This document shows positions 1 through 64,000 of a DNA stretch of 64,000 bases, in pieces (position 1 is the first letter of the stretch; each line of letters begins with the position of its first letter). The notes beneath the pieces were generated by a model. The model did no database searches. It was not told the DNA's origin and saw nothing but the letters and a program-made list of their open reading frames with translations. The stretch covers positions 186,001 through 250,000 of the forward strand of contig NZ_JAVDBT010000001.1 of the NCBI RefSeq assembly GCF_030848395.1, read 5' to 3'. The stretch is from Pseudogemmobacter lacusdianii (GTDB lineage: Bacteria > Pseudomonadota > Alphaproteobacteria > Rhodobacterales > Rhodobacteraceae). Both the position numbers and the translations under genes were made by a program.

Positions 1-851
1 CATTTGCGTGTCACCCTTAGCATGCGGTCCAGCATGATCGCGACCACCACGATCACCAGCCCAGATTCAAACCCAAGGGCCGAGTTATTTTGGCCAAGCG
101 CGCGCACCACTGGGATGCCAAGGCCATTGGCGCCAACCATCGCGGCGATCACCACCATCGAAAGCGACAGCATGATGGTCTGGTTCAACCCCGCCATGAT
201 CTGCGGCAGGGCATAGGGCAGCTCGACCTTCCAGAGCTTCTGTCGCGGCGTGGCACCAAAGGCGGTGGCGGCCTCGACCAAGGCCTGCGGCGTGGCCGAG
301 ATGCCCAGATAGGTCAGCCGGATCGGGGCAGGGACCACGAAGATCACCGTGGCCAAGAGGCCCGGCACCATGCCAAGGCCGAAGAAAACCACGGCCGGGA
401 TAAGGTAAACGAAGGTCGGCAAGGTCTGCATCAAATCAAGGATCGGCGACATCGCGGCGTAAAGCCTTGGCCGATGCGCAGCCGCAATGCCAATCGGCAC
501 CCCAATCGCCATGCAAAGCATGCAAGAATAAAAAAGCAGCACCAGGCTTTCGGTGGTGGCTTTCCAATAGCCTTGGTTCAGGATGAAAAGGAAGCCGATG
601 AGCACCAGCAAGCAGATCTTCCAAGACCGCTGCAGATACCATGTGAGGGCGACGAACAGCGCCACCACGATCATGGGGTGCGGATATTGGATCAAAGACA
701 ACGTGCCGCTGATCAGCCAGCCGAAGGCATCGCTGATGCCGTCAAACAGCGGACGCGCATTGTTTTTAAGCCAGTCGACCGCTTGTTTGGCCGCCCAACC
801 AACCGGTATTTTATCGAAGAGCCAAGGAAATGTGGTTTGAAACCAGTCCAT
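1..851 (-). CDS. choW: Choline/glycine betaine ABC transporter permease (ChoW/ProW type), cut at window edge
   Basis: Inner-membrane permease of a quaternary-amine ABC importer that carries choline or betaine across the membrane. The leftward frame opens with MDWFQTTFPWLFDKIP and stays open for 283 codons. The EAA-type loop that contacts the ATPase is visible near residue 198 (GATPRQKLWKVELPYALPQI), followed by hydrophobic segments. The frame reaches the window edge with two bases, TG, left over, so the stop is very probably the next base (TGA); an ATG-A overlap with a downstream ATPase gene is likely. It follows the secreted hydrolase and choX on the same strand, which points to choline as the substrate. 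Identity as ChoW rather than ProW is inferred from the betI/betA neighbourhood. Confidence 0.88.
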   Translation of the reverse strand, partial: MDWFQTTFPWLFDKIPVGWAAKQAVDWLKNNARPLFDGISDAFGWLISGTLSLIQYPHPMIVVALFVALTWYLQRSWKICLLVLIGFLFILNQGYWKATTESLVLLFYSCMLCMAIGVPIGIAAAHRPRLYAAMSPILDLMQTLPTFVYLIPAVVFFGLGMVPGLLATVIFVVPAPIRLTYLGISATPQALVEAATAFGATPRQKLWKVELPYALPQIMAGLNQTIMLSLSMVVIAAMVGANGLGIPVVRALGQNNSALGFESGLVIVVVAIMLDRMLRVTRK

Positions 852-912
852 GTGTCTATCGCCTGTTTGGGTGGTGCCCGCCCCCAAAATGGCGGAGGCG
901 GGCAAAGGCCAA

Positions 913-1818
913 TCAATCGGCCAAGAAACCTGCAATCACTGGACCAACTGTCTCAGGAATCTCCCAAAACATATTGTGGCCATTCTCGGCGTAAGTCTCG
1001 TGCTTGGCCTGCGGCAGAACCGCTTTCAGCCGATCTTGGGTGGCCGCATCGAAAAGACCGTCTTGCGCGCCCCAAATGATCAGCACTGGCGCTTTGATCC
1101 GTGCTGCCAGGGGCGACCAATCGGTTGCCGAGAGACCCTCGAGCACGCCTTGCCAGGTCTGGCGCGGGGTGGCCGCACTTTCGGCGCGCTCACGGTCGAT
1201 GAAATCCACCGCAACCGGCGTGGGGTTCCAATACCAATCGAGCATGAATTGGCTATTCGGATCAATGGTTTCTGGCAGCGTGGGAACGTTTTCCCACAAC
1301 CAGTCAGCGCTCGCCTGCGGCACAGCGAGTGCCGAGCTGATCAGCACAAGCCGATCAACCTTTTCGGGGTGCAGGGCTGCAAAAACCGCCCCCGTCATCG
1401 AGCCCAGCGAATGGCCCACCACATCGGCCTTGGCGATATCTTTGGCTTGCATAAAGCCGTCGAGATCCGAGGCCAAGTCCAACGGCGTATAGCAGCACTC
1501 AGGGGCCGAGGATTTGCCGTGACCGCGCAGGTCAATGGCGTAGATATGCCGGCCCGCAATCAGCTCGGGCGCCAAGAGCGACCAGCTGCGGCTGTTGTCG
1601 GTGTAGCCGTGGATCAGGATCAACGGCGCGCCCGCCGTATCGCCCATCTCGACAAAGCCGATGGTCTGGCCTGACTTCAAAGTGACGGTCTGACGTGCCG
1701 CATTCCAGCCTTCTTGGCTGGGCACCGGCAGAACTTCTGCCAGTGCCGGTGCCGAAAACGAAGCCGAAAGGGAGGCTGCAACCAGAACCGCCGCCGCGAT
1801 CCGGGAGGGCCTGATCAT
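913..1818 (-). CDS. Secreted alpha/beta hydrolase inside the choline uptake operon
   Basis: A 301-residue alpha/beta-hydrolase. I chose the ATG that overlaps the choX stop (ATG-A), because it starts a clean signal peptide (MIRPSRIAAAVLV, probable cleavage after ALA at about residue 27). The nucleophile elbow GHSLG places Ser137, the oxyanion segment is HGYTD near 70-74, the likely acid is Asp253 in GAQDG and the base is His281 in NGHNM, so the triad looks complete. It sits between the choline-binding protein and the permease, so periplasmic release of choline from an ester is an attractive role, but that is inference. Members of this fold also act as esterases, lactonases or haloperoxidase-like enzymes. 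Confidence 0.85.
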   Translation of the reverse strand: MIRPSRIAAAVLVAASLSASFSAPALAEVLPVPSQEGWNAARQTVTLKSGQTIGFVEMGDTAGAPLILIHGYTDNSRSWSLLAPELIAGRHIYAIDLRGHGKSSAPECCYTPLDLASDLDGFMQAKDIAKADVVGHSLGSMTGAVFAALHPEKVDRLVLISSALAVPQASADWLWENVPTLPETIDPNSQFMLDWYWNPTPVAVDFIDRERAESAATPRQTWQGVLEGLSATDWSPLAARIKAPVLIIWGAQDGLFDAATQDRLKAVLPQAKHETYAENGHNMFWEIPETVGPVIAGFLAD

Positions 1819-2744
1819 TGCAGGGCGGCCGTCACAGCTGCTTTTGCATCGCCGCCATCCTTGGTGGTCACGCCGTCCAACCACGCTTCCCAAGCCGCCG
1901 GATTGGCTGCGAGCCAGGCCTTGGCTGCCTCGCGCGGATCGGTGCCGTCATTGAGGATGGCGCCCATGATCTCATTCTCCATCGCAAGCGTGAAGCTGAG
2001 GTTTTGCAGCATCTTACCGGTATTGGGGCATTCAGCGACATAGCCCTTGCGGGTGTTGGTCGCCACGATCGCACCGCCGAAATCGGGGCCGAAGACCTCA
2101 TCGCCGCCTGCAAGATAGGTCAGCTTGAAGTTGGCGTTCATCGGATGCGGCTCCCAGCCCAGGAAGACGATCGGCTGGCCCGCACCGGTTTTGCGGTCGA
2201 CCTCAGCCAGCATGCCTTGCTCAGAGCTTTCAACGATGTTGAATTTGCCCAAGCCAAATTGGTCGGCGGTGATCATGTCCAAGATCAGGCGGTTGCCGTC
2301 ATTGCCGGCCTCGATGCCGTAAATATTCGACTCAAGCGCCTCGGCATGATCCTTGATCGCGTTGAAATCGGTGATGCCAAGCGCTGCACCGGCCTCATTG
2401 GTGGCAAGGGTGTATTTCGCGCCCTCAAGGTTGGTGCGCACGGTGTCGACGGTGCCGGCCTCGCGGTAGGTGGCGATATCCGCCTCCATCGTCGGCATCC
2501 AGTTGCCCAGGAAGACATCGATGTCGCCCTCGGCCAAGCCGGCGTAAGTCACCGGAACGGAAAGGATATTGGTCTCGGTCTCATAGCCAAGCGCTTCCAG
2601 CACCAAAGTGGTGGCGGCGGTGGTGGCGGTGATGTCGGTCCAACCCACATCCGAGAAGACAATCTTGTCGCAGCCAGCGGCAAAAGCGCTGCCGGCGCAA
2701 GCAAAGGTCACGGCGGAGGTGAGTAGCATGGTGCGGATAGTCAT
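1815..2744 (-). CDS. choX: Choline/betaine ABC transporter periplasmic binding protein (ChoX type)
   Basis: Periplasmic receptor of the quaternary-amine importer, 309 residues. The start has a good GGGGAG ribosome site; longer in-frame starts would run across the intergenic operator and into betI. A signal peptide (TSAVTFACAGSAFA) precedes the mature protein. Aromatic residues that build the cation box in ChoX/ProX proteins are recognisable in VGWTD, GNWMP and LGWEPHP. It heads the leftward operon choX-hydrolase-permease and is divergent from betI, with a palindrome just upstream of its start, so BetI control by choline is likely. Choline rather than glycine betaine is favoured by the adjacent betI and betA. 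Confidence 0.92.
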   Translation of the reverse strand: MTIRTMLLTSAVTFACAGSAFAAGCDKIVFSDVGWTDITATTAATTLVLEALGYETETNILSVPVTYAGLAEGDIDVFLGNWMPTMEADIATYREAGTVDTVRTNLEGAKYTLATNEAGAALGITDFNAIKDHAEALESNIYGIEAGNDGNRLILDMITADQFGLGKFNIVESSEQGMLAEVDRKTGAGQPIVFLGWEPHPMNANFKLTYLAGGDEVFGPDFGGAIVATNTRKGYVAECPNTGKMLQNLSFTLAMENEIMGAILNDGTDPREAAKAWLAANPAAWEAWLDGVTTKDGGDAKAAVTAALQ

Positions 2745-2766
2745 GGTGGCTCCCCGGTTTTTGTTG

Positions 2767-2780
2767 ATTGACGAGTCAAT
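2767..2780. promoter_or_regulatory. Probable BetI operator (palindrome) in the choX-betI divergent region
   Basis: ATTGAC-GA-GTCAAT is a perfect inverted repeat with 6-bp arms, 23 bp upstream of the choX start and about 50 bp upstream of betI. BetI proteins of the TetR family bind palindromes with ATTGA/TCAAT-like arms between divergent choline genes. The position would let one dimer act on both promoters. No binding data are available here. Confidence 0.6.
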
Positions 2781-2829
2781 AAACTTCGTGCTTCGTCGGT
2801 TTGGCAAGAGAATTGTTGAGTCCGAAAAA

Positions 2830-3426
2830 ATGCCGAAGCTTGGTATGGAACCTATCCGTAAGGCCGCGCTGGTGAAAGCCACGATTGTAGAAATCGGGCG
2901 GGCTGGATCATTGGATGTAACCGTCAGCAAAATCGCCAAACGTGCGGGCATGTCGGCGGCGCTGGCGCATCATTATTTCGGCTCAAAAGAAGAGATCTTT
3001 TTGGCGGCGATGCGCCATATTCTTACTGTATATGGCGCCGAGGTGCGGGGCGCTTTGGCGGTGGCCGAAGGGCCGCAGAGCCGCGTTCGTGCCATATTGC
3101 ACGCCAGCTTCAGCCCCAGCAATTTTCGCCGCGAGGCTGTGGGCGCTTGGCTCAACTTCTGGGTTCTGGCGCAAACCGTGCCTGAGGCAAAGCGTTTGGT
3201 TGCGATCTACCAACGCCGTTTGCGCAGCAATCTGAGCGCCGCACTGCGGCCTGAGGTTGGCGCGCATGCACCGCGTATCGCTGAGACGATGGGTGCTTTG
3301 ATTGACGGTTTATACCTGCGTGAAGTGTTGAAAACGGGGGCCCCGGATGGGGCTGCCGCTGTGAAGATGGCGCTGGCAACGCTTGAGGCTGAACTGAATC
3401 AATTGAGGGCGCAGACCCAGCTATGA
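2830..3426 (+). CDS. betI: BetI, TetR-family choline-responsive repressor
   Basis: A 198-residue TetR-family regulator. The start at MPKLGMEPIRKAALV matches the well-known BetI N-terminus (MPKLGMQSIRR in E. coli); upstream in-frame codons would run through the operator. The helix-turn-helix lies at about residues 30-50 (VSKIAKRAGMSAALAHHYF). The ligand domain keeps BetI-like AWLNFWVLAQ and LIDGLYLR segments. BetI represses choline transport and oxidation genes until choline is present. It is first in a rightward unit with a PLP enzyme (ATG-A overlap) and betA. Confidence 0.93.
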   Translation: MPKLGMEPIRKAALVKATIVEIGRAGSLDVTVSKIAKRAGMSAALAHHYFGSKEEIFLAAMRHILTVYGAEVRGALAVAEGPQSRVRAILHASFSPSNFRREAVGAWLNFWVLAQTVPEAKRLVAIYQRRLRSNLSAALRPEVGAHAPRIAETMGALIDGLYLREVLKTGAPDGAAAVKMALATLEAELNQLRAQTQL

Positions 3427-4418
3427 CTTTGCCTACACAAGAAATTTTGAACGCAGCCTATGCGGCGACCCGTGCCGTAGCGCGTGAAACGCCGCTGCTG
3501 CAAAGCGAACCGCTGACCAAGATGACTGGAGCGACGGCGCTTTTTGTCAAAGCCGAAGGACTGCAAAAGGCTGGCTCGTTTAAGCTGCGCGGTGCCTATT
3601 GGCGGCTCTGCGGGTTGAGCGCAGAAGAGCGTCAGCGTGGCGTGGTGGCCTATTCTTCGGGCAATTTCGCCCAAGGGCTGGCGCTTGCCGGGCGCGAGCT
3701 TGGCGTGCCAGTTACCATCGTCATGCCGGCCGATGCGCCCGAAATGAAGCGCCGAGCGACCGAGGGGTTCGGCGCCAAAGTCGTTCTTTCGCATCACGGT
3801 GATCGCCCGCGCGAGGAAGCAGCTTCGGCCTTGGCGATCCAACTCGCGGGTGAACAGGGCTTGGTCCTGCTGCATCCGTTTGACGATCCCGCGATCGTGG
3901 CCGGTCAGGCCGGTGCCGCGCTTGAAGCGATCGCGCAGATCGGGGCCGCACCTGACGTTTTGGTGGCCCCCGTCGGCGGCGGCGGCTTGATGGGAGGGGC
4001 GGCCTTGGCGCTGCGCGCTGCAAACCCCCGCGCCGAGATCTGGGCGGCAGAGCCCGAGGGCTATGACGGAATGGGCCGCTCTTTGGCGGCGGGAGAGCGC
4101 GTCAAAGTACCCGGCGGCGCCACGATTTGCGATGCGTTGCAAGCCACGATGCCGGGTGAAGCGCCCTTTGCAGCCTGCCAAGCCGCCGGAGTGCGCGGTC
4201 TTGCCGTCACGGATGCCGAGGTGGCGCGCGCCATGCGCACCGCCTTTGATGAGCTGAAGCTGGTTCTTGAACCCTCCGGCGCTGTGGCGCTTGCGGCGGT
4301 CTTGGCAGGGCGGGTGCCGGTCGCGGGCAAGACGGTTCTCGTGGTGGCAAGCGGCAGCAATATCCCCTTCGCGCGCTTCTCAGAGCTTGTTGATAAGACA
4401 AAGGAATTGGTCGCATGA
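3423..4418 (+). CDS. PLP-dependent threonine/serine dehydratase-like enzyme (fold type II)
   Basis: A 331-residue fold-type-II PLP enzyme of the threonine dehydratase/serine racemase group. The Schiff-base lysine is Lys54 in GSFKLRGA, the substrate loop SSGNFAQG follows at about 78-85, and the phosphate-binding glycine loop is [10 protein letters not shown]. There is no C-terminal ACT domain, so it is of the catabolic, non-allosteric length. It overlaps betI by ATG-A and betA by ATG-A, so all three are probably translated in coupling. Its role in choline metabolism is not obvious. Serine or threonine deamination downstream of demethylated betaine (glycine to serine to pyruvate) would fit, but is inference. 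Confidence 0.85.
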
Positions 4419-6064
4419 ACGCCGATTACGTCATTGTGGGTGCAGGGTCCGCCGGTTGCGCAATGGCCTATCGTCTCGCCGAGGCAGGCAAGCGTGTTAT
4501 CGTGATCGAGACCGGCGGCTCTGATGCGGGGCCTTTTATTCAAATGCCTGGCGCTTTGTCCTATCCGATGAATATGGGCATTTACGACTGGGGCTTTCAG
4601 TCCGAGCCCGAGCCGCATCTGGGCGGTCGCCGCCTTGCAACGCCACGCGGCAAAGTCGTCGGTGGCTCTTCCAGCATCAACGGCATGGTCTATGTGCGCG
4701 GTCACGCGCGCGATTATGACACCTGGGCCGAGATGGGCGCCGACGGCTGGCGCTACGCCGATGTGCTGCCCTATTTCAAGCGGATGGAGCACAGCCACGG
4801 CGGGCAGGGGCCTGACTGGCGCGGCGCGAATGGGCCTTTGCACATCACCCGCGGCCCGCGCTCGAACCCGCTGTTTGATGCCTTCATCGAAAGCGGTCGG
4901 CAGGCGGGCTATCCGGTGACCGCCGATTACAACGGCGAGCAGCAAGAGGGCTTTGGCCCAATGGAGGCGACGATCTGGAAAGGTCGCCGCTGGTCCGCCG
5001 CCAATGCCTATCTGAAACCCGCACTGAAGGGCGGCAATGTCCATATCGCTCGTGGTTTCGCACGCCGGGTGGTGATGGAGGGCAAGCGCGCCGTGGGGGT
5101 TGAAGTCGACACCAAGGCTGGTCGTCAGATCATCCGCGCGGGGCGTGAGGTGATCATCGCCGCCTCTTCGATCAATTCTCCGAAGCTTTTGATGCTCTCG
5201 GGCATTGGCGATGCGGCGCATCTGCGCGAGCATGGGATTGAGGTGGTGGCAGATCGTCCCGGCGTCGGGGCGAACCTGCAAGACCATATGGAAATCTACA
5301 TGCAATTTGCCGCGGCCCAGCCGGTCACTTTGTATAAGTACTGGAACTTGTTTGGGAAAGCTTGGGTCGGCGCGCAATGGTTGTTGACGGGGGGCGGACT
5401 TGGCGCTTCAAACCAGTTCGAGGCTTGCGCCTTCATCCGCTCGAAAGCCGGGGTCGAATATCCCGATATCCAATATCATTTCCTGCCCATTGCCGTGCGC
5501 TATGATGGCAAGGCGGCAGCGGGTGGTCATGGCTTCCAAGCCCATGTCGGGCCAATGCGCTCAAAATCGCGCGGCTCGGTCACCTTGCGCTCGGGCTGCC
5601 CCGAGGACGCGCCGGTGATCCGCTTTAACTATATGTCCACGCCCGAGGATTGGGAAGATTTCCGCGCCTGCATCCGCCTCACCCGTGAGGTCTTCGGCCA
5701 AGAGGCGATGCAACCTTTCGTCAAATCCGAGATCCAGCCCGGCACCCTTCTGCAAAGTGACGAAGAGCTTGATGGCTTCCTGCGCGATCATGTCGAAAGC
5801 GCCTATCACCCCTGCGGCACCTGTCGGATGGGCCGCGCTTCCGATCCGATGGCGGTGGTGGATAATGAATGCCGGGTGATCGGCGTTGAGGGGCTGCGGG
5901 TGGCCGACAGTTCGATCTTCCCGCAGATCACCAATGGCAATTTGAACGGCCCCTCGATCATGACGGGCGAGAAGGCGGCAGACCATATCTTGGGCCGCAC
6001 GCCGCTTGCTGCGCTGAACTCTGAGCCTTGGATCAATCCAAATTGGCAAACGTCTCAGCGCTAA
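4415..6064 (+). CDS. betA: Choline dehydrogenase (GMC oxidoreductase)
   Basis: Membrane-associated FAD enzyme that oxidises choline to betaine aldehyde, and partly on to glycine betaine. Length (549 residues) is typical of BetA. The FAD-binding GAGSAG is at residues 9-14, the GMC signature [18 protein letters not shown] follows, and the active-site pair is His465 ([10 protein letters not shown]) and Asn511 (NLNGPS). It is the last gene of betI-dehydratase-betA. No betB lies next to it; an aldehyde dehydrogenase 24 kb away belongs to a different operon. Confidence 0.94.
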
Positions 6065-6078
6065 TTGATCGGGATCAA
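6065..6078. promoter_or_regulatory. Perfect FNR/FnrL box upstream of the DUF465 gene
   Basis: TTGAT-CGGG-ATCAA matches the FNR-family consensus TTGAT-N4-ATCAA exactly. It begins directly after the betA stop codon and its centre is about 58 bp upstream of the DUF465 start. If it is a class II activator site centred near -41.5, transcription would begin near 6113. In Rhodobacterales such boxes respond to low oxygen through FnrL. Confidence 0.75.
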
Positions 6079-6087
6079 AGTAGAGCC

Positions 6088-6130
6088 TGTCATTCTCCTT
6101 CACATTGAACGGGTTAGAAGGAGAATGACA
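6088..6130 (+). promoter_or_regulatory. 13-bp perfect inverted repeat covering the DUF465 ribosome-binding site and start
   Basis: Bases 6088-6100 (TGTCATTCTCCTT) are exactly complementary to 6118-6130, which hold the AAGGAG Shine-Dalgarno and the A of the ATG. The loop is 17 bases. In an RNA that includes both arms, the ribosome site would be locked in a stem. Alternatively the dyad is a protein-binding site in DNA. See findings. Confidence 0.7.
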
Positions 6131-6366
6131 TGTCGAACACGCCGCATACTCTGCAAGAAGAATTTCCCGGCGAGGGTGCCAAGATCTCAGCTCTGAAAGC
6201 TGAAAACCCGCGCTTCGCCAAGCTCTTGGAGCAATATGACGCGGTGAATGACAAGGTGCACCGCGCAGAGACTCGGCTGGATCTGATCACTGAAGAAGCC
6301 GAAGAGCATCTGCGCCGCGAACGGTCGCAGATCAAAGATGAGATCGCACGCGCCCTGCGCGGCTGA
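6130..6366 (+). CDS. YdcH/DUF465 family small helical protein
   Basis: A 78-residue, highly charged, heptad-rich protein of the YdcH (DUF465) family; the segment HRAETRLDLITEEAEEHLRR looks like a helical hairpin or coiled coil. No enzymatic function is known for the family. The AAGGAG ribosome site is strong but lies inside an inverted repeat, and a perfect FNR box lies upstream, so expression is probably raised at low oxygen. A GC-rich hairpin follows the stop. Confidence 0.85.
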   Translation: MSNTPHTLQEEFPGEGAKISALKAENPRFAKLLEQYDAVNDKVHRAETRLDLITEEAEEHLRRERSQIKDEIARALRG

Positions 6367-6380
6367 TCTGATCGATGTCT

Positions 6381-6414
6381 CCGGCCGGTCGCCTCTTCAG
6401 AGGCCTCGGCCGGG
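6381..6414 (+). terminator. GC-rich hairpin after the DUF465 gene
   Basis: Outer arms CCGGCCG/CGGCCGG enclose an inner GCCTCT-TC-AGAGGC stem. Only a short T run follows, so it may act as a weak terminator between the convergent DUF465 gene and pccR. Confidence 0.5.
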
Positions 6415-6425
6415 GTTTGATCCGC

Positions 6426-7823
6426 CTAATCGGCGATTTCATAAGGCAAAAGACCCCGGCGATCGGGGTCAACTTTTAAGCGCCGCTCTAGGGGCGGTAC
6501 CGAGCGTTGATGGCAGTCGCGGCGCTCGCAAATCCGGCAGGAAATGCCGATCGGCTCAAACCGGCCCTTGAGATCCAGCCCATCCGCATAGACCAGTTCA
6601 TGGGCATGCTGCACCTCGCAGCCAAGACAAATCGCGTAGCGGCGAACCGGAGCGAGATAGGCACCGGCGGGTTTTGAGATGTCGCGGGCCAGGCAAAGGT
6701 AGCGCACCCCGTCCGGGGTTTCTGCCAATTGCCGCAAGAACTTGCCGGGCGTCTCGAAAGCGGCATGCACGTTCCACAGCGGGCAGGCCCCGCCGAAGCG
6801 GGCAAATTGAAGACGCGTGGCCGAGTGGCGCTTGGTGATCGTGCCCGCCTGATCGACACGAACGAAGAAGAAGGGGATGCCCTTGGCGCCGGGGCGCTGC
6901 ATGGTGGAAAGGCGATGCGCCACCTGCTCGATGCTGGCGCCAAAGAGATCGGCAAGGCGTTCCAGATCGTAGCGGGTCTCTTTTGCCGCCTCTTGAAAGG
7001 CGCGGTAGGGCAAGAGCGCCGCACCGGCGAAGTAATTGGCCAAACCGATTTTGGCGATGTCGCGCGCCTCGGGGGTGGAAAAGCGCGCAAGGTCTAAGGT
7101 GGCCTCGAGAAGGCCATTTTGGGTCATCAGAGCAAGTTGATGCAGCAGTTGGAAGCGCCGTGTGGGACTGTGGGCTCGGGCGCTCAGATGCAGACGCCGC
7201 AGGCGCGGATCGTAATGCCTGATCTCGGAATTGTCCGAATACTGCACCGAGACGCCATGGTTTTTCAGCAGCTCTTCGGCCAGAATAACCACGTCTTTTC
7301 CTGCACTTGCCTGGGAAGCAAATGCCTCACCGGCACGGTCCACGGAATCGATGTAATTGTCGCAATAGTGAAAGAAGTCACGCACCTCTTCCCAAGGCGA
7401 GGGTTTCAAAGAAGTGCCCTCTCGCCCCAAGGCCTCATCCAATGAGGCCAGCCGCTCATGGCTCTGACGATAGGCCCGGTGCAGGTCTAGGAAAGCGCGG
7501 GCAAAGGCCGGTGCGTTTGAGGCGGCCAGTCGCAAATCGGCAAGTCCAGGTGCGGTCGCGGTAAAGACCGGATCGGCCAAAGCCTCCCGCATATCGCTGA
7601 CCAAACGCTCACTTTCGCCGACCGTCAGTTCGGTCACATCCAGCCCGAACTCTTGTGCCAAAGCCAGAACCACCCCGGCCGAGACGGGCCGGTTGTTGTT
7701 CTCCATCTGGTTCAGATAGGGCAGGGAGACGCCAAGCTTGTCGGCAAAAACCTTCTGCGTCAGCGCCAAGCGGCCACGGATCTCGCGCAGTTTTACGCCG
7801 GCATAAAGCTTTTGAGTGGCCAT
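6426..7823 (-). CDS. pccR: PccR, short-chain fatty acyl-CoA regulator (XRE family)
   Basis: A 465-residue ScfR-type regulator. It has an N-terminal XRE helix-turn-helix (about residues 9-64, VKLREIRGRLALTQKVFADK), a middle domain, and a C-terminal DUF2083 region with a cysteine-rich part (CLGCEVQHAHEL and CRICERRDCH) that may bind metal. The start has AGGAG at good spacing; a longer frame lacks support. In Rhodobacter sphaeroides PccR switches on propionyl-CoA carboxylase during growth on propionate or acetate. Here pccB lies just beyond a divergent membrane protein gene. A TTTGCAAA octamer next to its own ribosome site suggests autoregulation. Confidence 0.9.
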   Translation of the reverse strand: MATQKLYAGVKLREIRGRLALTQKVFADKLGVSLPYLNQMENNNRPVSAGVVLALAQEFGLDVTELTVGESERLVSDMREALADPVFTATAPGLADLRLAASNAPAFARAFLDLHRAYRQSHERLASLDEALGREGTSLKPSPWEEVRDFFHYCDNYIDSVDRAGEAFASQASAGKDVVILAEELLKNHGVSVQYSDNSEIRHYDPRLRRLHLSARAHSPTRRFQLLHQLALMTQNGLLEATLDLARFSTPEARDIAKIGLANYFAGAALLPYRAFQEAAKETRYDLERLADLFGASIEQVAHRLSTMQRPGAKGIPFFFVRVDQAGTITKRHSATRLQFARFGGACPLWNVHAAFETPGKFLRQLAETPDGVRYLCLARDISKPAGAYLAPVRRYAICLGCEVQHAHELVYADGLDLKGRFEPIGISCRICERRDCHQRSVPPLERRLKVDPDRRGLLPYEIAD

Positions 7824-7837
7824 CGCTTCCGCTCCTC

Positions 7838-7865
7838 TTTGCAAAGTTATTACAGGCTTTGCAAA
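7838..7865. promoter_or_regulatory. Two TTTGCAAA octamers upstream of pccR
   Basis: Perfect palindromic octamers at 7838-7845 and 7858-7865, 20 bp centre to centre (two helical turns). TTTGCAAA repeats are the motif I recall for PccR-family regulators. The nearer copy ends 14 bp from the pccR start and would overlap the promoter or ribosome site, fitting autoregulation. The spacing differs from the 4-bp spacer I recall for R. sphaeroides. Confidence 0.6.
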
Positions 7866-7941
7866 GCGCTCAGCAAGGTGATTTGGTCGGCCCTTTAAGC
7901 GTGTAGCGCCGCAGGCACCTTGGTGCGGCGGGTCAGCGCGG

Positions 7942-8289
7942 TTACTTCGAGAAGATGAACCAAGCTCCAACGCCGATAAAAGCAAATCCGATCAGCGTCT
8001 TCGCGGTCAGTGGCTCTTTGAGGTAGAAGTAGGAAAACGCCACAAAGACGGTGAGCGTGATCACCTCTTGGATCGTCTTCAACTGGGCGGCGTTGTAGTG
8101 GCCGTGGCCGATCCGATTGGCGGGCACTTGCAGCAAATATTCAAAAAATGCGATGCCCCAGCTGATGAAAATCACCGCAAAAAGCGGGGCGGATTTGAAC
8201 TTGAGATGCCCATACCAAGCGAATGTCATGAAGATGTTCGAGGCCAAAAGCAGGCCGATGGTCATGAACGGAACGGATAGCTGCGGCAT
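7942..8289 (-). CDS. DMT/DUF486 family small membrane protein
   Basis: A 115-residue integral membrane protein with four hydrophobic segments, e.g. TIGLLLASNIFMTFAWYG and TLIGFAFIGVGAWFIF. It belongs to the DUF486 family, related to small multidrug-resistance and DMT carriers. The start at MPQLSVPFMT has GAGGGG upstream; the much longer frame continuing upstream is antisense to pccB and is not real. It is divergent from pccB and shares the TTTGC-rich control region. Substrate unknown. Confidence 0.8.
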   Translation of the reverse strand: MPQLSVPFMTIGLLLASNIFMTFAWYGHLKFKSAPLFAVIFISWGIAFFEYLLQVPANRIGHGHYNAAQLKTIQEVITLTVFVAFSYFYLKEPLTAKTLIGFAFIGVGAWFIFSK

Positions 8290-8343
8290 GATCGCCCCTC
8301 TCTGCGCGTGATGCTGCTGCCATAGCGCGCGCCTTTGAAGCTG

Positions 8344-8398
8344 GCAAACATTTGCTTGTTTGCAATTTGCGTAAGGCTTTGTGTCAAGTGTTTGCAAA
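8344..8398. promoter_or_regulatory. Cluster of TTTGC/GCAAA half-sites upstream of pccB (probable PccR site)
   Basis: The region holds GCAAA at 8344, TTTGC at 8351, 8359 and 8366, and a perfect TTTGCAAA at 8391-8398, all 90-150 bp upstream of pccB. Similar octamers lie upstream of pccR. A PccR control region for pccB is the simplest reading; no promoter could be fixed with confidence. Confidence 0.6.
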
Positions 8399-8490
8399 TT
8401 TTCGCCTTTCCGCTTTTCGCATTGCTGCAACGGCGGTATGTTTAACGAAAGCCCTGCGGTTCCAGCGGGTCTGCTTGGCAAGGGGTACCC

Positions 8491-10023
8491 ATGAAAGACA
8501 TTCTGACCGAGCTTGAATCGCGGCGCGACAATGCGCGGGCCGGGGGCGGCGCGCGCCGGGTTGAGGCGCAGCATGCCAAGGGCAAGCTGACCGCGCGCGA
8601 GCGCATTGATTTGCTGCTTGATGAGGGCTCTTTCGAAGAGTTCGACATGTTCGTGCGCCATCGCTGCACCGATTTCGGCATGGAGGCCGAGCGGCCTGCG
8701 GGCGATGGTGTGGTCACCGGCTGGGGCACCATCAATGGCCGTATGACTTATGTCTTCAGTCAAGATTTCACGGTGTTCGGCGGCTCTCTGTCGGAAACCC
8801 ATGCGCAAAAGATCTGCAAGATCATGGACATGGCCATGCAGAACGGCGCGCCAGTCATCGGGCTTAATGATTCTGGCGGTGCGCGGATTCAAGAGGGCGT
8901 TGCCTCGCTGGCAGGCTATGCCGAGGTGTTCCAGCGCAACGTTCTGGCCTCGGGTGTGGTGCCGCAGATTTCGGTGATTATGGGGCCTTGCGCGGGTGGC
9001 GCGGTCTATTCGCCGGCGATGACCGACTTCATCTTCATGGTGAAGGATTCGTCCTATATGTTCGTCACTGGCCCCGATGTGGTCAAAACCGTAACAAATG
9101 AACAGGTTACGGCGGAGGAACTTGGGGGCGCTTCGACCCATACCAAGAAGTCCTCGGTGGCTGATGGCGCCTTTGAGAATGACGTCGAGGCTTTGGCCGA
9201 GATCCGCCGGCTCTTCGATTTCCTGCCGCTGAACAATCGCGAAAAGCCGCCGGTGCGGCCGTTCTTTGACGATCCTGCACGCATCGAGAGCAGCCTTGAT
9301 ACGCTGATCCCCGACAATCCCAACCAGCCCTATGATATGAAAGAGCTGATCGGGAAGATCGCCGATGAGGGCGATTTTTATGAGATCCAAAAGGACTTTG
9401 CGGGCAATATCATCACCGGCTTTATCCGGCTGGAAGGGCAAAGCATCGGCGTCGTGGCCAACCAGCCGATGGTTTTGGCGGGCTGTCTTGATATCGACGC
9501 CAGCCGCAAAGCCGCGCGCTTTGTGCGCTTCTGCGACGCGTTTGAGATCCCGATCCTGACGCTGGTCGATGTGCCCGGCTTCCTGCCCGGCACGGCGCAA
9601 GAATATGGCGGCGTAATCAAACATGGTGCGAAACTGCTCTTTGCCTACGGCGAGGCGACGGTGCCGAAGGTCACCGTGATCACCCGCAAAGCTTACGGCG
9701 GCGCCTATGACGTGATGGCCTCCAAGCATCTGCGCGGCGATTTCAACTATGCTTGGCCCACCGCTGAGATCGCGGTGATGGGTGCCAAAGGCGCGGTTGA
9801 GATCCTTTATCGCAGTGAGCTGGGCGACAAAGAAAAGATCGCGGCGCGGACCAAGGATTACGAGGACCGCTTCGCCAATCCCTTCGTTGCCGCCGAGCGG
9901 GGCTTTATTGATGAGGTGATTCAGCCGCGCTCGACCCGGCGTCGGGTGTCGCGGGCCTTTGCCTCACTGCGCGGCAAAAAGCTGACCAACCCTTGGAAAA
10001 AACACGACAATATCCCGCTGTAA
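8491..10023 (+). CDS. pccB: Propionyl-CoA carboxylase beta chain (carboxyltransferase)
   Basis: Carboxyltransferase subunit that moves CO2 from biotin to propionyl-CoA, giving methylmalonyl-CoA. 510 residues is the family length. Both acyl-CoA and biotin oxyanion loops are present: [19 protein letters not shown] with [16 protein letters not shown] in the N-terminal half, and [15 protein letters not shown] with [11 protein letters not shown] in the C-terminal half. AAGGGG precedes the start. It leads the pccB-small genes-pccA-mcm region, downstream of TTTGC repeats likely bound by PccR. Confidence 0.96.
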
Positions 10024-10026
10024 TCC

Positions 10027-10449
10027 ATGAAGATCGCATCGCGCCTTGCCCTTGCTACCGCTGCCAGCCTCTTGCTGGCCGCGGGCGCATGTGAAGAGCA
10101 AAGCGCACCCGAGGCCGAGGTCACGGGTGAGGCGATCGCCGTGCCCTCGGGGCGTGCGGTGCATGTGCTGGATGTGATCACCGATTTGCAGGGGCCAAGT
10201 GGCGCCACCGCGCGGTTCCGCTTTGTGGTTCCGGGCCTTAAGGCCGAAGAGGACGCCAGTGCCGATATGGAGGCGCTGTGCACCAGCTATGCCTTGCCGC
10301 GCACGGATGGCATGGTCCCGCCGCCGCAACAAATTGTGATCGTCTTCGCCGACCAGCCGGTGCCTTTTGGCGAGCAAGCCCCCGATGCTGTGCAGTTTTT
10401 TGAAGCCTTCTCTTTGCAGGATGGCGCCTGCATCTGGGAGATGTTCTGA
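10027..10449 (+). CDS. Small exported protein, DUF6497-like, probable lipoprotein
   Basis: A 140-residue protein starting 3 bp after pccB. The N-terminus MKIASRLALATAASLLLAAG is a signal peptide ending in a lipobox-like AGAC, so Cys22 may be lipidated. The rest is acidic with two further cysteines (LCTSYALPR and DGACIWEMF) that could form a disulfide. It resembles a Rhodobacterales family of unknown function (DUF6497) found beside pccB. Tight coupling to pccB suggests co-expression. Confidence 0.75.
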   Translation: MKIASRLALATAASLLLAAGACEEQSAPEAEVTGEAIAVPSGRAVHVLDVITDLQGPSGATARFRFVVPGLKAEEDASADMEALCTSYALPRTDGMVPPPQQIVIVFADQPVPFGEQAPDAVQFFEAFSLQDGACIWEMF

Positions 10450-10660
10450 TGCTTGCACAACATGTTGATTTCTTTTGTAGCCAGACGCGAAAAGCTGATG
10501 TAACCCAGCCACAGCCGAACAACTTGGGCGGCCTGGCGTGTCATTCGCGCGGGTTCTCGGCTAGACTGATTGAAGGCCGAACCCAAGCGGCCTGGACCTC
10601 GCAATGGGGGCAGTCTGGCATGGTGCTGGATCTGACCCCCCAAGAACTATGGAGTAGAGG

Positions 10661-10798
10661 ATGCAAAAGAGCATGCGTATCGTTATGGCACTCGCTATGG
10701 TTGGCTTCGTGGCCGCTTGCGCACAAAAAGAAGAAGAAGTCGTTTATGTGGACGAGTCGGTCTCGGTTGAGCCGACCTACACCGGCAAGTACAAGTAA
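10661..10798 (+). CDS. 45-residue lipoprotein
   Basis: A very small gene. Translation gives MQKSMRIVMALAMVGFVAAC, then a short acidic tail (AQKEEEVVYVDESVS) ending in YTGKYK. The lipobox VAAC and short basic N-terminus are typical of bacterial lipoproteins; the mature part is only about 26 residues. GAGTAGAGG lies just upstream as ribosome site. It sits between pccB and pccA. Function unknown; an envelope small lipoprotein of the entericidin-like size class. Confidence 0.72.
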   Translation: MQKSMRIVMALAMVGFVAACAQKEEEVVYVDESVSVEPTYTGKYK

Positions 10799-10806
10799 GA
10801 ATTTTT

Positions 10807-10841
10807 GTCAGGGCCGTGCGGCATCGACCGCCGGCCCTGAC
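10807..10841. terminator. 10-bp stem-loop after the 45-residue lipoprotein gene
   Basis: GTCAGGGCCG (10807-10816) pairs perfectly with CGGCCCTGAC (10832-10841) over a 15-base loop. No T run follows on the plus strand, so it may be a partial terminator or an RNA-stabilising hairpin between genes. Confidence 0.5.
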
Positions 10842-10936
10842 AGTCTCGCCCAAGAGCGGCGCGCAGGTCGCGCTGTTGGGGCTGCAAACCTCCCCAAATC
10901 ACCGGACTTTTGTCCCCTAACTCGGGGGATTTCCCC

Positions 10937-11329
10937 ATGTTGAAACACCGTGGGTTTCCTGGGCGTTTGCCCAGCACTGACCACCAGTTCCTGATCCGCC
11001 GCGCCAACCACAAAGACGGTCCGGCCAAGATCATTCGTCGTGAGCGGTTCAAGGACCGCAAATTCGGCGACCGGCAAGCCGACCAAGGCTTTATGGCAGC
11101 GCTCTGGCAGCACTTCGGCGAAGAGCCGTTTGAGCGTGGCAACCTTGATGCTGGCCGACTTTCGTGGCTCTTCGGCCGCGAGGTTGTTCCGGCTGAAGAC
11201 CCCTTCGACCCGGCCTCCTATGAGGCTTTGTTGAAGATCGACGTCAAGCGCGCCGAGGCCTCGTTCCCCGAGGTCTTCTCCACCGGTGCTGACGCCGCCC
11301 AGTATGACTGGGACGAGGACGAGGACTGA
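10937..11329 (+). CDS. Hypothetical protein between pccB and pccA
   Basis: A 130-residue protein I do not recognise. The ATG with GGGGGA upstream (MLKHRGFPGRLPS) was preferred over an in-frame TTG nine codons earlier. It has a basic N-terminal half (RRANHKDGPAKIIRRERFK), a central aromatic segment (GFMAALWQHFGEEPFERG) and a very acidic tail ending in YDWDEDED. No signal peptide or membrane segment, so it is probably cytoplasmic. Codon bias matches its neighbours, which supports it being real. Confidence 0.65.
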   Translation: MLKHRGFPGRLPSTDHQFLIRRANHKDGPAKIIRRERFKDRKFGDRQADQGFMAALWQHFGEEPFERGNLDAGRLSWLFGREVVPAEDPFDPASYEALLKIDVKRAEASFPEVFSTGADAAQYDWDEDED

Positions 11330-11639
11330 GAATGTCTCCGCCCAAGGTCTTGTCTCTGCGTCGTTTTATGGCTGGCCGCCTTCTGGGCCAGCCAAAGGCG
11401 GTTGTTGGGGATGCGGGCCTTGGGCGGGCCCATCTCGCGGGCTCTGCCCTGCGCGCATTCGGAGCCGAAGGTCGGCCGAATGAAACTGTGCTGCGCAATC
11501 GCCTCGCGTCTATGCCCTATTTCTTTAACATTCGGCGGCGGACTGCCGATGCGGTTTTTGTGGCGGATTTCCCCTTTGCTTCCCCTGAGGTTGCGGTAAA
11601 ATGTTGCGCAATAAAAAACGCAATCAGAGGCAGTATCCT
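11330..11639 (+). other. Intergenic stretch with a stem-loop
   Basis: No convincing gene. GCTGGCC (11371-11377) pairs with GGCCAGC (11386-11392), and an overlapping CCGCCTT/AAGGCGG pairing could compete, as in a terminator. An open frame starting at 11332 has no ribosome site or recognisable protein and runs through the next small gene. The part around 11590-11630 is AT-richer and may hold the promoter of the following lipoprotein gene. Confidence 0.5.
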
Positions 11640-11849
11640 ATGCGCAAAACCGTTCTTGCTTTCGCTCTTCTCACCCTTCCGCTTGCTGGCTGCATGCAGG
11701 ATCCCACGTCGCGCGGCCTTGCTGGCGCGGCGGCTGGCGCCCTTGTCGCCGATGCTCTGGATGAAAACATGGTCGCTGGCGCGGCCCTCGGTGGCCTTGC
11801 TGGCGCTGCATCCTGCGGCGTCAACGTCGGTCTGCCGGCTTGCTACTGA
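11640..11849 (+). CDS. 69-residue glycine-rich lipoprotein
   Basis: The start MRKTVLAFALLTLPLAGC gives a classic lipoprotein signal with lipobox LAGC; the in-frame ATG 13 codons earlier would spoil the signal peptide. GAGG lies about 14 bp upstream. The mature part carries glycine-zipper-like repeats (GLAGAAAGALVADAL and GAALGGLAGAASCG), as in small outer-membrane lipoproteins. Function unknown. It is the last small gene before pccA. Confidence 0.75.
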   Translation: MRKTVLAFALLTLPLAGCMQDPTSRGLAGAAAGALVADALDENMVAGAALGGLAGAASCGVNVGLPACY

Positions 11850-11971
11850 TCTGATCCCCGCCTTCGGGCAGGGCATCTCAGCACATCATGGGGTCGTCGG
11901 GGCATCACGCCTGGGCGGCCCCATTTCTTTTGCCCTGCGCCCTGCTGCGCGCGCCTGTTGAAGGGGACGTC

Positions 11972-13972
11972 ATGTTCAAGAAGATCCTGATTGCCAACCG
12001 GGGCGAGATCGCCTGCCGTGTCATCAAGACGGCAAAACGCATGGGTATTCAGACAGTTGCGGTCTATTCCGATGCCGACCGTAATGCTTTGCATGTGAAA
12101 ATGGCGGATGAGGCGGTCTATATCGGCGCCTCGCCTGCCAACCAATCCTATATCGTGATCGACAAGATCCTTGATGCAGTGCGGCAAACCGGGGCGGAAG
12201 CCGTGCATCCGGGTTATGGCTTCCTTTCGGAACGGCGCGATTTCGCCGCCGCGCTTGAGGCGGAAGGTGTGGTCTTCATCGGCCCGCCGAGCCCGGCGAT
12301 TGAGGCGATGGGTGACAAGATCACCTCGAAAAAGCTGGCCCAAGAGGCCGGGGTTTCGACCGTGCCGGGCTATATGGGCCTGATCTCAGATGCGGATGAG
12401 GCGGTGAAGATCAGCCGCGAGATCGGCTATCCGGTGATGATCAAAGCTTCGGCTGGCGGCGGCGGCAAGGGGATGCGCATCGCTTGGGATGACGCCGAAG
12501 CGGCCGAGGGCTTCCAGTCCTCCAAGAACGAAGCCGCGGCCAGTTTCGGCGATGACCGTATTTTCATTGAGAAATTCGTCACCCAGCCGCGCCATATTGA
12601 AATCCAAGTGCTGGCCGACAGCCATGGCAATTGCGTCTATCTGCATGAGCGCGAATGCTCGATCCAGCGCCGCAACCAAAAGGTCATCGAAGAGGCACCG
12701 TCGCCCTTCCTTGACGAGGCCACCCGCAAGGCAATGGGGGAGCAAGCTTGCGCCTTGGCCAAGGCGGTGGGCTATACCAGCGCCGGCACAGTCGAATTCA
12801 TCGTCGACGGCAGCCGCAATTTCTACTTCCTTGAGATGAACACCCGCCTCCAAGTGGAGCATCCGGTGACCGAGTTGATCACCGGCGTTGACCTCGTCGA
12901 GCAGATGATCCGCGTCGCGGCGGGCGAGGCTTTGCCCTTTGCCCAAGTTGATCTGAAGATCAACGGTTGGGCGATGGAAAGCCGGCTCTATGCCGAGGAT
13001 CCTTACCGCAACTTCCTGCCCTCGATCGGTCGGTTGACCCGCTACCGCCCGCCGGTCGAAGGCCCGACCGCAAATGGCATCGTGCGCAATGACACCGGCG
13101 TCTTTGAGGGCGGCGAGATCTCGATGTTCTACGACCCGATGATCGCAAAGCTCTGCACTTGGGCGCCGACCCGCGCGCAAGCCATTGAGGAAATGCGCAT
13201 CGCGCTTGACACTTTCGAGGTCGAAGGCATTGGCCACAACCTGCCCTTCGTTGGCGCGGTGATGGACCATCCGCGCTTTGTCAGCGGCGATATCACGACG
13301 GCTTTCATCGCCGAGGAATATCCCGAGGGCTTCCAAGGGGCGACGCTCGACACGCCGCTCTTGCAGCGCGTGGCCGCTGCCGCTGCCGCGATGCACCGCG
13401 TGGCCGAAATCCGTCGCAGCCGGATCTCTGGTACGATGGACAACCACACCCGCCGTGTGGGCGATGATTGGGTGGTTTCGCTGCAAGATCAGTCCTTTGC
13501 AGTGAAGATCTATGCCGATGCTGCGGGCTCAACCGTCGCCTTTGCGGATGGGGCAAGCCTGCGCGTCGAATCCGATTGGACGCCGGGGCAGGCTTTGGCG
13601 CGTCTGACGATTGATGGTACGCCTTTGGTGATCAAGACCTCGAAGATCCCGATGGGCTTCCGCATGCGCCTGCGCGGCGCTGACCTCAAGGTGCATGTGC
13701 AGACCCCGCGCCAAAAAGACCTTGCGGGCCTGATGCTTGAGAAAACCCCGCCGGACACCTCGCGCTTCCTGCTTTGCCCGATGCCGGGATTGGTCGTGAA
13801 GATCAATGTCGCTGAGGGCGAAGAGGTGCAGGAAGGCCAAGCCTTGGCCACGGTCGAGGCGATGAAGATGGAAAACATCCTTAAGGCCGAGCGCAAGGGC
13901 GTGGTGAAAAAGGTTAATGCCACCGCAGGGGCCAGCCTGCGGGTGGATGATGTGATCATGGAGTTTGAATGA
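11972..13972 (+). CDS. pccA: Propionyl-CoA carboxylase alpha chain (biotin carboxylase plus biotin carrier)
   Basis: 666 residues starting MFKKILIANRGEIACRV after AAGGGG. It contains the biotin carboxylase (ATP-grasp, with GGGGKGMR loop near 158 and the RLQVEHPVTE active-site segment), a linking BT domain, and a C-terminal biotinyl domain with EAMKMEN, where Lys632 carries biotin. It carboxylates biotin with ATP and bicarbonate and hands CO2 to PccB. Length and domain order are those of PCC alpha rather than acetyl-CoA carboxylase AccC. It is expected to be induced with pccB. Confidence 0.96.
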   Translation: MFKKILIANRGEIACRVIKTAKRMGIQTVAVYSDADRNALHVKMADEAVYIGASPANQSYIVIDKILDAVRQTGAEAVHPGYGFLSERRDFAAALEAEGVVFIGPPSPAIEAMGDKITSKKLAQEAGVSTVPGYMGLISDADEAVKISREIGYPVMIKASAGGGGKGMRIAWDDAEAAEGFQSSKNEAAASFGDDRIFIEKFVTQPRHIEIQVLADSHGNCVYLHERECSIQRRNQKVIEEAPSPFLDEATRKAMGEQACALAKAVGYTSAGTVEFIVDGSRNFYFLEMNTRLQVEHPVTELITGVDLVEQMIRVAAGEALPFAQVDLKINGWAMESRLYAEDPYRNFLPSIGRLTRYRPPVEGPTANGIVRNDTGVFEGGEISMFYDPMIAKLCTWAPTRAQAIEEMRIALDTFEVEGIGHNLPFVGAVMDHPRFVSGDITTAFIAEEYPEGFQGATLDTPLLQRVAAAAAAMHRVAEIRRSRISGTMDNHTRRVGDDWVVSLQDQSFAVKIYADAAGSTVAFADGASLRVESDWTPGQALARLTIDGTPLVIKTSKIPMGFRMRLRGADLKVHVQTPRQKDLAGLMLEKTPPDTSRFLLCPMPGLVVKINVAEGEEVQEGQALATVEAMKMENILKAERKGVVKKVNATAGASLRVDDVIMEFE

Positions 13973-14040
13973 GCGCCTTTGCTCAACCGCAGTCTCGGTC
14001 TCTGCAAAGACCTCGGGACGGAGCCAGCAATGGCTCATTA

Positions 14041-14062
14041 GTGGCGCTTGCAAGGGCGCCGC
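14041..14062. terminator. Stem-loop between convergent pccA and DUF4174 gene
   Basis: GTGGCGC (14041-14047) pairs with GCGCCGC (14056-14062), with one G-T pair and an 8-base loop, followed by TTTA. It sits just past the DUF4174 stop and about 70 bp past pccA, suiting a shared terminator. A T6 run lies further right at about 14081-14086. Confidence 0.4.
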
Positions 14063-14063
14063 T

Positions 14064-14510
14064 TTACCGGCCGGCTGGGCTTTTTTCTAAAGATTCTGAA
14101 CGGGTTATCGGCATCTTGTCGATGGCATTTACAACCTCGCGCCCGTCCCACGGCAAAGGTTTGCGGATGGTTGATGACCAGTCTTTGTCCATCAACACCA
14201 GCGAAAAACCGCGCGGCCGCAGCCTTTGGCGTAGCTCCGATCGGGCCGCAGGGTCCGTATCGGTGATGAGGATGACGTCGCGCTGCTCCAACTCGTGGAA
14301 GTAGCGCGCCAAAAGCTCCATCTGCCGGATGAAGGCAGGGTCGTTCGGGGTATCGGCAAAGACCACCACCGGACGGCGAACAAAAATCAGATCGGCCTCG
14401 GAGACATCCACGGCCGGCACCGGCTCAAAGGGGGACGCGCCTTCTGCCCAAGCGGTCAGAGGCGTCACCCCGGCGAGGAAAAGAAAATGACGGCGGTTCA
14501 GGTGCTTCAT
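14064..14510 (-). CDS. DUF4174 family exported protein
   Basis: A 148-residue protein with an N-terminal signal ([17 protein letters not shown]), so probably periplasmic. The core resembles DUF4174: [20 protein letters not shown], then [19 protein letters not shown] and a tail with LVLMDKDW. The fold is thioredoxin-like but no CxxC is present. It lies on the opposite strand between pccA and mcm and is divergent from mcm. Role unknown. The start MKHLNRRHF was chosen for the signal peptide. Confidence 0.78.
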
Positions 14511-14584
14511 GTCCAAGATATAGGACAGCTGGCGCCAAACCCCAAGCGGCTCTGCTCCTTGCAGCGCCCAAGACGGAGAGAAAG

Positions 14585-16711
14585 ATGACCGATCTGACTG
14601 CATGGGCCGCCCTTGCCGCAAAAGAGCTGAAGGGCCGCGCGCCCGAAAGCCTGAATTGGCAGACGCTGGAAGGCATTACCGTAAAGCCGCTTTATACGGC
14701 GGCGGATGTGCAAGGCCTGCCGCAGATGGGAGAGCTGCCGGGTGTGGCACCTTTCACCCGCGGCGTGCGCGCCACGATGTATGCCGGTCGGCCTTGGACG
14801 ATCCGTCAATATGCCGGTTTTTCCACCGCCGAAGAGTCGAACGCCTTTTACCGCAAGGCGCTTGCGGCGGGGCAGCAAGGGGTTTCCGTCGCCTTCGATC
14901 TGGCGACGCACCGGGGCTACGATTCCGACCATCCGCGCGTTGAGGGGGATGTGGGCAAGGCCGGTGTGGCGATCGACTCGGTTGAGGATATGAAAATCCT
15001 CTTCGATCAGATCCCGCTGGAAAAAGTCAGCGTTTCTATGACGATGAACGGGGCCGTGATCCCGATCTTGGCCAATTTCATCGTGGCGGGCGAGGAGCAG
15101 GGCGTCGATCGTGCGCAGCTTTCGGGCACCATTCAGAACGATATTCTGAAAGAGTTCATGGTGCGGAACACTTACGTCTACCCGCCTGAACCTTCGATGC
15201 GGATCATCGCCGATATCATCGAATATACTTCGGCTAACATGCCGAAATTCAACTCGATTTCGATCTCGGGCTATCACATGCAAGAGGCCGGGGCGAACCT
15301 TGTCCAAGAGCTGGCCTATACTTTGGCCGACGGCCGTGAATATGTGCGCGCGGCTTTGGCGCGGGGGATGAATGTTGATGATTTTGCCGGGCGGTTGAGC
15401 TTCTTCTTCGCCATCGGCATGAATTTCTTCATGGAGGCGGCGAAACTGCGGGCGGCGCGGATGCTTTGGCACCGGATCATGTCCGAATTTAACCCGCAAA
15501 AACCCGGCAGTTTGATGCTGCGGACCCATTGCCAGACCTCGGGCGTGAGCTTGCAAGAGCAAGATCCCTATAACAACGTGATCCGCACCGCCTATGAGGC
15601 GATGGCGGCAGCCTTGGGCGGCACGCAGAGCCTGCACACCAATGCCTTGGACGAAGCCATTGCTTTGCCTACGGAATTCTCGGCCCGGATCGCGCGGAAC
15701 ACGCAGCTGATCTTGCAAGAAGAGACCGGGGTGACCAATGTCATCGACCCGCTGGCGGGCAGCTATTACGTCGAAAGCCTGACCCATCAGCTGGCTGAGG
15801 AAGCTTGGAAGCTGATCGAAGAGGTTGAGGCGATGGGCGGGATGACCAAGGCTGTGGCCTCGGGCATGCCGAAATTGCGGATTGAGGAGACGGCGGCGCG
15901 GCGTCAGGCGATGATCGACCGGGGCGATGAGGTGATCGTCGGGGTGAATAAATACAAGCTCGCCCAGCAGGATCCCATTGATATCCTTGATATTGATAAC
16001 GTGATGGTGCGGGACGCACAGATCGCGCGGCTGAATCAAATTCGGGCCAGCCGGGACCAAGCGGCTTGCGATGCGGCGCTCTTGGAACTGGGGCGGCGCG
16101 CGGCGGAGGGGGGGAACCTTCTGGAAGCGGCGGTAGACTGCGCGCGGGCGCGGGCCACGGTGGGGGAAATCTCGCTGGCGATGGAAGGTGTCTTTGGCCG
16201 GCACCGGGCGGAGGTGAAGACTTTGGCAGGGGTTTATGGCGCCGCCTATGAGGGCGATGCGGGCTTCGCCCAGATCCAGCAAGACGTTGAAAAGTTTGCA
16301 GAAGAAGAGGGCCGCCGCCCGCGTATGCTGGTGGTGAAAATGGGCCAAGATGGCCATGATCGCGGGGCGAAAGTCATTGCCACGGCCTTTGCGGATATTG
16401 GCTTTGACGTGGATGTGGGGCCGCTTTTCCAGACCCCGGAAGAGGCTGCACAGGATGCGATCGACAATGATGTGCATGTGATCGGCATCAGCAGCCAAGC
16501 GGCGGGGCATAAGACTTTGGCGCCGAAGCTGATCGCGGCGCTGCAAGCGGCAGGTGCGGGCGATATTCTTGTTATTTGTGGCGGGGTTATCCCGCAGCAG
16601 GATTATGAGTTCCTGAAATCTGCCGGGGTGAAGGCGATCTTTGGGCCGGGGACAAATATCCCCGGTGCGGCGCGCGATATCTTGGAGCTGATCCGGGCGG
16701 CGCGGGGCTGA
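14585..16711 (+). CDS. mcm: Methylmalonyl-CoA mutase
   Basis: Adenosylcobalamin enzyme that turns (R)-methylmalonyl-CoA into succinyl-CoA, completing propionyl-CoA assimilation. 708 residues, full length. The N-terminal TIM barrel has the substrate region [16 protein letters not shown]; the C-terminal B12-binding domain carries DGHDRG of the DxHxxG motif, showing base-off/His-on binding. GGAGAG precedes the start. It is single-chain, unlike two-subunit mutases. Its promoter lies in the 74-bp gap to the divergent DUF4174 gene; no TTTGCAAA octamer is visible there. Confidence 0.96.
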
Positions 16712-16729
16712 CCCTTAGGTCTGTTTCTC

Positions 16730-16762
16730 GTATGGTTTGCGTATGGCTCAGGTATGGCTTTG
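16730..16762 (+). repeat. Three 11-bp direct repeats after mcm
   Basis: GTATGGTTTGC, GTATGGCTCAG and GTATGGCTTTG follow one another without gaps, starting 18 bp past the mcm stop. The period equals about one helical turn. No function is evident. Confidence 0.6.
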
Positions 16763-16827
16763 GGCATGACCTGCGCCGTTGCGCGTTTCTGCGGCGTCGG
16801 GGGGCGTCCCCCGGACAGCCACCAGAG

Positions 16828-16847
16828 CCGGGGGGCCAGCCCCCCGG
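16828..16847. terminator. GC-rich hairpin with 'cccgggatattta' element
   Basis: CCGGGGGG-CCAG-CCCCCCGG forms a perfect 8-bp stem between convergent mcm and the leftward exported protein gene. It is followed at 16850-16864 by CCCCCCGGGATATTTAG, an element also present near 50640. A bidirectional terminator is likely although no long T run follows. Confidence 0.55.
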
Positions 16848-16939
16848 ACCCCCCGGGATATTTAGAGACAGAAAATGGTTGGCCGAGGGGGGAGGCGTCC
16901 GGTTCCTGTGCGGCGGAGAGGGGCGGCGGTGAGCCTAGG

Positions 16940-17476
16940 TTAGAGCTCAGTCTCACCATTCGGGCCGGGCAGGACCGGGCCTAAGAGTTCGGGGGCTTTT
17001 CGGGGCACCGAAGGTGACGGGGCGCGGGCGCTTGGGTCATAGGGCGGTGCGTCTTTGCTGCGGCGGATGATGATATCGCCATTGGGCAGGATCAACGGCC
17101 GCTCGTAATAGCGGATGTCGCCCATCACCTCGAGCAATTGGCTGATCTGCGGACCGATCTCTTCGATCAGCGGGCGTGCCTCGTCCAAGGCGCGGGCCAT
17201 ATCGTCGAGCGCCGGTTCCATCTCGGAGAGCAGGCCGCGCAGGATCAACTTGCCGCCTTCTTCCATCAGCGAGCTGCCCTTCTCGCTGAGATCACTGAGA
17301 TCGCTGCTTTGGGCTTTGGCAGGCAAAGCGAGGCTGGCGGCGAGGGCGAAGGTGAGCGCGAGCGCAAGGGGGGCGGCGGCGATGGGTGCTGGGATCCGAG
17401 AGGCTGGAATCCGAGATACGGCGGCGTGCGCGTTGGTTGCAGTTGCGGCGCGGGACGGGGGAAGGGCGCGGGTCAT
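16940..17476 (-). CDS. Exported hypothetical protein
   Basis: 178 residues with an unusually long N-terminus (MTRALPPSRAATATNAHAAV) before a hydrophobic signal segment (PLALALTFALAASLALPAKA). The mature protein is helical and acidic (LSEMEPALDDMARALDEAR, QISQLLEVMGDIRYYE), followed by a proline-rich tail. Similar Rhodobacter proteins carry the loose label 'AAA+ family ATPase', but no Walker motif is present, so I treat it as a periplasmic protein of unknown role. Confidence 0.65.
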   Translation of the reverse strand: MTRALPPSRAATATNAHAAVSRIPASRIPAPIAAAPLALALTFALAASLALPAKAQSSDLSDLSEKGSSLMEEGGKLILRGLLSEMEPALDDMARALDEARPLIEEIGPQISQLLEVMGDIRYYERPLILPNGDIIIRRSKDAPPYDPSARAPSPSVPRKAPELLGPVLPGPNGETEL

Positions 17477-17612
17477 GTTCGGGGCCTTTCGAGCCAAGCT
17501 TTCGCCAAATATGGGGAGCACTGGCGGGGGCCACAAATCACGTTATGCGCTTTGGGCGGGGGATTGCCGGGATTTGGCCAAGCGGGGCGGCGCCGGGCGG
17601 CATTTGTGGCGT

Positions 17613-18620
17613 TTAAGGCAGGTCGATGGTGACCGGGAAATGGTCTGAGGCCTGCAGCAGCGCCTGTTGCAGATCCGGCTGGGCCAAGATGGCGGGATCG
17701 TTGAACGGATGCCAGATCCGCCAGATCGGCTGGGTCGCGGCCAGATCGGGCGAGACCATGATGAAATCCAAAAGCGCCTCGAAATAGCGATTGGCGGGCT
17801 TGAGGTAGAAGCGCGCCGTTGTGGGCGTGATGCCAACCTTGGATTGCAGCGCCAGCTCGGCATGCGGGTCGCGCAGGCGCAGCGCGGGGGCGGCGTCGCA
17901 GCCGAGCACGATCTCGACCCCGGATTTGCCGAAAAGCTTTTCATATTCGTCCAAGCCCGGACCATCGTTGAGATCGCCCAGCACGATGAGGCTGTCGCCT
18001 TGCGCCAGATGCGCCTCGACCCGCGCGCGCAGCCAAAGGCATTGCGCGATTTGCTTGCGACGGTTCTCGATCGAGAGCCGCATCACCGCTTCGGGCGTGG
18101 TGGCGCCATGCGGGGCCTTGGATTTGGCATGCACGCCGATCAGCCGCAGCTTGCGGCCATGGGCGGTGAGGGCGACCTCGAGCGGGGGTTTTGAAAACTG
18201 GATGGAGGTCTTGGGCCGGGTGGGGTCCAGCACGGCGCGGTAGCTGCTGTCAAAGCGCGGCACCGGCTTGCTGATCGGGTCATGTTTGGCGGTGATCACA
18301 TCGGGGTCGTAGAGGAGCGCAATTTCCTGCTCGGTATCAGAGGAAAAGCCGTGCAGGGCGCGGCGGGCGCGCAGGCCGAAATGGGCGGCGAAATGTTCAA
18401 GCGCTGTGATGGTGGAGCGGCGCGAATTGGTGTCGGGGGCTTCGATCACCATCACCGCATCGGCGTCCATCGCGCGGAAGATCAGGCCAAGGGCGGCGAT
18501 CTGCTGGGCGCGGCTGATGCCGTAGCGGGCCGAGGGCTGGGTGTCGGCTAAAAGCTGGCCCGCATCGTCGAAAAGTCCGTTGAACCATTCGACGTTGAAG
18601 CTGGCCAGCCGCAGCGCCAT
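17613..18620 (-). CDS. Endonuclease/exonuclease/phosphatase family protein
   Basis: 335 residues of the EEP superfamily. Family motifs are visible: LASFNVEWFNGL at the start (metal-binding Asn), MVIEAPDTNS (Glu), GVHAKSKAPHG (His), VLGDLNDGPG (catalytic Asp/Asn) and QASDHFPVTIDL (terminal Asp-His). No signal peptide, so cytoplasmic. The substrate could be DNA, RNA or a phosphoester and cannot be told from sequence. It ends 75 bp from the divergent-composition gap and is 3 bp downstream of the J-protein gene, likely co-transcribed. Confidence 0.85.
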   Translation of the reverse strand: MALRLASFNVEWFNGLFDDAGQLLADTQPSARYGISRAQQIAALGLIFRAMDADAVMVIEAPDTNSRRSTITALEHFAAHFGLRARRALHGFSSDTEQEIALLYDPDVITAKHDPISKPVPRFDSSYRAVLDPTRPKTSIQFSKPPLEVALTAHGRKLRLIGVHAKSKAPHGATTPEAVMRLSIENRRKQIAQCLWLRARVEAHLAQGDSLIVLGDLNDGPGLDEYEKLFGKSGVEIVLGCDAAPALRLRDPHAELALQSKVGITPTTARFYLKPANRYFEALLDFIMVSPDLAATQPIWRIWHPFNDPAILAQPDLQQALLQASDHFPVTIDLP

Positions 18621-18623
18621 GGC

Positions 18624-19337
18624 TCAGGCTGCCTTTTGGCTGGAGATTTGTTTCCAGGCCTCATTGATCGTGCGCAAGCGGCGTTCAGCCAGTTGCATCG
18701 CCTCGGGCGGGACGCCGCGGGCCTGCATCACATCGGGATGGGTGTCGCGGACGAGAAGCTTCCAGGCGGCCTTTGCGGCGTCCTTTGAGGCGCCACGCGG
18801 CAGGCCGAGCACGTCGTAAGGGTCGCGGGGGGCGCCTTCGACCAGACGGGCGCGGACGGTTTGGAAGCAGGGCTCATCCAGACCGAATTCATCGGCGACA
18901 TGGGTGAGGAAAGCGTCCTCGCCGGGGTGATAGGAGCCATCGGCCAGCGCGATCTGGAAGAGCGCTTCGAGGATATCGACCAGAATATGGTGATCATCGG
19001 CGCAGATCTTCTTGCCCTCGGGGTTAAAAAGCCGAGCGATTTTGCGGGCATAGGCGTCAAAGCCCGCCACGTCTTGGCGCGCGAGGTCGAAGACATGGGC
19101 GGCATGTTCCTCTTCGCCGGGGGGAAAGCGGAAGATGCGGCGAAAGGCGGTGACTTCGGCGCGGGAGACCGTGCCATCGGCCTTGGCCATTTTGGCGCCA
19201 AGCGCGAGGACGGCGATGGTGAAGCCGACCGATTGCTCGGGGGCTGCGGCGCCGCGCAGGAGGTCGAAGACGGATGATAAGGGCTCGCCCTTGGCGAGGG
19301 CGGCGAGGGCGGCGGCGATGCGGGTCCAGATCGACAT
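18624..19337 (-). CDS. DjlA-like TerB/J-domain protein
   Basis: 237 residues. An N-terminal TerB-like helical domain (about residues 35-150, with AKADGTVSRAEV and ALADGSYHPGED acidic loops) is followed by a C-terminal J domain (about 168-232) with the diagnostic HPD tripeptide (RDTHPDVM). Such proteins stimulate DnaK-type chaperones. DjlA of E. coli has an N-terminal membrane segment; only a weakly hydrophobic start (IAAALAALA) is seen here, so it may be soluble. Confidence 0.85.
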   Translation of the reverse strand: MSIWTRIAAALAALAKGEPLSSVFDLLRGAAAPEQSVGFTIAVLALGAKMAKADGTVSRAEVTAFRRIFRFPPGEEEHAAHVFDLARQDVAGFDAYARKIARLFNPEGKKICADDHHILVDILEALFQIALADGSYHPGEDAFLTHVADEFGLDEPCFQTVRARLVEGAPRDPYDVLGLPRGASKDAAKAAWKLLVRDTHPDVMQARGVPPEAMQLAERRLRTINEAWKQISSQKAA

Positions 19338-19404
19338 GATGCGGCGATCTTAGCGGGCAGGGCGGGGCTCTCGCAAGCGGGGCGCGGGCGCGCGCACGGG
19401 AATG

Positions 19405-19890
19405 TCAGAGTTGTTTCAAAAGGAGGTGCAGGTCGATGAAACGGCCGAATTTGAAGCCGGCTTCGGGGATGGTGGCGGTGAGGCGGTAGCCGAGTTTTTC
19501 GTGAAAGGCGCGGCCTTTGGGGTTCTCGGCCGAGACGGCGGCGATCATTTGATGCGCGCCTGCGGAGCGGGCGTGGTCTTCGATCGCTTGCATGAGCAGG
19601 CGGCCGAGGCCTTTGCCGGAGGCATCGGGGGCCAGCGAGATCGAATGTTCCATGCAGGTGGCATAGCCTAGCCCTGCGCGGAACTGGCCGTAATGGGCTT
19701 GGCCGAGGAGTTTGGAGTCTTCAGTGGCGACGAAGAAGGCATGGCCGGCGGCGGCGCGGGCTTCGATCATCGCCTCGATCTCGGTGGGGGTTTTCGGGGT
19801 TGGATTGAAGGTGACGGCGGTGTTTTCGATCCAATGGTTCATCAGGGCCGCAATGGCGGGGGCGTCGGAGGCTGCGGCCGGGCGGATCAT
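19405..19890 (-). CDS. GNAT family N-acetyltransferase (phosphinothricin acetyltransferase-like)
   Basis: 161 residues of the GNAT fold. The acetyl-CoA pyrophosphate loop is LAPDASGKGLGRLLMQ near residue 90-105; the front-end IRPAAASDAPAIAALMNHW and the AVSAENPKGRAFHEKLGY strand resemble phosphinothricin/methionine-sulfone acetyltransferases. The acceptor is unknown. It overlaps the upstream VOC gene by ATG-A and is probably translated with it. Confidence 0.82.
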   Translation of the reverse strand: MIRPAAASDAPAIAALMNHWIENTAVTFNPTPKTPTEIEAMIEARAAAGHAFFVATEDSKLLGQAHYGQFRAGLGYATCMEHSISLAPDASGKGLGRLLMQAIEDHARSAGAHQMIAAVSAENPKGRAFHEKLGYRLTATIPEAGFKFGRFIDLHLLLKQL

Positions 19891-20498
19891 GCGATCACGC
19901 GCGTGCCATGTGGGGTGGAGAAAGTGGCGCGCAGGGCTTTGTGCGGGCCGGGCAGGATCTGCACGCGGGGGTCTTGCAGCGGCAGGACGCTGCGGAGGGC
20001 TTCGGCTTGGGGATGGGCGACTTCCAAAAGGGTCAGCCGGATGCCGAGATCGCTGAGCGCTTGCGCGGGGTGTTTATCGCCTTGCCATTGGATCAGCGCT
20101 GGATAGGCGCCGTCATAGGGGAGTTGGCCATTCGCCGGGACGGCCATTTGCCAGCGGTAATCGCCGCGGGCGAGGGCGACGGGTTTGCCGGCACCGGCGG
20201 GGGCTGCGGCAAGGACGGCCTCGATGTCATCGCAGGCGAGGATCCAATTGGTCAGGCGCGGCGGGCCGGTGAAACGGTCAAGGTCGAACCAGCGCGGCCA
20301 AGCGGGCTTCGGGGCCGAGGGATCGGCGGCGATGACTTCAAGGTAGAGATCGCCAAGACCCAAAAGCCGGTTGTGCGTTGCCATATGCGCATGCTGGCCA
20401 CCGCCCTGCAAGGCGACACCGAGGGCCGCTTCGACATGGGCCACGCCCTCTTCCAGCGAGAGGGCAGAGATGGCGATATGGTCGAAGCGCAGCGGCAT
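19887..20498 (-). CDS. VOC superfamily (glyoxalase-like) protein
   Basis: 203 residues opening with RFDHIAISALSLEEGVAHVEAALG, the usual beta-alpha-beta start of vicinal-oxygen-chelate proteins, with His5 or nearby residues as a metal ligand candidate and a second metal-site-like GLGDLYLEVIAADP. It resembles the Glyoxalase_3/VOC group of unknown substrate. Coupled to the acetyltransferase gene downstream. Confidence 0.78.
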   Translation of the reverse strand: MPLRFDHIAISALSLEEGVAHVEAALGVALQGGGQHAHMATHNRLLGLGDLYLEVIAADPSAPKPAWPRWFDLDRFTGPPRLTNWILACDDIEAVLAAAPAGAGKPVALARGDYRWQMAVPANGQLPYDGAYPALIQWQGDKHPAQALSDLGIRLTLLEVAHPQAEALRSVLPLQDPRVQILPGPHKALRATFSTPHGTRVIA

Positions 20499-20588
20499 TG
20501 CGGTCTCCTGCGGGGGATGCTTTGGCGAAACCTAGCGCCAGCGGTTGGGCGGCGGCAAGGTTTCGCGCGGAGAAGACCGTCTATGCGC

Positions 20589-22175
20589 TTAAGATTTGGG
20601 CGCGATGACCTTGGCTTCGGCCTTCAGCGATTGGGCGAGTGAGGCGAAGCGGGCTTGCGCCACCTCGCCAAAGAGGCCGACGCCTTGCTCGGTGAGGGTG
20701 AGCACCAGTTGCTTGCGCTTGGGCTGCCATTTCAGCGCACCGGCATCGGCGGGGTCTTCCACCGCGAACATGGCGCCAAAGCGCATGGCTTTGCCCAAAA
20801 CCTCGGCCTGATTGATGTCTTCATCGGGCAGAAGCTTGAACAAAGGCTCCATCCGGCTGCCGGAGCGGCTGTTTTTGTAGCGGTGCAGCAGCGACAGGCC
20901 GAGGAAGACCCGGCCGGGGTGATCAAGGCCGCCAAGGTTGGCGCGGGTGGCGTTGTCGAAACAGGCCTCGGCCCGGTAATCGGGATGCGCGCGCCATGTG
21001 GTGTCATGCAGAAGGCAGGCGGTTTTGATCAGGCGAAGGCGCTCAAAACTGCAGTCTTTGAACAGCGGCGACAGGAAGTGGAAGAGCTTTTTGCCAAAGC
21101 CGGGGATGCGGGCTTGGGTCTGCTCGGCCATCCGCGCCGCTTCGATCAGCGGGTCGCGCTGGCGCAGGCGTTCGGGCATTTGCTCGTAAAGCAGGCCCTC
21201 GCGGATGCCGTAGGAAGAGACGTCAATTTCAGAGGGTTTGAGGGCGCGGATGATTTCGCGCAACACTTCGCAGGCGAGCGGGACCAGCTCCATCCGCTCG
21301 GCGCTGGTGCCGGTGCGGCTGCGCAAGGCGGCCAGATCGGCGGTTCCGAGCCAGTCCAAAGTTTCCAAGAGATCGGCGGGCGTCATGCGGTATTCGTGCA
21401 AGACGGTGAGCGGGTAGCCGCGCCGCTCCATGTCGAGGCGCGCGATCACCCGCCAACTGCCGCCGACCAGATAGATCCGCTCATTCTGCGGTTGGATGGC
21501 GCGGGCGGCTTCGGCCAAAATCGCCTCGATATGGGCTTTGCGCTTTTTGGCACCGCCTTCGATTTGTTGCAGCCGGAAGGGGCCAAGCTCGGTCGAGACC
21601 CGGCTTTCCACGCGGCCATTGCCGATGCGGGCCAACTCCATCGAGTTGCCGCCGATGTCGCAGACGATGCCCTTGGCATCGGGCCAGCCCAAGAGCACGC
21701 CTTGGGCCGAAAGCCGCGCCTCTTCGGCGCCGTCGACGACATGGAGCTGAAGGCCGGTTTCGCGCAAGACTTGGGCTTGGAATTCCGGGCCGTCGATCGC
21801 CTCGCGGGTGGCGGCGGTGGCGACGACATGGAAGGGCGAGACCTTCATCCCTTTGGCCAGCAAGGAAAACCGCTTCAAAGCTTGCAAGGCGCGGGCCTTG
21901 CCTTCAGGGTTCAAGCGGCCAGTTTGCGCAAGGCCTTTGCCCAAGCCACACATGACCTTTTCGTTGAAGAAATAGGCCGGGCTGCGGGCAGCGCCGTCAA
22001 AGACCACCATCCGCACCGAGTTGGAGCCGACATCGACCACGCCGACGCGGCTGAGCGCGCGGGCCGAGGGATCGTTGAAGAGGGAGCCACCAAAGGGGGA
22101 AGACTCGTCGCCAGCATCATGCGGTTTGGCAGGGTCGGGCGGGGTGTCGTTCGCCTGAGGACCGTCATGCGCCAT
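20589..22175 (-). CDS. ppx: Exopolyphosphatase (Ppx/GppA family)
   Basis: 528 residues. The two ATPase-like phosphate loops are plain: VVDVGSNSVRMVVFDG near 45-60 and VCDIGGNSMELARIG near 170. The C-terminal half is the HD-like domain of Ppx (LHDTTWRAHPDYRAE). It removes terminal phosphates from polyphosphate and possibly pppGpp. AAGGGA lies upstream of the start. It is 138 bp downstream of ppk on the same strand, so synthesis and degradation of polyphosphate are encoded together. The N-terminal 40 residues are a proline/aspartate-rich extension. Confidence 0.93.
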   Translation of the reverse strand: MAHDGPQANDTPPDPAKPHDAGDESSPFGGSLFNDPSARALSRVGVVDVGSNSVRMVVFDGAARSPAYFFNEKVMCGLGKGLAQTGRLNPEGKARALQALKRFSLLAKGMKVSPFHVVATAATREAIDGPEFQAQVLRETGLQLHVVDGAEEARLSAQGVLLGWPDAKGIVCDIGGNSMELARIGNGRVESRVSTELGPFRLQQIEGGAKKRKAHIEAILAEAARAIQPQNERIYLVGGSWRVIARLDMERRGYPLTVLHEYRMTPADLLETLDWLGTADLAALRSRTGTSAERMELVPLACEVLREIIRALKPSEIDVSSYGIREGLLYEQMPERLRQRDPLIEAARMAEQTQARIPGFGKKLFHFLSPLFKDCSFERLRLIKTACLLHDTTWRAHPDYRAEACFDNATRANLGGLDHPGRVFLGLSLLHRYKNSRSGSRMEPLFKLLPDEDINQAEVLGKAMRFGAMFAVEDPADAGALKWQPKRKQLVLTLTEQGVGLFGEVAQARFASLAQSLKAEAKVIAPKS

Positions 22176-22313
22176 AGTCGAATCCCTTGTAGTAGAGCCC
22201 CTGAATGTCAGGCGCGCAAAAGGCGGTCAACCGTGCAGCGATGCGCTTTTGCGCGGGTGAGGCTGCGATGAAACAGCGCGCATAAGGGCCACGCGCGCTG
22301 TCTTCGGGCCGCA

Positions 22314-24506
22314 TCAGGCGGGATCATCCGAGGTGGTGATGCGCCGCACATCTTTCGCCCCGGCGGTGCCACGCCCCGAAAGGGAGGGATTTTCCATGAA
22401 AAACTTGTGGCAGGAGAAGAGCGGGCGGTCGGTCTCGGCCCCCGGCTCGGGCAGATCGCGGATATAGGTGCCATCAGCGGTGAGCACCCAGCTTTGGGTT
22501 TCATCAGCCAGATTGGCCGCCATGATCTGGCCCATGATCTGGCTTTTGACGGTGGGGTTATGCGCCTCGACCAAGGTTTCCACCCGGCGGCTGAGGTTGC
22601 GGTCCATCCAATCGGCGGAGGAAAAGAAGACGCGCGCGTTGCGAGAGGGCAAAGCATGGCCCGAGCCGAAGCAGACGATGCGGCTGTGTTCCAAGAAGCG
22701 GCCAACGATGGATTTGACGCGGATGTTTTCCGACAGGCCTTTCACGCCGGGGCGGATGCAGCAGATGCCGCGCACGACGAGGGTGATTTTCACCCCGGCG
22801 TTGGAGGCGGCGTAAAGCGCGTCGATCACCTCGGGCTCGGTCAGGGAGTTCATCTTGGCCCAGATTGCGGCGGGGCGGCCTTCGCGGGCGTGATCGGCCT
22901 CACGCGCGATGAGGTCAAGAAGGCGGGGTTTCAGGCTGATCGGGCTGATCGCAAGGTTCTCAAGCCCTTGCGGTTGCACGTAGCCGGAAAGGAAGTTGAA
23001 GACCTTGGTGGCATCGCGGCCCAAGGGCGCGTCGCAGGTGAAGAAGGAGAGGTCCGTGTAGATCCGCGCGGTGATCGGGTGGTAATTGCCGGTGCCGTAA
23101 TGGGTATAGGTGACAAGGCTGTCGCCTTCGCGCCGCACGACGGTGCTGATTTTCGCATGCGTTTTCAAATGCATGAAGCCGTAGACGACATGCGCCCCTG
23201 CGCGCTCAAGCCGGCGGCTTTGGCGGATATTGGCGGCCTCATCAAAGCGGGCCTTGAGCTCCACCAAAGCGGTGACGGATTTGCCAGCCTCGGCCGCTTC
23301 GCACAGCGCGGTGACGACGGGGCTGTCCCATGAGGTGCGGTAGAGGGTTTGTTTGATCGCCAAGACGTTGGGGTCGCGGGCGGCTTGCTCCAAGAAGCGC
23401 ACGACGAGGTCGAAGGTCTCGTAAGGATGATGCAGCAGCATATCCTTTTGCTTGATGGCGGCGAACATATCGCCTTCGTGGTCCTGCACGCGTTCCGGCA
23501 CGCGGGGGGAGAAGCGCGGCCAGAGCAGGTCGGGGCGAGAGGAGAGCACCAGTTCTTTGAGATCGGCGATGCCGAGAAGGCCGCGCACCTCGACCATCTC
23601 GGATTCGGTGATCTGGAGCTCCTCCATGATCAAGGCGCGCAGCTCATCGGGCGCGCCCGAGGACATTTTCAGCCGGATCACCTCGCCGCGGCGGCGGCGT
23701 TTGAGGGCGACTTCAAATTCGCGCACCAGATCTTCGGCCTCGTCTTCGACCTCAAGGTCGCTGTCGCGCAAGACGCGGAAGAGGCAATGGCCGCGGTTGG
23801 CGTAACCGGGGAAGAGCATGTCGAGGTGCAGAAGGAGCAGCTCTTCCAGCGGCAAGAAGCGGTTCTCGCCGTCCTTGCCGGGCAGGCGGATGAAGCGGGT
23901 GATCTGCTGCGGGATCGGCAGAAGCGCTTTCAGCACGCGTTTGTCGGAGATCCGCTCAAGTTGCAGCGCCAGCGAAAAGCCGGTGTTGGGGATGAAGGGG
24001 AAGGGATGCGCGGGGTCGATCGCCAAGGGCGAGAGCACCGGGAAGACATTGCTGAGGAAGTGTTGTTCCAGGAACTTCTGGTCGCGGGCGGTGAGTTTGG
24101 AGTTGCTCAGAAGGCTGATGCTTTCGGCCTCCATCTCGCTGCGCAGGGCCTTGTAGGTGGTCTGCTGGGTCTGCATCAGCGCCCGCGCCTCGGCATGGAT
24201 CAGCGCCAGTTGCTCGGCCGGAGCGCGGCCATCGTCAGAAAGGGTTTTGTTGCCGGTGCGGACCAAAGCGCGCAGGCCTGCGACGCGGACGGTGTAGAAT
24301 TCGTCCAAGTTGGTGGCCGAGATCGACAGGAAGCGCAGACGTTCGAGCAGCGGCACGGCGGGGTTCGCGGCCTCGTCCAACACGCGCCAATTAAAGGCCA
24401 GCCACGAAAGCTCGCGGTTGAAGAAACGGCGCGGGCTGGTGGTTTCGCCTTCGGGCAGAGCCACAGGGGCAGCGAAGCCGGATTTGAGGAAATCTGCAGA
24501 GGTCAT
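22314..24506 (-). CDS. ppk: Polyphosphate kinase (PPK1)
   Basis: Makes polyphosphate reversibly from ATP. About 730 residues. The N-terminal [17 protein letters not shown] is the PPK1 signature; the phosphorylated histidine is in HLKTHAKIS and the second essential histidine in [12 protein letters not shown] chose MTSADFLKS as start by length and similarity. However, an in-frame GTG 48 bp upstream overlaps the hdaA stop (GTG-A), a typical coupling arrangement, so translation may begin there. Lies between hdaA and ppx. Confidence 0.94.
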
Positions 24507-24550
24507 GGCACCCAGAATGAACGACGGGATGGCGGCTTCGGGGCAGTCTT

Positions 24551-25228
24551 TCACTCTGTCTCGTCACTGTCCAGAAGCCCCGCCGCGAAAGCACGCGTCA
24601 CCGGGCGACCTTCTGCCAAAGCGGCACTGTCGAGGGCTGCGACCAGACCTCGCGCCGCCCCGATTGAGCGCGGAATGCGCGCGACGAGGAAGGGGATGAG
24701 GTTCGGCGCGACGGCCAATTGGCGGTCGGAGAAAAGTTTCACCAGCACCGCAGAGAGAAGCGCGTCATCGGGGCTTTCTATGCGGGTGACCGAGGCGGCC
24801 TGCATGCGCGACAGAAGGTCGGGCACAGTCAGCCCCCAATCGCGCGGCGGGGTGGGGGCCGTCACCAGAAGCGGGCGGCGGCCTTCGGCCAAAAGGTTGT
24901 GCAGATGGAAGAGCGCACTTTCGCGGGCGCGGTCTCCGGCCAGATTTTGCGCGTTTTCCACCGCCACGCCGGTGCGCGCCAGCGCGACAAGATCGGCATC
25001 CGGCAGCTCTGCGGCTTCAATCACGGTCGAGCCGCTTTCGGCGGCCCAGATCTGCGCCAGATGCGATTTGCCCGCGCCCGAGGGGCCAAGCAGCAGCATC
25101 TTGCCAGCGGGCCAAGCCTGCCAGCCGGTCAAGGCGGCCAAAGCCAAGGCATTGGCCGGGGCCACGAAATACTCGGCCCGGGTCATGCTTTCCTTGGCGG
25201 GGAGGTCGAGGATCAGTTGGCGGCTCAC
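24551..25228 (-). CDS. hdaA: HdaA, DnaA-related regulator of replication initiation
   Basis: 225 residues, DnaA domain III-like AAA+ protein without the DNA-binding domain. The N-terminus QLILDLP (residues 4-10) is a sliding-clamp-binding motif, and Walker A is GPSGAGKS (48-55). Together these identify Hda/HdaA, which acts with the DNA-loaded clamp to stimulate ATP hydrolysis by DnaA after initiation. The Walker B region ([12 protein letters not shown]) is degenerate, as in other Hda proteins. It overlaps the upstream transporter gene by ATG-A. Confidence 0.92.
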
Positions 25229-26394
25229 GCCCCTTGTCCCTCGTTGGTTTTCCGCGTGGCGGGCTGGGCAGGCTCAGCCATGGCCGAGGGCAGGCTGACT
25301 TGCGCCAGCGGTCCGGGGGCTTGGCTTAAACCCGCCTGATCGGCGTCTGGACCGCGGTAGAGAAGGCTGGCCTGATATTGTTCGATCCCGAAACGGGTGA
25401 CGACGCCGATCGCGGCGGCCACCGGCACCGCAACCAGCATGCCGACAAAGCCAAAGGCGGTGCCGAAGGCCGAAAGGGCGAGCAAAAGCCAAACGGGGTG
25501 CAGGCCCACTGATTTGCCCACCAGTTTCGGGGTGAGGATATTGCCCTCAACAAACTGGCCGATGGCGAAGATCGCGGCGATGATGCCGATCGAGACCCAA
25601 TCGCCCCAGAATTGCACCAAAGCCAGACCGATCGCCAAAGCGCCGCCGACCAAAGCGCCGACGTAAGGAATGAAGGTCACAGTGCCGGCAATGGCGCCGA
25701 CGATCAGGCCAAATTGCAGCCCGGCCAGCATCAAAGCCACCGAATAATAGGCGCCAAGGAGCAGGCAAACCGAGACCTGACCGCGCACGAAGCCTGCCAG
25801 AACGGCGTCAATCTCACGCGCAAGGCGGCGCAAGGTGGGGGCATGTTCGCGCGGCAAAAGCGAGTCGACGCGCTCGATCATATGGTCCCAGTCCAGAAGG
25901 AGGTAGAAGGCCACCACAGGGGCCACCAGCAAGAAGACCACGACCGAGACGAGGCCGAGGGCCGAGCTGACGATGCCCGTGGCAAGATCCGCGCCCTTCG
26001 ATTGGATCGCCGCGCCGATATCGGCCAAGGTTTGGCGGATGGTCGAGGTGGAATCGGTCAGCGAGGGGAAATAGGTCAGCAGGGTTTCTTGCAGGCTTTG
26101 GAAAATCCCCGGAGCGGCATTGATCAGCGCAGAGAGCTGCTGCACCAGCTGGGGGATGATCGCCAGCACCAAAAGCACCATCATCAAAAGTGCGACGATG
26201 GAGATCACCGCTGTAGCAGCGGTGCGGCTAAGGCCCAGCCGTTCCAGACGATCTGCAACAGGATCAAGGAAATAGGCCATCGCGCCGCCCAAAAGGAAGG
26301 GCAAGAGCACATTGCCCATCGCCCAAAGCGCAACGAGAAACACCGCAAAAGCGATGCCCCAATATTTCATCTGTTGGCTGACAGGAAGGGCCAT
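25225..26394 (-). CDS. AI-2E family transporter (PerM-like)
   Basis: 389 residues with the AI-2E/PerM layout: an N-terminal membrane pair (WGIAFAVFLVALWAMGNVLL), a soluble middle (LPREHAPTLRRLAREIDAVL), then a membrane block including FIPYVGALVGG and the family signature EGNILTPKLVGKSVGLHPVW. AAAGGAGA precedes MALPVSQQM. The C-terminal 50 residues are a disordered tail. Members export small molecules or ions; the substrate is unknown. Its position before hdaA is common in Rhodobacterales. Confidence 0.9.
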   Translation of the reverse strand: MALPVSQQMKYWGIAFAVFLVALWAMGNVLLPFLLGGAMAYFLDPVADRLERLGLSRTAATAVISIVALLMMVLLVLAIIPQLVQQLSALINAAPGIFQSLQETLLTYFPSLTDSTSTIRQTLADIGAAIQSKGADLATGIVSSALGLVSVVVFLLVAPVVAFYLLLDWDHMIERVDSLLPREHAPTLRRLAREIDAVLAGFVRGQVSVCLLLGAYYSVALMLAGLQFGLIVGAIAGTVTFIPYVGALVGGALAIGLALVQFWGDWVSIGIIAAIFAIGQFVEGNILTPKLVGKSVGLHPVWLLLALSAFGTAFGFVGMLVAVPVAAAIGVVTRFGIEQYQASLLYRGPDADQAGLSQAPGPLAQVSLPSAMAEPAQPATRKTNEGQGA

Positions 26395-26529
26395 GGCGTC
26401 TCCTTTTCCCTCAGATGGCAGAGGCAATGCCGGCTTGCAAGGGTGCGGCGAAAATCTTGGGTTATTCGGGGGAAATTGCGCTTTGAGATGGGCCCTGTTA
26501 GCGCTAGCAATTGTGCAGTTGCGAATCTC

Positions 26530-26559
26530 TTGACCCAATTGGAACGGTCCAATACTTAT
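26530..26559 (+). promoter_or_regulatory. Candidate promoter of the 14-gene catabolic operon
   Basis: TTGACC at 26530-26535 resembles a -35 box; the -10 would lie in the AATACTTAT stretch at 26551-26559, which matches the consensus poorly. The first LacI-type operator occupies the spacer. Position fits a start of transcription about 30 bases before the first gene. Confidence 0.45.
26538..26553. promoter_or_regulatory. LacI-family operator, copy 1
   Basis: TTGGAACGGTCCAA (26539-26552) has near-symmetric arms around a central CG, as LacI-family operators do. It is identical in its 14-bp core to the copy 23 bp downstream and overlaps the probable promoter spacer. The LacI-family gene at the end of the operon is the likely ligand-controlled repressor. 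Confidence 0.65.
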
Positions 26560-26561
26560 TT

Positions 26562-26576
26562 TTGGAACGGTCCAAT
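26562..26576. promoter_or_regulatory. LacI-family operator, copy 2
   Basis: Second exact copy of TTGGAACGGTCCAA, 23 bp centre to centre from the first and 25 bp before the first start codon. It would lie near the transcription start. Two copies so close suggest cooperative binding on one face of about two helical turns. Confidence 0.65.
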
Positions 26577-26600
26577 TTTCAGTCTGAGGAGGGAGAGCCG

Positions 26601-27596
26601 ATGCGCTGGATACTGGTTGGGGCAAGCACGATTGCGGCTGAACATATGATCGGCGCCTTTCGGGGGCAGGGTCATGCGGTGGTGCATGTCGTCTCGACCA
26701 CGGCGGCGCGGGCGGCGGAATTTGCGGCCACGCATGGGATTGCGGGTTCGGGCGACGATCTGACGGCGGCTTTGGCGGCGGGGGATGCGGTCTATATCTC
26801 CTCGACCAATGAAAAGCACCGCGCGCAGGCTTTGGCGGCGATTGCGGCGGGCAAGCATGTTTTGTGCGAAAAGCCCTTGGCGATGAGCGTGGCTGAGGCG
26901 CGGGAGATGGTTGAGGCGGCCGATGCCGCGGGGGTGGTTTTTGCCACCAACCATCATTTGCGCTGCTCGGGCAGTCATCGCAAGGTGCGGGAGTTGATCG
27001 AGGGCGGCCGGATTGGTCGGGTGCTTTCGTTGCGGATTTTCCATGCCGTGCATCTGCCGCCGCATTTGCAGGGCTGGCGGATCACCGATCCCGGCGCGGG
27101 GGGCGGCGTGATCCCCGATATCACGGTGCATAACGCTGATGTGGCGCGGTTCTTGCTGGGGGAAGATCCGCAAGAGGTGGTGGCGCAGATGGCGGCCTCG
27201 GGGCTGGGGCAGGGGGTCGAGGATTCGGCGATGTCGATCTGGTCGATGCCCTCGGGCGCGATGGTGTTTTCCCATGAGAGCTTCACCCATCCCTTTGCAG
27301 GCTCGGGGCTGGAGGTGCATGGCACCGAGGGGTCGATCTTTGCGCGGGGCGTGATGACGCAGCGGCCCTTGGGCGAGATTGAGCTGGTGAGTGCGGCGGG
27401 GCGCGAGGCTATCCCCTTCTCGGAGCACAATCTTTACAGCATGGGCGTGGCGGAATTTGCTTCTGCGGTCGAAGGCAAGGGCCGTCCGGCGGCGGATGGC
27501 TGGGACGGGGTTGCCTCGCTCACGGTGGCTTTCGCGGTGCGGGAGGCGGCGCGGACCGGGGTGAAGCAAGCGGTGAAGATCGGCGGTGCGGTATGA
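26601..27596 (+). CDS. Gfo/Idh/MocA family oxidoreductase
   Basis: 331 residues. An N-terminal NAD(P)-binding fold starts at MRWILVGASTIAAEHM, and the family signature EKPLAMS with the catalytic lysine is at about residue 91-97 (HVLCEKPLAMSVAEA). The C-terminal half has the HNADVARFLLGEDP segment expected near the active site. These enzymes oxidise or reduce sugars, inositols and related polyols. GAGGAGGGAG precedes the start. It is first in the operon behind the LacI-type operators and overlaps the CoA-transferase gene by ATG-A. Confidence 0.88.
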   Translation: MRWILVGASTIAAEHMIGAFRGQGHAVVHVVSTTAARAAEFAATHGIAGSGDDLTAALAAGDAVYISSTNEKHRAQALAAIAAGKHVLCEKPLAMSVAEAREMVEAADAAGVVFATNHHLRCSGSHRKVRELIEGGRIGRVLSLRIFHAVHLPPHLQGWRITDPGAGGGVIPDITVHNADVARFLLGEDPQEVVAQMAASGLGQGVEDSAMSIWSMPSGAMVFSHESFTHPFAGSGLEVHGTEGSIFARGVMTQRPLGEIELVSAAGREAIPFSEHNLYSMGVAEFASAVEGKGRPAADGWDGVASLTVAFAVREAARTGVKQAVKIGGAV

Positions 27597-29164
27597 GCAA
27601 GCTGGTCTCGGCCGCGGAGGCGGTTGCGCGCATCGGTGATGGCGCGGTGGTTACGGTCTCGTCCTCTTCGGCCTTGGGCTGCCCGGATCTGGTGCTGAAA
27701 GCCTTGGGCGAGCGCTTCCGGGCCGAGGGGCATCCGCGGGGGCTGACCACGCTGCATCCGATTGCGGCGGGCGATATGTATGGCGTGAAGGGGATTGATT
27801 GGATCGCGCAGGACGGGCTTTTGGCGCGGGTTCTGGCGGGGTCTTACCCTTCGGGCTCGTCCAATCTGCCGATGCCCGAGATCTGGAAAATGATTACCGA
27901 AGAACGGGTTGAGGCCTATAACGTGCCTTCGGGGATCATGTTCGACATGCACCGCGAGGCGGCGGCGCGGCGGCCGGGGGTGATGACGCGGGTCGGGCTG
28001 AAGACCTTTGTCGATCCGGTGCGGCAGGGCTGCGCGATGAACGCCAAAGCGGCGGCGAAGCCGATTGTCTCTCGCGTCGAATTCGGCGGCGAGACTTGGC
28101 TGCATTTCCCCAATATCCAGCCCAATGTCTGCATTCTGCGCGCCACCACGGCGGATGAATGGGGCAATCTGACCTATGAGCATGAGGGTGCTTATCTGGG
28201 CGGCTTGGAGCAGGCGATTGCCACCCGCAACAATGGCGGGCTGGTGATTGCGCAGGTGAAGCGGGTCACCGCGCGCGGGTCTTTGCGGCCGCATGATGTG
28301 CGGGTGCCGGGGCATCTTGTCGATCTTATCGTGCAAGATCGTGAGCAAAAACAAACCACTGAGACGCCCTATGATCCGGCGATCTCGGGTGAGGTGATCC
28401 GGCCTTGGTCAAGCTTCTCCTTGGCCGAGCATGGGGTTGAGAAGGTCATCGCCCGGCGCGCCGCGATGGAGCTGCGCAAGGGGATGACAGCCAATTTGGG
28501 CTTTGGCATCTCGGCCATGGTGCCGCGCGTTTTGCTGGAAGAGGGCCAAGCGCAGGCGGTCACTTGGGCGATTGAGCAGGGCGCGGTGGGCGGCATGCCA
28601 TTGACCGGATTTGCCTTTGGCTGTGCCTCGAATGCCGATGCCTATGTGCCTTCGCCGCAGCAGTTTATCTACTTCCAAGGCGGCGGGTTCGATATGTCGT
28701 TCCTCTCGTTCATGGAGGTTGATGTGCAGGGCAACGTCAATGTCTCAAAACTGGGCAAGAAACCCTATTTGACGGCGGGTTGCGGCGGGTTTGTCGATAT
28801 CACCTCGGCCGCGAAGAAGCTGGTTTTCTCGGGCTGGTTTGAGGCTGGCGCGCAGATTGACTTGGACAAATCAGGCCTTCGTGTCTCCCAGCCGGGGAAA
28901 TTTACCAAGATGGTTGCAGAAGTCGAACATGTCACCTTTTCGGGTGAGCGTGCGCGGGAACAAGGACAAGACGTGCTTTATATTACGGAACGCTGCGTGA
29001 TGCGGCTGTCGGATCAAGGGCTGGTGGCCACCGAGATCATGCCCGGCATCAATGCTGAGCGGGATATTGTGGCGGCATCTGAAGGCCGGGTGCGGATTGC
29101 GGAGAATGCGGTGACGATGCCGCTGAGCCTTTTGGCGGAAGGTCCGATGGGGTGGTCGGCATGA
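27593..29164 (+). CDS. Acyl-CoA:acetate/3-ketoacid CoA-transferase (YdiF/propionate CoA-transferase type)
   Basis: 523 residues, a fused alpha-beta family I CoA-transferase. The putative catalytic glutamate is Glu328 in AIEQGAVGG, the position that forms the glutamyl-CoA intermediate in this family. The N-terminal half contains the TVSSSSALGCPDLVLKALG start and the NVPSGIMFDMHREAA segment typical of YdiF. It would move CoA from a donor such as acetyl-CoA onto a carboxylic acid produced by the pathway. Overlaps both neighbours by ATG-A. Confidence 0.87.
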   Translation: MSKLVSAAEAVARIGDGAVVTVSSSSALGCPDLVLKALGERFRAEGHPRGLTTLHPIAAGDMYGVKGIDWIAQDGLLARVLAGSYPSGSSNLPMPEIWKMITEERVEAYNVPSGIMFDMHREAAARRPGVMTRVGLKTFVDPVRQGCAMNAKAAAKPIVSRVEFGGETWLHFPNIQPNVCILRATTADEWGNLTYEHEGAYLGGLEQAIATRNNGGLVIAQVKRVTARGSLRPHDVRVPGHLVDLIVQDREQKQTTETPYDPAISGEVIRPWSSFSLAEHGVEKVIARRAAMELRKGMTANLGFGISAMVPRVLLEEGQAQAVTWAIEQGAVGGMPLTGFAFGCASNADAYVPSPQQFIYFQGGGFDMSFLSFMEVDVQGNVNVSKLGKKPYLTAGCGGFVDITSAAKKLVFSGWFEAGAQIDLDKSGLRVSQPGKFTKMVAEVEHVTFSGERAREQGQDVLYITERCVMRLSDQGLVATEIMPGINAERDIVAASEGRVRIAENAVTMPLSLLAEGPMGWSA

Positions 29165-29928
29165 GCTCTTTGGATCTGACGATTTCCGGCGCGGTGGCCG
29201 AGCTGCGGCTCAATAACCCCAGCAAGCTTAATTGCTTCACCAATGACATGCTGGCGCAATTGGCCGGACATCTGGAGCGGGTTGAGGGCGACCCAGTTGT
29301 GCGGGCTTTGATCGTGACGGGCGAGGGCAGCCGGGCGTTTTGCTCGGGCGCGGATATCAACGCTTGGGGGCCTTTGGGTCCGGCGGAATTTGCGCGCCAT
29401 TGGGTGCGCAGCGGGCATCGCCTCTTTGACCGGCTGGCGCGGCTGGCCAAGCCGACGATTGCGGCGATGAATGGCCATGCCTTTGGCGGCGGGCTGGAGC
29501 TGGCCGCGGCTTGCGACATTCGCGTGATGGTTCCGAGTGCCACCATTGCCTTGCCGGAAGCGGGCGTCGGTGTGGTGCCGGGTTGGTCGGGCACGCAGCG
29601 GCTGGCGCGGCTGATCCCCGAGCCGGTTTTGAAGGAAATGGCGCTCTTTGGCCGCCGCCTGAGTGCCGAGCGCGCGCTCCAGCTGGGCTTCATTGCCGAA
29701 CTGGCCGAGGATGCAAATGCCGCCGCCCATGCCATTGCCGAGAAGGCGCTGGGCCTGTCGCCGCGCTCGGTTGAGATCAACAAGGCGATGATCCATGCCG
29801 CGCAAGGCGAGGATCGTGCCGCTATGGTCGAGGCCTTGGGCTCGGCTGCCATCGGGGCCAGTGCCGACCGCGAAGAGGGCGTTGCCGCCTTCCGCGAAAA
29901 GCGCCCGCCACAATTTACAGGACTGTAA
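29161..29928 (+). CDS. Enoyl-CoA hydratase/isomerase family protein
   Basis: 255 residues, crotonase fold. The oxyanion loop is FCSGADI and the signature NGHAFGGGLELAAACDIR is present. Both glutamates needed for hydration in classical enoyl-CoA hydratase are conserved: Glu113 (GGGLE) and Glu133 (LPEAGVG). True hydratase activity is therefore plausible rather than isomerase only. The start overlaps the CoA-transferase stop (ATG-A); an in-frame ATG three codons earlier is less likely. Substrate unknown. Confidence 0.9.
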   Translation: MSSLDLTISGAVAELRLNNPSKLNCFTNDMLAQLAGHLERVEGDPVVRALIVTGEGSRAFCSGADINAWGPLGPAEFARHWVRSGHRLFDRLARLAKPTIAAMNGHAFGGGLELAAACDIRVMVPSATIALPEAGVGVVPGWSGTQRLARLIPEPVLKEMALFGRRLSAERALQLGFIAELAEDANAAAHAIAEKALGLSPRSVEINKAMIHAAQGEDRAAMVEALGSAAIGASADREEGVAAFREKRPPQFTGL

Positions 29929-29930
29929 CG

Positions 29931-31457
29931 ATGAGCGATTTGACCCTGATTCCGGCTGTGTCCATGGCTTTGCCGGAAACCCCCTACCACGCGCGCCATT
30001 TCATCAATGGTGTCTATTGTGACAGCGCCGATGGTGTGGTGACCGAGCGGATTTCGCCCTCACATGGCGTGGTGGTGAGCCGGGCGGCGCGGGGCGGGGT
30101 CGCTGAGACAGAGGCCGCGATTGCGGCGGCGCGGGCGGCCTTTGACGATGGCCGTTGGAGCGGGCTTTCGGGCAAGGCGCGCGCCACGGTGCTCTTCCGC
30201 GTGGCGGATTTGATTGAGAAAAACGTCGAGCGGCTGGCGCTTTTGGAGACGTTGGAATCCGGCAAGCCGATCAGCCAGTCGCGCGGCGAATGTGGCGGCG
30301 TGGCGGATCTGTGGCGTTATGCGGCCTCACTCGCCCGCACGTCGCATGGCGACAGCCATAATAATCTGGGCGAGGATATGCTCGCCATGGTGATGAAAGA
30401 GCCGATTGGCGTCGTCTCGATCATCACGCCGTGGAATTTCCCGTTTTGGATCTTGGGGCAAAAGCTGCCCTATGCGCTGGCTGCGGGCTGCACCTGCGTG
30501 GTGAAACCCTCGGAGATGACGCCTTCGACCACGGCGATCTTGGGCGAGATCTTGAACGAGGCGGGGATGCCTGCGGGCGTGGTCAATATCGTGCTGGGTC
30601 TGGGCCAGCCGGTTGGCGCTTTGATGGCGGAACATCCGTCGGTGGATATGGTGACTTTCACCGGATCGACGGCGGTGGGGCGGTCGATCACCGCCGCCGC
30701 CTCGGGCACGCTGAAGAAGGTGGCGCTGGAGCTGGGCGGGAAGAACCCGCAGGTGATTTTCCCCGATGCCGATCTGGAAAGCGCCGCCGATGCGGTGACC
30801 TTTGGCGTCTATTTCAACGTTGGACAATGCTGCAATGCGGGCAGCCGGATCATCGTGCATGAGGATATTGCCGAGGCCTTTACCGCCCGCGTGATGGAGC
30901 TGTCGCGCAAGGTGGCCTTTGGCGATCCTTTGGATCCGCGCACCCAAGTGGGGGCGATCGTCACCCCGGCGCATCAGCAAAAGATTGACGGTTTTGTGCA
31001 GGCCGCAAAAGCGGATGGTGCCAAGATTGCCATGGGCGGCGGCGCGCTTTCCGTGCCGGGTTTGACGGGGGAATTCTACCAGCCCACCGTCATCACCGGC
31101 GTACGTCCAGAGATGGCGATTGCCCGCGATGAGGTCTTTGGCCCGGTGCTTTCGGTCCTGACCTTCCGGACGCTTGACGAAGCGATCCGCTTGACCAACG
31201 ATGCCTCATACGGACTGTCGGCGGGGGTGTGGAGTGAGAATGTCCACACCTGTCTTGAGTTTGCTCGCCGCGCGCAGGCTGGCACGGTTTGGACCAACAC
31301 TTGGATGGATGGCTTCGCCGAGGTTTCATTTGGAGGAATGAAGCAATCGGGTCTGGGGCGTGAGAATGGTCGCTACGGAATGGAGGAATTTCTTGAGGTG
31401 AAATCGCTGGTCATGCGCATCGGTCGCAGCCGCGCACCTTGGGTGAAAAGCATCTGA
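29931..31457 (+). CDS. NAD(P)-dependent aldehyde dehydrogenase
   Basis: 508 residues of the ALDH superfamily. Active-site residues are intact: Asn169 (PWNFP), Glu267 (ELGGKNPQ) and Cys301 (GQCCNAGSR); the cofactor loop is FTGSTAVGR. It resembles betaine aldehyde and hydroxymuconic-semialdehyde dehydrogenases, but it lies far from betA and within the sugar-type operon, so another aldehyde is more likely. It begins 2 bp after the hydratase gene. Expected to turn the aldehyde made by a GMC enzyme into the acid used by the CoA-transferase (inference). Confidence 0.9.
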
Positions 31458-31512
31458 CCTCGGACAGCTGGGGCAGGGACTGAATACAACGCAACGATGG
31501 GAGGAAAACCGT

Positions 31513-32772
31513 ATGCGTGGATTCAAGGGCTTGAAGATGACAATGGCAGCGGCGCTGCTGGCCTCGACCGCCAGCATGGCCGTGGCCGAGGATGTTGAGG
31601 TTCTGCACTGGTGGACCGCTGGCGGGGAGGCCGCGGCTCTGAACGTGCTGAAAGAGGATTTGGCCAGCAAGGGCATTGGCTGGGTCGATATGCCGGTCGC
31701 CGGTGGCGGCGGTGAAGCGGCGATGACGGCTTTGCGCGCCCGCGTCACCGCAGGCGATGCGCCGACGGCCGTGCAGATGCTGGGCTTTGACATCCTGGAC
31801 TGGGCGAAAGAAGACGGCGTTCTGGGCAATTTGGATGAGGTTGCAGCGGCTGAGGGCTGGGATGCGGTGATCCCGGCGGCGCTGCAGGCGTTTTCGAAAT
31901 ATGACGGCCATTGGATCGCGGCTCCGGTCAACGTCCACTCGACCAACTGGGTTTGGATCAACAAAGCCGCTCTGGATGCGACCGGCCTTGGCGAGCCGAC
32001 CAATTTCGACGAGCTGGTCGCGGTTCTGGATAAGATGAAAGAGGCCGGGATCACCCCGATCGCGCATGGCGGCCAAGCGTGGCAGGACGGCACCGTCTTT
32101 GACGCTTTGGTGCTGGCGCAAGGCTCTGATTTCTACAAAGCGGCCTTTGTGGATCTGGACCCGGCGGCGCTGGGCGGCGCGCAAATGGCGACGGCTTTCG
32201 ACCAACTTCTGAAGCTGCGCACCTATTTTGACGACAACTTCTCGGGCCGCGATTGGAACCTTGCCTCGAGCATGGTGATCAATGGCGAGGCCGGCATGCA
32301 GTTCATGGGTGACTGGGCCAAGGGCGAGTTCCTGAAGGCCGGCAAAGTGCCGGGCACGGATTTCGTCTGCATTCGCTTCCCGGGCACCCAAGGTTCGGTC
32401 ACGTTTAACTCGGACCAATTCGTGATGTTCAACGTGCAAGGCGAGGGCAAGAAAGCCGCCCAAGCCGCGATGGCATCGGCGATTGAAAGCCCGACCTTCC
32501 AAGCCGCCTTTAACGTGGTCAAAGGCTCGGTCCCGGCTCGCACCGATGTGCCGGACACCGATTTCGATGATTGCGGCAAGAAGGGCATGAAGGATCTGGC
32601 CGAAGCCAGCGCGAATGGCGCGCTTCACGGCTCGATGGCGCATGGCCACGGCGCACCGGCTGCGGTGAAAAACGCCACCTATGACGTGATCACCGCCGTG
32701 GTGAACGGCGAATACAGCGATGGCGCTTCGGCGGCGACGGCTTTGGCCGATGCCGTGGCTGCGGCGCAATAA
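31513..32772 (+). CDS. Glucose-type carbohydrate ABC transporter, substrate-binding protein (GtsA-like)
   Basis: 419 residues with a cleavable signal ([15 protein letters not shown]). The mature start [20 protein letters not shown], then [20 protein letters not shown] and [18 protein letters not shown], closely recalls the glucose/mannose-binding GtsA/GltB group of CUT1 receptors. GGAGG precedes the start. Strong binding proteins of this group take glucose, mannose or galactose, but neighbours here contain no sugar kinase or isomerase, so a glucose-like derivative is possible. Hairpins follow the gene. Confidence 0.9.
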
Positions 32773-32782
32773 GCGAGACTGT

Positions 32783-32833
32783 CCGGGGGCGGTTTGGCCG
32801 CCCTCGGAGCCTTGCCACTGGGGGTAAGCCCCC
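32783..32833 (+). promoter_or_regulatory. Two hairpins between binding-protein and permease genes
   Basis: CCGGGGGCGG (32783-32792) pairs with CCGCCCTCGG (32798-32807), and GGGGG-TAAG-CCCCC follows at 32820-32833. Such structures after a binding-protein gene usually protect its mRNA 3' end and lower expression of the membrane parts. No T run. Confidence 0.6.
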
Positions 32834-32878
32834 GATCTCGTTTGAGTTTTCACCGCCCGCAGGGAAGGGAGCACCTTT

Positions 32879-33775
32879 ATGGCTGCGCCAGCACCGGCCG
32901 ATTTTCGCACGCGCCTTCAGGATTGGTTGCCCAAGCTAGTGCTTGCGCCCTCCTTCGCGGTGACGATCCTGTTTGTTTACGGCTTCATCATCTTCACGAT
33001 CTTTTTGTCCTTCACCGGCTCAAAGATGCTGCCAAAGTTCGACACTTGGGTCGGGTGGGCGAATTATCACCGGCTGTTTTCGCTGCCCGAGTGGAACATC
33101 GCGCTGAAGAATATTGCCATATTCGCAAGCCTTTACATCATCATCTGCACCGCGATTGGGCTGATGTTGGCGATCTTTCTGGACCAGAAAATCCGCGGCG
33201 AGGGCGGCTTGCGCCCGATCTACCTTTACCCAATGGCGCTAAGCTTCATCGTGACCGGCACGGCGTGGAAATGGTTCCTCGACCCCGGCATCGGGCTTGA
33301 GAATGTGATGCATCAATGGGGCTGGGAGAGTTTCAGCTTCAATTGGATCAAATCCAATACGATGGCGATCTATACGATTGTGATCGCGGCGGTCTGGCAG
33401 ACCTCGGGCTTTGTGATGGCGATGTTCTTGGCGGGGCTGCGCGGCATCGACAATGAGATCTTAAAGGCGGCGCAGATTGATGGTGCGTCGAACTGGCAGC
33501 TCTATCGGCGCATCGTGATCCCGCTGTTGCGCCCGGCTTTCCTGAGCGCTTTCGTGATCCTGAGCCATCTCGCGATCAAATCCTATGACCTCGTGATCGC
33601 ACTGACCAATGGCGGGCCGGGGCGGGCGACCGCGATGCCCGCGACCTTCATGTATTCCTACACTTTCACCCGCAATGAGATGGGGGTGGGGGCGGCCTCG
33701 GCGGTGATCATGCTGATGACGATTGCGGCGATCATGGTGCCTTACCTTTACGCCGAGCTGAAGGAGAAGAAGTGA
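32879..33775 (+). CDS. Carbohydrate ABC transporter permease 1 (CUT1, MalF type)
   Basis: 298 residues with six hydrophobic segments, beginning KLVLAPSFAVTILFVYGFII. The ATPase-contact EAA loop is EILKAAQIDGASNWQLYRRIVIP near residue 200, the MalF-type form. It pairs with permease 2 and the ATPase to form the inner-membrane channel for the ligand of the adjacent binding protein. Its stop overlaps the next start (TGATG). Confidence 0.93.
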   Translation: MAAPAPADFRTRLQDWLPKLVLAPSFAVTILFVYGFIIFTIFLSFTGSKMLPKFDTWVGWANYHRLFSLPEWNIALKNIAIFASLYIIICTAIGLMLAIFLDQKIRGEGGLRPIYLYPMALSFIVTGTAWKWFLDPGIGLENVMHQWGWESFSFNWIKSNTMAIYTIVIAAVWQTSGFVMAMFLAGLRGIDNEILKAAQIDGASNWQLYRRIVIPLLRPAFLSAFVILSHLAIKSYDLVIALTNGGPGRATAMPATFMYSYTFTRNEMGVGAASAVIMLMTIAAIMVPYLYAELKEKK

Positions 33776-34653
33776 TGTCCGCTGTGACCCAAGACACTTC
33801 AGTCTCGACCGGCCGCGTGACCCGCGCCTTCATCTATCTGGTGCTGATCCTGTTCGCTTTGTTCTACCTGCTGCCGCTTTATGTGATGGTGGTGAACTCC
33901 TTGAAACCGCTGCCGGAAATCACCGGCGGCAATATGATGGCTTTGCCGCGCGAATGGACGCTTGAGGCTTGGGGATCAGCTTGGTCGACGGCGCAGATTG
34001 GCGTCTCGCCCACCGGGTTGAAGCCCTATTTCCTCAATTCGATCATGATGGTGGTGCCGGCGGTGGCTTTGTCCACGATGATCGGCGCGATGAACGGTTA
34101 TATCCTGACCAAATGGCGCTTTCGCGGCGATGTTTGGGTGTTCGGGCTGATGCTCTTTTCCTGCTTCATCCCGTTCCAGATCGTGCTGATCCCGATGGCG
34201 CGGGTCTTGGGGATGCTGGGCCTTGCAGGCTCGGTTCCCGGGCTGATTTTGGTGCATTTGGTCTACGGCATCGGCTTTAGCACGCTTTACTTCCGCAACT
34301 ATTATGCCGCCTTCCCGACCGAGCTGGTGCGCGCCGCGCAGATCGATGGCGCGGGCTTCTTCCGCATCTTCTGGCGCATCCTTTTGCCGGTCTCTGGCCC
34401 GATCGCAGTGGTCACGATCATCTGGCAATTCACCAATATCTGGAATGACTTCCTGTTCGGTGCCTCCTTCGGTGGGGTCAACCAGCCGATGACGGTGGCG
34501 CTGAATAACCTCGTGCAATCTTCGACCGGCGTGAAGGAATATAACGTCCATTTCGCCGGCGCGATCCTTGCCGCTCTTCCCACTCTTTTTGTCTACATCG
34601 TCGCGGGGCGTTACTTCGTCCGCGGTCTGATGGCTGGCTCTGTGAAAGGCTGA
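33775..34653 (+). CDS. Carbohydrate ABC transporter permease 2 (CUT1, MalG type)
   Basis: 292 residues from the ATG in TGATG; an in-frame GTG immediately before is an alternative. AAGGAG lies at good spacing. Membrane segments start with YLVLILFALFYLLPLYVMVV and the EAA loop is ELVRAAQIDGAGFFRIFWRI near residue 190. The family marker NSL (VVNSLKP) after the first membrane helix is present. Partner of permease 1. Confidence 0.93.
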   Translation: MSAVTQDTSVSTGRVTRAFIYLVLILFALFYLLPLYVMVVNSLKPLPEITGGNMMALPREWTLEAWGSAWSTAQIGVSPTGLKPYFLNSIMMVVPAVALSTMIGAMNGYILTKWRFRGDVWVFGLMLFSCFIPFQIVLIPMARVLGMLGLAGSVPGLILVHLVYGIGFSTLYFRNYYAAFPTELVRAAQIDGAGFFRIFWRILLPVSGPIAVVTIIWQFTNIWNDFLFGASFGGVNQPMTVALNNLVQSSTGVKEYNVHFAGAILAALPTLFVYIVAGRYFVRGLMAGSVKG

Positions 34654-34656
34654 CCG

Positions 34657-35769
34657 ATGGGCTTTCTTGATATTTCCAACGTCACCAAATCTTACGGCTC
34701 GGTTCAGGTCTTGCACCAAGTCGATATCGCGGTGGAGGAGGGCGAGTTTTTGGTCCTCGTCGGGCCCTCGGGCTGTGGAAAGTCCACGCTTCTCAATATG
34801 ATCGCGGGGCTGGAAAGCATCACCAGCGGTGAGATCCGGATCAAGGATCGCGTGATGAACGGGGTGCATCCGTCGAAGCGCAATATCGCGATGGTGTTCC
34901 AGTCCTACGCTCTCTACCCGAATATGACCGTGGGCCAGAATATGACCTTCGGGCTTGAAATGCATGGCGTGCCGAAGCCCGAGCGCGACAAGGCTTTGGC
35001 CGATGTGGCTAAGCTTTTGCAAATCGACCATCTTTTGGACCGCAAGCCGGGGCAGCTTTCCGGTGGGCAGCGGCAAAGGGTGGCGATGGGGCGGGCCTTG
35101 GTGCGCGACCCGGATGTGTTTTTGTTCGATGAGCCGTTGTCGAACCTTGATGCAAAGCTGCGCGTCGATATGCGGACTGAGATTAAGAAACTCCATCAAA
35201 AGCTGAAGACGACAATTGTTTATGTGACGCATGACCAGATCGAGGCGCTGACGCTGTCGACGCGGATTGCGGTGATGAACAAGGGGTTTGTGCAGCAACT
35301 CGGCACGCCGAAGGAGATCTATGATCAGCCGGCGAACCTGTTTGTGGCGACCTTCATGGGCAGCCCGGCGATGAATATCATCCCGACAAAAGTGGTGCTG
35401 GAAGGCGATGCGCCGCATGCCGAGCTGAGTGATGCCGAGGGCAACCGGGTGCTTCTGGCGCTCAATCAGCGCAACCTGACCGCTTGGGCGGGGCGCGAGA
35501 TCCTTCTGGGGATCCGGCCCGAGGCGATCACCGATCCGGAAGGGGCGGATCGCAACTCGGGGTCGATCCGGCCGCTGTCGAATGTGGTCACAGTGACCGA
35601 GCCTGCGGGAGCGGATACCTTCGTCACCATGAGCCTTTCGGGCAAGGATGTGATCGCAAGGATGCGGGCGGATGCGGCGGTGCATCCGGGGCAAAGGTTT
35701 GAGTTTGCGGTGAATATGGAAAAGGCCGTGGCCTTTGATCCGCAGACCGAGGCACGGATTACCCCCTGA
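34657..35769 (+). CDS. Carbohydrate ABC transporter ATPase (UgpC/MsmK type)
   Basis: 370 residues. Walker A GPSGCGKST is at 37-45, the signature LSGGQRQRVAMGRAL near 134, Walker B VFLFDEPLSNLDAKL, and the switch histidine in YVTHD. A C-terminal TOBE/OB regulatory region (LLGIRPEAI and onward) follows, as in MalK/UgpC. The stretch IEALTLSTRIAVMNKG differs from the usual EAMTLADRI, a harmless variant. It powers the importer and starts 3 bp after permease 2; it overlaps the next gene by TGATG. Confidence 0.94.
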   Translation: MGFLDISNVTKSYGSVQVLHQVDIAVEEGEFLVLVGPSGCGKSTLLNMIAGLESITSGEIRIKDRVMNGVHPSKRNIAMVFQSYALYPNMTVGQNMTFGLEMHGVPKPERDKALADVAKLLQIDHLLDRKPGQLSGGQRQRVAMGRALVRDPDVFLFDEPLSNLDAKLRVDMRTEIKKLHQKLKTTIVYVTHDQIEALTLSTRIAVMNKGFVQQLGTPKEIYDQPANLFVATFMGSPAMNIIPTKVVLEGDAPHAELSDAEGNRVLLALNQRNLTAWAGREILLGIRPEAITDPEGADRNSGSIRPLSNVVTVTEPAGADTFVTMSLSGKDVIARMRADAAVHPGQRFEFAVNMEKAVAFDPQTEARITP

Positions 35770-37253
35770 TGCAGCCTGACATTCTGATCATCGGTTCCGG
35801 CATGGGCGGGGCCACGCTGGCCGCCGCGCTGGCGCCCTCGGGCCGTCGGATCGTGATCCTTGAGCGCGGCGCGCGGCTTATGGATCGCCCCGAGGCTCGT
35901 GACCCCGATGCGATCTTTCGGCGTGGGTTTTTCAAGCCGAAGGAACTGTGGAAAGACGCCTCGGGCCAAGAGTTTGAGCCGGGGAATTATGCCTGCGTCG
36001 GCGGCAATTCGAAGTTCTACGGCGCGGTGCTGACCCGATACCGCGCGGAAGATTTCGCGCCTTTGCAGCATATGGGGGGCAGAACGCCGGGCTGGCCGAT
36101 TGGTTATGCGGATTTGGAGCCCTATTATTCCAAGGCCGAGCAGCTTTACCGCGTGCGCGGCGAGGATGGCGCGAATGACCCTTCCGAGCCGCCGCATTCG
36201 GCGCGCTACCCCTATCCGCCGGTGCCCGATGAGCCTGATGTGGCCGCATTGCGCAAGGCCTTGGCGGCGCAAGGCTTGCACCCCACCGCCTTGCCGGTCG
36301 GCGTGGATATCGAGGCTTGGCTGAAGCGCGCGCCGACGACCTGGGACGCGTTTCCTTGCACGACGGGGGCAAAATCCGATGCCGAAAGCTGCGGTCTGGC
36401 CGAGGCTTTGAAGTATCCCAATGTCACCTTGCTGACCGAGACGCGGGTGGTGCGGGTTCTGAGCGAAGGCCGACGGGTGACCGGGGTGGAGGTCGAGCGG
36501 CAGCGCAAGCGTGAAGTGATGAGCGCGCCGGTGATCTGCCTTTGCGCGGGCGCGGTGATGTCGGCGGCCCTGCTTTTGGCCTCGGCCAATGCCGAGCATC
36601 CGCAGGGGCTGGCCAATAGCTCGGACCAATTGGGTCGCAATTTCATGAACCATAACCTCACGGGCGTGGTGGCTTGGAACCCTTTGCGGCGCAACCGCAC
36701 CATCTATGAAAAGACGATTCAGTTTAACGATTGGTATCTGACCGGCGGGCCGGGTGGGGCGCCTTTGGGCAATGTGCAGATGCTGGGCCGGGTGACAGGG
36801 ATGATATTGGCCGGGGAATCCGGGCTGCCCTTGTGGGCCGCGCGGCATATTGCGGATCATTCGATGCATCTTCTGGCGATGTCCGAGGATCTGCCGGATC
36901 CCAACTCGCGGGTGCTTTGGCGCGATGGTGTGGTGCTCGATTGGCGGCGCACCAATGTGCAAGCGCATGATATTTTGGTGAAAAAGCTGAAAGCCGCTTT
37001 GCGAAAGGCCGGCTGGCCGATCGTCTTTGCGCAAGCTTTCCCGAAGTCGAAACCCAGCCATCAATGCGGCACCGCGCGGATGGGGCGAGATCCGGCGCAG
37101 TCTGTGGTGGACCCCAATCTCAAAGCGCATGACTTCGACAATCTTTATATCGTCGACGCCTCGGTCCTGCCGACTTCGGCGGCGGTTAACCCTTCCTTGA
37201 CCATCGCAGCGCTGGCCACGCGGGCGGGCGCGCATATCCGGAGCCTGCCATGA
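35769..37253 (+). CDS. GMC family oxidoreductase 1 (sugar dehydrogenase-like)
   Basis: 494 residues with FAD-binding GSGMGGA at 8-14 and a second FAD segment CVGGNSKFYGAVLTRY. The catalytic histidine is in PSHQCGTARMG and the second active-site residue is Asn in NPSLTIAALA. Its shorter GMC form with SHQCGTARMG resembles glucose/glucoside 3-dehydrogenase, gluconate 2-dehydrogenase and pyranose oxidase-like enzymes rather than choline dehydrogenase. No signal peptide is seen. It directly follows the transporter ATPase, so a transported sugar-like alcohol is a likely substrate. Confidence 0.85.
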   Translation: MQPDILIIGSGMGGATLAAALAPSGRRIVILERGARLMDRPEARDPDAIFRRGFFKPKELWKDASGQEFEPGNYACVGGNSKFYGAVLTRYRAEDFAPLQHMGGRTPGWPIGYADLEPYYSKAEQLYRVRGEDGANDPSEPPHSARYPYPPVPDEPDVAALRKALAAQGLHPTALPVGVDIEAWLKRAPTTWDAFPCTTGAKSDAESCGLAEALKYPNVTLLTETRVVRVLSEGRRVTGVEVERQRKREVMSAPVICLCAGAVMSAALLLASANAEHPQGLANSSDQLGRNFMNHNLTGVVAWNPLRRNRTIYEKTIQFNDWYLTGGPGGAPLGNVQMLGRVTGMILAGESGLPLWAARHIADHSMHLLAMSEDLPDPNSRVLWRDGVVLDWRRTNVQAHDILVKKLKAALRKAGWPIVFAQAFPKSKPSHQCGTARMGRDPAQSVVDPNLKAHDFDNLYIVDASVLPTSAAVNPSLTIAALATRAGAHIRSLP

Positions 37254-38029
37254 GCCAGCCTCCTGTTGCCCAGAAGCCTCTGGCCCTGATCACTGGCGGT
37301 CAGCAAGGCATCGGCCTTGGCATCGCGCAAGCCTTGCAGGGGGCAGGGTTTCGCATCGCTGTTGCCTCCTTGCCAGAGGCCAATGCCGCTGCGGTGCGCG
37401 AAGGCATGGCCGGTTTGGGTCATGAGGCGCAATATTATCAATATGATATGGCGCAGACCTCAGGCGCGGCGGCGTTGCTTGCCGCGGTTGAGGCCTCGCT
37501 TGGGCCGATCAGCTGCTTTGTCGCCAATGCCGGTGTTCCGGCCAAAATCCGCGGCGATCTTTTGGAGATCACGCCCGAGGCTTGGGATCATGTCCTTGAC
37601 GTCAATCTGCGCGGCACCTTCTTTCTGGCGCAAGAGGTGGCGCGGCGCATGGTGGCACGGCAGTCCCGGCATTACCGTTCGATCAGCTTTGTGACCTCGG
37701 CCTCGGCTGAGATGGTCAGCATCGAACGCGGCGAATATTGTATTTCAAAATCAGGCGCTTCGATGATGGCAAAGCTCTTTGCCCTACGCCTTGCACCACT
37801 CAACATCGGCGTCTTTGAGCTGCGCCCCGGTATCATCGCAACCGAGATGACCGCTGGCGTGAAAGAGAAATACAGCGCCCGGATCGAGGCCGGCTTGGTT
37901 CCCGCACAACGCTGGGGCGCGCCGGAGGATATTGGCCGGGCCGTGGTGCCTTTGGCCTTGGGTCAAATGGCATTCGCCACGGGCATGGTGGTGCCGCTGG
38001 ACGGCGGCCTTTCGGTGCCGCGGCTGTGA
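37250..38029 (+). CDS. Short-chain dehydrogenase/reductase
   Basis: 259 residues, classical SDR. The cofactor motif is TGGQQGIGLG (near 15-24), the NAG element is VANAGVP, the catalytic serine lies in FVTSASAEM, and the Tyr-Lys pair in EYCISKSGA. The C-terminus ends in the usual VVPLDGGLSVPRL. It resembles 3-oxoacyl-ACP reductase-like sugar or polyol dehydrogenases (YgfF type). It overlaps GMC 1 by ATG-A; AT-rich hairpins follow. Confidence 0.9.
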   Translation: MSQPPVAQKPLALITGGQQGIGLGIAQALQGAGFRIAVASLPEANAAAVREGMAGLGHEAQYYQYDMAQTSGAAALLAAVEASLGPISCFVANAGVPAKIRGDLLEITPEAWDHVLDVNLRGTFFLAQEVARRMVARQSRHYRSISFVTSASAEMVSIERGEYCISKSGASMMAKLFALRLAPLNIGVFELRPGIIATEMTAGVKEKYSARIEAGLVPAQRWGAPEDIGRAVVPLALGQMAFATGMVVPLDGGLSVPRL

Positions 38030-38038
38030 GCGGGTCGC

Positions 38039-38084
38039 AAAATTCTCTGAAGAATTTTGCCAAGAATTTTCAAAAATTCTTGGC
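38039..38084. promoter_or_regulatory. Two back-to-back AT-rich palindromic hairpins inside the operon
   Basis: AAAATTCT-CTGA-AGAATTTT (38039-38058) is a perfect 8-bp stem. Immediately after it, 38059-38070 pairs with 38073-38084 as a perfect 12-bp stem with a 2-base loop. The AATTTT/AAAATT content stands out from GC-rich surroundings. They sit 10 bp past the SDR stop and 31 bp before the next start. Possible roles are partial termination, RNA end protection or a mobile repeat unit. Confidence 0.75.
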
Positions 38085-38114
38085 GCCGGCGGAAGCGTCG
38101 GAAGGAGGGGTATG

Positions 38115-39713
38115 ATGCAAAAAGCGTATGATTACATCATCATCGGTGGCGGCTCAGCGGGCTCGGTTCTGGCCGCGCGTCTCTCTGAGGACCCGACAGC
38201 GCAGGTCTTGCTGCTCGAGGCGGGGGGGCGCGACTCCCATCCTTTTTACCACCTGCCTGCGGGTTTTGCGAAGATGACCAAGGGCATCGGCTCTTGGGGG
38301 TGGCAGACCGTGCCGCAGCGCCACATGAAGGGGATGCAAATCCGCTACACGCAAGCGAAGGTGATCGGTGGTGGTTCCTCGATCAATGCGCAGATCTACA
38401 CCCGCGGCAATGCGCTGGATTACGATGAATGGCGCCAACTTGGTTGCTCCGGCTGGTCTTATGAAGATGTGCTGCCCTATTTTCGAAAAGCCGAGGACAA
38501 CGACAGTTTTGACAATCGCTATCACGGCAAGGGCGGCCCTTTGGGCGTCAGCCAGCCGCGTGCGCCCTTGCCGATTTGCGAAGCTTGGTTTGCGGCGGCC
38601 GCTCAGATGGGCATCCCGCGCAATCATGATTTGACCGGCGAGAGCCAAGACGGGGTCGGTTATTATCAGCTAACGCAGCGACATTATCGGCGCTCTTCGG
38701 CCGCCATTGCCTATCTGCGCCCGGCCCAGCATCGGCCCAATCTGACGGTGAAAACCGGGGTGCAGGTGCTGCGAATTGTGGTCGAGAAGGGCAGGGCCGT
38801 GGGGGTGGAGACGCCTGATGGGGTATTGCGGGCCTCGAGTGAGGTGATCCTCTCTGCCGGGGCCATAGGTTCGCCGCGTCTGTTGCAGCTTTCCGGTATC
38901 GGGCCAGCGGATGAGCTGCGAAATCTTGGGATTCCGGTGGTGCTGGATCAGCCGGAGGTTGGGGCTAACCTGCAAGATCACTTGGATCTTTTCGTCATTG
39001 CCGAATGCACCGGCCCGCATACCTATGACCGTTTCGCCAAGCCGCATCTCTCGGCTTTGGCGGGGTTGCAGTATCTATTGACCCGGCGGGGACCTGTCGC
39101 CTCGAGCCTTTTTGAGACCGGGGGCTTTTGGTATGCCGAGGAGGGCGCGCGGAGCCCCGATATCCAGTTCCATCTGGGGCTTGGCTCGGGGATCGAGGCC
39201 GGTGTTGCGGCGATGCCGCAAGGTGGGGTGACGCTGAACTCAGCCTATCTGAGGCCGCGCTCGCGCGGGACGGTGCGGCTGGCATCCAGCGATCCCTTGG
39301 CCGCACCGCTGATTGACCCCAATTATTGGGAGGATCCGCATGACCGCGAAATGTCGATCCGCGGGCTGAAGCTGGCGCGGGAGATGATGGCGCAAGAGGC
39401 GCTGCACCCCTATGTGCTGGCCGAGCGTCTGCCGGGGCCTAATGTGCGGACAGATCAGGACTATTTCGATTACGCCTGCCAGCATGCAAAGACCGATCAC
39501 CATCCGTCCGGCACATGCCGGATGGGGCAGGATGCGCAAGCGGTGGTGAACCCCGAGCTGCGTTTCAACGGGATCGAGGGTTTACGGGTCGTTGATGCCT
39601 CGGTGATGCCGCGGGTGGTCTCGTCCAACACCAATGCGCCGACGATCATGATTGCGGAGAAGGCCGCCGATATGATTAAGGCGGCGCGGCCAGGCTCAGG
39701 GGCGCTCCAATGA
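38115..39713 (+). CDS. GMC family oxidoreductase 2 (choline/alcohol dehydrogenase-like)
   Basis: 532 residues; two ATGs in tandem (38112 and 38115), the second better spaced from AGGAGG. FAD site GGGSAGSVLAARL, GMC signature AKVIGGGSSINAQIYTRG, and active-site His in HHPSGTCRMG with Asn in SNTNAPTIM. It belongs to the alcohol dehydrogenase (acceptor)/polyethylene glycol dehydrogenase/AlkJ branch, which oxidises primary alcohols to aldehydes and passes electrons to the respiratory chain. With the aldehyde dehydrogenase this gives alcohol-to-acid chemistry. Overlaps the Dabb gene by ATG-A. Confidence 0.88.
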   Translation: MQKAYDYIIIGGGSAGSVLAARLSEDPTAQVLLLEAGGRDSHPFYHLPAGFAKMTKGIGSWGWQTVPQRHMKGMQIRYTQAKVIGGGSSINAQIYTRGNALDYDEWRQLGCSGWSYEDVLPYFRKAEDNDSFDNRYHGKGGPLGVSQPRAPLPICEAWFAAAAQMGIPRNHDLTGESQDGVGYYQLTQRHYRRSSAAIAYLRPAQHRPNLTVKTGVQVLRIVVEKGRAVGVETPDGVLRASSEVILSAGAIGSPRLLQLSGIGPADELRNLGIPVVLDQPEVGANLQDHLDLFVIAECTGPHTYDRFAKPHLSALAGLQYLLTRRGPVASSLFETGGFWYAEEGARSPDIQFHLGLGSGIEAGVAAMPQGGVTLNSAYLRPRSRGTVRLASSDPLAAPLIDPNYWEDPHDREMSIRGLKLAREMMAQEALHPYVLAERLPGPNVRTDQDYFDYACQHAKTDHHPSGTCRMGQDAQAVVNPELRFNGIEGLRVVDASVMPRVVSSNTNAPTIMIAEKAADMIKAARPGSGALQ

Positions 39714-40018
39714 TCCGCCATATTGTCTTGGTGAAATTCCGTCCCGAGATGACGGAGGCTGAGATTGCGGCGCTCTTTGCCGATCTGGGGAAGATCACGC
39801 AGAAATTGTCGGGGGCGCTGGACATTCGCGCTGGCAAGAGCGAAAGCCCCGAGCAGATTGAACGAGGCTATCTTCATGGTTTCACGATTGATTTTGAAGA
39901 TTGGCAGGCGCTTTCCGCCTATCAGGACCATCCAGATCACCGCCGTCTTGGCGCGCGCCTTGTGGCTTCGGCGGTTGGTGGGCTGGACGGCATTTTGGTC
40001 TTTGACCTGAGTTGCTGA
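39710..40018 (+). CDS. Dabb (stress-responsive A/B barrel) domain protein
   Basis: 102 residues. MIRHIVLVKFRPEMTEAEI at the start and YQDHPDHRRL near residue 75 are hallmarks of the Dabb family of dimeric alpha/beta barrels. Family members include hydratase- and cyclase-like enzymes and many of unknown role; His4 and the HPDH region are candidate active-site residues. Coupled to GMC 2 by ATG-A, so it probably acts on a pathway intermediate. Confidence 0.85.
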   Translation: MIRHIVLVKFRPEMTEAEIAALFADLGKITQKLSGALDIRAGKSESPEQIERGYLHGFTIDFEDWQALSAYQDHPDHRRLGARLVASAVGGLDGILVFDLSC

Positions 40019-40091
40019 GGGGCTGCTATGTTGCCGCTGCTGACCATACCTTGCTGCTATAAGCGCTCTGCACAGTCGGGGCGGCGTTAAG

Positions 40092-41093
40092 ATGGAGCGG
40101 CGTCCGACCATCATCGACGTGGCCAAGGCGGCGGGGGTTTCCAAATCCACCGTCTCGCTCGTCTTGCAGAACTCACCTTTGGTGAAGCGTGAAACCCGCG
40201 AGGATGTGCGCCGGGTGATGCGCGAGATTGGCTATGTCTATAACCGTGCGGCGGCCAACCTGCGGTCTTCGAACGTGGGACTTATTGGTCTTGTCATCAA
40301 TGACTTGCGCAATCCGTTCTTCACGGAGTTTGCCACATCGGTGCAGATGGCGCTTTCGGCGCGGGGCTATGCGACGGTGGTTGCCAACACGGATGAAGAT
40401 GCCGAGGTGCAAGGTCAAGTCGTGGGCGCGATGATCGAACATGGCGTCTCGGGGCTGATCTTATCCTCGGCCTATGGCGCCGTGGAGCGGGGCTTTGAGC
40501 AAATCGCGCGCTCGGGCATTCCGACCTTGCAGGTGTTGCGCCACGCGCATCCTGACACCGAGCTTTTCCCCTTTGCGGCACCCGATGGGCCGCAAGGAGG
40601 CCGGCTTGCGACGCTGCATCTGTTGCAGCAAGGCGCCAAGCGGATAGCGTTTGCGGGGGGGCTGATGGGCCGCTCGGTCACCGAGGCGCGGCTTGCGGGC
40701 TATCGCGCGGTTTTGGCTGAAAGGGGCCTGCCCGAGCGGGTGCTGACTGGGCGTCCGAACCGCGCCTTTGGCCGTGAGGCGGCGCTGTGGCTGGCCAAAG
40801 ATTACCCCGACGTTGATGCGGTCTTGTGCTTTAACGATTTGACCGCATTGGGAATTATGTCTGGCTGTGCCGAGATTGGCCGCCGAGTGGGGCCGGATCT
40901 GAAAGTGGCCGGCTTCGATGATATCGAGGAAAGCGCGCTGGTGTTTCCCAGCCTGACCTCGGTGCGCAGCAATATCGCGGGCTTCGGTCAGGCGATGGCT
41001 GCAAACCTGCTTGCTTGGCTGGAAGAAGGTGTGAAACCTGCCGCCGAAATTTTGTCTCCTGTGGAGTTGATCACCCGTGCCTCAACGCAATGA
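40092..41093 (+). CDS. LacI-family transcriptional repressor of the operon
   Basis: 333 residues. The N-terminal helix-turn-helix is TIIDVAKAAGVSKSTVSLVL, followed by the hinge region and a periplasmic-binding-like sensor domain (GLIGLVINDLRNPFFTEFA). It most likely binds the two TTGGAACGGTCCAA sites at the front of the operon and releases them on binding a pathway sugar or intermediate. It overlaps the glycerate kinase gene by 17 bp. No operator copy is visible directly before it. Confidence 0.9.
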   Translation: MERRPTIIDVAKAAGVSKSTVSLVLQNSPLVKRETREDVRRVMREIGYVYNRAAANLRSSNVGLIGLVINDLRNPFFTEFATSVQMALSARGYATVVANTDEDAEVQGQVVGAMIEHGVSGLILSSAYGAVERGFEQIARSGIPTLQVLRHAHPDTELFPFAAPDGPQGGRLATLHLLQQGAKRIAFAGGLMGRSVTEARLAGYRAVLAERGLPERVLTGRPNRAFGREAALWLAKDYPDVDAVLCFNDLTALGIMSGCAEIGRRVGPDLKVAGFDDIEESALVFPSLTSVRSNIAGFGQAMAANLLAWLEEGVKPAAEILSPVELITRASTQ

Positions 41094-42345
41094 TCTGACC
41101 GATCGCCCCGCCTTTTTGCGGCGTCTTTTCGACCGCGCCGTCGAGGTGGCCGATCCGATGCGCGCCTTGGCCGCGCATTTGCCACCGAAGCCTGAGGGGC
41201 GGGTTGTGGTTGTGGGGGCCGGCAAAGCCTCGGCCCGGATGGCGGAGGCGGTTGAAGCGGTTTGGGGGCCTTGCGAAGGGCTAGTGATCACCCGCTATGG
41301 CTATGGTCGCCCTTGCCAAGGCATTGAAATTGCTTTGGCGGCCCATCCGGTGCCGGATCAAGCCGGGGCCGATGCGACGGCGCGGATGCTGGCGCTTTTG
41401 GACGGGCTTGGGCCAGATGATTTCGTGCTCGCGCTGATTTCCGGCGGTGCCTCGGCCCTGCTCTGCGCGCCAAGTGAGCGCGTAACTTTGGCCGAAAAGC
41501 AGGCGGTGAATGCGGCGCTGCTGGCCTCGGGGGCGCCGATCTCGGCGATGAACACCTTGCGCAAGCACCTGAGCCGGGTGAAGGGCGGCCAGTTGGCGGC
41601 GGCGGCTTACCCTGCACAGATGCTGGCACTGATGATCTCGGACGTGCCGGGGGATGATCCGGCCTTCATCGGCTCGGGCCCGACGGTGGGCGATGCGACG
41701 ACCCCGGCCGAGGCGGAGGCGATCCTGGACCGCTGGCAGATCTCGGTGCCCGGCCATGTGCGGGCCGCGTTGGCGCACTCGGGTGTGGTGCCGCCCAAGG
41801 ATGCGCGATTGGCGCAGGTCAGCAACCACATCTTCGCGGCCCCGGCGCAATCCCTTGAAGCTGCGGCAGAAATTGCCCGCGAGCTGGGGGTTGAGGTGCG
41901 GGTACTGGGCGACGCTTTAGAGGGCGAGGCGCGGGATGTGGCTGCGGCGCAGGCCGCGATGGCCTTGGAGCTTGCCGCCGCGCGCCGCCCGGGAGATGCG
42001 CCGGTGCTGCTGCTTTCCGGAGGAGAGCTGACGGTCACACGCCGCGGCGATGGCAGCGGCGGACCCAATGCAGAATTTGCCTTGGCTTTGACGCTGGCTT
42101 TGCAGGGGCAAGAGGGCATTCACGCCATTGCCTGTGACACCGATGGCGTCGATGGCGCCGCCGAAGTGGCGGGGGCGGTTGTGACGCCGCAAACGCTGGT
42201 GCAGGCCGTCGCCGCAGGTTTGGATGCCGCTGCAGCCTTGGCAACGAATGACGCACACCGGTTCTTTGAGCAGGTCGGTGGACAGGTCGTCACCGGGCCG
42301 ACTTTGACGAATGTGAATGATTTCAGGGCGATATTGATCGGCTAA
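41077..42345 (+). CDS. Glycerate 2-kinase (TtuD/MOFRL family)
   Basis: 422 residues from a GTG start that overlaps the LacI gene. The N-terminal domain has VVVVGAGKASARMAEAVE and ALISGGASALLCAP; the C-terminal MOFRL domain has LLSGGELTVTRRGDGSGGPNAEFALAL fragments and CDTDGVDG. Older annotations call this family hydroxypyruvate reductase; the activity shown for members is D-glycerate 2-kinase (glycerate to 2-phosphoglycerate). It indicates that part of the substrate enters glycolysis as glycerate. Confidence 0.88.
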   Translation: MPQRNDLTDRPAFLRRLFDRAVEVADPMRALAAHLPPKPEGRVVVVGAGKASARMAEAVEAVWGPCEGLVITRYGYGRPCQGIEIALAAHPVPDQAGADATARMLALLDGLGPDDFVLALISGGASALLCAPSERVTLAEKQAVNAALLASGAPISAMNTLRKHLSRVKGGQLAAAAYPAQMLALMISDVPGDDPAFIGSGPTVGDATTPAEAEAILDRWQISVPGHVRAALAHSGVVPPKDARLAQVSNHIFAAPAQSLEAAAEIARELGVEVRVLGDALEGEARDVAAAQAAMALELAAARRPGDAPVLLLSGGELTVTRRGDGSGGPNAEFALALTLALQGQEGIHAIACDTDGVDGAAEVAGAVVTPQTLVQAVAAGLDAAAALATNDAHRFFEQVGGQVVTGPTLTNVNDFRAILIG

Positions 42346-42452
42346 GAGCGAGCCGCGGCTGGGAGGGTCGCGCTTGGCAGGCGTCTAGACCAGCCGAGCC
42401 GTTAGTATGCTTGGGGGGAAGCAGGCCCAAGAAACACATGTTTTCCTGCAGC

Positions 42453-42476
42453 CGAGGCCCGCTGATGCGGGCCTCG
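42453..42476 (+). terminator. Hairpin between the catabolic operon and proS
   Basis: CGAGGCCCGC-TGAT-GCGGGCCTCG, a perfect 10-bp stem with 4-base loop, about 108 bp after the glycerate kinase stop. It has no T run and is only 64 bp before proS, so it may be a terminator of the operon or lie in the proS leader. Confidence 0.55.
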
Positions 42477-42539
42477 CGCCTTGCGAGATGGCCGCCAAGC
42501 CGCTAGGAAACCGAGGACCCTTTTCCTTGCGAGGCCCCA

Positions 42540-43880
42540 ATGCGTCTCTCCCGCTATTTTCTGCCCGTCCTGAAAGAAGATCCCAAAGAGGCGCAGATCG
42601 TCTCGCACCGCTATATGCTGCGGGCGGGCATGATCAAACAGCAGGCCGCCGGGATCTATTCCTGGCTGCCTTTGGGCTACCGGGTGCTGAAGCGGATCGA
42701 GCAGATCGTGCATGAAGAGCAGATCCGCGCCGGCCATATCCCGCTTTTGATGCCGACCCTGCAACCTGCTGATCTTTGGCGCGAATCCGGCCGTTACGAC
42801 GATTACGGCCAAGAGATGCTGCGGATCAAAGATCGGCATGAGCGCGACATGCTTTACGGCCCCACGAATGAGGAGATGATCACTGACATCTTCCGTTCGC
42901 ATGTCAGCAGCTACAAGGACCTGCCGCTGACCCTTTACCACATCCAATGGAAGTTCCGTGACGAGATGCGTCCGCGTTTTGGCGTGATGCGCGGCCGTGA
43001 ATTCTTCATGAAGGATGGCTATAACTTTGACATCGATCGCGACTCCGCTTTGCATGCCTACAACCGTCATATGGTCTCTTACTTAAGGACTTATGAACGG
43101 ATGGGCTTGACGGCGATCCCGATGCGCGCGGCCTCGGGCCCGATCGGTGGCGACAACACCCATGAGTTCTTGGTGCTGGCCAACACCGGCGAATCCGAGG
43201 TCTTCTATGACGACCGCGTCACCGCTTTGAAGTTGGGTGATCGCGCGGTGGATTACGACAATCGTGCCGAAGTGGCTGGGGTTTGCGACGAATTCACCAC
43301 GCTTTACGCCCGCACCGACGAGACGCATGACGCGGCGCTGTTCGACCAGATTCCGGCGGAACATCAAAAGGTTGGCCGCGGGATCGAGGTTGGCCAGATC
43401 TTCTATTTCGGCACCAAATACTCTGAAGCGATGGGCGCGACCGTGGTGACCCCCGATGGCAGCAAAGTGCCGGTCGAGATGGGCTCGCATGGCATCGGCG
43501 TGAGCCGGCTTTTGGGCGCGATTATCGAGGCGAGCCATGACGAAAAGGGCATCATCTGGCCCGAAGGCGTCACGCCGTTCCCGGTTGGCATCGTGAACCT
43601 GAAGCAAGGCGATGCAGCGGCGGATGAGGCTTGCGCGGCGCTGGAGAAAGCTTTGCTCGCCAAAGGCTTGGAGCCGCTTTACGACGACCGCGACGAACGC
43701 GCTGGCGCGAAATTCGCCACGATGGATCTGATCGGTCTGCCTTGGCGCATCACGGTCGGGCCGCGCGGCTTGCAAAAGGGCGTGGTCGAGCTGACCTCGC
43801 GCCGCAGCGGCGAAAGCGAAGAGTTGTCGCCGGAAGCCGCGGTGGAGCGGATCGTAGAGATCTACGCTGCACATCGGTGA
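42540..43880 (+). CDS. proS: Prolyl-tRNA synthetase, short form without editing insert
   Basis: 446 residues. Class II motifs are visible: motif 2 region [22 protein letters not shown] and motif 3 [13 protein letters not shown], plus the C-terminal anticodon-binding domain ([13 protein letters not shown]). The ~180-residue INS editing domain of the E. coli enzyme is missing: VLANTGE continues almost directly into the late catalytic part. This short form is normal in alphaproteobacteria, which then need a separate editing factor. A strong terminator follows. Confidence 0.96.
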
Positions 43881-43907
43881 AGCCGCGCCTTTGGCGCTGA
43901 AGTGACG

Positions 43908-44003
43908 ATGAATGTGCTGAAAAGGCGCCAGGCAATCACTTTGCTTGGCGCCTTTTCATTGATCTTTAACCCCGCCGTGCGAATCATGGCGCAGGAGGGA
44001 TAG
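43908..44003 (+). CDS. Possible 31-codon ORF with Tat-like signal; probable relic
   Basis: MNVLKRRQAITLLGAFSLIF is followed by 11 residues ending AQEG. The KRRQAITLLG core and hydrophobic stretch look like a twin-arginine or Sec signal peptide, but nothing follows. The frame overlaps the proS terminator hairpin completely, and no clear ribosome site precedes it. It may be chance or the remnant of a lost exported-protein gene. Confidence 0.25.
   Translation: MNVLKRRQAITLLGAFSLIFNPAVRIMAQEG
43920..43956 (+). terminator. Rho-independent terminator of proS
   Basis: AAAAGGCGCCA (43920-43930) pairs perfectly with TGGCGCCTTTT (43946-43956), giving an 11-bp stem ending in a T4 run. Its symmetry would let it work in both directions. 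It lies 40 bp past proS. Confidence 0.85.
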
Positions 44004-44079
44004 CTTTATCGCCTAAATCGGCGCTGCCTCTCGCTCAAAGGCGAGATCCGTGACACAGTGCCGAAAAACGGAGGCGGGC

Positions 44080-44580
44080 ATGTTCGGACGGATGCTGACC
44101 CTTGCGGGCGGATTGGCGGGGGCGGTGGGCTTGTCACAGTTCCCCGAATTTTCGCAGCAATATCTGCAACGGCTGGCGGGGCAGGTGGATGCGCTGACCC
44201 AAGTCGAAGCGGATTTCGACCGCTCGGCCGAGGGAGCAGGCCTAACCCGGGAAGAGGCCTTGCTCGCGCTTGGTACCGATGGATTTGCGGGTCAACACGC
44301 CCGCGATCTGCGCGCGACGTTCAGCCGGGCCGAGTCTTTGCGAAACGATCTGACGATGTTGCGCTTGGCTGGTGTGTTTGAACGTTTGGCAATGCCGCAG
44401 CGGATGGCGGATCAGGATCTGCTGCAGGCGACATGGCAGGATTTTGCGCCTGCCGTGCCCGTGACCACGGCAGGCCTGGGCTGTGCAGGCTTGGGCTTCC
44501 TGTCGGGTTGGGGGCTGATCGCGGCGCTTCTGGCGTTGATGAAGCGGCCATTCCGGCGGCGCGCCTATAGTTACGACTGA
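44080..44580 (+). CDS. DUF2937 family membrane protein
   Basis: 166 residues from MFGRMLTLAGG, with GGAGGCGGGC upstream; an in-frame ATG ten codons earlier lacks a ribosome site. The N-terminal hydrophobic segment (LTLAGGLAGAVGLSQFPEF) and a C-terminal membrane segment (AGLGCAGLGFLSGWGLIAAL) enclose a soluble helical part rich in QxxxR. The family has no known function. A basic tail (RPFRRRAYSYD) probably faces the cytoplasm. Confidence 0.8.
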   Translation: MFGRMLTLAGGLAGAVGLSQFPEFSQQYLQRLAGQVDALTQVEADFDRSAEGAGLTREEALLALGTDGFAGQHARDLRATFSRAESLRNDLTMLRLAGVFERLAMPQRMADQDLLQATWQDFAPAVPVTTAGLGCAGLGFLSGWGLIAALLALMKRPFRRRAYSYD

Positions 44581-44679
44581 CGGCCGGTACCCGTCACTGC
44601 GCGACGTTACGACGCTCGTAAGAGCCGAGGGCGATGGGTCTTTACCGCCCCCAGCAAGGTCATTTCTAAGTCGAGCGCT

Positions 44680-44955
44680 TTACTTGTCGATCTCGACCAT
44701 AATGGCGTCGAGCGCTTTGCAGGTGGCGGACAGGTCCGCAGTGCCGCCGTTGGCCTGAGCGTCGGTGGCAAGCTCTTGGACCTTCGGCATCAATTCGGTC
44801 ATTTTGGGAGGGTTGGTCGTGGCCAGCGCAGTGATCTTGGTGGTCAGCTCTTCGGCTTTGCGCGCGGCTTCAGCTTCGGTGCAACTCACTTCCTCTTTAC
44901 AGGCGCTTAGGAAAGAGGCGGCCGCGATCACGGCCAAAACGGGAACGATACGCAA
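44680..44955 (-). CDS. Small lipoprotein with TTG start
   Basis: 91 residues. The frame begins at TTG, with GGAG eight bases upstream; there is no ATG alternative that keeps the signal peptide. The N-terminus LRIVPVLAVIAAASFLSAC (read as M first) has lipobox LSAC. The mature part is short and helical, with two further cysteines (VSCTEAEAARK and SATCKALDAI) that could pair. Function unknown; the size fits small periplasmic lipoproteins. Confidence 0.75.
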   Translation of the reverse strand: MRIVPVLAVIAAASFLSACKEEVSCTEAEAARKAEELTTKITALATTNPPKMTELMPKVQELATDAQANGGTADLSATCKALDAIMVEIDK

Positions 44956-45334
44956 TTTGGATACTCCACTGAAAATGTAAAAGGCGCCGCCGCACCTTGG
45001 CGTAACTACACGTCCTTGTGAGGCACTTGTCTAGCTGCAGAATGACGACATCTTAGGCACCGGCCTCTTTCCGCCCGTTGGGGGGAAATCGGTCGATTTG
45101 CTTAAGCACGGCTCGATTTACGGGGCGGGGATTATGGTGATTGTCTTAACCAGACGGATCACGGCAGGCGCCGGAGACGTCGGATGAGAGGAAGCGCTGA
45201 CCGGCGCGGTCACGACTGTGCCAGTTATCCGCCAGTTCCTTGACCTTTGCGACTGGAACAGCGACTTTCGCGCCCAATCAAGGCCAGAGCTGCAAGTGAT
45301 TTGCAGCGATATGGCCGCCAGTGGATTGAGGTCG
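44956..45334. other. 379-bp gap without a supported gene
   Basis: The divergent region between the leftward lipoprotein gene and lolC. Short frames here have no ribosome site or recognisable product; the rightward frame that runs into lolC from 45218 has a non-hydrophobic N-terminus unlike LolC. AT-richer segments near 45080-45160 may hold promoters, but none is clear. Confidence 0.5.
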
Positions 45335-46624
45335 ATGGCAGGCAGAACCGCACCGTTTTCGCGCTTTGAATGGATGATCGCTTGGCGCTATCTGCGGGCG
45401 CGTAAGGCCGAGGGTGGGGTCTCGGTCATGACCTGGATCTCGGTCATCGGCATCACCTTGTCGGTTTTTGCGCTGGTGGCGGTGATGGCCGTCCGCGCTG
45501 GCTTTCGTGAGGAATTCGTTAACACGCTCTTGGGCGCCAATGGCCATGCGACGGTTTACAATTGGCGGGCCGATGATCAGGGCCGCCGGCTGCGCGGTTT
45601 TGAGGATTGGCAAGTGGCGACCGAGCGGTTGGCGGCTGTGCCCGGTGTCGTGCGGGTGGCACCTTTGGTGCGGGGTCAAGCTATGGTCACAACGGCGGGC
45701 AATGGCTCGTCCGGCGTGCAAGTCTATGGGATGTCGGTAAAAGATATTGAAGCGATCCCATCTCTAACCACGGGCGGCGACGATTTCGGCGAAATCACCC
45801 GGCTCTCCGAAGGGATCGCATTGGGCTCAGGCATCGCGCGTGACTTGGGCTTGCAGGTGGGCGACCGGCTGCGGCTGATTTCGCCCGATGGTCCCAAAAC
45901 GGCCATGGGCGGATCTTCACTGCGGGTGATGTCCTATGAGTTGGTCTACGTTTTCACCTCGGGTAGCCCCGAGATTGACCGCACCCGCGCCTATCTGCCG
46001 ATGGAGGAGGCGCAGAGTTTCTTCAATGCCGAAGGCATCGCCGATGAGTTTGAGGTGATGGTGCAAAGCCCTGAAGCGATTGACAGCTATGTGCCGCAAT
46101 TGCAGGAGGCGGCTGGGCAAAATGGCATGGTCTGGACCTGGCAGCAAAGCGCTGGGAACTACCTGCGGGCGCTGACAGTGGAGGACAATATGATGTTCAT
46201 CCTCATGTCGATTTTGGTGCTGATCGCCTCGCTCAATATCATCTCGGGCCTTGTGATGTTGGTAAAGAACAAGGGCCGCGACATTGGTATTTTGCGCACG
46301 ATGGGGCTGACCGAGGGCAGCGTTCTGAGAATCTTCTTCCTTTGCGGGGCGTTGACGGGCGTTGTTGGCACGATTTCTGGCGTGATCTTGGGCAGCCTCT
46401 TTGCCTATTACTTCACGCCGATATTCGATTTCATCAATATGGTTGCAGGCGGCGGGCTTTGGGATTCTTCGGTTCGGCCGATCTACCAGCTCTCGGCGAA
46501 GCTGCAATTGACCGATGTCATCACCGCGACTTTGCTCTCATTGGTGCTGTCGTTTGTGGTGACGATCTTCCCGGCCCGGCGTGCGGCACGGATGAACCCG
46601 GTGGAGGCGCTGCGCTATGAGTGA
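45335..46624 (+). CDS. lolC: Lipoprotein-releasing system permease (LolC/LolE family)
   Basis: 429 residues beginning MAGRTAPFSRFEWMIAWRYL, with GAGG upstream. The layout is one N-terminal membrane helix (VMTWISVIGITLSVFALVAV), a large periplasmic domain, then three C-terminal helices of the FtsX type (FILMSILVLIASLNIISGLV onward). It extracts mature lipoproteins from the inner membrane and hands them to LolA. Only one LolC/E-type gene lies here, so it probably works as a homodimer or LolF-like form. It overlaps lolD by 8 bp. Confidence 0.93.
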   Translation: MAGRTAPFSRFEWMIAWRYLRARKAEGGVSVMTWISVIGITLSVFALVAVMAVRAGFREEFVNTLLGANGHATVYNWRADDQGRRLRGFEDWQVATERLAAVPGVVRVAPLVRGQAMVTTAGNGSSGVQVYGMSVKDIEAIPSLTTGGDDFGEITRLSEGIALGSGIARDLGLQVGDRLRLISPDGPKTAMGGSSLRVMSYELVYVFTSGSPEIDRTRAYLPMEEAQSFFNAEGIADEFEVMVQSPEAIDSYVPQLQEAAGQNGMVWTWQQSAGNYLRALTVEDNMMFILMSILVLIASLNIISGLVMLVKNKGRDIGILRTMGLTEGSVLRIFFLCGALTGVVGTISGVILGSLFAYYFTPIFDFINMVAGGGLWDSSVRPIYQLSAKLQLTDVITATLLSLVLSFVVTIFPARRAARMNPVEALRYE

Positions 46625-47291
46625 TGCTTTGGTGCTTGAGGGCCTTGAGAAGGGCTATAATCACGGCCGGCCGTCGCAGGTGCAGGTGCTGCGAGGGGCT
46701 TCGCTGTCGGTGGCGGCGGGCGAGGTTGTGGCTCTGGTGGCGCCCTCGGGGGCGGGCAAGTCGACCTTGCTGCATATCGCGGGGCTGCTCGATACCCCGG
46801 ATGCGGGGCAGGTTATGCTGGGCGGCCGGGCGATGACCGGCCTTGGCGACCGCGCGATGACCGAGGCGCGGCGCGGTGAGGTGGGGTTCATTTACCAATT
46901 CCATCACCTGCTGCCGGAATTTACCGCTTTGGAGAATGTGGTGATCCCGCAGCTTGCGAATGGGGTTGATAAGGCGGCGGCTGAAGCCCGCGCGATGAGC
47001 CTGCTGGACCGTGTGGGCGTGGCGGGTCGTGCACAGCACCGCCCAGCAGCGATGTCGGGCGGCGAGCAGCAGCGCGTTGCCTTCTGCCGCGCTTTGGCCA
47101 ATGAGCCGCGGCTCTTGCTGGCTGATGAGCCGACCGGAAACTTGGACCCCGGCACCTCGGATCAGGTCTTTGGTGCGTTGATGGAGCTGGTCCGCGCCAC
47201 CGGCATGGGCGCGCTGATCGCCACCCATAATATGGAGCTTGCTGCCCGGATGGACCGGGTGGTGCGGCTTGAGGCCGGCCGGGTGGTGTGA
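46617..47291 (+). CDS. lolD: Lipoprotein-releasing system ATPase LolD
   Basis: 224 residues. Walker A APSGAGKST near 42-50, the Q-loop FIYQFHHLLPEF, the ABC signature MSGGEQQRVAFCRAL and Walker B LLLADEPTGNLD are all present. FIYQFHHLLPEFTALENV is characteristic of LolD. It supplies ATP energy for lipoprotein extraction with LolC and is co-translated with it. Confidence 0.95.
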   Translation: MSDALVLEGLEKGYNHGRPSQVQVLRGASLSVAAGEVVALVAPSGAGKSTLLHIAGLLDTPDAGQVMLGGRAMTGLGDRAMTEARRGEVGFIYQFHHLLPEFTALENVVIPQLANGVDKAAAEARAMSLLDRVGVAGRAQHRPAAMSGGEQQRVAFCRALANEPRLLLADEPTGNLDPGTSDQVFGALMELVRATGMGALIATHNMELAARMDRVVRLEAGRVV

Positions 47292-47342
47292 TCCCCCGTA
47301 GAGCGGTTCGCGGGGTTTATGCTTTGCGAGCCGCTAAAAAGT

Positions 47343-47356
47343 TTGATCCCTGTCAA
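47343..47356. promoter_or_regulatory. FNR/FnrL-type box upstream of the cytochrome c gene
   Basis: TTGAT-CCCT-GTCAA matches the FNR-family consensus with one change in the second half (GTCAA for ATCAA), a variant seen in many FnrL/Dnr sites. Its centre lies about 58 bp before the cytochrome c start, nearly the same distance as the perfect box upstream of the DUF465 gene. Confidence 0.65.
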
Positions 47357-47407
47357 TGTGTGGCCCGTTCGGCCGTGAGAAACTGCGGTTTTACGAAAGG
47401 TTCCGCC

Positions 47408-47812
47408 ATGCGTGCTGCACTGAAACTCCCTGCTGCTTTGGCGGCCTGCCTTGCCCTTTCCGCTTGCGTTGAGGAGGCGCAGCCCAGCGGGGCCGAAGAT
47501 TTCGCAAGCTATTGCGCCAGCTGCCACGGTGTGGGCGGCAAGGGCGATGGCGAGCTGGCCTCGGCTTTAGAAAAGCGCCCGGCCGATCTGACCACGCTGA
47601 CCCAGCGCAATAAGGGCGAGTTTCCCCGGCTGCGCATGATGGCGAAGATCTGGGGCTATACCGGCACCCATGACGGGGGGGCGGTGATGCCGAATTTCGG
47701 GCCTTTGCTCGAAAGCCGGATGGTGCCCTATGATGCAGGCGACGGTATCCAAAGCCCAACGCCGGAGCGTCTGGTGCAACTCGCTGAATATGTGGAGGGG
47801 TTGCAGCTTTAG
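47408..47812 (+). CDS. Lipoprotein c-type cytochrome
   Basis: 134 residues from MRAALKLPAAL, with AAAGG upstream. The signal ends in lipobox LSAC, so it is a membrane-anchored periplasmic lipoprotein. One haem-binding motif CASCH is present, and the distal methionine is probably in GGAVMPNFGP. A small electron-transfer protein; partner unknown. The FNR-type box upstream suggests a role at low oxygen. A hairpin with five G-C pairs follows the stop. Confidence 0.88.
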   Translation: MRAALKLPAALAACLALSACVEEAQPSGAEDFASYCASCHGVGGKGDGELASALEKRPADLTTLTQRNKGEFPRLRMMAKIWGYTGTHDGGAVMPNFGPLLESRMVPYDAGDGIQSPTPERLVQLAEYVEGLQL

Positions 47813-47823
47813 GCTGGCCAAGG

Positions 47824-47844
47824 GTGGGGGTTTTGCACCCCCAC
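47824..47844. terminator. Hairpin after the cytochrome c gene
   Basis: GTGGGGG (47824-47830) and CCCCCAC (47838-47844) form a 7-bp stem around TTTTGCA. AGTATTTTAG follows at 47855. It separates the cytochrome gene from the convergent membrane protein gene. Confidence 0.6.
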
Positions 47845-47876
47845 ACCCCCGCAGAGTATTTTAGTCAAGGTGAGGG

Positions 47877-48543
47877 TTAGAAGGGTTTTATTGTGGGAAC
47901 ATTGACGCGGCGACTCTCGCCATCTTCGTCCGTGAATGACACCGCTGCGGTAAATGCATTTCTGCTATTAAACGGTAGGCTGAGCACGTGTTTTTGCGAT
48001 ATCCAGCCGCGGCCAGCGTATGCGGTTTTGCCCGAACTTAGGGCGTTGCCATCACTAAGTAGAGTATAAGTTAGATTATGTGCTTCGCCGCCGCCGTTCG
48101 TCACGGTGAATTCATAATTGCCGTGGCTGAGCGACGATGCGCCAACTTGTGTTAATGTTGCCGAGAACACCGGTTCGCGGCGCTTTTTTCGCTCGGCGTG
48201 TTCCGTCTCATTGATCGCGCGTTCATAGTCCAACTGCTCTCTAGAGACTTGTGCCAGCGCACGATGCTGCTCGGCCGAGTTGGCCAATTCCCTTGCCTGA
48301 ATCTCAAGCGTGGCCACGCTGTTACGAAGCTCTGCCCCCTGTTGTATGAAGCCGAGTACCACCCAGAAAATGGCCATCGGCCCGAAGGCGCCTGCAAGAA
48401 AGTCGCCTAGCTCATTCAGGGGCATCGCTTGGAGAGCGTTCAGACGCTCTGGCTTATAGAGCCCCGTGAACGCGATTAGTGCAGTGATGTAAGCTGCCGA
48501 TAAGATTGCACCGAAGCCGAAGAGCCAGTGCTTCTTGGCAGCT

Positions 48544-48551
<8 letters not shown>
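47877..48551 (-). CDS. Two-helix membrane protein of unknown function overlapping parE
   Basis: 224 residues starting MFKAAKKHWLFGFGAIL; the ATG lies inside the last codons of parE (8-bp overlap). It has two membrane helices (about residues 9-30 and 54-76), a coiled-coil stretch (SVATLEIQARELANSAEQHR onward to ERKKRR) and a C-terminal beta-rich domain. Base composition and codon use are visibly more AT-rich than in neighbouring genes, which suggests acquisition by transfer. No family recognised. Confidence 0.7.
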
Positions 48552-50505
<1,954 letters not shown>

Positions 50506-50637
50506 GGTCTGCTCTTTCATTGGGCGCTGGCATTAGACCACTCCCAAGGGGGCAAACGCAAGATCTGGTGAGACGCTTGGACGGCGGGTCAGGGCAGGGA
50601 GGGGGCGCTGCCCCCTCGCCCTTGCGGGCTCACCCCC

Positions 50638-50694
50638 GGGATATTTAGGTTCTGAAAGAGGGGGAGAGGTCTCTTTCAGAACCTTAAATATCCC
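50638..50694. terminator. Long near-perfect inverted repeat
   Basis: Bases 50638-50660 pair with 50671-50694 over 23 bp with one bulged T, around a 10-base loop. The arms contain GGGATATTTAGG and CCTTAAATATCCC. It lies between the flavin oxidoreductase stop and the parE start, both leftward, and probably ends the former's transcript. The GGGATATTTA core recurs near 16855. Confidence 0.75.
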
Positions 50695-50742
50695 CGCCGG
50701 AGGCTCCCGCAGCCTGCCAAGAGCGGGCGGCGGGAGTGGGTT

Positions 50743-51762
50743 TTAACGCCAGCCAAGCGCCGGGGCGACGTGTTTCAGGATGCTTTCGATCACATGGGCG
50801 TTGTAATCGACGCCCAGCGTATTGGGCACGGTCAGAAGCAGCGTATCGGCCTCGGCGATGCCCTCATCCTCGCGCAGCATCTGGATCAACTGGTCCGGCT
50901 CACCCACATAGGAGCGACCAAAGACCGCACGCATATTGTCGATCTCGCCGATCTGATCCTGCTCGGGGCGGCCCGAGCCGAAATACATCCGGTCCGTGTC
51001 GTTCATCAGCGGGAAGATCGAGCGGCTGACGGAGGCGCGGGGCGTGCCTTCATGGCCTGCCTCTTTCCAGGCTGCACGGAACTTGCGGATCTGCTTGGCT
51101 TGCTGCGCGCCCAAAGGCCCGCCGCCTTCGTCCTTTTTCAAGGTCGAGCTTTGCAGATGAACGCCCAGCATGCCCGCCCATTCGGCGGTGGCGTCGGAGG
51201 CCGCGCCCCACCAGATCCGCTCGCGCAGGCCCTTGGAGAAGGGCTCGAGCCGCAGAAGGCCCGGCGGGTTGGGGAACATCGGGCGTGGGTTGGGCTTGGC
51301 AAAGCCTTTGCCGTCCAGAAGGCCAAGGAAGGTCATCGCATGTTCGCGCGCCATATCTTGATCCGTCTCACCCTCTGCCGGGGCATAGCCGAAATGGCGC
51401 CAGCCATCGATCACCTGTTCAGGCGAGCCGCGCGAGATGCCCAGTTGCAGCCGCCCACCCGAGATCAGGTCAGCCGCGCCTGCATCTTCAAACATGTAAT
51501 GCGGGTTCTCATAGCGCATATCGATGACGCCGGTGCCGATCTCGATCCGTTTGGTTCGCGCGCCGATTGCCGCCAAAAGCGGGAAGGGCGAGGCGAGTTG
51601 GCGGGCGAAGTGATGCACGCGGAAATAGGCACCATCAGCGCCGAGTTCCTCGGCGGCCTCGGCCAGTTCGATCGATTGCAAAAGCACATCCGAAGCCGAG
51701 CGCACGGCCGAGCCTTGTTGCTCGGACCAATGGCCGAAGGAGAGAAAACCGATTTTCTTCAT
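50743..51762 (-). CDS. LLM-class (luciferase-like) flavin-dependent oxidoreductase
   Basis: 339 residues with the bacterial-luciferase TIM barrel: MKKIGFLSFGHWSE start, GADGAYFRVHHF (strand with the HHF motif), TKRIEIGTGVIDMRYENP and GRLQLGISRGSPEQ. Such enzymes use FMNH2 or F420 to oxidise small organic compounds; the substrate is unknown. It appears to be a single-gene unit ended by the long inverted repeat downstream. Confidence 0.87.
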   Translation of the reverse strand: MKKIGFLSFGHWSEQQGSAVRSASDVLLQSIELAEAAEELGADGAYFRVHHFARQLASPFPLLAAIGARTKRIEIGTGVIDMRYENPHYMFEDAGAADLISGGRLQLGISRGSPEQVIDGWRHFGYAPAEGETDQDMAREHAMTFLGLLDGKGFAKPNPRPMFPNPPGLLRLEPFSKGLRERIWWGAASDATAEWAGMLGVHLQSSTLKKDEGGGPLGAQQAKQIRKFRAAWKEAGHEGTPRASVSRSIFPLMNDTDRMYFGSGRPEQDQIGEIDNMRAVFGRSYVGEPDQLIQMLREDEGIAEADTLLLTVPNTLGVDYNAHVIESILKHVAPALGWR

Positions 51763-51895
51763 GGCGGGGCCCTTCCCGTTGCGTTCACTGTTGCCCCGTT
51801 AGGTAGGGTGCCCGGGGCGGCGAGGGAAGGGCGCTGGCCCCGCTTCAGCGCACAGTCAATGTGCCGTTGGGGCAACGGCTGGTGCGCTGCGCTGC

Positions 51896-52555
51896 TTATT
51901 CCGGTTCTGCCAGCCGCGCCGCCCACATAGCTTGGAAGGCGGGGCGGGCTTGGCAGCGTTGAAGCCAGGCATTGGTGGCGGGGAATTCGGCCATCAAAGG
52001 CGCGTGGCCTTGGGCGTAGCGAAGGCATTCGGCGGTGTTGATATCGGCTACGGTGAAGCGGTCGCCCACCAGCCAATCCTTTGCGGCCAGATGCTGCTCA
52101 AGTCGACGCAGCGGGCGGCGCAATTTCTCGGCCGCGACGGCAAGGGCGGCCTGACTTTCAGGCAGGCTCGTGGCGCCTGATTGCAGCGTGGCAAGGATCT
52201 CCAGCGCTGGGGTTTCGATCCCTGTGGCAGCGAAAAGCGACCACTGTTCCATCAGCGCTTGCTCAGGCTCATCTTGCGGTCCGAGTGCGCCGCCGAAGCG
52301 GCGGGCGATATGGGCGGTGATTGCCAGCGATTCGGTCAAAAGCAGATCGCCATCGGTCAGCGCGGGGATTTGCCCCATTGGATTGACCACCAAAAACGCC
52401 GCAGATCCGGTGTGCAGGGTGGTTTCGCGGGCCTGCGGATCCGCCAATCGGTAGGTTTGGATCACCGGCACATGGGTGAAAGGCGCGCCACATTCGGCCA
52501 GAAGCCACAAGGGACGGGATGCGCGGGACCGATAGACGCCATAGAGGGTAAGCAT
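51896..52555 (-). CDS. Glutathione S-transferase family protein
   Basis: 219 residues. The N-terminal thioredoxin-like domain has YGVYRSRASRPLWLLAE, where Ser or Arg near residue 9 is the candidate glutathione-activating residue, and the cis-proline loop NPMGQIPALTDGDLLLTES. The C-terminal helical domain has LAAKDWLVGDRFTVADINTAECL, the family's folding motif. It probably conjugates or reduces glutathione-linked substrates. Divergent from the HTH-hydrolase gene. Confidence 0.88.
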   Translation of the reverse strand: MLTLYGVYRSRASRPLWLLAECGAPFTHVPVIQTYRLADPQARETTLHTGSAAFLVVNPMGQIPALTDGDLLLTESLAITAHIARRFGGALGPQDEPEQALMEQWSLFAATGIETPALEILATLQSGATSLPESQAALAVAAEKLRRPLRRLEQHLAAKDWLVGDRFTVADINTAECLRYAQGHAPLMAEFPATNAWLQRCQARPAFQAMWAARLAEPE

Positions 52556-52681
52556 GAGCTCTTGCCTGTCCTGAAGCCTGTGTCAGGCCAAAGGTGTCGC
52601 GCAAGTTTAGCTCAAGGTCCATTGTAAAATGTGGAATTCCCCCCCTTGCTCATGGACCCGCCTCGGGGGCTAAATTGGCAG

Positions 52682-54430
52682 ATGGCCCAGTCACCCCCGC
52701 TGCCTTCCTCAGCAGACCAGGCCGATCGCGACCTAAGGGCAGCGATCGTTGAGCGGCTTTATGATGTCGCCGTGGACCCCATCAAGCTTGAGGATTTGTT
52801 GCAGGTCTGGGAGGAGCAGGTCGCACCGCTGCGTCGTGACCTTGGTCGCGCTTTGGATAACCCCGAGCTGGATGCCCATTTGCACCGCGCGACGGTGTTT
52901 CTAGACCGCTACGATGCCGCCACCGATGCGCAGGACCGCTCGGTCTTGGCTGACATCCCGCGCTCGGCGGCATTTCTATCCGATGGCAGCGCGAAGATCA
53001 CCGATTGCAACCGGCCGGGGGCTGTGGCCTTTGGTATCAGCAAGGGCGGGCCCTTTGTCGATCTGCCGTTCGAGCCGGAAGACCGCGCCTTGCTGCAAGG
53101 GGTGATCCGCAAAGTGGCCGGGGGGCGGGCCGAGCAAAGGGTGACATTGCGCATCCGCTCCTCCATCACCGGCAGCCCGGTGATTTTACGGGTGAGCCCC
53201 GTCGTCAGCAAAGCGCAGTCTTTGGCCTTGGTCGTCTCGACCGAGCTTGTCTGGCCCTTGGGGTTTGAGCTCATCGTGCAAGAGGCCTTTGGCCTTACCC
53301 CCGCCGAGGTAGAAATTGTGCGCGGCATCACCTTGGGCCTTCCGATCAAGGATATCGCCGAGGCGCGCGGCCGCTCGGCCGAGACGGTGCGCACGCAGGT
53401 CCGCTCTATCCTGCAAAAGACCGAGACCCATAGCCAGAGTGAGCTGGTTCGGGTGGTCCTAGGGTTGATGGATGTGGCGGCGATGCCCAGCGAGGCGCCC
53501 TCCCGCTCGGTCCCGCGCGGCGGGGCGCTGGAGCCGCGCGATGTGCGGGAATTGTGGTTGGCGGATGGGCGGCGGCTCACTTGGATCGAATTTGGCGATC
53601 CGAAAGGCCAGCCGATTCTTTTCATGCATATGGATTATGGCCTGATCCGCTGGCCCGCCTCGGCCGAGCGGCATGCCAGGGCACGCAAGCTGCGGGTGAT
53701 TGTGCCGGTCCGGGCGGGCTATGGGCTGACCGATTTGCATTTGCGAGCCGCCGATCATTTGGGCGCGGTGAGCCAAGATTATATCGCGGTGCTGGATCAT
53801 CTTGCGGTGCAGGGCGCGATTGCTTTGCCGATGGGGGCGGATCTGCGCTTTGCAATGAACCTTAGCCTGCGACGGCCCGATCTGATTTCGGGCATCGTGG
53901 GGGCGGCCTGCCAATTGCCACTGCGCCATGCCGCGCAATATGAGCGGATGGACAAATGGCAGCGTTTCATTTTGTCAAATGCCCGTTACGCGCCCAAAGT
54001 CTTGCCCTTCTTGGTGCAGGCTGGCTTTAGCCTCGCGCGGCGTTTGGGCAAGGACGTTTTCTTTGCGCAAGTGAACGGCAATAGCCGCGCTGATATTGAA
54101 ACCTTTGACCGTCCCGAAGTGCGCGAGGCCATCCTGATCGGATCGGATGTGTGCCTGTCGCGCGAACGCTCGGCGCATGAGGCTTTTGCGCGCGAGTGCA
54201 TCGGGTCCGAGAAGGATTGGTCTGACGTTGTGCGCCGCTGCATCGTACCGGTGGTGCTGTTGCTGGGCGATCAGGATCCCCAAACCCCGATGGAGACGAT
54301 GCGCGAGCTGGCGATGGACTACCCGCAGCTCACCATGCGGTTTCTGCCTGAAACGGGGCAGTTGCTCTTCTTCAAGGAATGGCCGCTGGTCTTGGAAGAG
54401 GTCGAGCTGATGATCGCGCGACTGCCTTGA
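52682..54430 (+). CDS. LuxR-type HTH fused to an alpha/beta-hydrolase domain with a degraded catalytic triad
   Basis: 582 residues from MAQSPPLPSS; GTG (52631) and ATG (52652) starts are possible. Residues 1-200 look like a sensor region (KITDCNRPGAVAFGISKGGP recalls a PAS fold). A LuxR/GerE helix-turn-helix spans about 204-262 (LTPAEVEIVRGITLGLPIKD). Residues 285-582 are an alpha/beta hydrolase, but the elbow reads MGADLRF (Asp387 in the nucleophile place), an acid-like Asp532 remains, and the usual His is Gln560 (LPETGQLLFF). It is therefore more likely a ligand-sensing regulator than a Ser hydrolase. Monocistronic. Confidence 0.82.
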   Translation: MAQSPPLPSSADQADRDLRAAIVERLYDVAVDPIKLEDLLQVWEEQVAPLRRDLGRALDNPELDAHLHRATVFLDRYDAATDAQDRSVLADIPRSAAFLSDGSAKITDCNRPGAVAFGISKGGPFVDLPFEPEDRALLQGVIRKVAGGRAEQRVTLRIRSSITGSPVILRVSPVVSKAQSLALVVSTELVWPLGFELIVQEAFGLTPAEVEIVRGITLGLPIKDIAEARGRSAETVRTQVRSILQKTETHSQSELVRVVLGLMDVAAMPSEAPSRSVPRGGALEPRDVRELWLADGRRLTWIEFGDPKGQPILFMHMDYGLIRWPASAERHARARKLRVIVPVRAGYGLTDLHLRAADHLGAVSQDYIAVLDHLAVQGAIALPMGADLRFAMNLSLRRPDLISGIVGAACQLPLRHAAQYERMDKWQRFILSNARYAPKVLPFLVQAGFSLARRLGKDVFFAQVNGNSRADIETFDRPEVREAILIGSDVCLSRERSAHEAFARECIGSEKDWSDVVRRCIVPVVLLLGDQDPQTPMETMRELAMDYPQLTMRFLPETGQLLFFKEWPLVLEEVELMIARLP

Positions 54431-54776
54431 AAGGGCTAAGGGTAGGAAAACCTGACCTAGGGTCACTTTATTTTCGGATCTACCGCAAATGAGGTATGCG
54501 GCCGGATCTGTGATGTGGCTATCTCGGATCAGTCGCGGGCAATTTGCGATACCAACTTTATCTCAGTTCCTTTTTTAATGATCAATGGGGTGGCCGTCGT
54601 CAGGATGGTCACCCCGATTTCATTTGCCTGTCTTTGGTTTCGCATTGGTCGCAGTCGGAAGGATGCGCCTTGCGCGCTGGTAAAGCCGAGGTAAGGCTGC
54701 AAAGGGTAAATTATACGCCGCGATGCAGCGAATTTCTTTACTTGCTTCAACGATATAGCCCAGTCATACCTCTGCT
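54431..54776. other. 346-bp gap without a supported gene
   Basis: Less GC-rich than its surroundings. A 9-bp stem with one G-T pair joins 54587-54595 and 54607-54615. A leftward 73-codon frame (54529-54750) has no recognisable protein, and its rightward counterpart runs into the MATE gene. A T6 run at 54571-54576 is the only other notable signal. The promoter of the MATE gene is expected here but was not fixed. Confidence 0.5.
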
Positions 54777-56129
54777 ATGACACAAAGAATGGCCTATTCC
54801 TCGCAAGCCAAAGCCACCTTGATATTGGGCTTGCCGCTTGTCGGATCGCATTTGGCTCAAATTGCGCTGCATGTGACCGATACCGTGATGATGGGGTGGT
54901 ATGGCGTGGTGCCTTTGGCCGCGGTCGTGCTGGGCACCTCATTCTTTTTCATCATTTGGGTGCTCGGGGCAGGCTTTTCGAAAGCCGTGATGCCGATGGT
55001 CGCCGGAGCGCTGGCGCGGGGTGATGAAACGCAAGTGCGCCGCGACACAAGGATGGGGCTGTGGCTGTCGATCCTTTATGGCGTGGCGACCTATCCGCTG
55101 TTTTACTGGTCGGGCAATCTGCTCAGCTTCTTGGGCCAGCAACCCGATGTGGTTGAGATTGCTGCCGAGTTTTTGCAGATTGCCGGGCTTGGCATGGTGC
55201 CGGCGCTGTGCGTCGCGGTGCTGCAAAGCTATCTGGCGGCCTTAGGGCGCACGCAGGCGGTGCTTTGGGTGACGCTGGCGGCGGTGGGGCTGAATGCGAT
55301 GCTGGCCTATGCCTTGATCTTCGGCCATTGGGGCGCGCCAGAGCTTGGGGCGACGGGGGCGGCGATCTCCTCGGTCACGGTTCAGACAGCCTCGTATCTG
55401 CTGCTTTGGGCCTATGCGGCTTGGCTGCCCGCCTTGCGCAAGTTCCACCTTTTCCAGAACTTCTGGCGCCCTGACTGGGCTGCCTTTGGTCAAGTGCAGC
55501 GTCTGGGCTGGCCGATTGGCCTGACCTCTTTGGCCGAAGGCGGGCTTTTTGCCGCCAGTGCTTTGATGATGGGCTGGGTTGGCACGCATGAGCTGGCCGC
55601 GCATGGCATCGCGCTTGAGGCGGCCTCGATCGCCTTCATGATCCATATGGGACTTTCAAGCGCTGGCACCATCCGCGTGGCGCGCTTCCACGGCACCGGC
55701 GAGGCGCAAGAGCTGCGCCGCGCGGCATTGGTGGCGATCTTGCTTTCCACTGCGGTGGCGGTGTTGGTGGTGACGCTTTTCCTCAGCGTGCCGGGGCTGA
55801 TCATCGGGATCTTCTTGGACGAGACCAAAGCGGGCAGCGCCGAGATTATGCGCTTTGGCGTGCAACTTTTGGCCTTTGCGGCACTTTTCCAACTGGCCGA
55901 TGCGATGCAGGTCATCGCCTTGGGCGTGCTGCGCGGGCTGCAAGACACCCGCGTGCCGATGGTGCTGGCGGCGCTCAGCTATTGGGTGATCGGCATTCCG
56001 ATTTCCTATGTGCTGGCCTTCCAGATGGGCATGGGCGGGGCTGGGCTTTGGCTTGGGCTGGTCATCGGTCTGACAGTGGCAGCGGGCAGCTTGCTCGCGC
56101 GCTTTTGGCTGCTCGCGCCAAAGGGCTAA
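54777..56129 (+). CDS. MATE family multidrug efflux transporter
   Basis: 450 residues with about twelve membrane helices in two related halves. MATE features include SHLAQIALHVTDTVMMGWYG (helix 1, with Asp) and the second-half counterpart LTSLAEGGLFAASALMMGWVG; GVLRGLQDTRVPMVLAALSYW is a classic MATE/NorM stretch. It exports cationic drugs or metabolites using a sodium or proton gradient. No good ribosome site precedes the first ATG; the ATG four codons in is possible. Convergent with kpsC by 4 bp. Confidence 0.92.
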   Translation: MTQRMAYSSQAKATLILGLPLVGSHLAQIALHVTDTVMMGWYGVVPLAAVVLGTSFFFIIWVLGAGFSKAVMPMVAGALARGDETQVRRDTRMGLWLSILYGVATYPLFYWSGNLLSFLGQQPDVVEIAAEFLQIAGLGMVPALCVAVLQSYLAALGRTQAVLWVTLAAVGLNAMLAYALIFGHWGAPELGATGAAISSVTVQTASYLLLWAYAAWLPALRKFHLFQNFWRPDWAAFGQVQRLGWPIGLTSLAEGGLFAASALMMGWVGTHELAAHGIALEAASIAFMIHMGLSSAGTIRVARFHGTGEAQELRRAALVAILLSTAVAVLVVTLFLSVPGLIIGIFLDETKAGSAEIMRFGVQLLAFAALFQLADAMQVIALGVLRGLQDTRVPMVLAALSYWVIGIPISYVLAFQMGMGGAGLWLGLVIGLTVAAGSLLARFWLLAPKG

Positions 56130-58195
56130 TGCGACCGCCGCCAGAGATGCGCATGTGAGGCAAGGCGCCCCTGCACCTTTGAGATCAATCGGTTCAGCGG
56201 GCCGGGGTGGGGGATATCCCCGTTTGCCAGCCGCTCCAGCGCCACCTCGGGCGGGCAGGGACGGAGCGAGACCGGATCCCAATAGCGCGGATAGGCGATC
56301 AGCGCGGCATGGATCAGGTGCAGCAGATCTGGCCGAGGTTGCAGGCTGCCATCGGGGCGACGCAGGCGGCGTTGCGGCACGGGTCCAAGGTCGCGCGTCA
56401 GCCCCCAACCGGCATAGAACGGCGCGCCAAAGGTGGTGACCTTCTTGCCGCGCAAGAGCGCCTCAAACCCGGTAAGCGAGGTCATGGTCCAGACCTCATC
56501 CACCAGCGGCAAAAGCGCCGCCATATCGGTGTGGGTGAGGATCTGATCGGCGTATAGCTGCGCTTCCGTGGGTTCGATGGCACCGGGCCGCAGCCCAGCC
56601 TCGACATCGGGATGGGGTTTATAAAGCACCACGGCATCGGGGTTGGCGGCGCGGGTTGCCTGCAAGAGCTTGAGGTTGCTGCGAATATCGCCGCCACCAA
56701 GGCGAAGCGAGGCGTCATCTTCGACCTGACCGGGCACCAGAATGCGGTGACCGGACGGCAGGTCGGGCATCTCGCCGCCAAGGTTGTACTTCGTCACCGC
56801 ATGTTTGCGCAGCTTTTCAAGCAATGCCTCGGCCCGGGCGCGGCCACCCGGGGGCAGAGGGCTTAGGAGCAACTCTTCCAGCCGCGAGGGCTGGCTGGGA
56901 TCGTAGTAAATCCCAAGGTCATCCGCGACGAGCGAGAGGGGCGGCACCAACTCGGCTCCAAGGCCGCGCGAGCGCAAAAAGCCGTCCTCGATCCGCAGGC
57001 AAGGCTTGGGCAGATCTGCTGAGGCGGCCCCAGCCCATATCATCAACGGGCGGTTGAGGCGCGCCGCCGTGGCCGCGGCGCTTTCGGCAGAGGCCTTGAA
57101 GATCAAAGGCTTCTGCGCGCCGAAGAAGGCTTGCAGACGGTTGCGCTTCCAAGCGCGCATCCCGCCCGCGACATAGCCTTCGCGGTCCTGTCGGAAAGCG
57201 CGGGTCTCGGCCTCAAGCTGGTCGAGCGCTTCTTCAAAGCGGCAAAGCCGGTCGCGGCAGGGGTCATACCAGATCGGCGCAAGGATCATCGCGCCCGCGA
57301 AAAGCTGGTTGCGGGTGAGGATGCGGCCCCGGCGCGGCGGCGGGGTTCGATCATGGCTGAGCCCCCAACCAGCATAGAAGGGGTGGCCCCAGACATGCGG
57401 TTTATGCCCGGCAAGGATTGCCTCGAACCCCATCTGCGACGAGACGGTATAGACCGCAATCGCGCCATCCAAGAGCGCCCAAGGCGAGACAGGGGTGCTC
57501 AGCAGAGTGACGCCGGGGGCGAGATGCTGCGCGCCGTAATGGCCGGGGCGCAAGCCGTTGGCGGTCTCGGGGTGGGTTTTGATCACGATCGGCGCATGGG
57601 GATGTGCCTCACGCGCGGCCTCGAGCATCTCGTCGAAACGGGCCTGCGTGGCACCCGAGGCGCGCAGCGAGGCATCGCCCGCGGTTTGGTCCACCACCAG
57701 AACATAGCCCGGAGCAGGGGGCGGAAGCGCAGGGTCGTGAATGTTGTATTTGGACAAATCCAACTGGCGGATGCGCGCATATCCGTCCTTTGCGCGCTGC
57801 AAAAGGTTCGAATTGTCCAAGGCATCTGTGGTCAGGATATGCTCGATCGCCGACATATCTGTGGGATCAAAATGCACCCCGCGCGGATCGACCATCAGAC
57901 CGATCGGCGCATCGCCCATCCGACCGGGCCGCAGCGAGCGCAGGAAGGCATCCTCAATCCGCACCAAGGGCGCGCCGCGCTTGGCGGCCAAAGCCTCGCC
58001 GCGCCAAGCCGTGGGGCTGGCCCCCCAGACCGCGATCCCGTCGCCCGTCTTAGGCAGGCCAAGCCGCAACTCATGCCCCGCAAGTGCAAGGATGCGCTGC
58101 AAGCGGCGGTCGCGCAGAAAGGAGAGGTTTTGATGAAAAAGCCGCCGGGGGATCTCCACGGCGGCTTCGGGTTTTGGGTCACGCAAGACGGCCAC
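56126..58195 (-). CDS. kpsC: Capsule polysaccharide biosynthesis protein KpsC (dual Kdo-transferase type)
   Basis: 689 residues made of two similar modules. Each has an entry motif (VRIEDAFLRSLRPG; LRIEDGFLRSRGLG), a middle KYN element, a KTHPE or YKPHPDV motif, and a GHPFYAGWGL or GAPFYAGWGL loop. KpsC builds the short Kdo linker on a lipid anchor for group 2-type capsules. It begins 3 bp downstream of the export lipoprotein gene. The end overlaps the convergent MATE gene. Confidence 0.92.
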   Translation of the reverse strand: MAVLRDPKPEAAVEIPRRLFHQNLSFLRDRRLQRILALAGHELRLGLPKTGDGIAVWGASPTAWRGEALAAKRGAPLVRIEDAFLRSLRPGRMGDAPIGLMVDPRGVHFDPTDMSAIEHILTTDALDNSNLLQRAKDGYARIRQLDLSKYNIHDPALPPPAPGYVLVVDQTAGDASLRASGATQARFDEMLEAAREAHPHAPIVIKTHPETANGLRPGHYGAQHLAPGVTLLSTPVSPWALLDGAIAVYTVSSQMGFEAILAGHKPHVWGHPFYAGWGLSHDRTPPPRRGRILTRNQLFAGAMILAPIWYDPCRDRLCRFEEALDQLEAETRAFRQDREGYVAGGMRAWKRNRLQAFFGAQKPLIFKASAESAAATAARLNRPLMIWAGAASADLPKPCLRIEDGFLRSRGLGAELVPPLSLVADDLGIYYDPSQPSRLEELLLSPLPPGGRARAEALLEKLRKHAVTKYNLGGEMPDLPSGHRILVPGQVEDDASLRLGGGDIRSNLKLLQATRAANPDAVVLYKPHPDVEAGLRPGAIEPTEAQLYADQILTHTDMAALLPLVDEVWTMTSLTGFEALLRGKKVTTFGAPFYAGWGLTRDLGPVPQRRLRRPDGSLQPRPDLLHLIHAALIAYPRYWDPVSLRPCPPEVALERLANGDIPHPGPLNRLISKVQGRLASHAHLWRRSH

Positions 58196-58198
58196 GTC

Positions 58199-59338
58199 TT
58201 AGCTGCCGCTGCCCAGCGAATCGAGCGACGAGGCCGCCCCGGCCGAGCCGGTAAGCACCGAAAGCGTCTTGTTCCACTGCACATAAGGCGCTTCGGTGAC
58301 ATAGACCGTGTCGCCGTCGCGGATCAGGAAATCGCGCGCCTCAAACATGCCATTGGGGCGGGTAAGGTCGAGCACATAGACAATGCGCTGATCGCCGCGC
58401 AAGTCCTTGCGGCCTAAGACAATATTGGCAATCTCGGCCGGCTCATTGCGGAAGATGAAGACGCCCGTGGGATCGGCGGCCATCGTTTGCAGCCCGCCGA
58501 CGGTGGCCAAAGCCTCGATCGCGGAAAGGGTCTCAGACTGGAAAGGCACCAAGGCTTGCGAGCCGGTGGCGCCCAGCGCGGTGAAGCGGCGCTCGTCCCG
58601 TTCGATCACAATCTGGTCGCCGGGGCGCATGGCGATATCCAAACCGGGATTGGACCACAAATCCTTAAGCCAGACCTTGCCGGTTTTGCCGCCACGGGTG
58701 ACGCGGACCAAAGCCACGGCAGGCTCAATCGCCACGCCGCCGGCCTTGGCCAGCATCGCCGCCAAAGTGCGGGTCGGGCGCTCAATCGGATAGACGCCCG
58801 GCGCCACGACCGAGCCCGAAATCGTCACCGAAGAGCCATCGCCCGCCAGCCGCGTCACGGTGATCTGCGGGTCCGGGGTCTGCTCATCCAGCTTGCGGGT
58901 GATGTTTTGGCGCAGGCCGTCGACCGTTTGACCTGCGGCTTTGATCTTCCCGGCATAGGGGATGAAAATATAGCCCTGTCCATCCACTTGCACCTCGGTC
59001 AGCGCCGAGACGCGCTGGCCGGTATTGCCCAAAAGCGGGTCATCTTTGACGTTCTCAAAGATCGTCACGCCCAGAACATCGCCGGGCGACAGGGTGTCCG
59101 AGCCGACGATTCCGGCGTTCTTAAAGCTTGAGGAGAAGCCAAAGGACGGCAGCACAGACGTGGCGCGCGTCACCCGAGGGTTAACGGTGACAACGAAGGC
59201 ATCGCCGCCATTCAGCACCGATCCTGCGAAGATCTCTTTTTTATTCGGCCCAGGCCGGGGCAGGCCGCAGCCCGCAGCCGTGGTTAGGCACGCCAAGGCG
59301 CCAAGGACCGAAGCCCTGCGGGTCATCCTGATGCTCAC
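58199..59338 (-). CDS. Polysaccharide export lipoprotein (Wza/KpsD family)
   Basis: 379 residues from a GTG with AAGGAG eight bases upstream; an ATG four codons later has poor spacing. The signal ends in AAGC, a lipobox. The Poly_export domain reads DTLSPGDVLGVTIFENVKD, followed by SLBB domains (VTISGSVVAPGVYPIERPTR and the MRPGDQIVIERDERRF stretch). It forms the outer-membrane or periplasmic channel for the capsule. Lies between kpsS and kpsC. Confidence 0.9.
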   Translation of the reverse strand: MSIRMTRRASVLGALACLTTAAGCGLPRPGPNKKEIFAGSVLNGGDAFVVTVNPRVTRATSVLPSFGFSSSFKNAGIVGSDTLSPGDVLGVTIFENVKDDPLLGNTGQRVSALTEVQVDGQGYIFIPYAGKIKAAGQTVDGLRQNITRKLDEQTPDPQITVTRLAGDGSSVTISGSVVAPGVYPIERPTRTLAAMLAKAGGVAIEPAVALVRVTRGGKTGKVWLKDLWSNPGLDIAMRPGDQIVIERDERRFTALGATGSQALVPFQSETLSAIEALATVGGLQTMAADPTGVFIFRNEPAEIANIVLGRKDLRGDQRIVYVLDLTRPNGMFEARDFLIRDGDTVYVTEAPYVQWNKTLSVLTGSAGAASSLDSLGSGS

Positions 59339-59428
59339 TGCTCGGGCTCCTTCTCGGATTTGCCTCAAGTTTTGTGGGCAACCTTAAGTAATCAGTGAGC
59401 AAATTGAAAGCGTGCAGTTTTTGCGGCG

Positions 59429-60718
59429 TCAGTTGACCAGTCGCAACTGTTGCCGCGGTGCCGCGTTGCCGCTGTCCAAAGCGTCATAGGGATCTTGTGG
59501 TGACAGCATCATATCCACCACCTGTCGTAGCAGCTCACGCCGCCCCCGCGAGGAATAGAAGCCGCCGGGCACTTGGCTGGTTTCCAAAAGATAATGACGA
59601 TAGTCGCGGTAGGCGCGGGTATCGGGGCGGGTGGGCTGGGCGAAAAATTGCTCAACCGGCTGGGCCGAGACGAACTCGGGCTTGGAATAGACCGCCTGAC
59701 CAAAGGCCTTCAGCGGCAGCGAGCGCCAGAGCACCTGTTGACCGGCGGTGGAATTCACCGTCACCGCTGAGCGCGCTTGGTTGAGCAAGGCCGCCAGCTT
59801 GCCGCCGCGCACGAAATGCACCCGGTCAAGGACGCCATGCGCGCGGGCGAGTTTGGTGATCTGCTGCTTCATCGCCACGCGGCCGTCCTCCAAAGGGTGC
59901 GCTTTGAAGACCAGGTGGTGGTGCGGGGCGGCGCCTTTGGCAAAGCCTTCGGTCACCACTGAGAGAAACTCGGTCATCGTGGTGAAGGGCGAGTGGTCGC
60001 GGAAGCTGGCATCATGCTCCAGCTGTAAGATCACCAAATGATAGGGAAATCCGCCGTAACGGATCCGAGCTTGGGCGATGCGACGCTCCAATGCGTGGAA
60101 GGGCAGGAAGGCCAGACGGCGCAGGTAAAGCATGAACTCTTGCCGCACGGTCAGCGCGCGGTGCGGGCGGAAATTGCGGTAATCCCAAAAGCCCGTCATC
60201 ACGAACCAATGGTAAATCGCGCCCCAAAAGATGTGTTGGCGCATGTCGCCCCAGCGCGCAGGGGCATCGGGCAGCTCCATATCGGCGCGCTCTAGGGCCT
60301 GACGCATCTTGGCGACGCTCATCTCCATCAGCCGCGAATGGCCATTGGCGCCGCCACGCTCATAGGTGACCCAATAGGGCCGCAGATAGCCCTCTTCGAA
60401 GACATGCACCGTCAGGCCACGGGCGCGGGCAATCTCGACCGCGCGGGCGTGGATCGGGCGGGTGTCACCGTAAAGCACCAGATCGGTGATCTGATGCCGG
60501 TCGAGGAGGGCGGTAAAGGTCTCGGGCCAAGCTTCGGGCGCGTCGCGGAAGGGGATGTAGCTGGCAGTATCAGGCCAAAAGGCGCGGTCGCCCCGGTTAA
60601 AGCCAACGCGCCAGCAACTGGCGCCCGAGCGGCGCAGCATGGCGGCCAAACGGGCGAACCAGGGGCCATGCGGCCCTTGGAGGAAGAGAAAGGTCTTGTC
60701 TTGCCCAGATAATCGCAT
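59429..60718 (-). CDS. kpsS: Capsule polysaccharide biosynthesis protein KpsS
   Basis: 429 residues. FLFLQGPHGPWFARLAAML at the start, FEEGYLRPYWVTYERGGANG, the HHHLVFKAHPLEDGR catalytic-type motif and SAVTVNSTAGQQVLWRSLPL are typical of KpsS, which adds the first Kdo to the lipid anchor. First of three leftward capsule genes. The ABC exporter genes kpsM, kpsT and kpsE are not in the window. Confidence 0.92.
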   Translation of the reverse strand: MRLSGQDKTFLFLQGPHGPWFARLAAMLRRSGASCWRVGFNRGDRAFWPDTASYIPFRDAPEAWPETFTALLDRHQITDLVLYGDTRPIHARAVEIARARGLTVHVFEEGYLRPYWVTYERGGANGHSRLMEMSVAKMRQALERADMELPDAPARWGDMRQHIFWGAIYHWFVMTGFWDYRNFRPHRALTVRQEFMLYLRRLAFLPFHALERRIAQARIRYGGFPYHLVILQLEHDASFRDHSPFTTMTEFLSVVTEGFAKGAAPHHHLVFKAHPLEDGRVAMKQQITKLARAHGVLDRVHFVRGGKLAALLNQARSAVTVNSTAGQQVLWRSLPLKAFGQAVYSKPEFVSAQPVEQFFAQPTRPDTRAYRDYRHYLLETSQVPGGFYSSRGRRELLRQVVDMMLSPQDPYDALDSGNAAPRQQLRLVN

Positions 60719-60937
60719 CGTTTGCCATCAGCCTCGCTGCCCTTATGCGCGCATTTTGACCTCTGTGAAGCCGAAACCTGCGATGCTGGCAGTTTTCCTA
60801 AGGAGAACGGCGGAATTTGGGCGCAGGCGCGGCGGGCGCGCGCCGGCAACGGCGTGCCGGGGGCTTGCCAGTCGGGCAGCTCAAGGCTTAGGTCTGTGCC
60901 AATGGAATGCAGCGCGAGAAGTCGCAAGGAGACGGGC

Positions 60938-61543
60938 ATGTTCACTGGTATTGTGACCGATGTGGGGCGGGTGCTTGAGGTTCGCCAAGAGGCGGATCTC
61001 TGGGCGCGGATCGGCACAAGCTATGCCGTCTCGGGCATCGATATCGGCGCCAGCATCGCCTGCGAGGGCGTCTGTCTGACGGTGATCGACCGCGGCGAGA
61101 CCGCGGGGCAGGGCTGGTTTGACGTGCAGATCTCGGCTGAGACGATCTCAAAGACCAACCTTGGCACCAAGCCTTGGGTGGCGGGCAAGCGGCTGAACCT
61201 TGAGCGGGCGCTGAAGGTGGGCGATGAGCTTGGCGGGCATATCGTCTCGGGCCATGTTGACGGCGTGGCACAGGTCGTGGGGCTGCGGCAAGAGGGCGGC
61301 TCGCTGCGCGTGACCTTCCGCGCGCCGGAAGAATTTGCCAAGTTCATCGCGCCGAAAGGCTCGGTTGCGCTGAATGGCACCTCGCTGACCGTCAACGAGG
61401 TCTCGGGCTGCGAGTTTGGCGTGAACCTGATCCCGCATACCCAGCAGGTCACCACTTGGGGTGAGGTCGCTGAGGGCGATGGCATCAACCTCGAGATCGA
61501 CACCATGGCGCGCTATGTGGCGCGGCTGCGCGAGTGGGACTAA
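60938..61543 (+). CDS. ribE: Riboflavin synthase, alpha chain
   Basis: 201 residues with two lumazine-binding repeats: MFTGIVTDVGRVL opens the first and GGHIVSGHVDGVAQV the second; the C-terminus ends in ARYVARLREWD. It combines two 6,7-dimethyl-8-ribityllumazine molecules into riboflavin. AAGGAG lies upstream of this ATG; longer in-frame starts begin in the gap to kpsS and were rejected. No FMN riboswitch signature was seen before it. Confidence 0.95.
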   Translation: MFTGIVTDVGRVLEVRQEADLWARIGTSYAVSGIDIGASIACEGVCLTVIDRGETAGQGWFDVQISAETISKTNLGTKPWVAGKRLNLERALKVGDELGGHIVSGHVDGVAQVVGLRQEGGSLRVTFRAPEEFAKFIAPKGSVALNGTSLTVNEVSGCEFGVNLIPHTQQVTTWGEVAEGDGINLEIDTMARYVARLREWD

Positions 61544-61567
61544 GCGCGGGGCTTTGAGGGTAAAGCG

Positions 61568-61900
61568 ATGAGCCCTGCCGTCCTTGGCCTTTTCGCGCTG
61601 ACCGCAATGGCCGAGATTGCGGGATGCTTTGCGTTTTGGGCTTGGGCGCGGCTCGATAAGACGCCGCTCTGGCTGCTGCCGGGGCTGGCCTCATTGGCGC
61701 TTTTCGCTTGGCTTTTAACGCTGGTGCCCAGCGAGGCGGCGGGGCGCAGCTATGCGGCTTATGGCGGGATCTATGTCGCGGCCTCGATCCTTTGGCTCTG
61801 GCTGGCCGAGGGGCAAAGGCCGGATCGCTGGGATCTGATCGGCGCCGCGGTTTGCGTTTTGGGGACATTGATTATCCTCTTGCCCCACCGCGGTTCCTGA
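61568..61900 (+). CDS. YnfA/UPF0060 family membrane protein
   Basis: 110 residues with four membrane helices, matching Ynf[20 protein letters not shown], the middle [20 protein letters not shown] and [12 protein letters not shown]. The family is related to small multidrug-resistance proteins, and its function is not settled. GAGGGT precedes the start; it lies 24 bp after ribE and is probably co-transcribed, ended by the strong terminator downstream. Confidence 0.9.
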
Positions 61901-61934
61901 GAGCTACGCCCGCTAAAACGCGCAGGACAAAAGA

Positions 61935-61964
61935 AAAAGGGCGGCTCCAATGGGCCGCCCTTTT
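61935..61964. terminator. Bidirectional terminator between ynfA and carD
   Basis: AAAAGGGCGGC (61935-61945) pairs perfectly with GCCGCCCTTTT (61954-61964) over an 8-base loop, with A and T runs on opposite sides. It serves the convergent ribE-ynfA and carD transcripts. Confidence 0.88.
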
Positions 61965-62017
61965 CCATGATCCTTGTGACCTTTTCGAACGTTCTTCAAA
62001 AGCGGGGCAGGCTGCGC

Positions 62018-62527
62018 TTAGGCGGCGCGGCTGGTCAGAACTTCGTCGACTTTCTTCTGCGCCGCCGGAGCTTCCAGCCCTGCGACAGCCGCGACTTCGC
62101 GGGTCAGACGCTCCAAAGCCGCCTCATAAAGCTGGCGCTCGGAGTAAGATTGCTCGCGCTGATCATCGGTGCGGTGCAGGTCGCGGACGACCTCGGCAAT
62201 CGCCATCAGATCACCGGAGTTGATCTTTTGCTCATATTCCTGCGCGCGGCGCGACCACATCAGGCGCTTGACCTTGGCCTTGCCCTTCAGCGTGTCCAAT
62301 GCTTTCGACACCACATCCGGCGCCGAAAGAGCGCGCATGCCGATCTCGGTGGCCTTATGGGTCGGCACCCGCAGGGTCATCTTGTCTTTTTCGAAATGGA
62401 TCACGAACAGCTCAAGCCGGAAACCGGCGATTTCCTGCTCTTCGATCGAGACGATCTTGCCCACGCCATGCGCGGGGTAGACAACGAACTCGTTGGGACG
62501 AAACTCGGGCTTCTTCGACTTGGTCAT
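62018..62527 (-). CDS. carD: CarD-family RNA polymerase-binding regulator
   Basis: 169 residues. The N-terminal RNA-polymerase-interacting domain has FVVYPAHGVGKIVSIEEQEI and the C-terminal helical domain KVKRLMWSRRAQEYEQKINS, where the tryptophan stabilises the open promoter complex in this family. CarD supports transcription from many promoters in Rhodobacter. GAGGA precedes the start. A sigma-70-like promoter and a stable hairpin lie in its leader. Confidence 0.94.
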   Translation of the reverse strand: MTKSKKPEFRPNEFVVYPAHGVGKIVSIEEQEIAGFRLELFVIHFEKDKMTLRVPTHKATEIGMRALSAPDVVSKALDTLKGKAKVKRLMWSRRAQEYEQKINSGDLMAIAEVVRDLHRTDDQREQSYSERQLYEAALERLTREVAAVAGLEAPAAQKKVDEVLTSRAA

Positions 62528-62575
62528 TCAGTCATATCCTCGGGTAGGGACTTCATCGCAACAATCGTCGCCCTT

Positions 62576-62594
62576 CCGAAAGGAGGCCTTTCGG
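62576..62594 (-). promoter_or_regulatory. Hairpin in the carD leader
   Basis: CCGAAAGG-AGG-CCTTTCGG, a perfect 8-bp stem with a 3-base loop, about 50 bases upstream of the carD start in its 5' leader. It may affect leader stability or attenuation. Confidence 0.5.
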
Positions 62595-62680
62595 TCAGAC
62601 GGTGGCTTTGTCACGAATTTGCCTGTCTCAGGCGAGCAGCACTGAGGCAGGGCGAAGTCTCCATGGGTGTCGATGAAAGC

Positions 62681-62709
62681 TATATAACACAGAATCACCC
62701 CGATTCCAA
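62681..62709 (-). promoter_or_regulatory. Candidate sigma-70 promoter of carD
   Basis: Leftward TTGGAA (62704-62709) and TATATA (62681-62686) are separated by 17 bp. Both match the consensus at four of six positions. Transcription would start near 62674, giving a leader of about 147 bases. Confidence 0.5.
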
Positions 62710-62767
62710 CTGCGACGCAGCAGGGGGCGAAGCGGGCTTATGTCGCATAGAGTTGGAGAATTCGTAA

Positions 62768-62794
62768 ACGCCTTGGCAGCGTGATCCAAGGCGT
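62768..62794 (-). terminator. Stem-loop after fdxA
   Basis: ACGCCTTGG (62768-62776) and CCAAGGCGT (62786-62794) form a perfect 9-bp stem, 57 bp past the fdxA stop on the leftward strand. Only a short T run follows. Confidence 0.55.
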
Positions 62795-62850
62795 CAGCGG
62801 CATCATCAAAATGCGCCCCGCCGAAAGCGAGGGGCCGCGAAAAGTCTTGC

Positions 62851-63189
62851 TTAGTCGCCAGCGCCGGGGGCTTCGGAGAAGTATTTCTCCAACTTGCCCT
62901 TTTCGCCATCACGCTCTTCATACCCGGGCATCGGGTCTTTCTTTTGCGTGATCACCGGCCAAAGCTCGGCATATTTGCGGTTGAACTCGACCCAGACTTC
63001 CATATCCGGCTCGGTGTCGGGACGGATCGCATCGGCCGGGCATTCGGGCTCACAGACGCCGCAATCGATGCATTCGTCCGGATGGATCACAAGCGTGTTC
63101 TCACCCTCGTAAAAACAGTCGACCGGGCAAACCTCAACACAGTCGGTGTATTTGCAGGCGATACAATTGTCGATGACGACATAGGTCAT
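62851..63189 (-). CDS. fdxA: Seven-iron ferredoxin FdxA
   Basis: 112 residues. Nine cysteines fall at 9, 12, 17, 21, 25 and 40, 43, 46, 50 ([18 protein letters not shown] and [12 protein letters not shown]), the pattern of the Azotobacter FdI family with one 3Fe-4S and one 4Fe-4S cluster. The long tail (about 60 residues) is usual for FdxA. An electron carrier in the cytoplasm. It lies between the S4 gene and carD, a conserved order in Rhodobacterales. Confidence 0.95.
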
Positions 63190-63263
63190 GGTGGGTTCCG
63201 AAGCGCTGGTTCCGACAAGGGCGGATGGCGAAGATCAGCGTCTGACTAGTCCAGCGGGCCGGA

Positions 63264-63563
63264 TCAATCAAGCCGATGCGGTGTCGCAGCGGGCGGATCA
63301 AGGTCAATAAAGAGCGTCATTGCCTCAGATGCTGGGCCGCGGCGGACGCCTGTTCCGGTTATGCGGATGAGACGGATATTTTTTCCCTGAGGAAAGGTCA
63401 GCGTGTCACCGGGGCCAACCTCGCGTGAGGCGCGGTGGATCGGCTGGCCATTGACGCGCAGGTGACCGGATTCGATGAGTTCGGCGGCCAGGCCGCGGGT
63501 TTTGAAAAACCGCGCTTGCCAGAGCCATTTGTCGATGCGCAGGCGGGGCGCTTGGGCGGGCAT
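63264..63563 (-). CDS. S4-domain RNA-binding protein (Hsp15-like)
   Basis: 99 residues from MPAQAPRLRIDKWLWQARFF. The S4 motif follows: KTRGLAAELIESGHLRVNGQ and VGPGDTLTFPQGKNIRLIRI. It resembles Hsp15, which binds 50S subunits carrying stalled nascent chains. A longer in-frame start reaches toward the helicase stop but adds a proline-rich, unlikely N-terminus. Downstream of the helicase gene on the same strand. Confidence 0.88.
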   Translation of the reverse strand: MPAQAPRLRIDKWLWQARFFKTRGLAAELIESGHLRVNGQPIHRASREVGPGDTLTFPQGKNIRLIRITGTGVRRGPASEAMTLFIDLDPPAATPHRLD

Positions 63564-63641
63564 TGCCCCGGGAGAGTCGCGCAGGGCCGGAGAGGGGAGG
63601 GGCTTTGCGCCCGTCACCCTGTTTCCCGGCCCTGCCAAGGA

Positions 63642-64000
63642 TTAGACCTTGCCCTTCAGCGCCAAGAGAGCGGCGAAGGGATTGTCGGGATCGATCGGCT
63701 TTTCAGCGCGCGGCGGACGGGCCTCGAACTTGCGCTCGCGGTCGCCACCTTTATCGAAGTCGCGCTTGCCGCCTTTGCCAGCGGGCTTGCCACCCTTGCC
63801 AAAGTCGCGGCGCTCGCCTTGCGGACGGTCACCCTGCGGGCGCTCGCCTTGCGGACGGTCACCCTGCGGGCGATCGCCTTTGGGACGGTCGCCACGGGGG
63901 CGATCGCCGCGCGGGCGGTCACCCTGCGGACGCTCGCCTTGGGGCTTGTCGCCTTGGGCTTGCTCACCTTGCGGGCGGCCACGGCGGGGCTGGCCCTCAC
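63642..64000 (-). CDS. C-terminal tail of a probable DEAD/DEAH (Suv3-like) helicase, partial
   Basis: Only the last ~119 residues lie in the window. The correct frame ends ...PIDPDNPFAALLALKGKV then TAA at 63642-63644; the other open leftward frame here, rich in Ala/Val/Ser, is a shadow. The visible part is a basic, low-complexity tail of 5-residue units (RPQGD, RPQGE, RPRGD, RPKGD), then GKGGKPAGKGGKRDFDKGG. Such tails occur at the end of RNA helicases in this conserved helicase-S4-fdxA-carD neighbourhood. Helicase identity is inferred from that context, not seen. Confidence 0.65.
   Translation of the reverse strand, partial: EGQPRRGRPQGEQAQGDKPQGERPQGDRPRGDRPRGDRPKGDRPQGDRPQGERPQGDRPQGERRDFGKGGKPAGKGGKRDFDKGGDRERKFEARPPRAEKPIDPDNPFAALLALKGKV
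63811..63975 (-). repeat. 15-bp tandem repeats in the helicase tail
   Basis: About eleven 15-bp units encode RP[QRK]G[DE]. Bases 63811-63840 and 63841-63870 are identical, so a 30-bp unit was recently duplicated. Such an array is prone to length change between strains. Confidence 0.85.

Follow-up and report, generated by a model that had tools for sequence, protein, structure and literature searches.

A gene cluster containing 14 genes was identified in a 64,000-nucleotide stretch of the Pseudogemmobacter lacusdianii genome (the window, meaning the whole stretch analysed). It most likely serves to import and burn 1,5-anhydro sugars by an oxygen-tolerant coenzyme A (CoA) route. As a whole, uptake and oxidation of 1,5-anhydrohexitols via CoA esters is the best explanation of the cluster, with a probability of about 0.45. 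A substrate class of 1,5-anhydro sugars, of the 1,5-anhydroglucitol (AG), 1,5-anhydrofructose (AF) or anhydromannitol type, is probable and fairly well supported; the CoA chemistry we infer.

The available text of a 2025 review (PMC12441222) describes the use of AF by Rhizobiaceae through 1,5-anhydro-D-fructose reductase (AFR), giving anhydromannitol, and states that the enzyme after this reduction is still unidentified and that no comparable oxidative route for AG has yet been described. The same text relates intestinal AG to two inherited neutropenias and considers a probiotic lowering intestinal AG unlikely to work unless an aerobic AG enzyme is found. If the present proposal is correct, the missing genes for anhydrosugar breakdown in air are supplied. 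The operon is a concrete, testable gene set for aerobic anhydrosugar use, DUF993 gains a proposed function, and CoA-dependent dehydration is suggested as a means of opening anhydrosugars.

Gene organization of the operon

All 14 open reading frames lie on the plus strand (26601-42345), with the spacing between neighbouring genes ranging from about -17 (overlap) to +106 bp, confirming the one-strand operon of 14 genes claimed in an earlier note on this DNA, and they are probably read as one transcript. Gene 1 starts at 26601, which corrects the earlier reading. The first four genes encode an AFR-like member of the Gfo/Idh/MocA family (g1, 26601..27596), a YdiF-type CoA-transferase in which the Glu of the E-x-G motif aligns to YdiF (g2, 27593..29164), a crotonase-family enoyl-CoA hydratase/dehydratase (g3, 29152..29928) and an aldehyde dehydrogenase (ALDH; g4, 29931..31457). 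Two Glu residues are catalytic in crotonase hydratases/dehydratases, and both are retained in g3 aligned to 3-hydroxypropionyl-CoA dehydratase.

The genes g5, g6, g7 and g8 encode a glucose-type sugar-binding protein (31513..32772), two sugar ABC permeases (32879..33775 and 33772..34653) and an ABC ATPase of the UgpC/MalK type (34657..35769), respectively. The solved relatives of the binding protein (4r2b, 2b3b) do not fix its ligand. The gene g9 (35769..37253) encodes an FAD glucose/fructose-dehydrogenase-like GMC oxidoreductase (GMCa), for which C2 oxidation is proposed, g10 (37250..38029) an SDR oxidoreductase of the PRK12745 type, and g11 (38118..39713, with a start at 38112 or 38118) a choline-dehydrogenase-like GMC enzyme (GMCb), for which primary-alcohol (C6) oxidation is proposed. 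The remaining genes encode a small Dabb protein (g12, 39710..40018), a LacI-family regulator (g13, 40092..41093) and a glycerate 2-kinase (DUF4147/MOFRL; g14, 41077..42345). No thiolase, glycosidase, oxygenase or mannose enzyme is present among the 14 genes. The flanking genes look unrelated to the operon: an AI-2E-family transporter, a weakly Hda-like protein, ppk and ppx lie upstream on the minus strand, and a class-II tRNA synthetase gene lies downstream.

AFR and the substrate class

Two solved AFRs, so named by their depositors, match g1 best (E = 2.5e-101 and 7e-99), and g1 shares 54% identity with the AFR of Sinorhizobium meliloti. It retains the EKP and DITVHxAD motifs and the GASTIA loop; the catalytic residues of AFR are presumably Lys, Asp and His. 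On overall similarity and retained catalytic motifs g1 belongs to the AFR family, and its predicted activity is the NADPH-dependent reduction of AF to anhydromannitol. The earlier note had read gene 1 as a generic Gfo/Idh/MocA alcohol oxidizer and missed this identity, which points to 1,5-anhydrohexitols as the substrate. An inositol dehydrogenase was rejected in the same search, where inositol 2-dehydrogenase reached 1.6e-21 against 2.5e-101 for AFR. In a Bradyrhizobium plasmid, AFR and GMCa occur together, alone and without CoA genes, which ties these two enzymes to each other.

Another hexopyranose derivative (a glucoside, an osone or a levoglucosan-like compound) is an unlikely but serious candidate for the substrate. 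AFR also reduces 2-keto aldoses, so that g1 might be a general 2-keto pyranose reductase in a pathway where the acid is dehydrated as the CoA ester. Such a substrate would agree with the levoglucosan-dehydrogenase-like gene, found without AFR at 10 of the 12 loci that have it, and with the dextrin induction of the S. meliloti binding protein SMc04396, as reported in the part of the source available; however, it fits poorly with the lack of a glycosidase and with the depositor-named AFRs as the best matches of g1.

Conservation in other bacteria

Counterparts of 13 of the 14 genes occur in the root symbiont S. meliloti in one gene run and in the same order (43-77% identity), and the gene next to this set carries an AFR annotation. 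The LacI gene lies at the front of this run, unlike g13 in the window operon, and the Dabb gene was not found within this stretch. The same gene order, for which the earlier note had proposed a search, also recurs across Rhodobacterales and Rhizobiales, and AFR adjoins the same CoA-transferase in records of Sinorhizobium, Rhizobium, Shinella, Microvirga and Paraburkholderia. An arbitrary gene collection is ruled out because the gene order recurs too widely. The note's further statement, that no described pathway has exactly this set, holds in part: the set exists in S. meliloti beside an annotated AFR, but no paper assigning the other genes was found in the open-licence literature.

Genes were tallied over 55 distinct loci, with short and repeated loci left out. 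The hydratase is encoded at all 55 and GMCa at 52. Upstream sequence of 1.2 kb or more is available for 47 loci; 8 of these show neither AFR nor the levoglucosan-dehydrogenase-like gene, although two of the 8 (L007 and L012) are too short in sequence to reveal the latter gene. GMCa occurs without the remaining unit at L003, L016 and L018. These loci, like the Bradyrhizobium pair of AFR and GMCa without CoA genes, speak against the proposed anhydrosugar route. In some relatives, a second binding-protein gene lies between the permease and ATPase genes.

Proposed degradation pathway

In the proposed pathway, the ABC importer would bring in AG or AF. GMCa would convert AG to AF via oxidation at C2, and AFR would reduce AF to 1,5-anhydro-D-mannitol, which would be oxidized at C6 to 2,6-anhydrohexonic acid by GMCb and ALDH. 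The acid would be converted to its CoA ester by the CoA-transferase, after which the crotonase would remove the beta-hydroxyl group (old C4) to leave an enol ether. Addition of water, by a putative ring-opening enzyme, would yield 2-keto-3-deoxy-D-gluconate (KDG). The product of the DUF993 gene of relatives would cleave KDG to pyruvate and glyceraldehyde, and the latter would exit through glycerate kinase. Renumbering of the carbons gives D-erythro KDG from anhydromannitol, not from AG, and D-KDG therefore results only when AFR acts first. The CoA route from the anhydrohexitol acid to KDG is tentative, with the odds somewhat against it. The SDR, the Dabb protein and a flavoprotein of some relatives have no firm role in the scheme, which counts against it.

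The earlier note had already proposed uptake, oxidation of an alcohol via an aldehyde to an acid, a CoA thioester, hydration and cleavage, with a C3 piece leaving through glycerate kinase. The genes agree with this general sequence of steps and recur as a unit in other bacteria, but no enzyme for the cleavage was recognized among the 14. The DUF993 of relatives was not visible to the author of the note, who had the window sequence alone.

Catabolism of AF in Sinorhizobium morelense and S. meliloti was reportedly described by Kuhn et al. in 2006. This system shares AFR with the window operon, and S. meliloti has the same gene order around its annotated AFR. The reported onward step differs: in the available text of PMC12441222, anhydromannitol is hydroxylated at C1 to mannose, a P450-like enzyme is proposed but unidentified, and no role is assigned to the neighbouring operon genes. 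The CoA route conflicts with this published proposal. If C1 oxygenation operates here, the CoA, GMC and glycerate genes would serve a second substrate of the same importer. This explanation is rather improbable; two strong P450 matches elsewhere in the genome and the second binding-protein gene of some relatives favour it, whereas the 14 genes include neither an oxygenase nor a mannose enzyme, and AFR adjoins the CoA-transferase at loci from several families. The anaerobic AG/anhydromannitol pathway of Escherichia coli, as given in the same text, shares the substrate class but proceeds by PTS phosphorylation and oxygen-sensitive radical cleavage by the glycyl-radical lyases YbiW/PflD; none of the 14 window genes belongs to those families.

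DUF993 and the alternative exit modules

The complete proposal, which is somewhat doubtful, is a new aerobic pathway in which a sugar alcohol with a cyclic ether (AG, AF or anhydromannitol) is converted through 2,6-anhydrohexonic acid and its CoA ester, crotonase elimination yields KDG, and DUF993 represents a new family of pyruvate aldolases. DUF993 is carried by relatives and has been lost from the window operon, where the final step would have to rely on a gene located outside the operon. The sole DUF993 copy in the genome is a 55% paralog in a different cluster, and the best KDG-kinase match is weak (53.6 bits); both points count against the proposal.

The alternative exit genes (D2) encode an FAD-oxidoreductase, a KDG-kinase-like or a levoglucosan-dehydrogenase-like protein. 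Among the 55 loci, DUF993 is present at 33, D2 genes at 18, both at none and neither at 4. The SDR accompanies DUF993 at all 33 loci and D2 genes at 1 of 18. At D2-type loci, KDG would be phosphorylated by KDG kinase in place of aldolase cleavage. KDG kinase is the best family for one D2 kinase, the sole one tested (249.9 bits vs 125.1 for the next), and the KDG-kinase-like and levoglucosan-dehydrogenase-like proteins score under their curated cut-offs.

The DUF993 model, of modest confidence (pLDDT 68.6), has a dihydrodipicolinate-synthase (DHDPS)-like fold; the nearest folds outside its own family are DHDPS, as weak matches (rmsd 7-10 A), and KDG aldolase, with E 0.01, ranks together with barrels of unrelated function, for example aldo-keto reductases. 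A Gly-Ile-Lys motif is invariant in 18 of 18 DUF993 sequences. Some clusters that lack AFR also have DUF993 next to CoA genes, a point against the proposal, and a second cluster type includes an acyl-CoA dehydrogenase. A literature search on DUF993 found no paper, and to our knowledge it is not among the known KDG aldolases. Glycerate 2-kinase and a DHDPS-fold aldolase family are used in the non-phosphorylative Entner-Doudoroff branch, which differs in that KDG would here arise through CoA esters.

A sugar-acid pathway resembling beta-oxidation is very improbable. In it, the SDR would oxidize the beta-hydroxyl group on the CoA ester, and the resulting 3-keto ester would be cleaved, by DUF993 or by some other enzyme, to glyceryl-CoA, the product put forward for the Klebsiella deoxyribonate cluster: the constant SDR at DUF993 loci, the acyl-CoA dehydrogenase of the second cluster type and the CoA-bound analogue proposed for Klebsiella michiganensis (PMC6365646, available text) favour it, but the DHDPS-like fold and the KDG-kinase-like protein of the alternative exit module do not, and thiolase-type cleavage was rejected because the 14 genes lack a thiolase. 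The CoA-dependent deoxyribonate cluster of K. michiganensis, as far as that text describes it, also handles a sugar acid as the CoA ester and has a CoA-transferase and glycerate kinase. It contains a CoA-synthetase, a beta-hydroxyacyl-CoA dehydrogenase and a thiolase, whereas the window operon has a hydratase, GMC enzymes and AFR, and its SDR is of the PRK12745 type.

Regulation of transcription

Two LacI-type operators, exact copies of TTGGAACGGTCCAA at 26539 and 26562, lie 23 bp apart on the plus strand ahead of the operon (26539..26575). These operators and the operon's own LacI repressor, g13, bear out the earlier note, and the regulator, acting at the twin operators, would control the unit. 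With up to 2 mismatches on both strands, the operator pattern gave 4 matches, a number reached in none of 100 shuffles, and the two exact copies are the only ones in the whole 3.78-Mb genome. Genome-wide, 25 sites within 2 mismatches were found against 26 for a reversed control pattern, and there is thus no genome-wide operator excess. The available part of a LacI-regulon paper holds nothing on this unit.

A terminator-like hairpin occurs at 32819, 3' of the binding-protein gene; terminator-like sites across the region showed no excess in a promoter/terminator scan (12 vs a shuffle mean of 17.6). The operator is present within 2 mismatches at 57 of 63 loci. The unit is split in some relatives by a LacI-type gene on the reverse strand, annotated in L059 and L063 and recognized by eye in L021, which lies between the ALDH and binding-protein genes.

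Gene content and conservation

All 14 genes claimed by the earlier note were found in the window as it had described them, in a plus-strand operon (26601-42345) with apparently unrelated genes on either side. The genes g1 to g14 encode a 1,5-anhydro-D-fructose reductase-like protein (AFR), CoA-transferase, hydratase, ALDH, binding protein, two permeases, ATPase, a first GMC oxidoreductase (GMCa), SDR, a second GMC oxidoreductase (GMCb), Dabb protein, LacI and glycerate kinase, respectively. The best matches of g1 among solved structures (phmmer) were 2glx (E = 2.5e-101) and 4koa (7e-99), both named 1,5-anhydro-D-fructose reductase, and the next distinct structure was far weaker (6e-26). The catalytic motifs of AFR align in g1. 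The g1 product also shows 54% identity over 324 residues to a Sinorhizobium meliloti Ak57 protein annotated as AFR.

The gene-order search in other genomes proposed by that note showed that the order recurs. Relatives carrying the rest of the unit keep the relative gene order, some without the importer and some without AFR, ALDH and importer. A GMCa scan of named genomes gave 41 loci, comprising 33 relatives at 64-81% identity and eight distant ones at 25-52%. Among the 33, GMCa occurs alone at L003, L016 and L018 and with glycerate kinase at L017, and L032 ends at GMCa. Distant GMCa relatives from Myxococcota/Deltaproteobacteria (L037, 8407-11461; L041, 8290-11458) are preceded by a crotonase-like gene and by one for a small protein, which in L037 resembles gluconate dehydrogenase subunit 3 just under the cut-off (23.0 vs 23.4 bits) and in L041 gave no match in the family search. 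GMCb of L010 (11495-13068) is apparently split in two frames.

Plasmid records contained 276 matches to the CoA-transferase (E <= 1e-60) and 35 to AFR (E <= 1e-50), and AFR adjoins the CoA-transferase in records of Sinorhizobium, Rhizobium, Shinella, Microvirga and Paraburkholderia. In the one record opened of 11 matched in Bradyrhizobium (L064, 16001-18667), a GMCa-like gene comes after an AFR-like gene, and CoA genes are absent nearby. In S. meliloti the series is LacI, AFR, CoA-transferase, hydratase, ALDH, binding protein, two permeases, ATPase, GMC, SDR, GMC and glycerate kinase, with a divergent DUF993 gene; this series contains counterparts of 13 of the 14 window genes (43-77% identity), and a Dabb counterpart is absent from that stretch. 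Judging from gene order, SMc04401 to SMc04389 should be the equivalent in S. meliloti 1021. An excerpt of PMC12542648 gives SMc04390-92 as L-sorbose dehydrogenase, SDR and putative dehydrogenase, and one of PMC4960864 reports dextrin induction for SMc04396. Among the papers listed by searches of the open-licence literature, none assigned the 14-gene unit, which does not prove absence. In five loci (L004, L005, L006, L015 and L019), g7 and g8 are separated by an additional binding-protein gene (47-49% identity to g5) that shares the permeases, and therefore the importer may serve two ligands.

Operator-like sites

Two identical 14-base operator-like sites lie at 26539 and 26562, with a spacing of 23 bp, and this pair is the only exact occurrence in the whole genome. 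With up to two mismatches, the genome has 25 places (reverse readings of the same sites included) against 26 for a reversed control pattern, and therefore only the exact pair stands out. A site within two mismatches of TTGGAACGTTCCAA, a consensus picked after inspecting the same loci, was found in 57 of 63 unit loci with upstream sequence in view, where up to two stretches were scanned per locus; 38 of the 57 have two or more. Four of the six loci without a site (L004, L006, L021 and L022) start inside gene 1. The background was 66 of 1260 random 381-base stretches from the same loci, with real sites left in. Among 22 loci outside the unit, a site occurred in two E. coli records only.

Exit modules

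When grouped by their CoA-transferase sequences, the loci reduced to 89 distinct ones, 66 of them in the unit (>=62% identity, plus L061 and L066). The 55 loci showing GMCb, DUF993 or a D2 gene (FAD-oxidoreductase, KDG-kinase-like or levoglucosan-dehydrogenase-like; KDG, 2-keto-3-deoxygluconate) were counted at 38% identity and 40% coverage from -9 to +17 kb; the short locus of the window itself falls outside them. DUF993 occurs in 33, at least one D2 gene in 18, both in none and neither in four (L116, a truncated record, L020, L127 and L132), an exclusion with a Fisher's p of 5e-11 that is inflated by kinship among loci. SDR is present in 33/33 DUF993 loci vs 1/18 D2 loci, and glycerate kinase in 15/33 (lowered by truncated loci) vs 0/18. 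The D2 loci contain the FAD gene (13), the levoglucosan-dehydrogenase-like gene (12), the kinase (9) and AFR (5). GMCb was found in 53 of the 55, a figure inflated by its use as a selection criterion in loci originally found via GMCa or CoA-transferase; the remaining counts were hydratase 55, GMCa 52, LacI 47, ALDH 45, each importer gene 43 and Dabb 40. One genome (G011) holds the unit twice, one copy with D2 genes, SDR and GMCb and the other with DUF993, glycerate kinase, GMCa and Dabb.

Of the D2 kinases, a single one was tested; its top family was 2-dehydro-3-deoxygluconokinase (249.9 bits, below the cut-off of 400), followed by fructokinase at 125.1. DUF993 matched no named NCBIfam family. 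Its predicted model (pLDDT 68.6) first matched 4dnh (SMc04132, uncharacterised and itself DUF993) and next dihydrodipicolinate synthases (DHDPS; E 1.5e-4 to 7e-4, TM 0.43-0.60, rmsd 7-8 A), while 2-keto-3-deoxyarabonate dehydratase and KDG aldolase appeared at E ~0.01 among aldo-keto reductases. A Gly-Ile-Lys motif invariant in 18/18 DUF993 sequences sits on a strand of the model, a placement like that of the Schiff-base lysine of DHDPS.

Proposed pathway

Both glutamates are kept in the g3 product; it therefore seems to be a hydratase/dehydratase and not a crotonase of the cleaving kind. The cis arrangement of H5 and O4 in pyranuronates of gluco and manno configuration suits syn elimination by a crotonase. 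By Fischer bookkeeping, ring opening after such an elimination gives the D-erythro 2-keto-3-deoxyhexonate (KDG) from 1,5-anhydro-D-mannitol and not from 1,5-anhydro-D-glucitol. In the proposed route, an oxidation/reduction pair at C2 (GMCa and AFR) would be coupled with C6 oxidation, and KDG would exit via the KDG-kinase-like enzyme or via the DHDPS-like protein and glycerate kinase. Formation of KDG from anhydromannitol only would explain the pairing of GMCa and AFR with C6 oxidation, and also both exit types.

A published proposal, seen in an excerpt of PMC12441222, instead has anhydromannitol oxygenated at C1. Several observations run counter to the KDG route: DUF993 is absent from the window operon, with a paralog elsewhere in the genome; some unit loci are without AFR; and GMCa, or AFR with GMCa, occurs without CoA genes. 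The weak KDG kinase match in this genome also counts against it, although a KDPG/KHG aldolase-family gene is present.

Distribution and related clusters

Of 385 genomes drawn from the class, eight carried the CoA-transferase at E <= 1e-150, as did 63 of 295 from the family, with the genome of the window counted in both. The 65 places in the family comprise 38 at >=75% identity (the 14-gene unit) and 27 at 56-61%. Twelve of these 27 were opened; in 10 of the 12, SDR and/or DUF993 stand next to a relative of acyl-CoA dehydrogenase, and these 10 are a different cluster.

A second cluster type (L060, L067, L139-L142, L147-L148) has the CoA-transferase and DUF993 in common with the unit, and hydratase, SDR and Dabb in most cases. 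It also contains acyl-CoA dehydrogenase, aldo-keto reductases and a sugar isomerase, with glycerate kinase in L067, L141 and L142, and probably encodes a similar pathway acting on a different sugar. A third arrangement lies in the same genome ~83 kb ahead of the window (L044, contig C1, 5125-15770), with LacI, a YdiF-like CoA-transferase (38% to g2), DUF993, SDR, acyl-CoA dehydrogenase and, judged by eye, a small MaoC-like protein and TRAP-like transporter genes. An E. coli locus (L062, CP054241.1, 5496-12481) encodes LacI, a CoA-transferase (~60% to g2), enoyl-CoA hydratase, an Nramp transporter and an FAD oxidoreductase, and carries a near-match of the operator of the unit (2 mismatches). 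This stretch was matched in 825/5426 E. coli genomes, in 824 of them over >=80% of its length.
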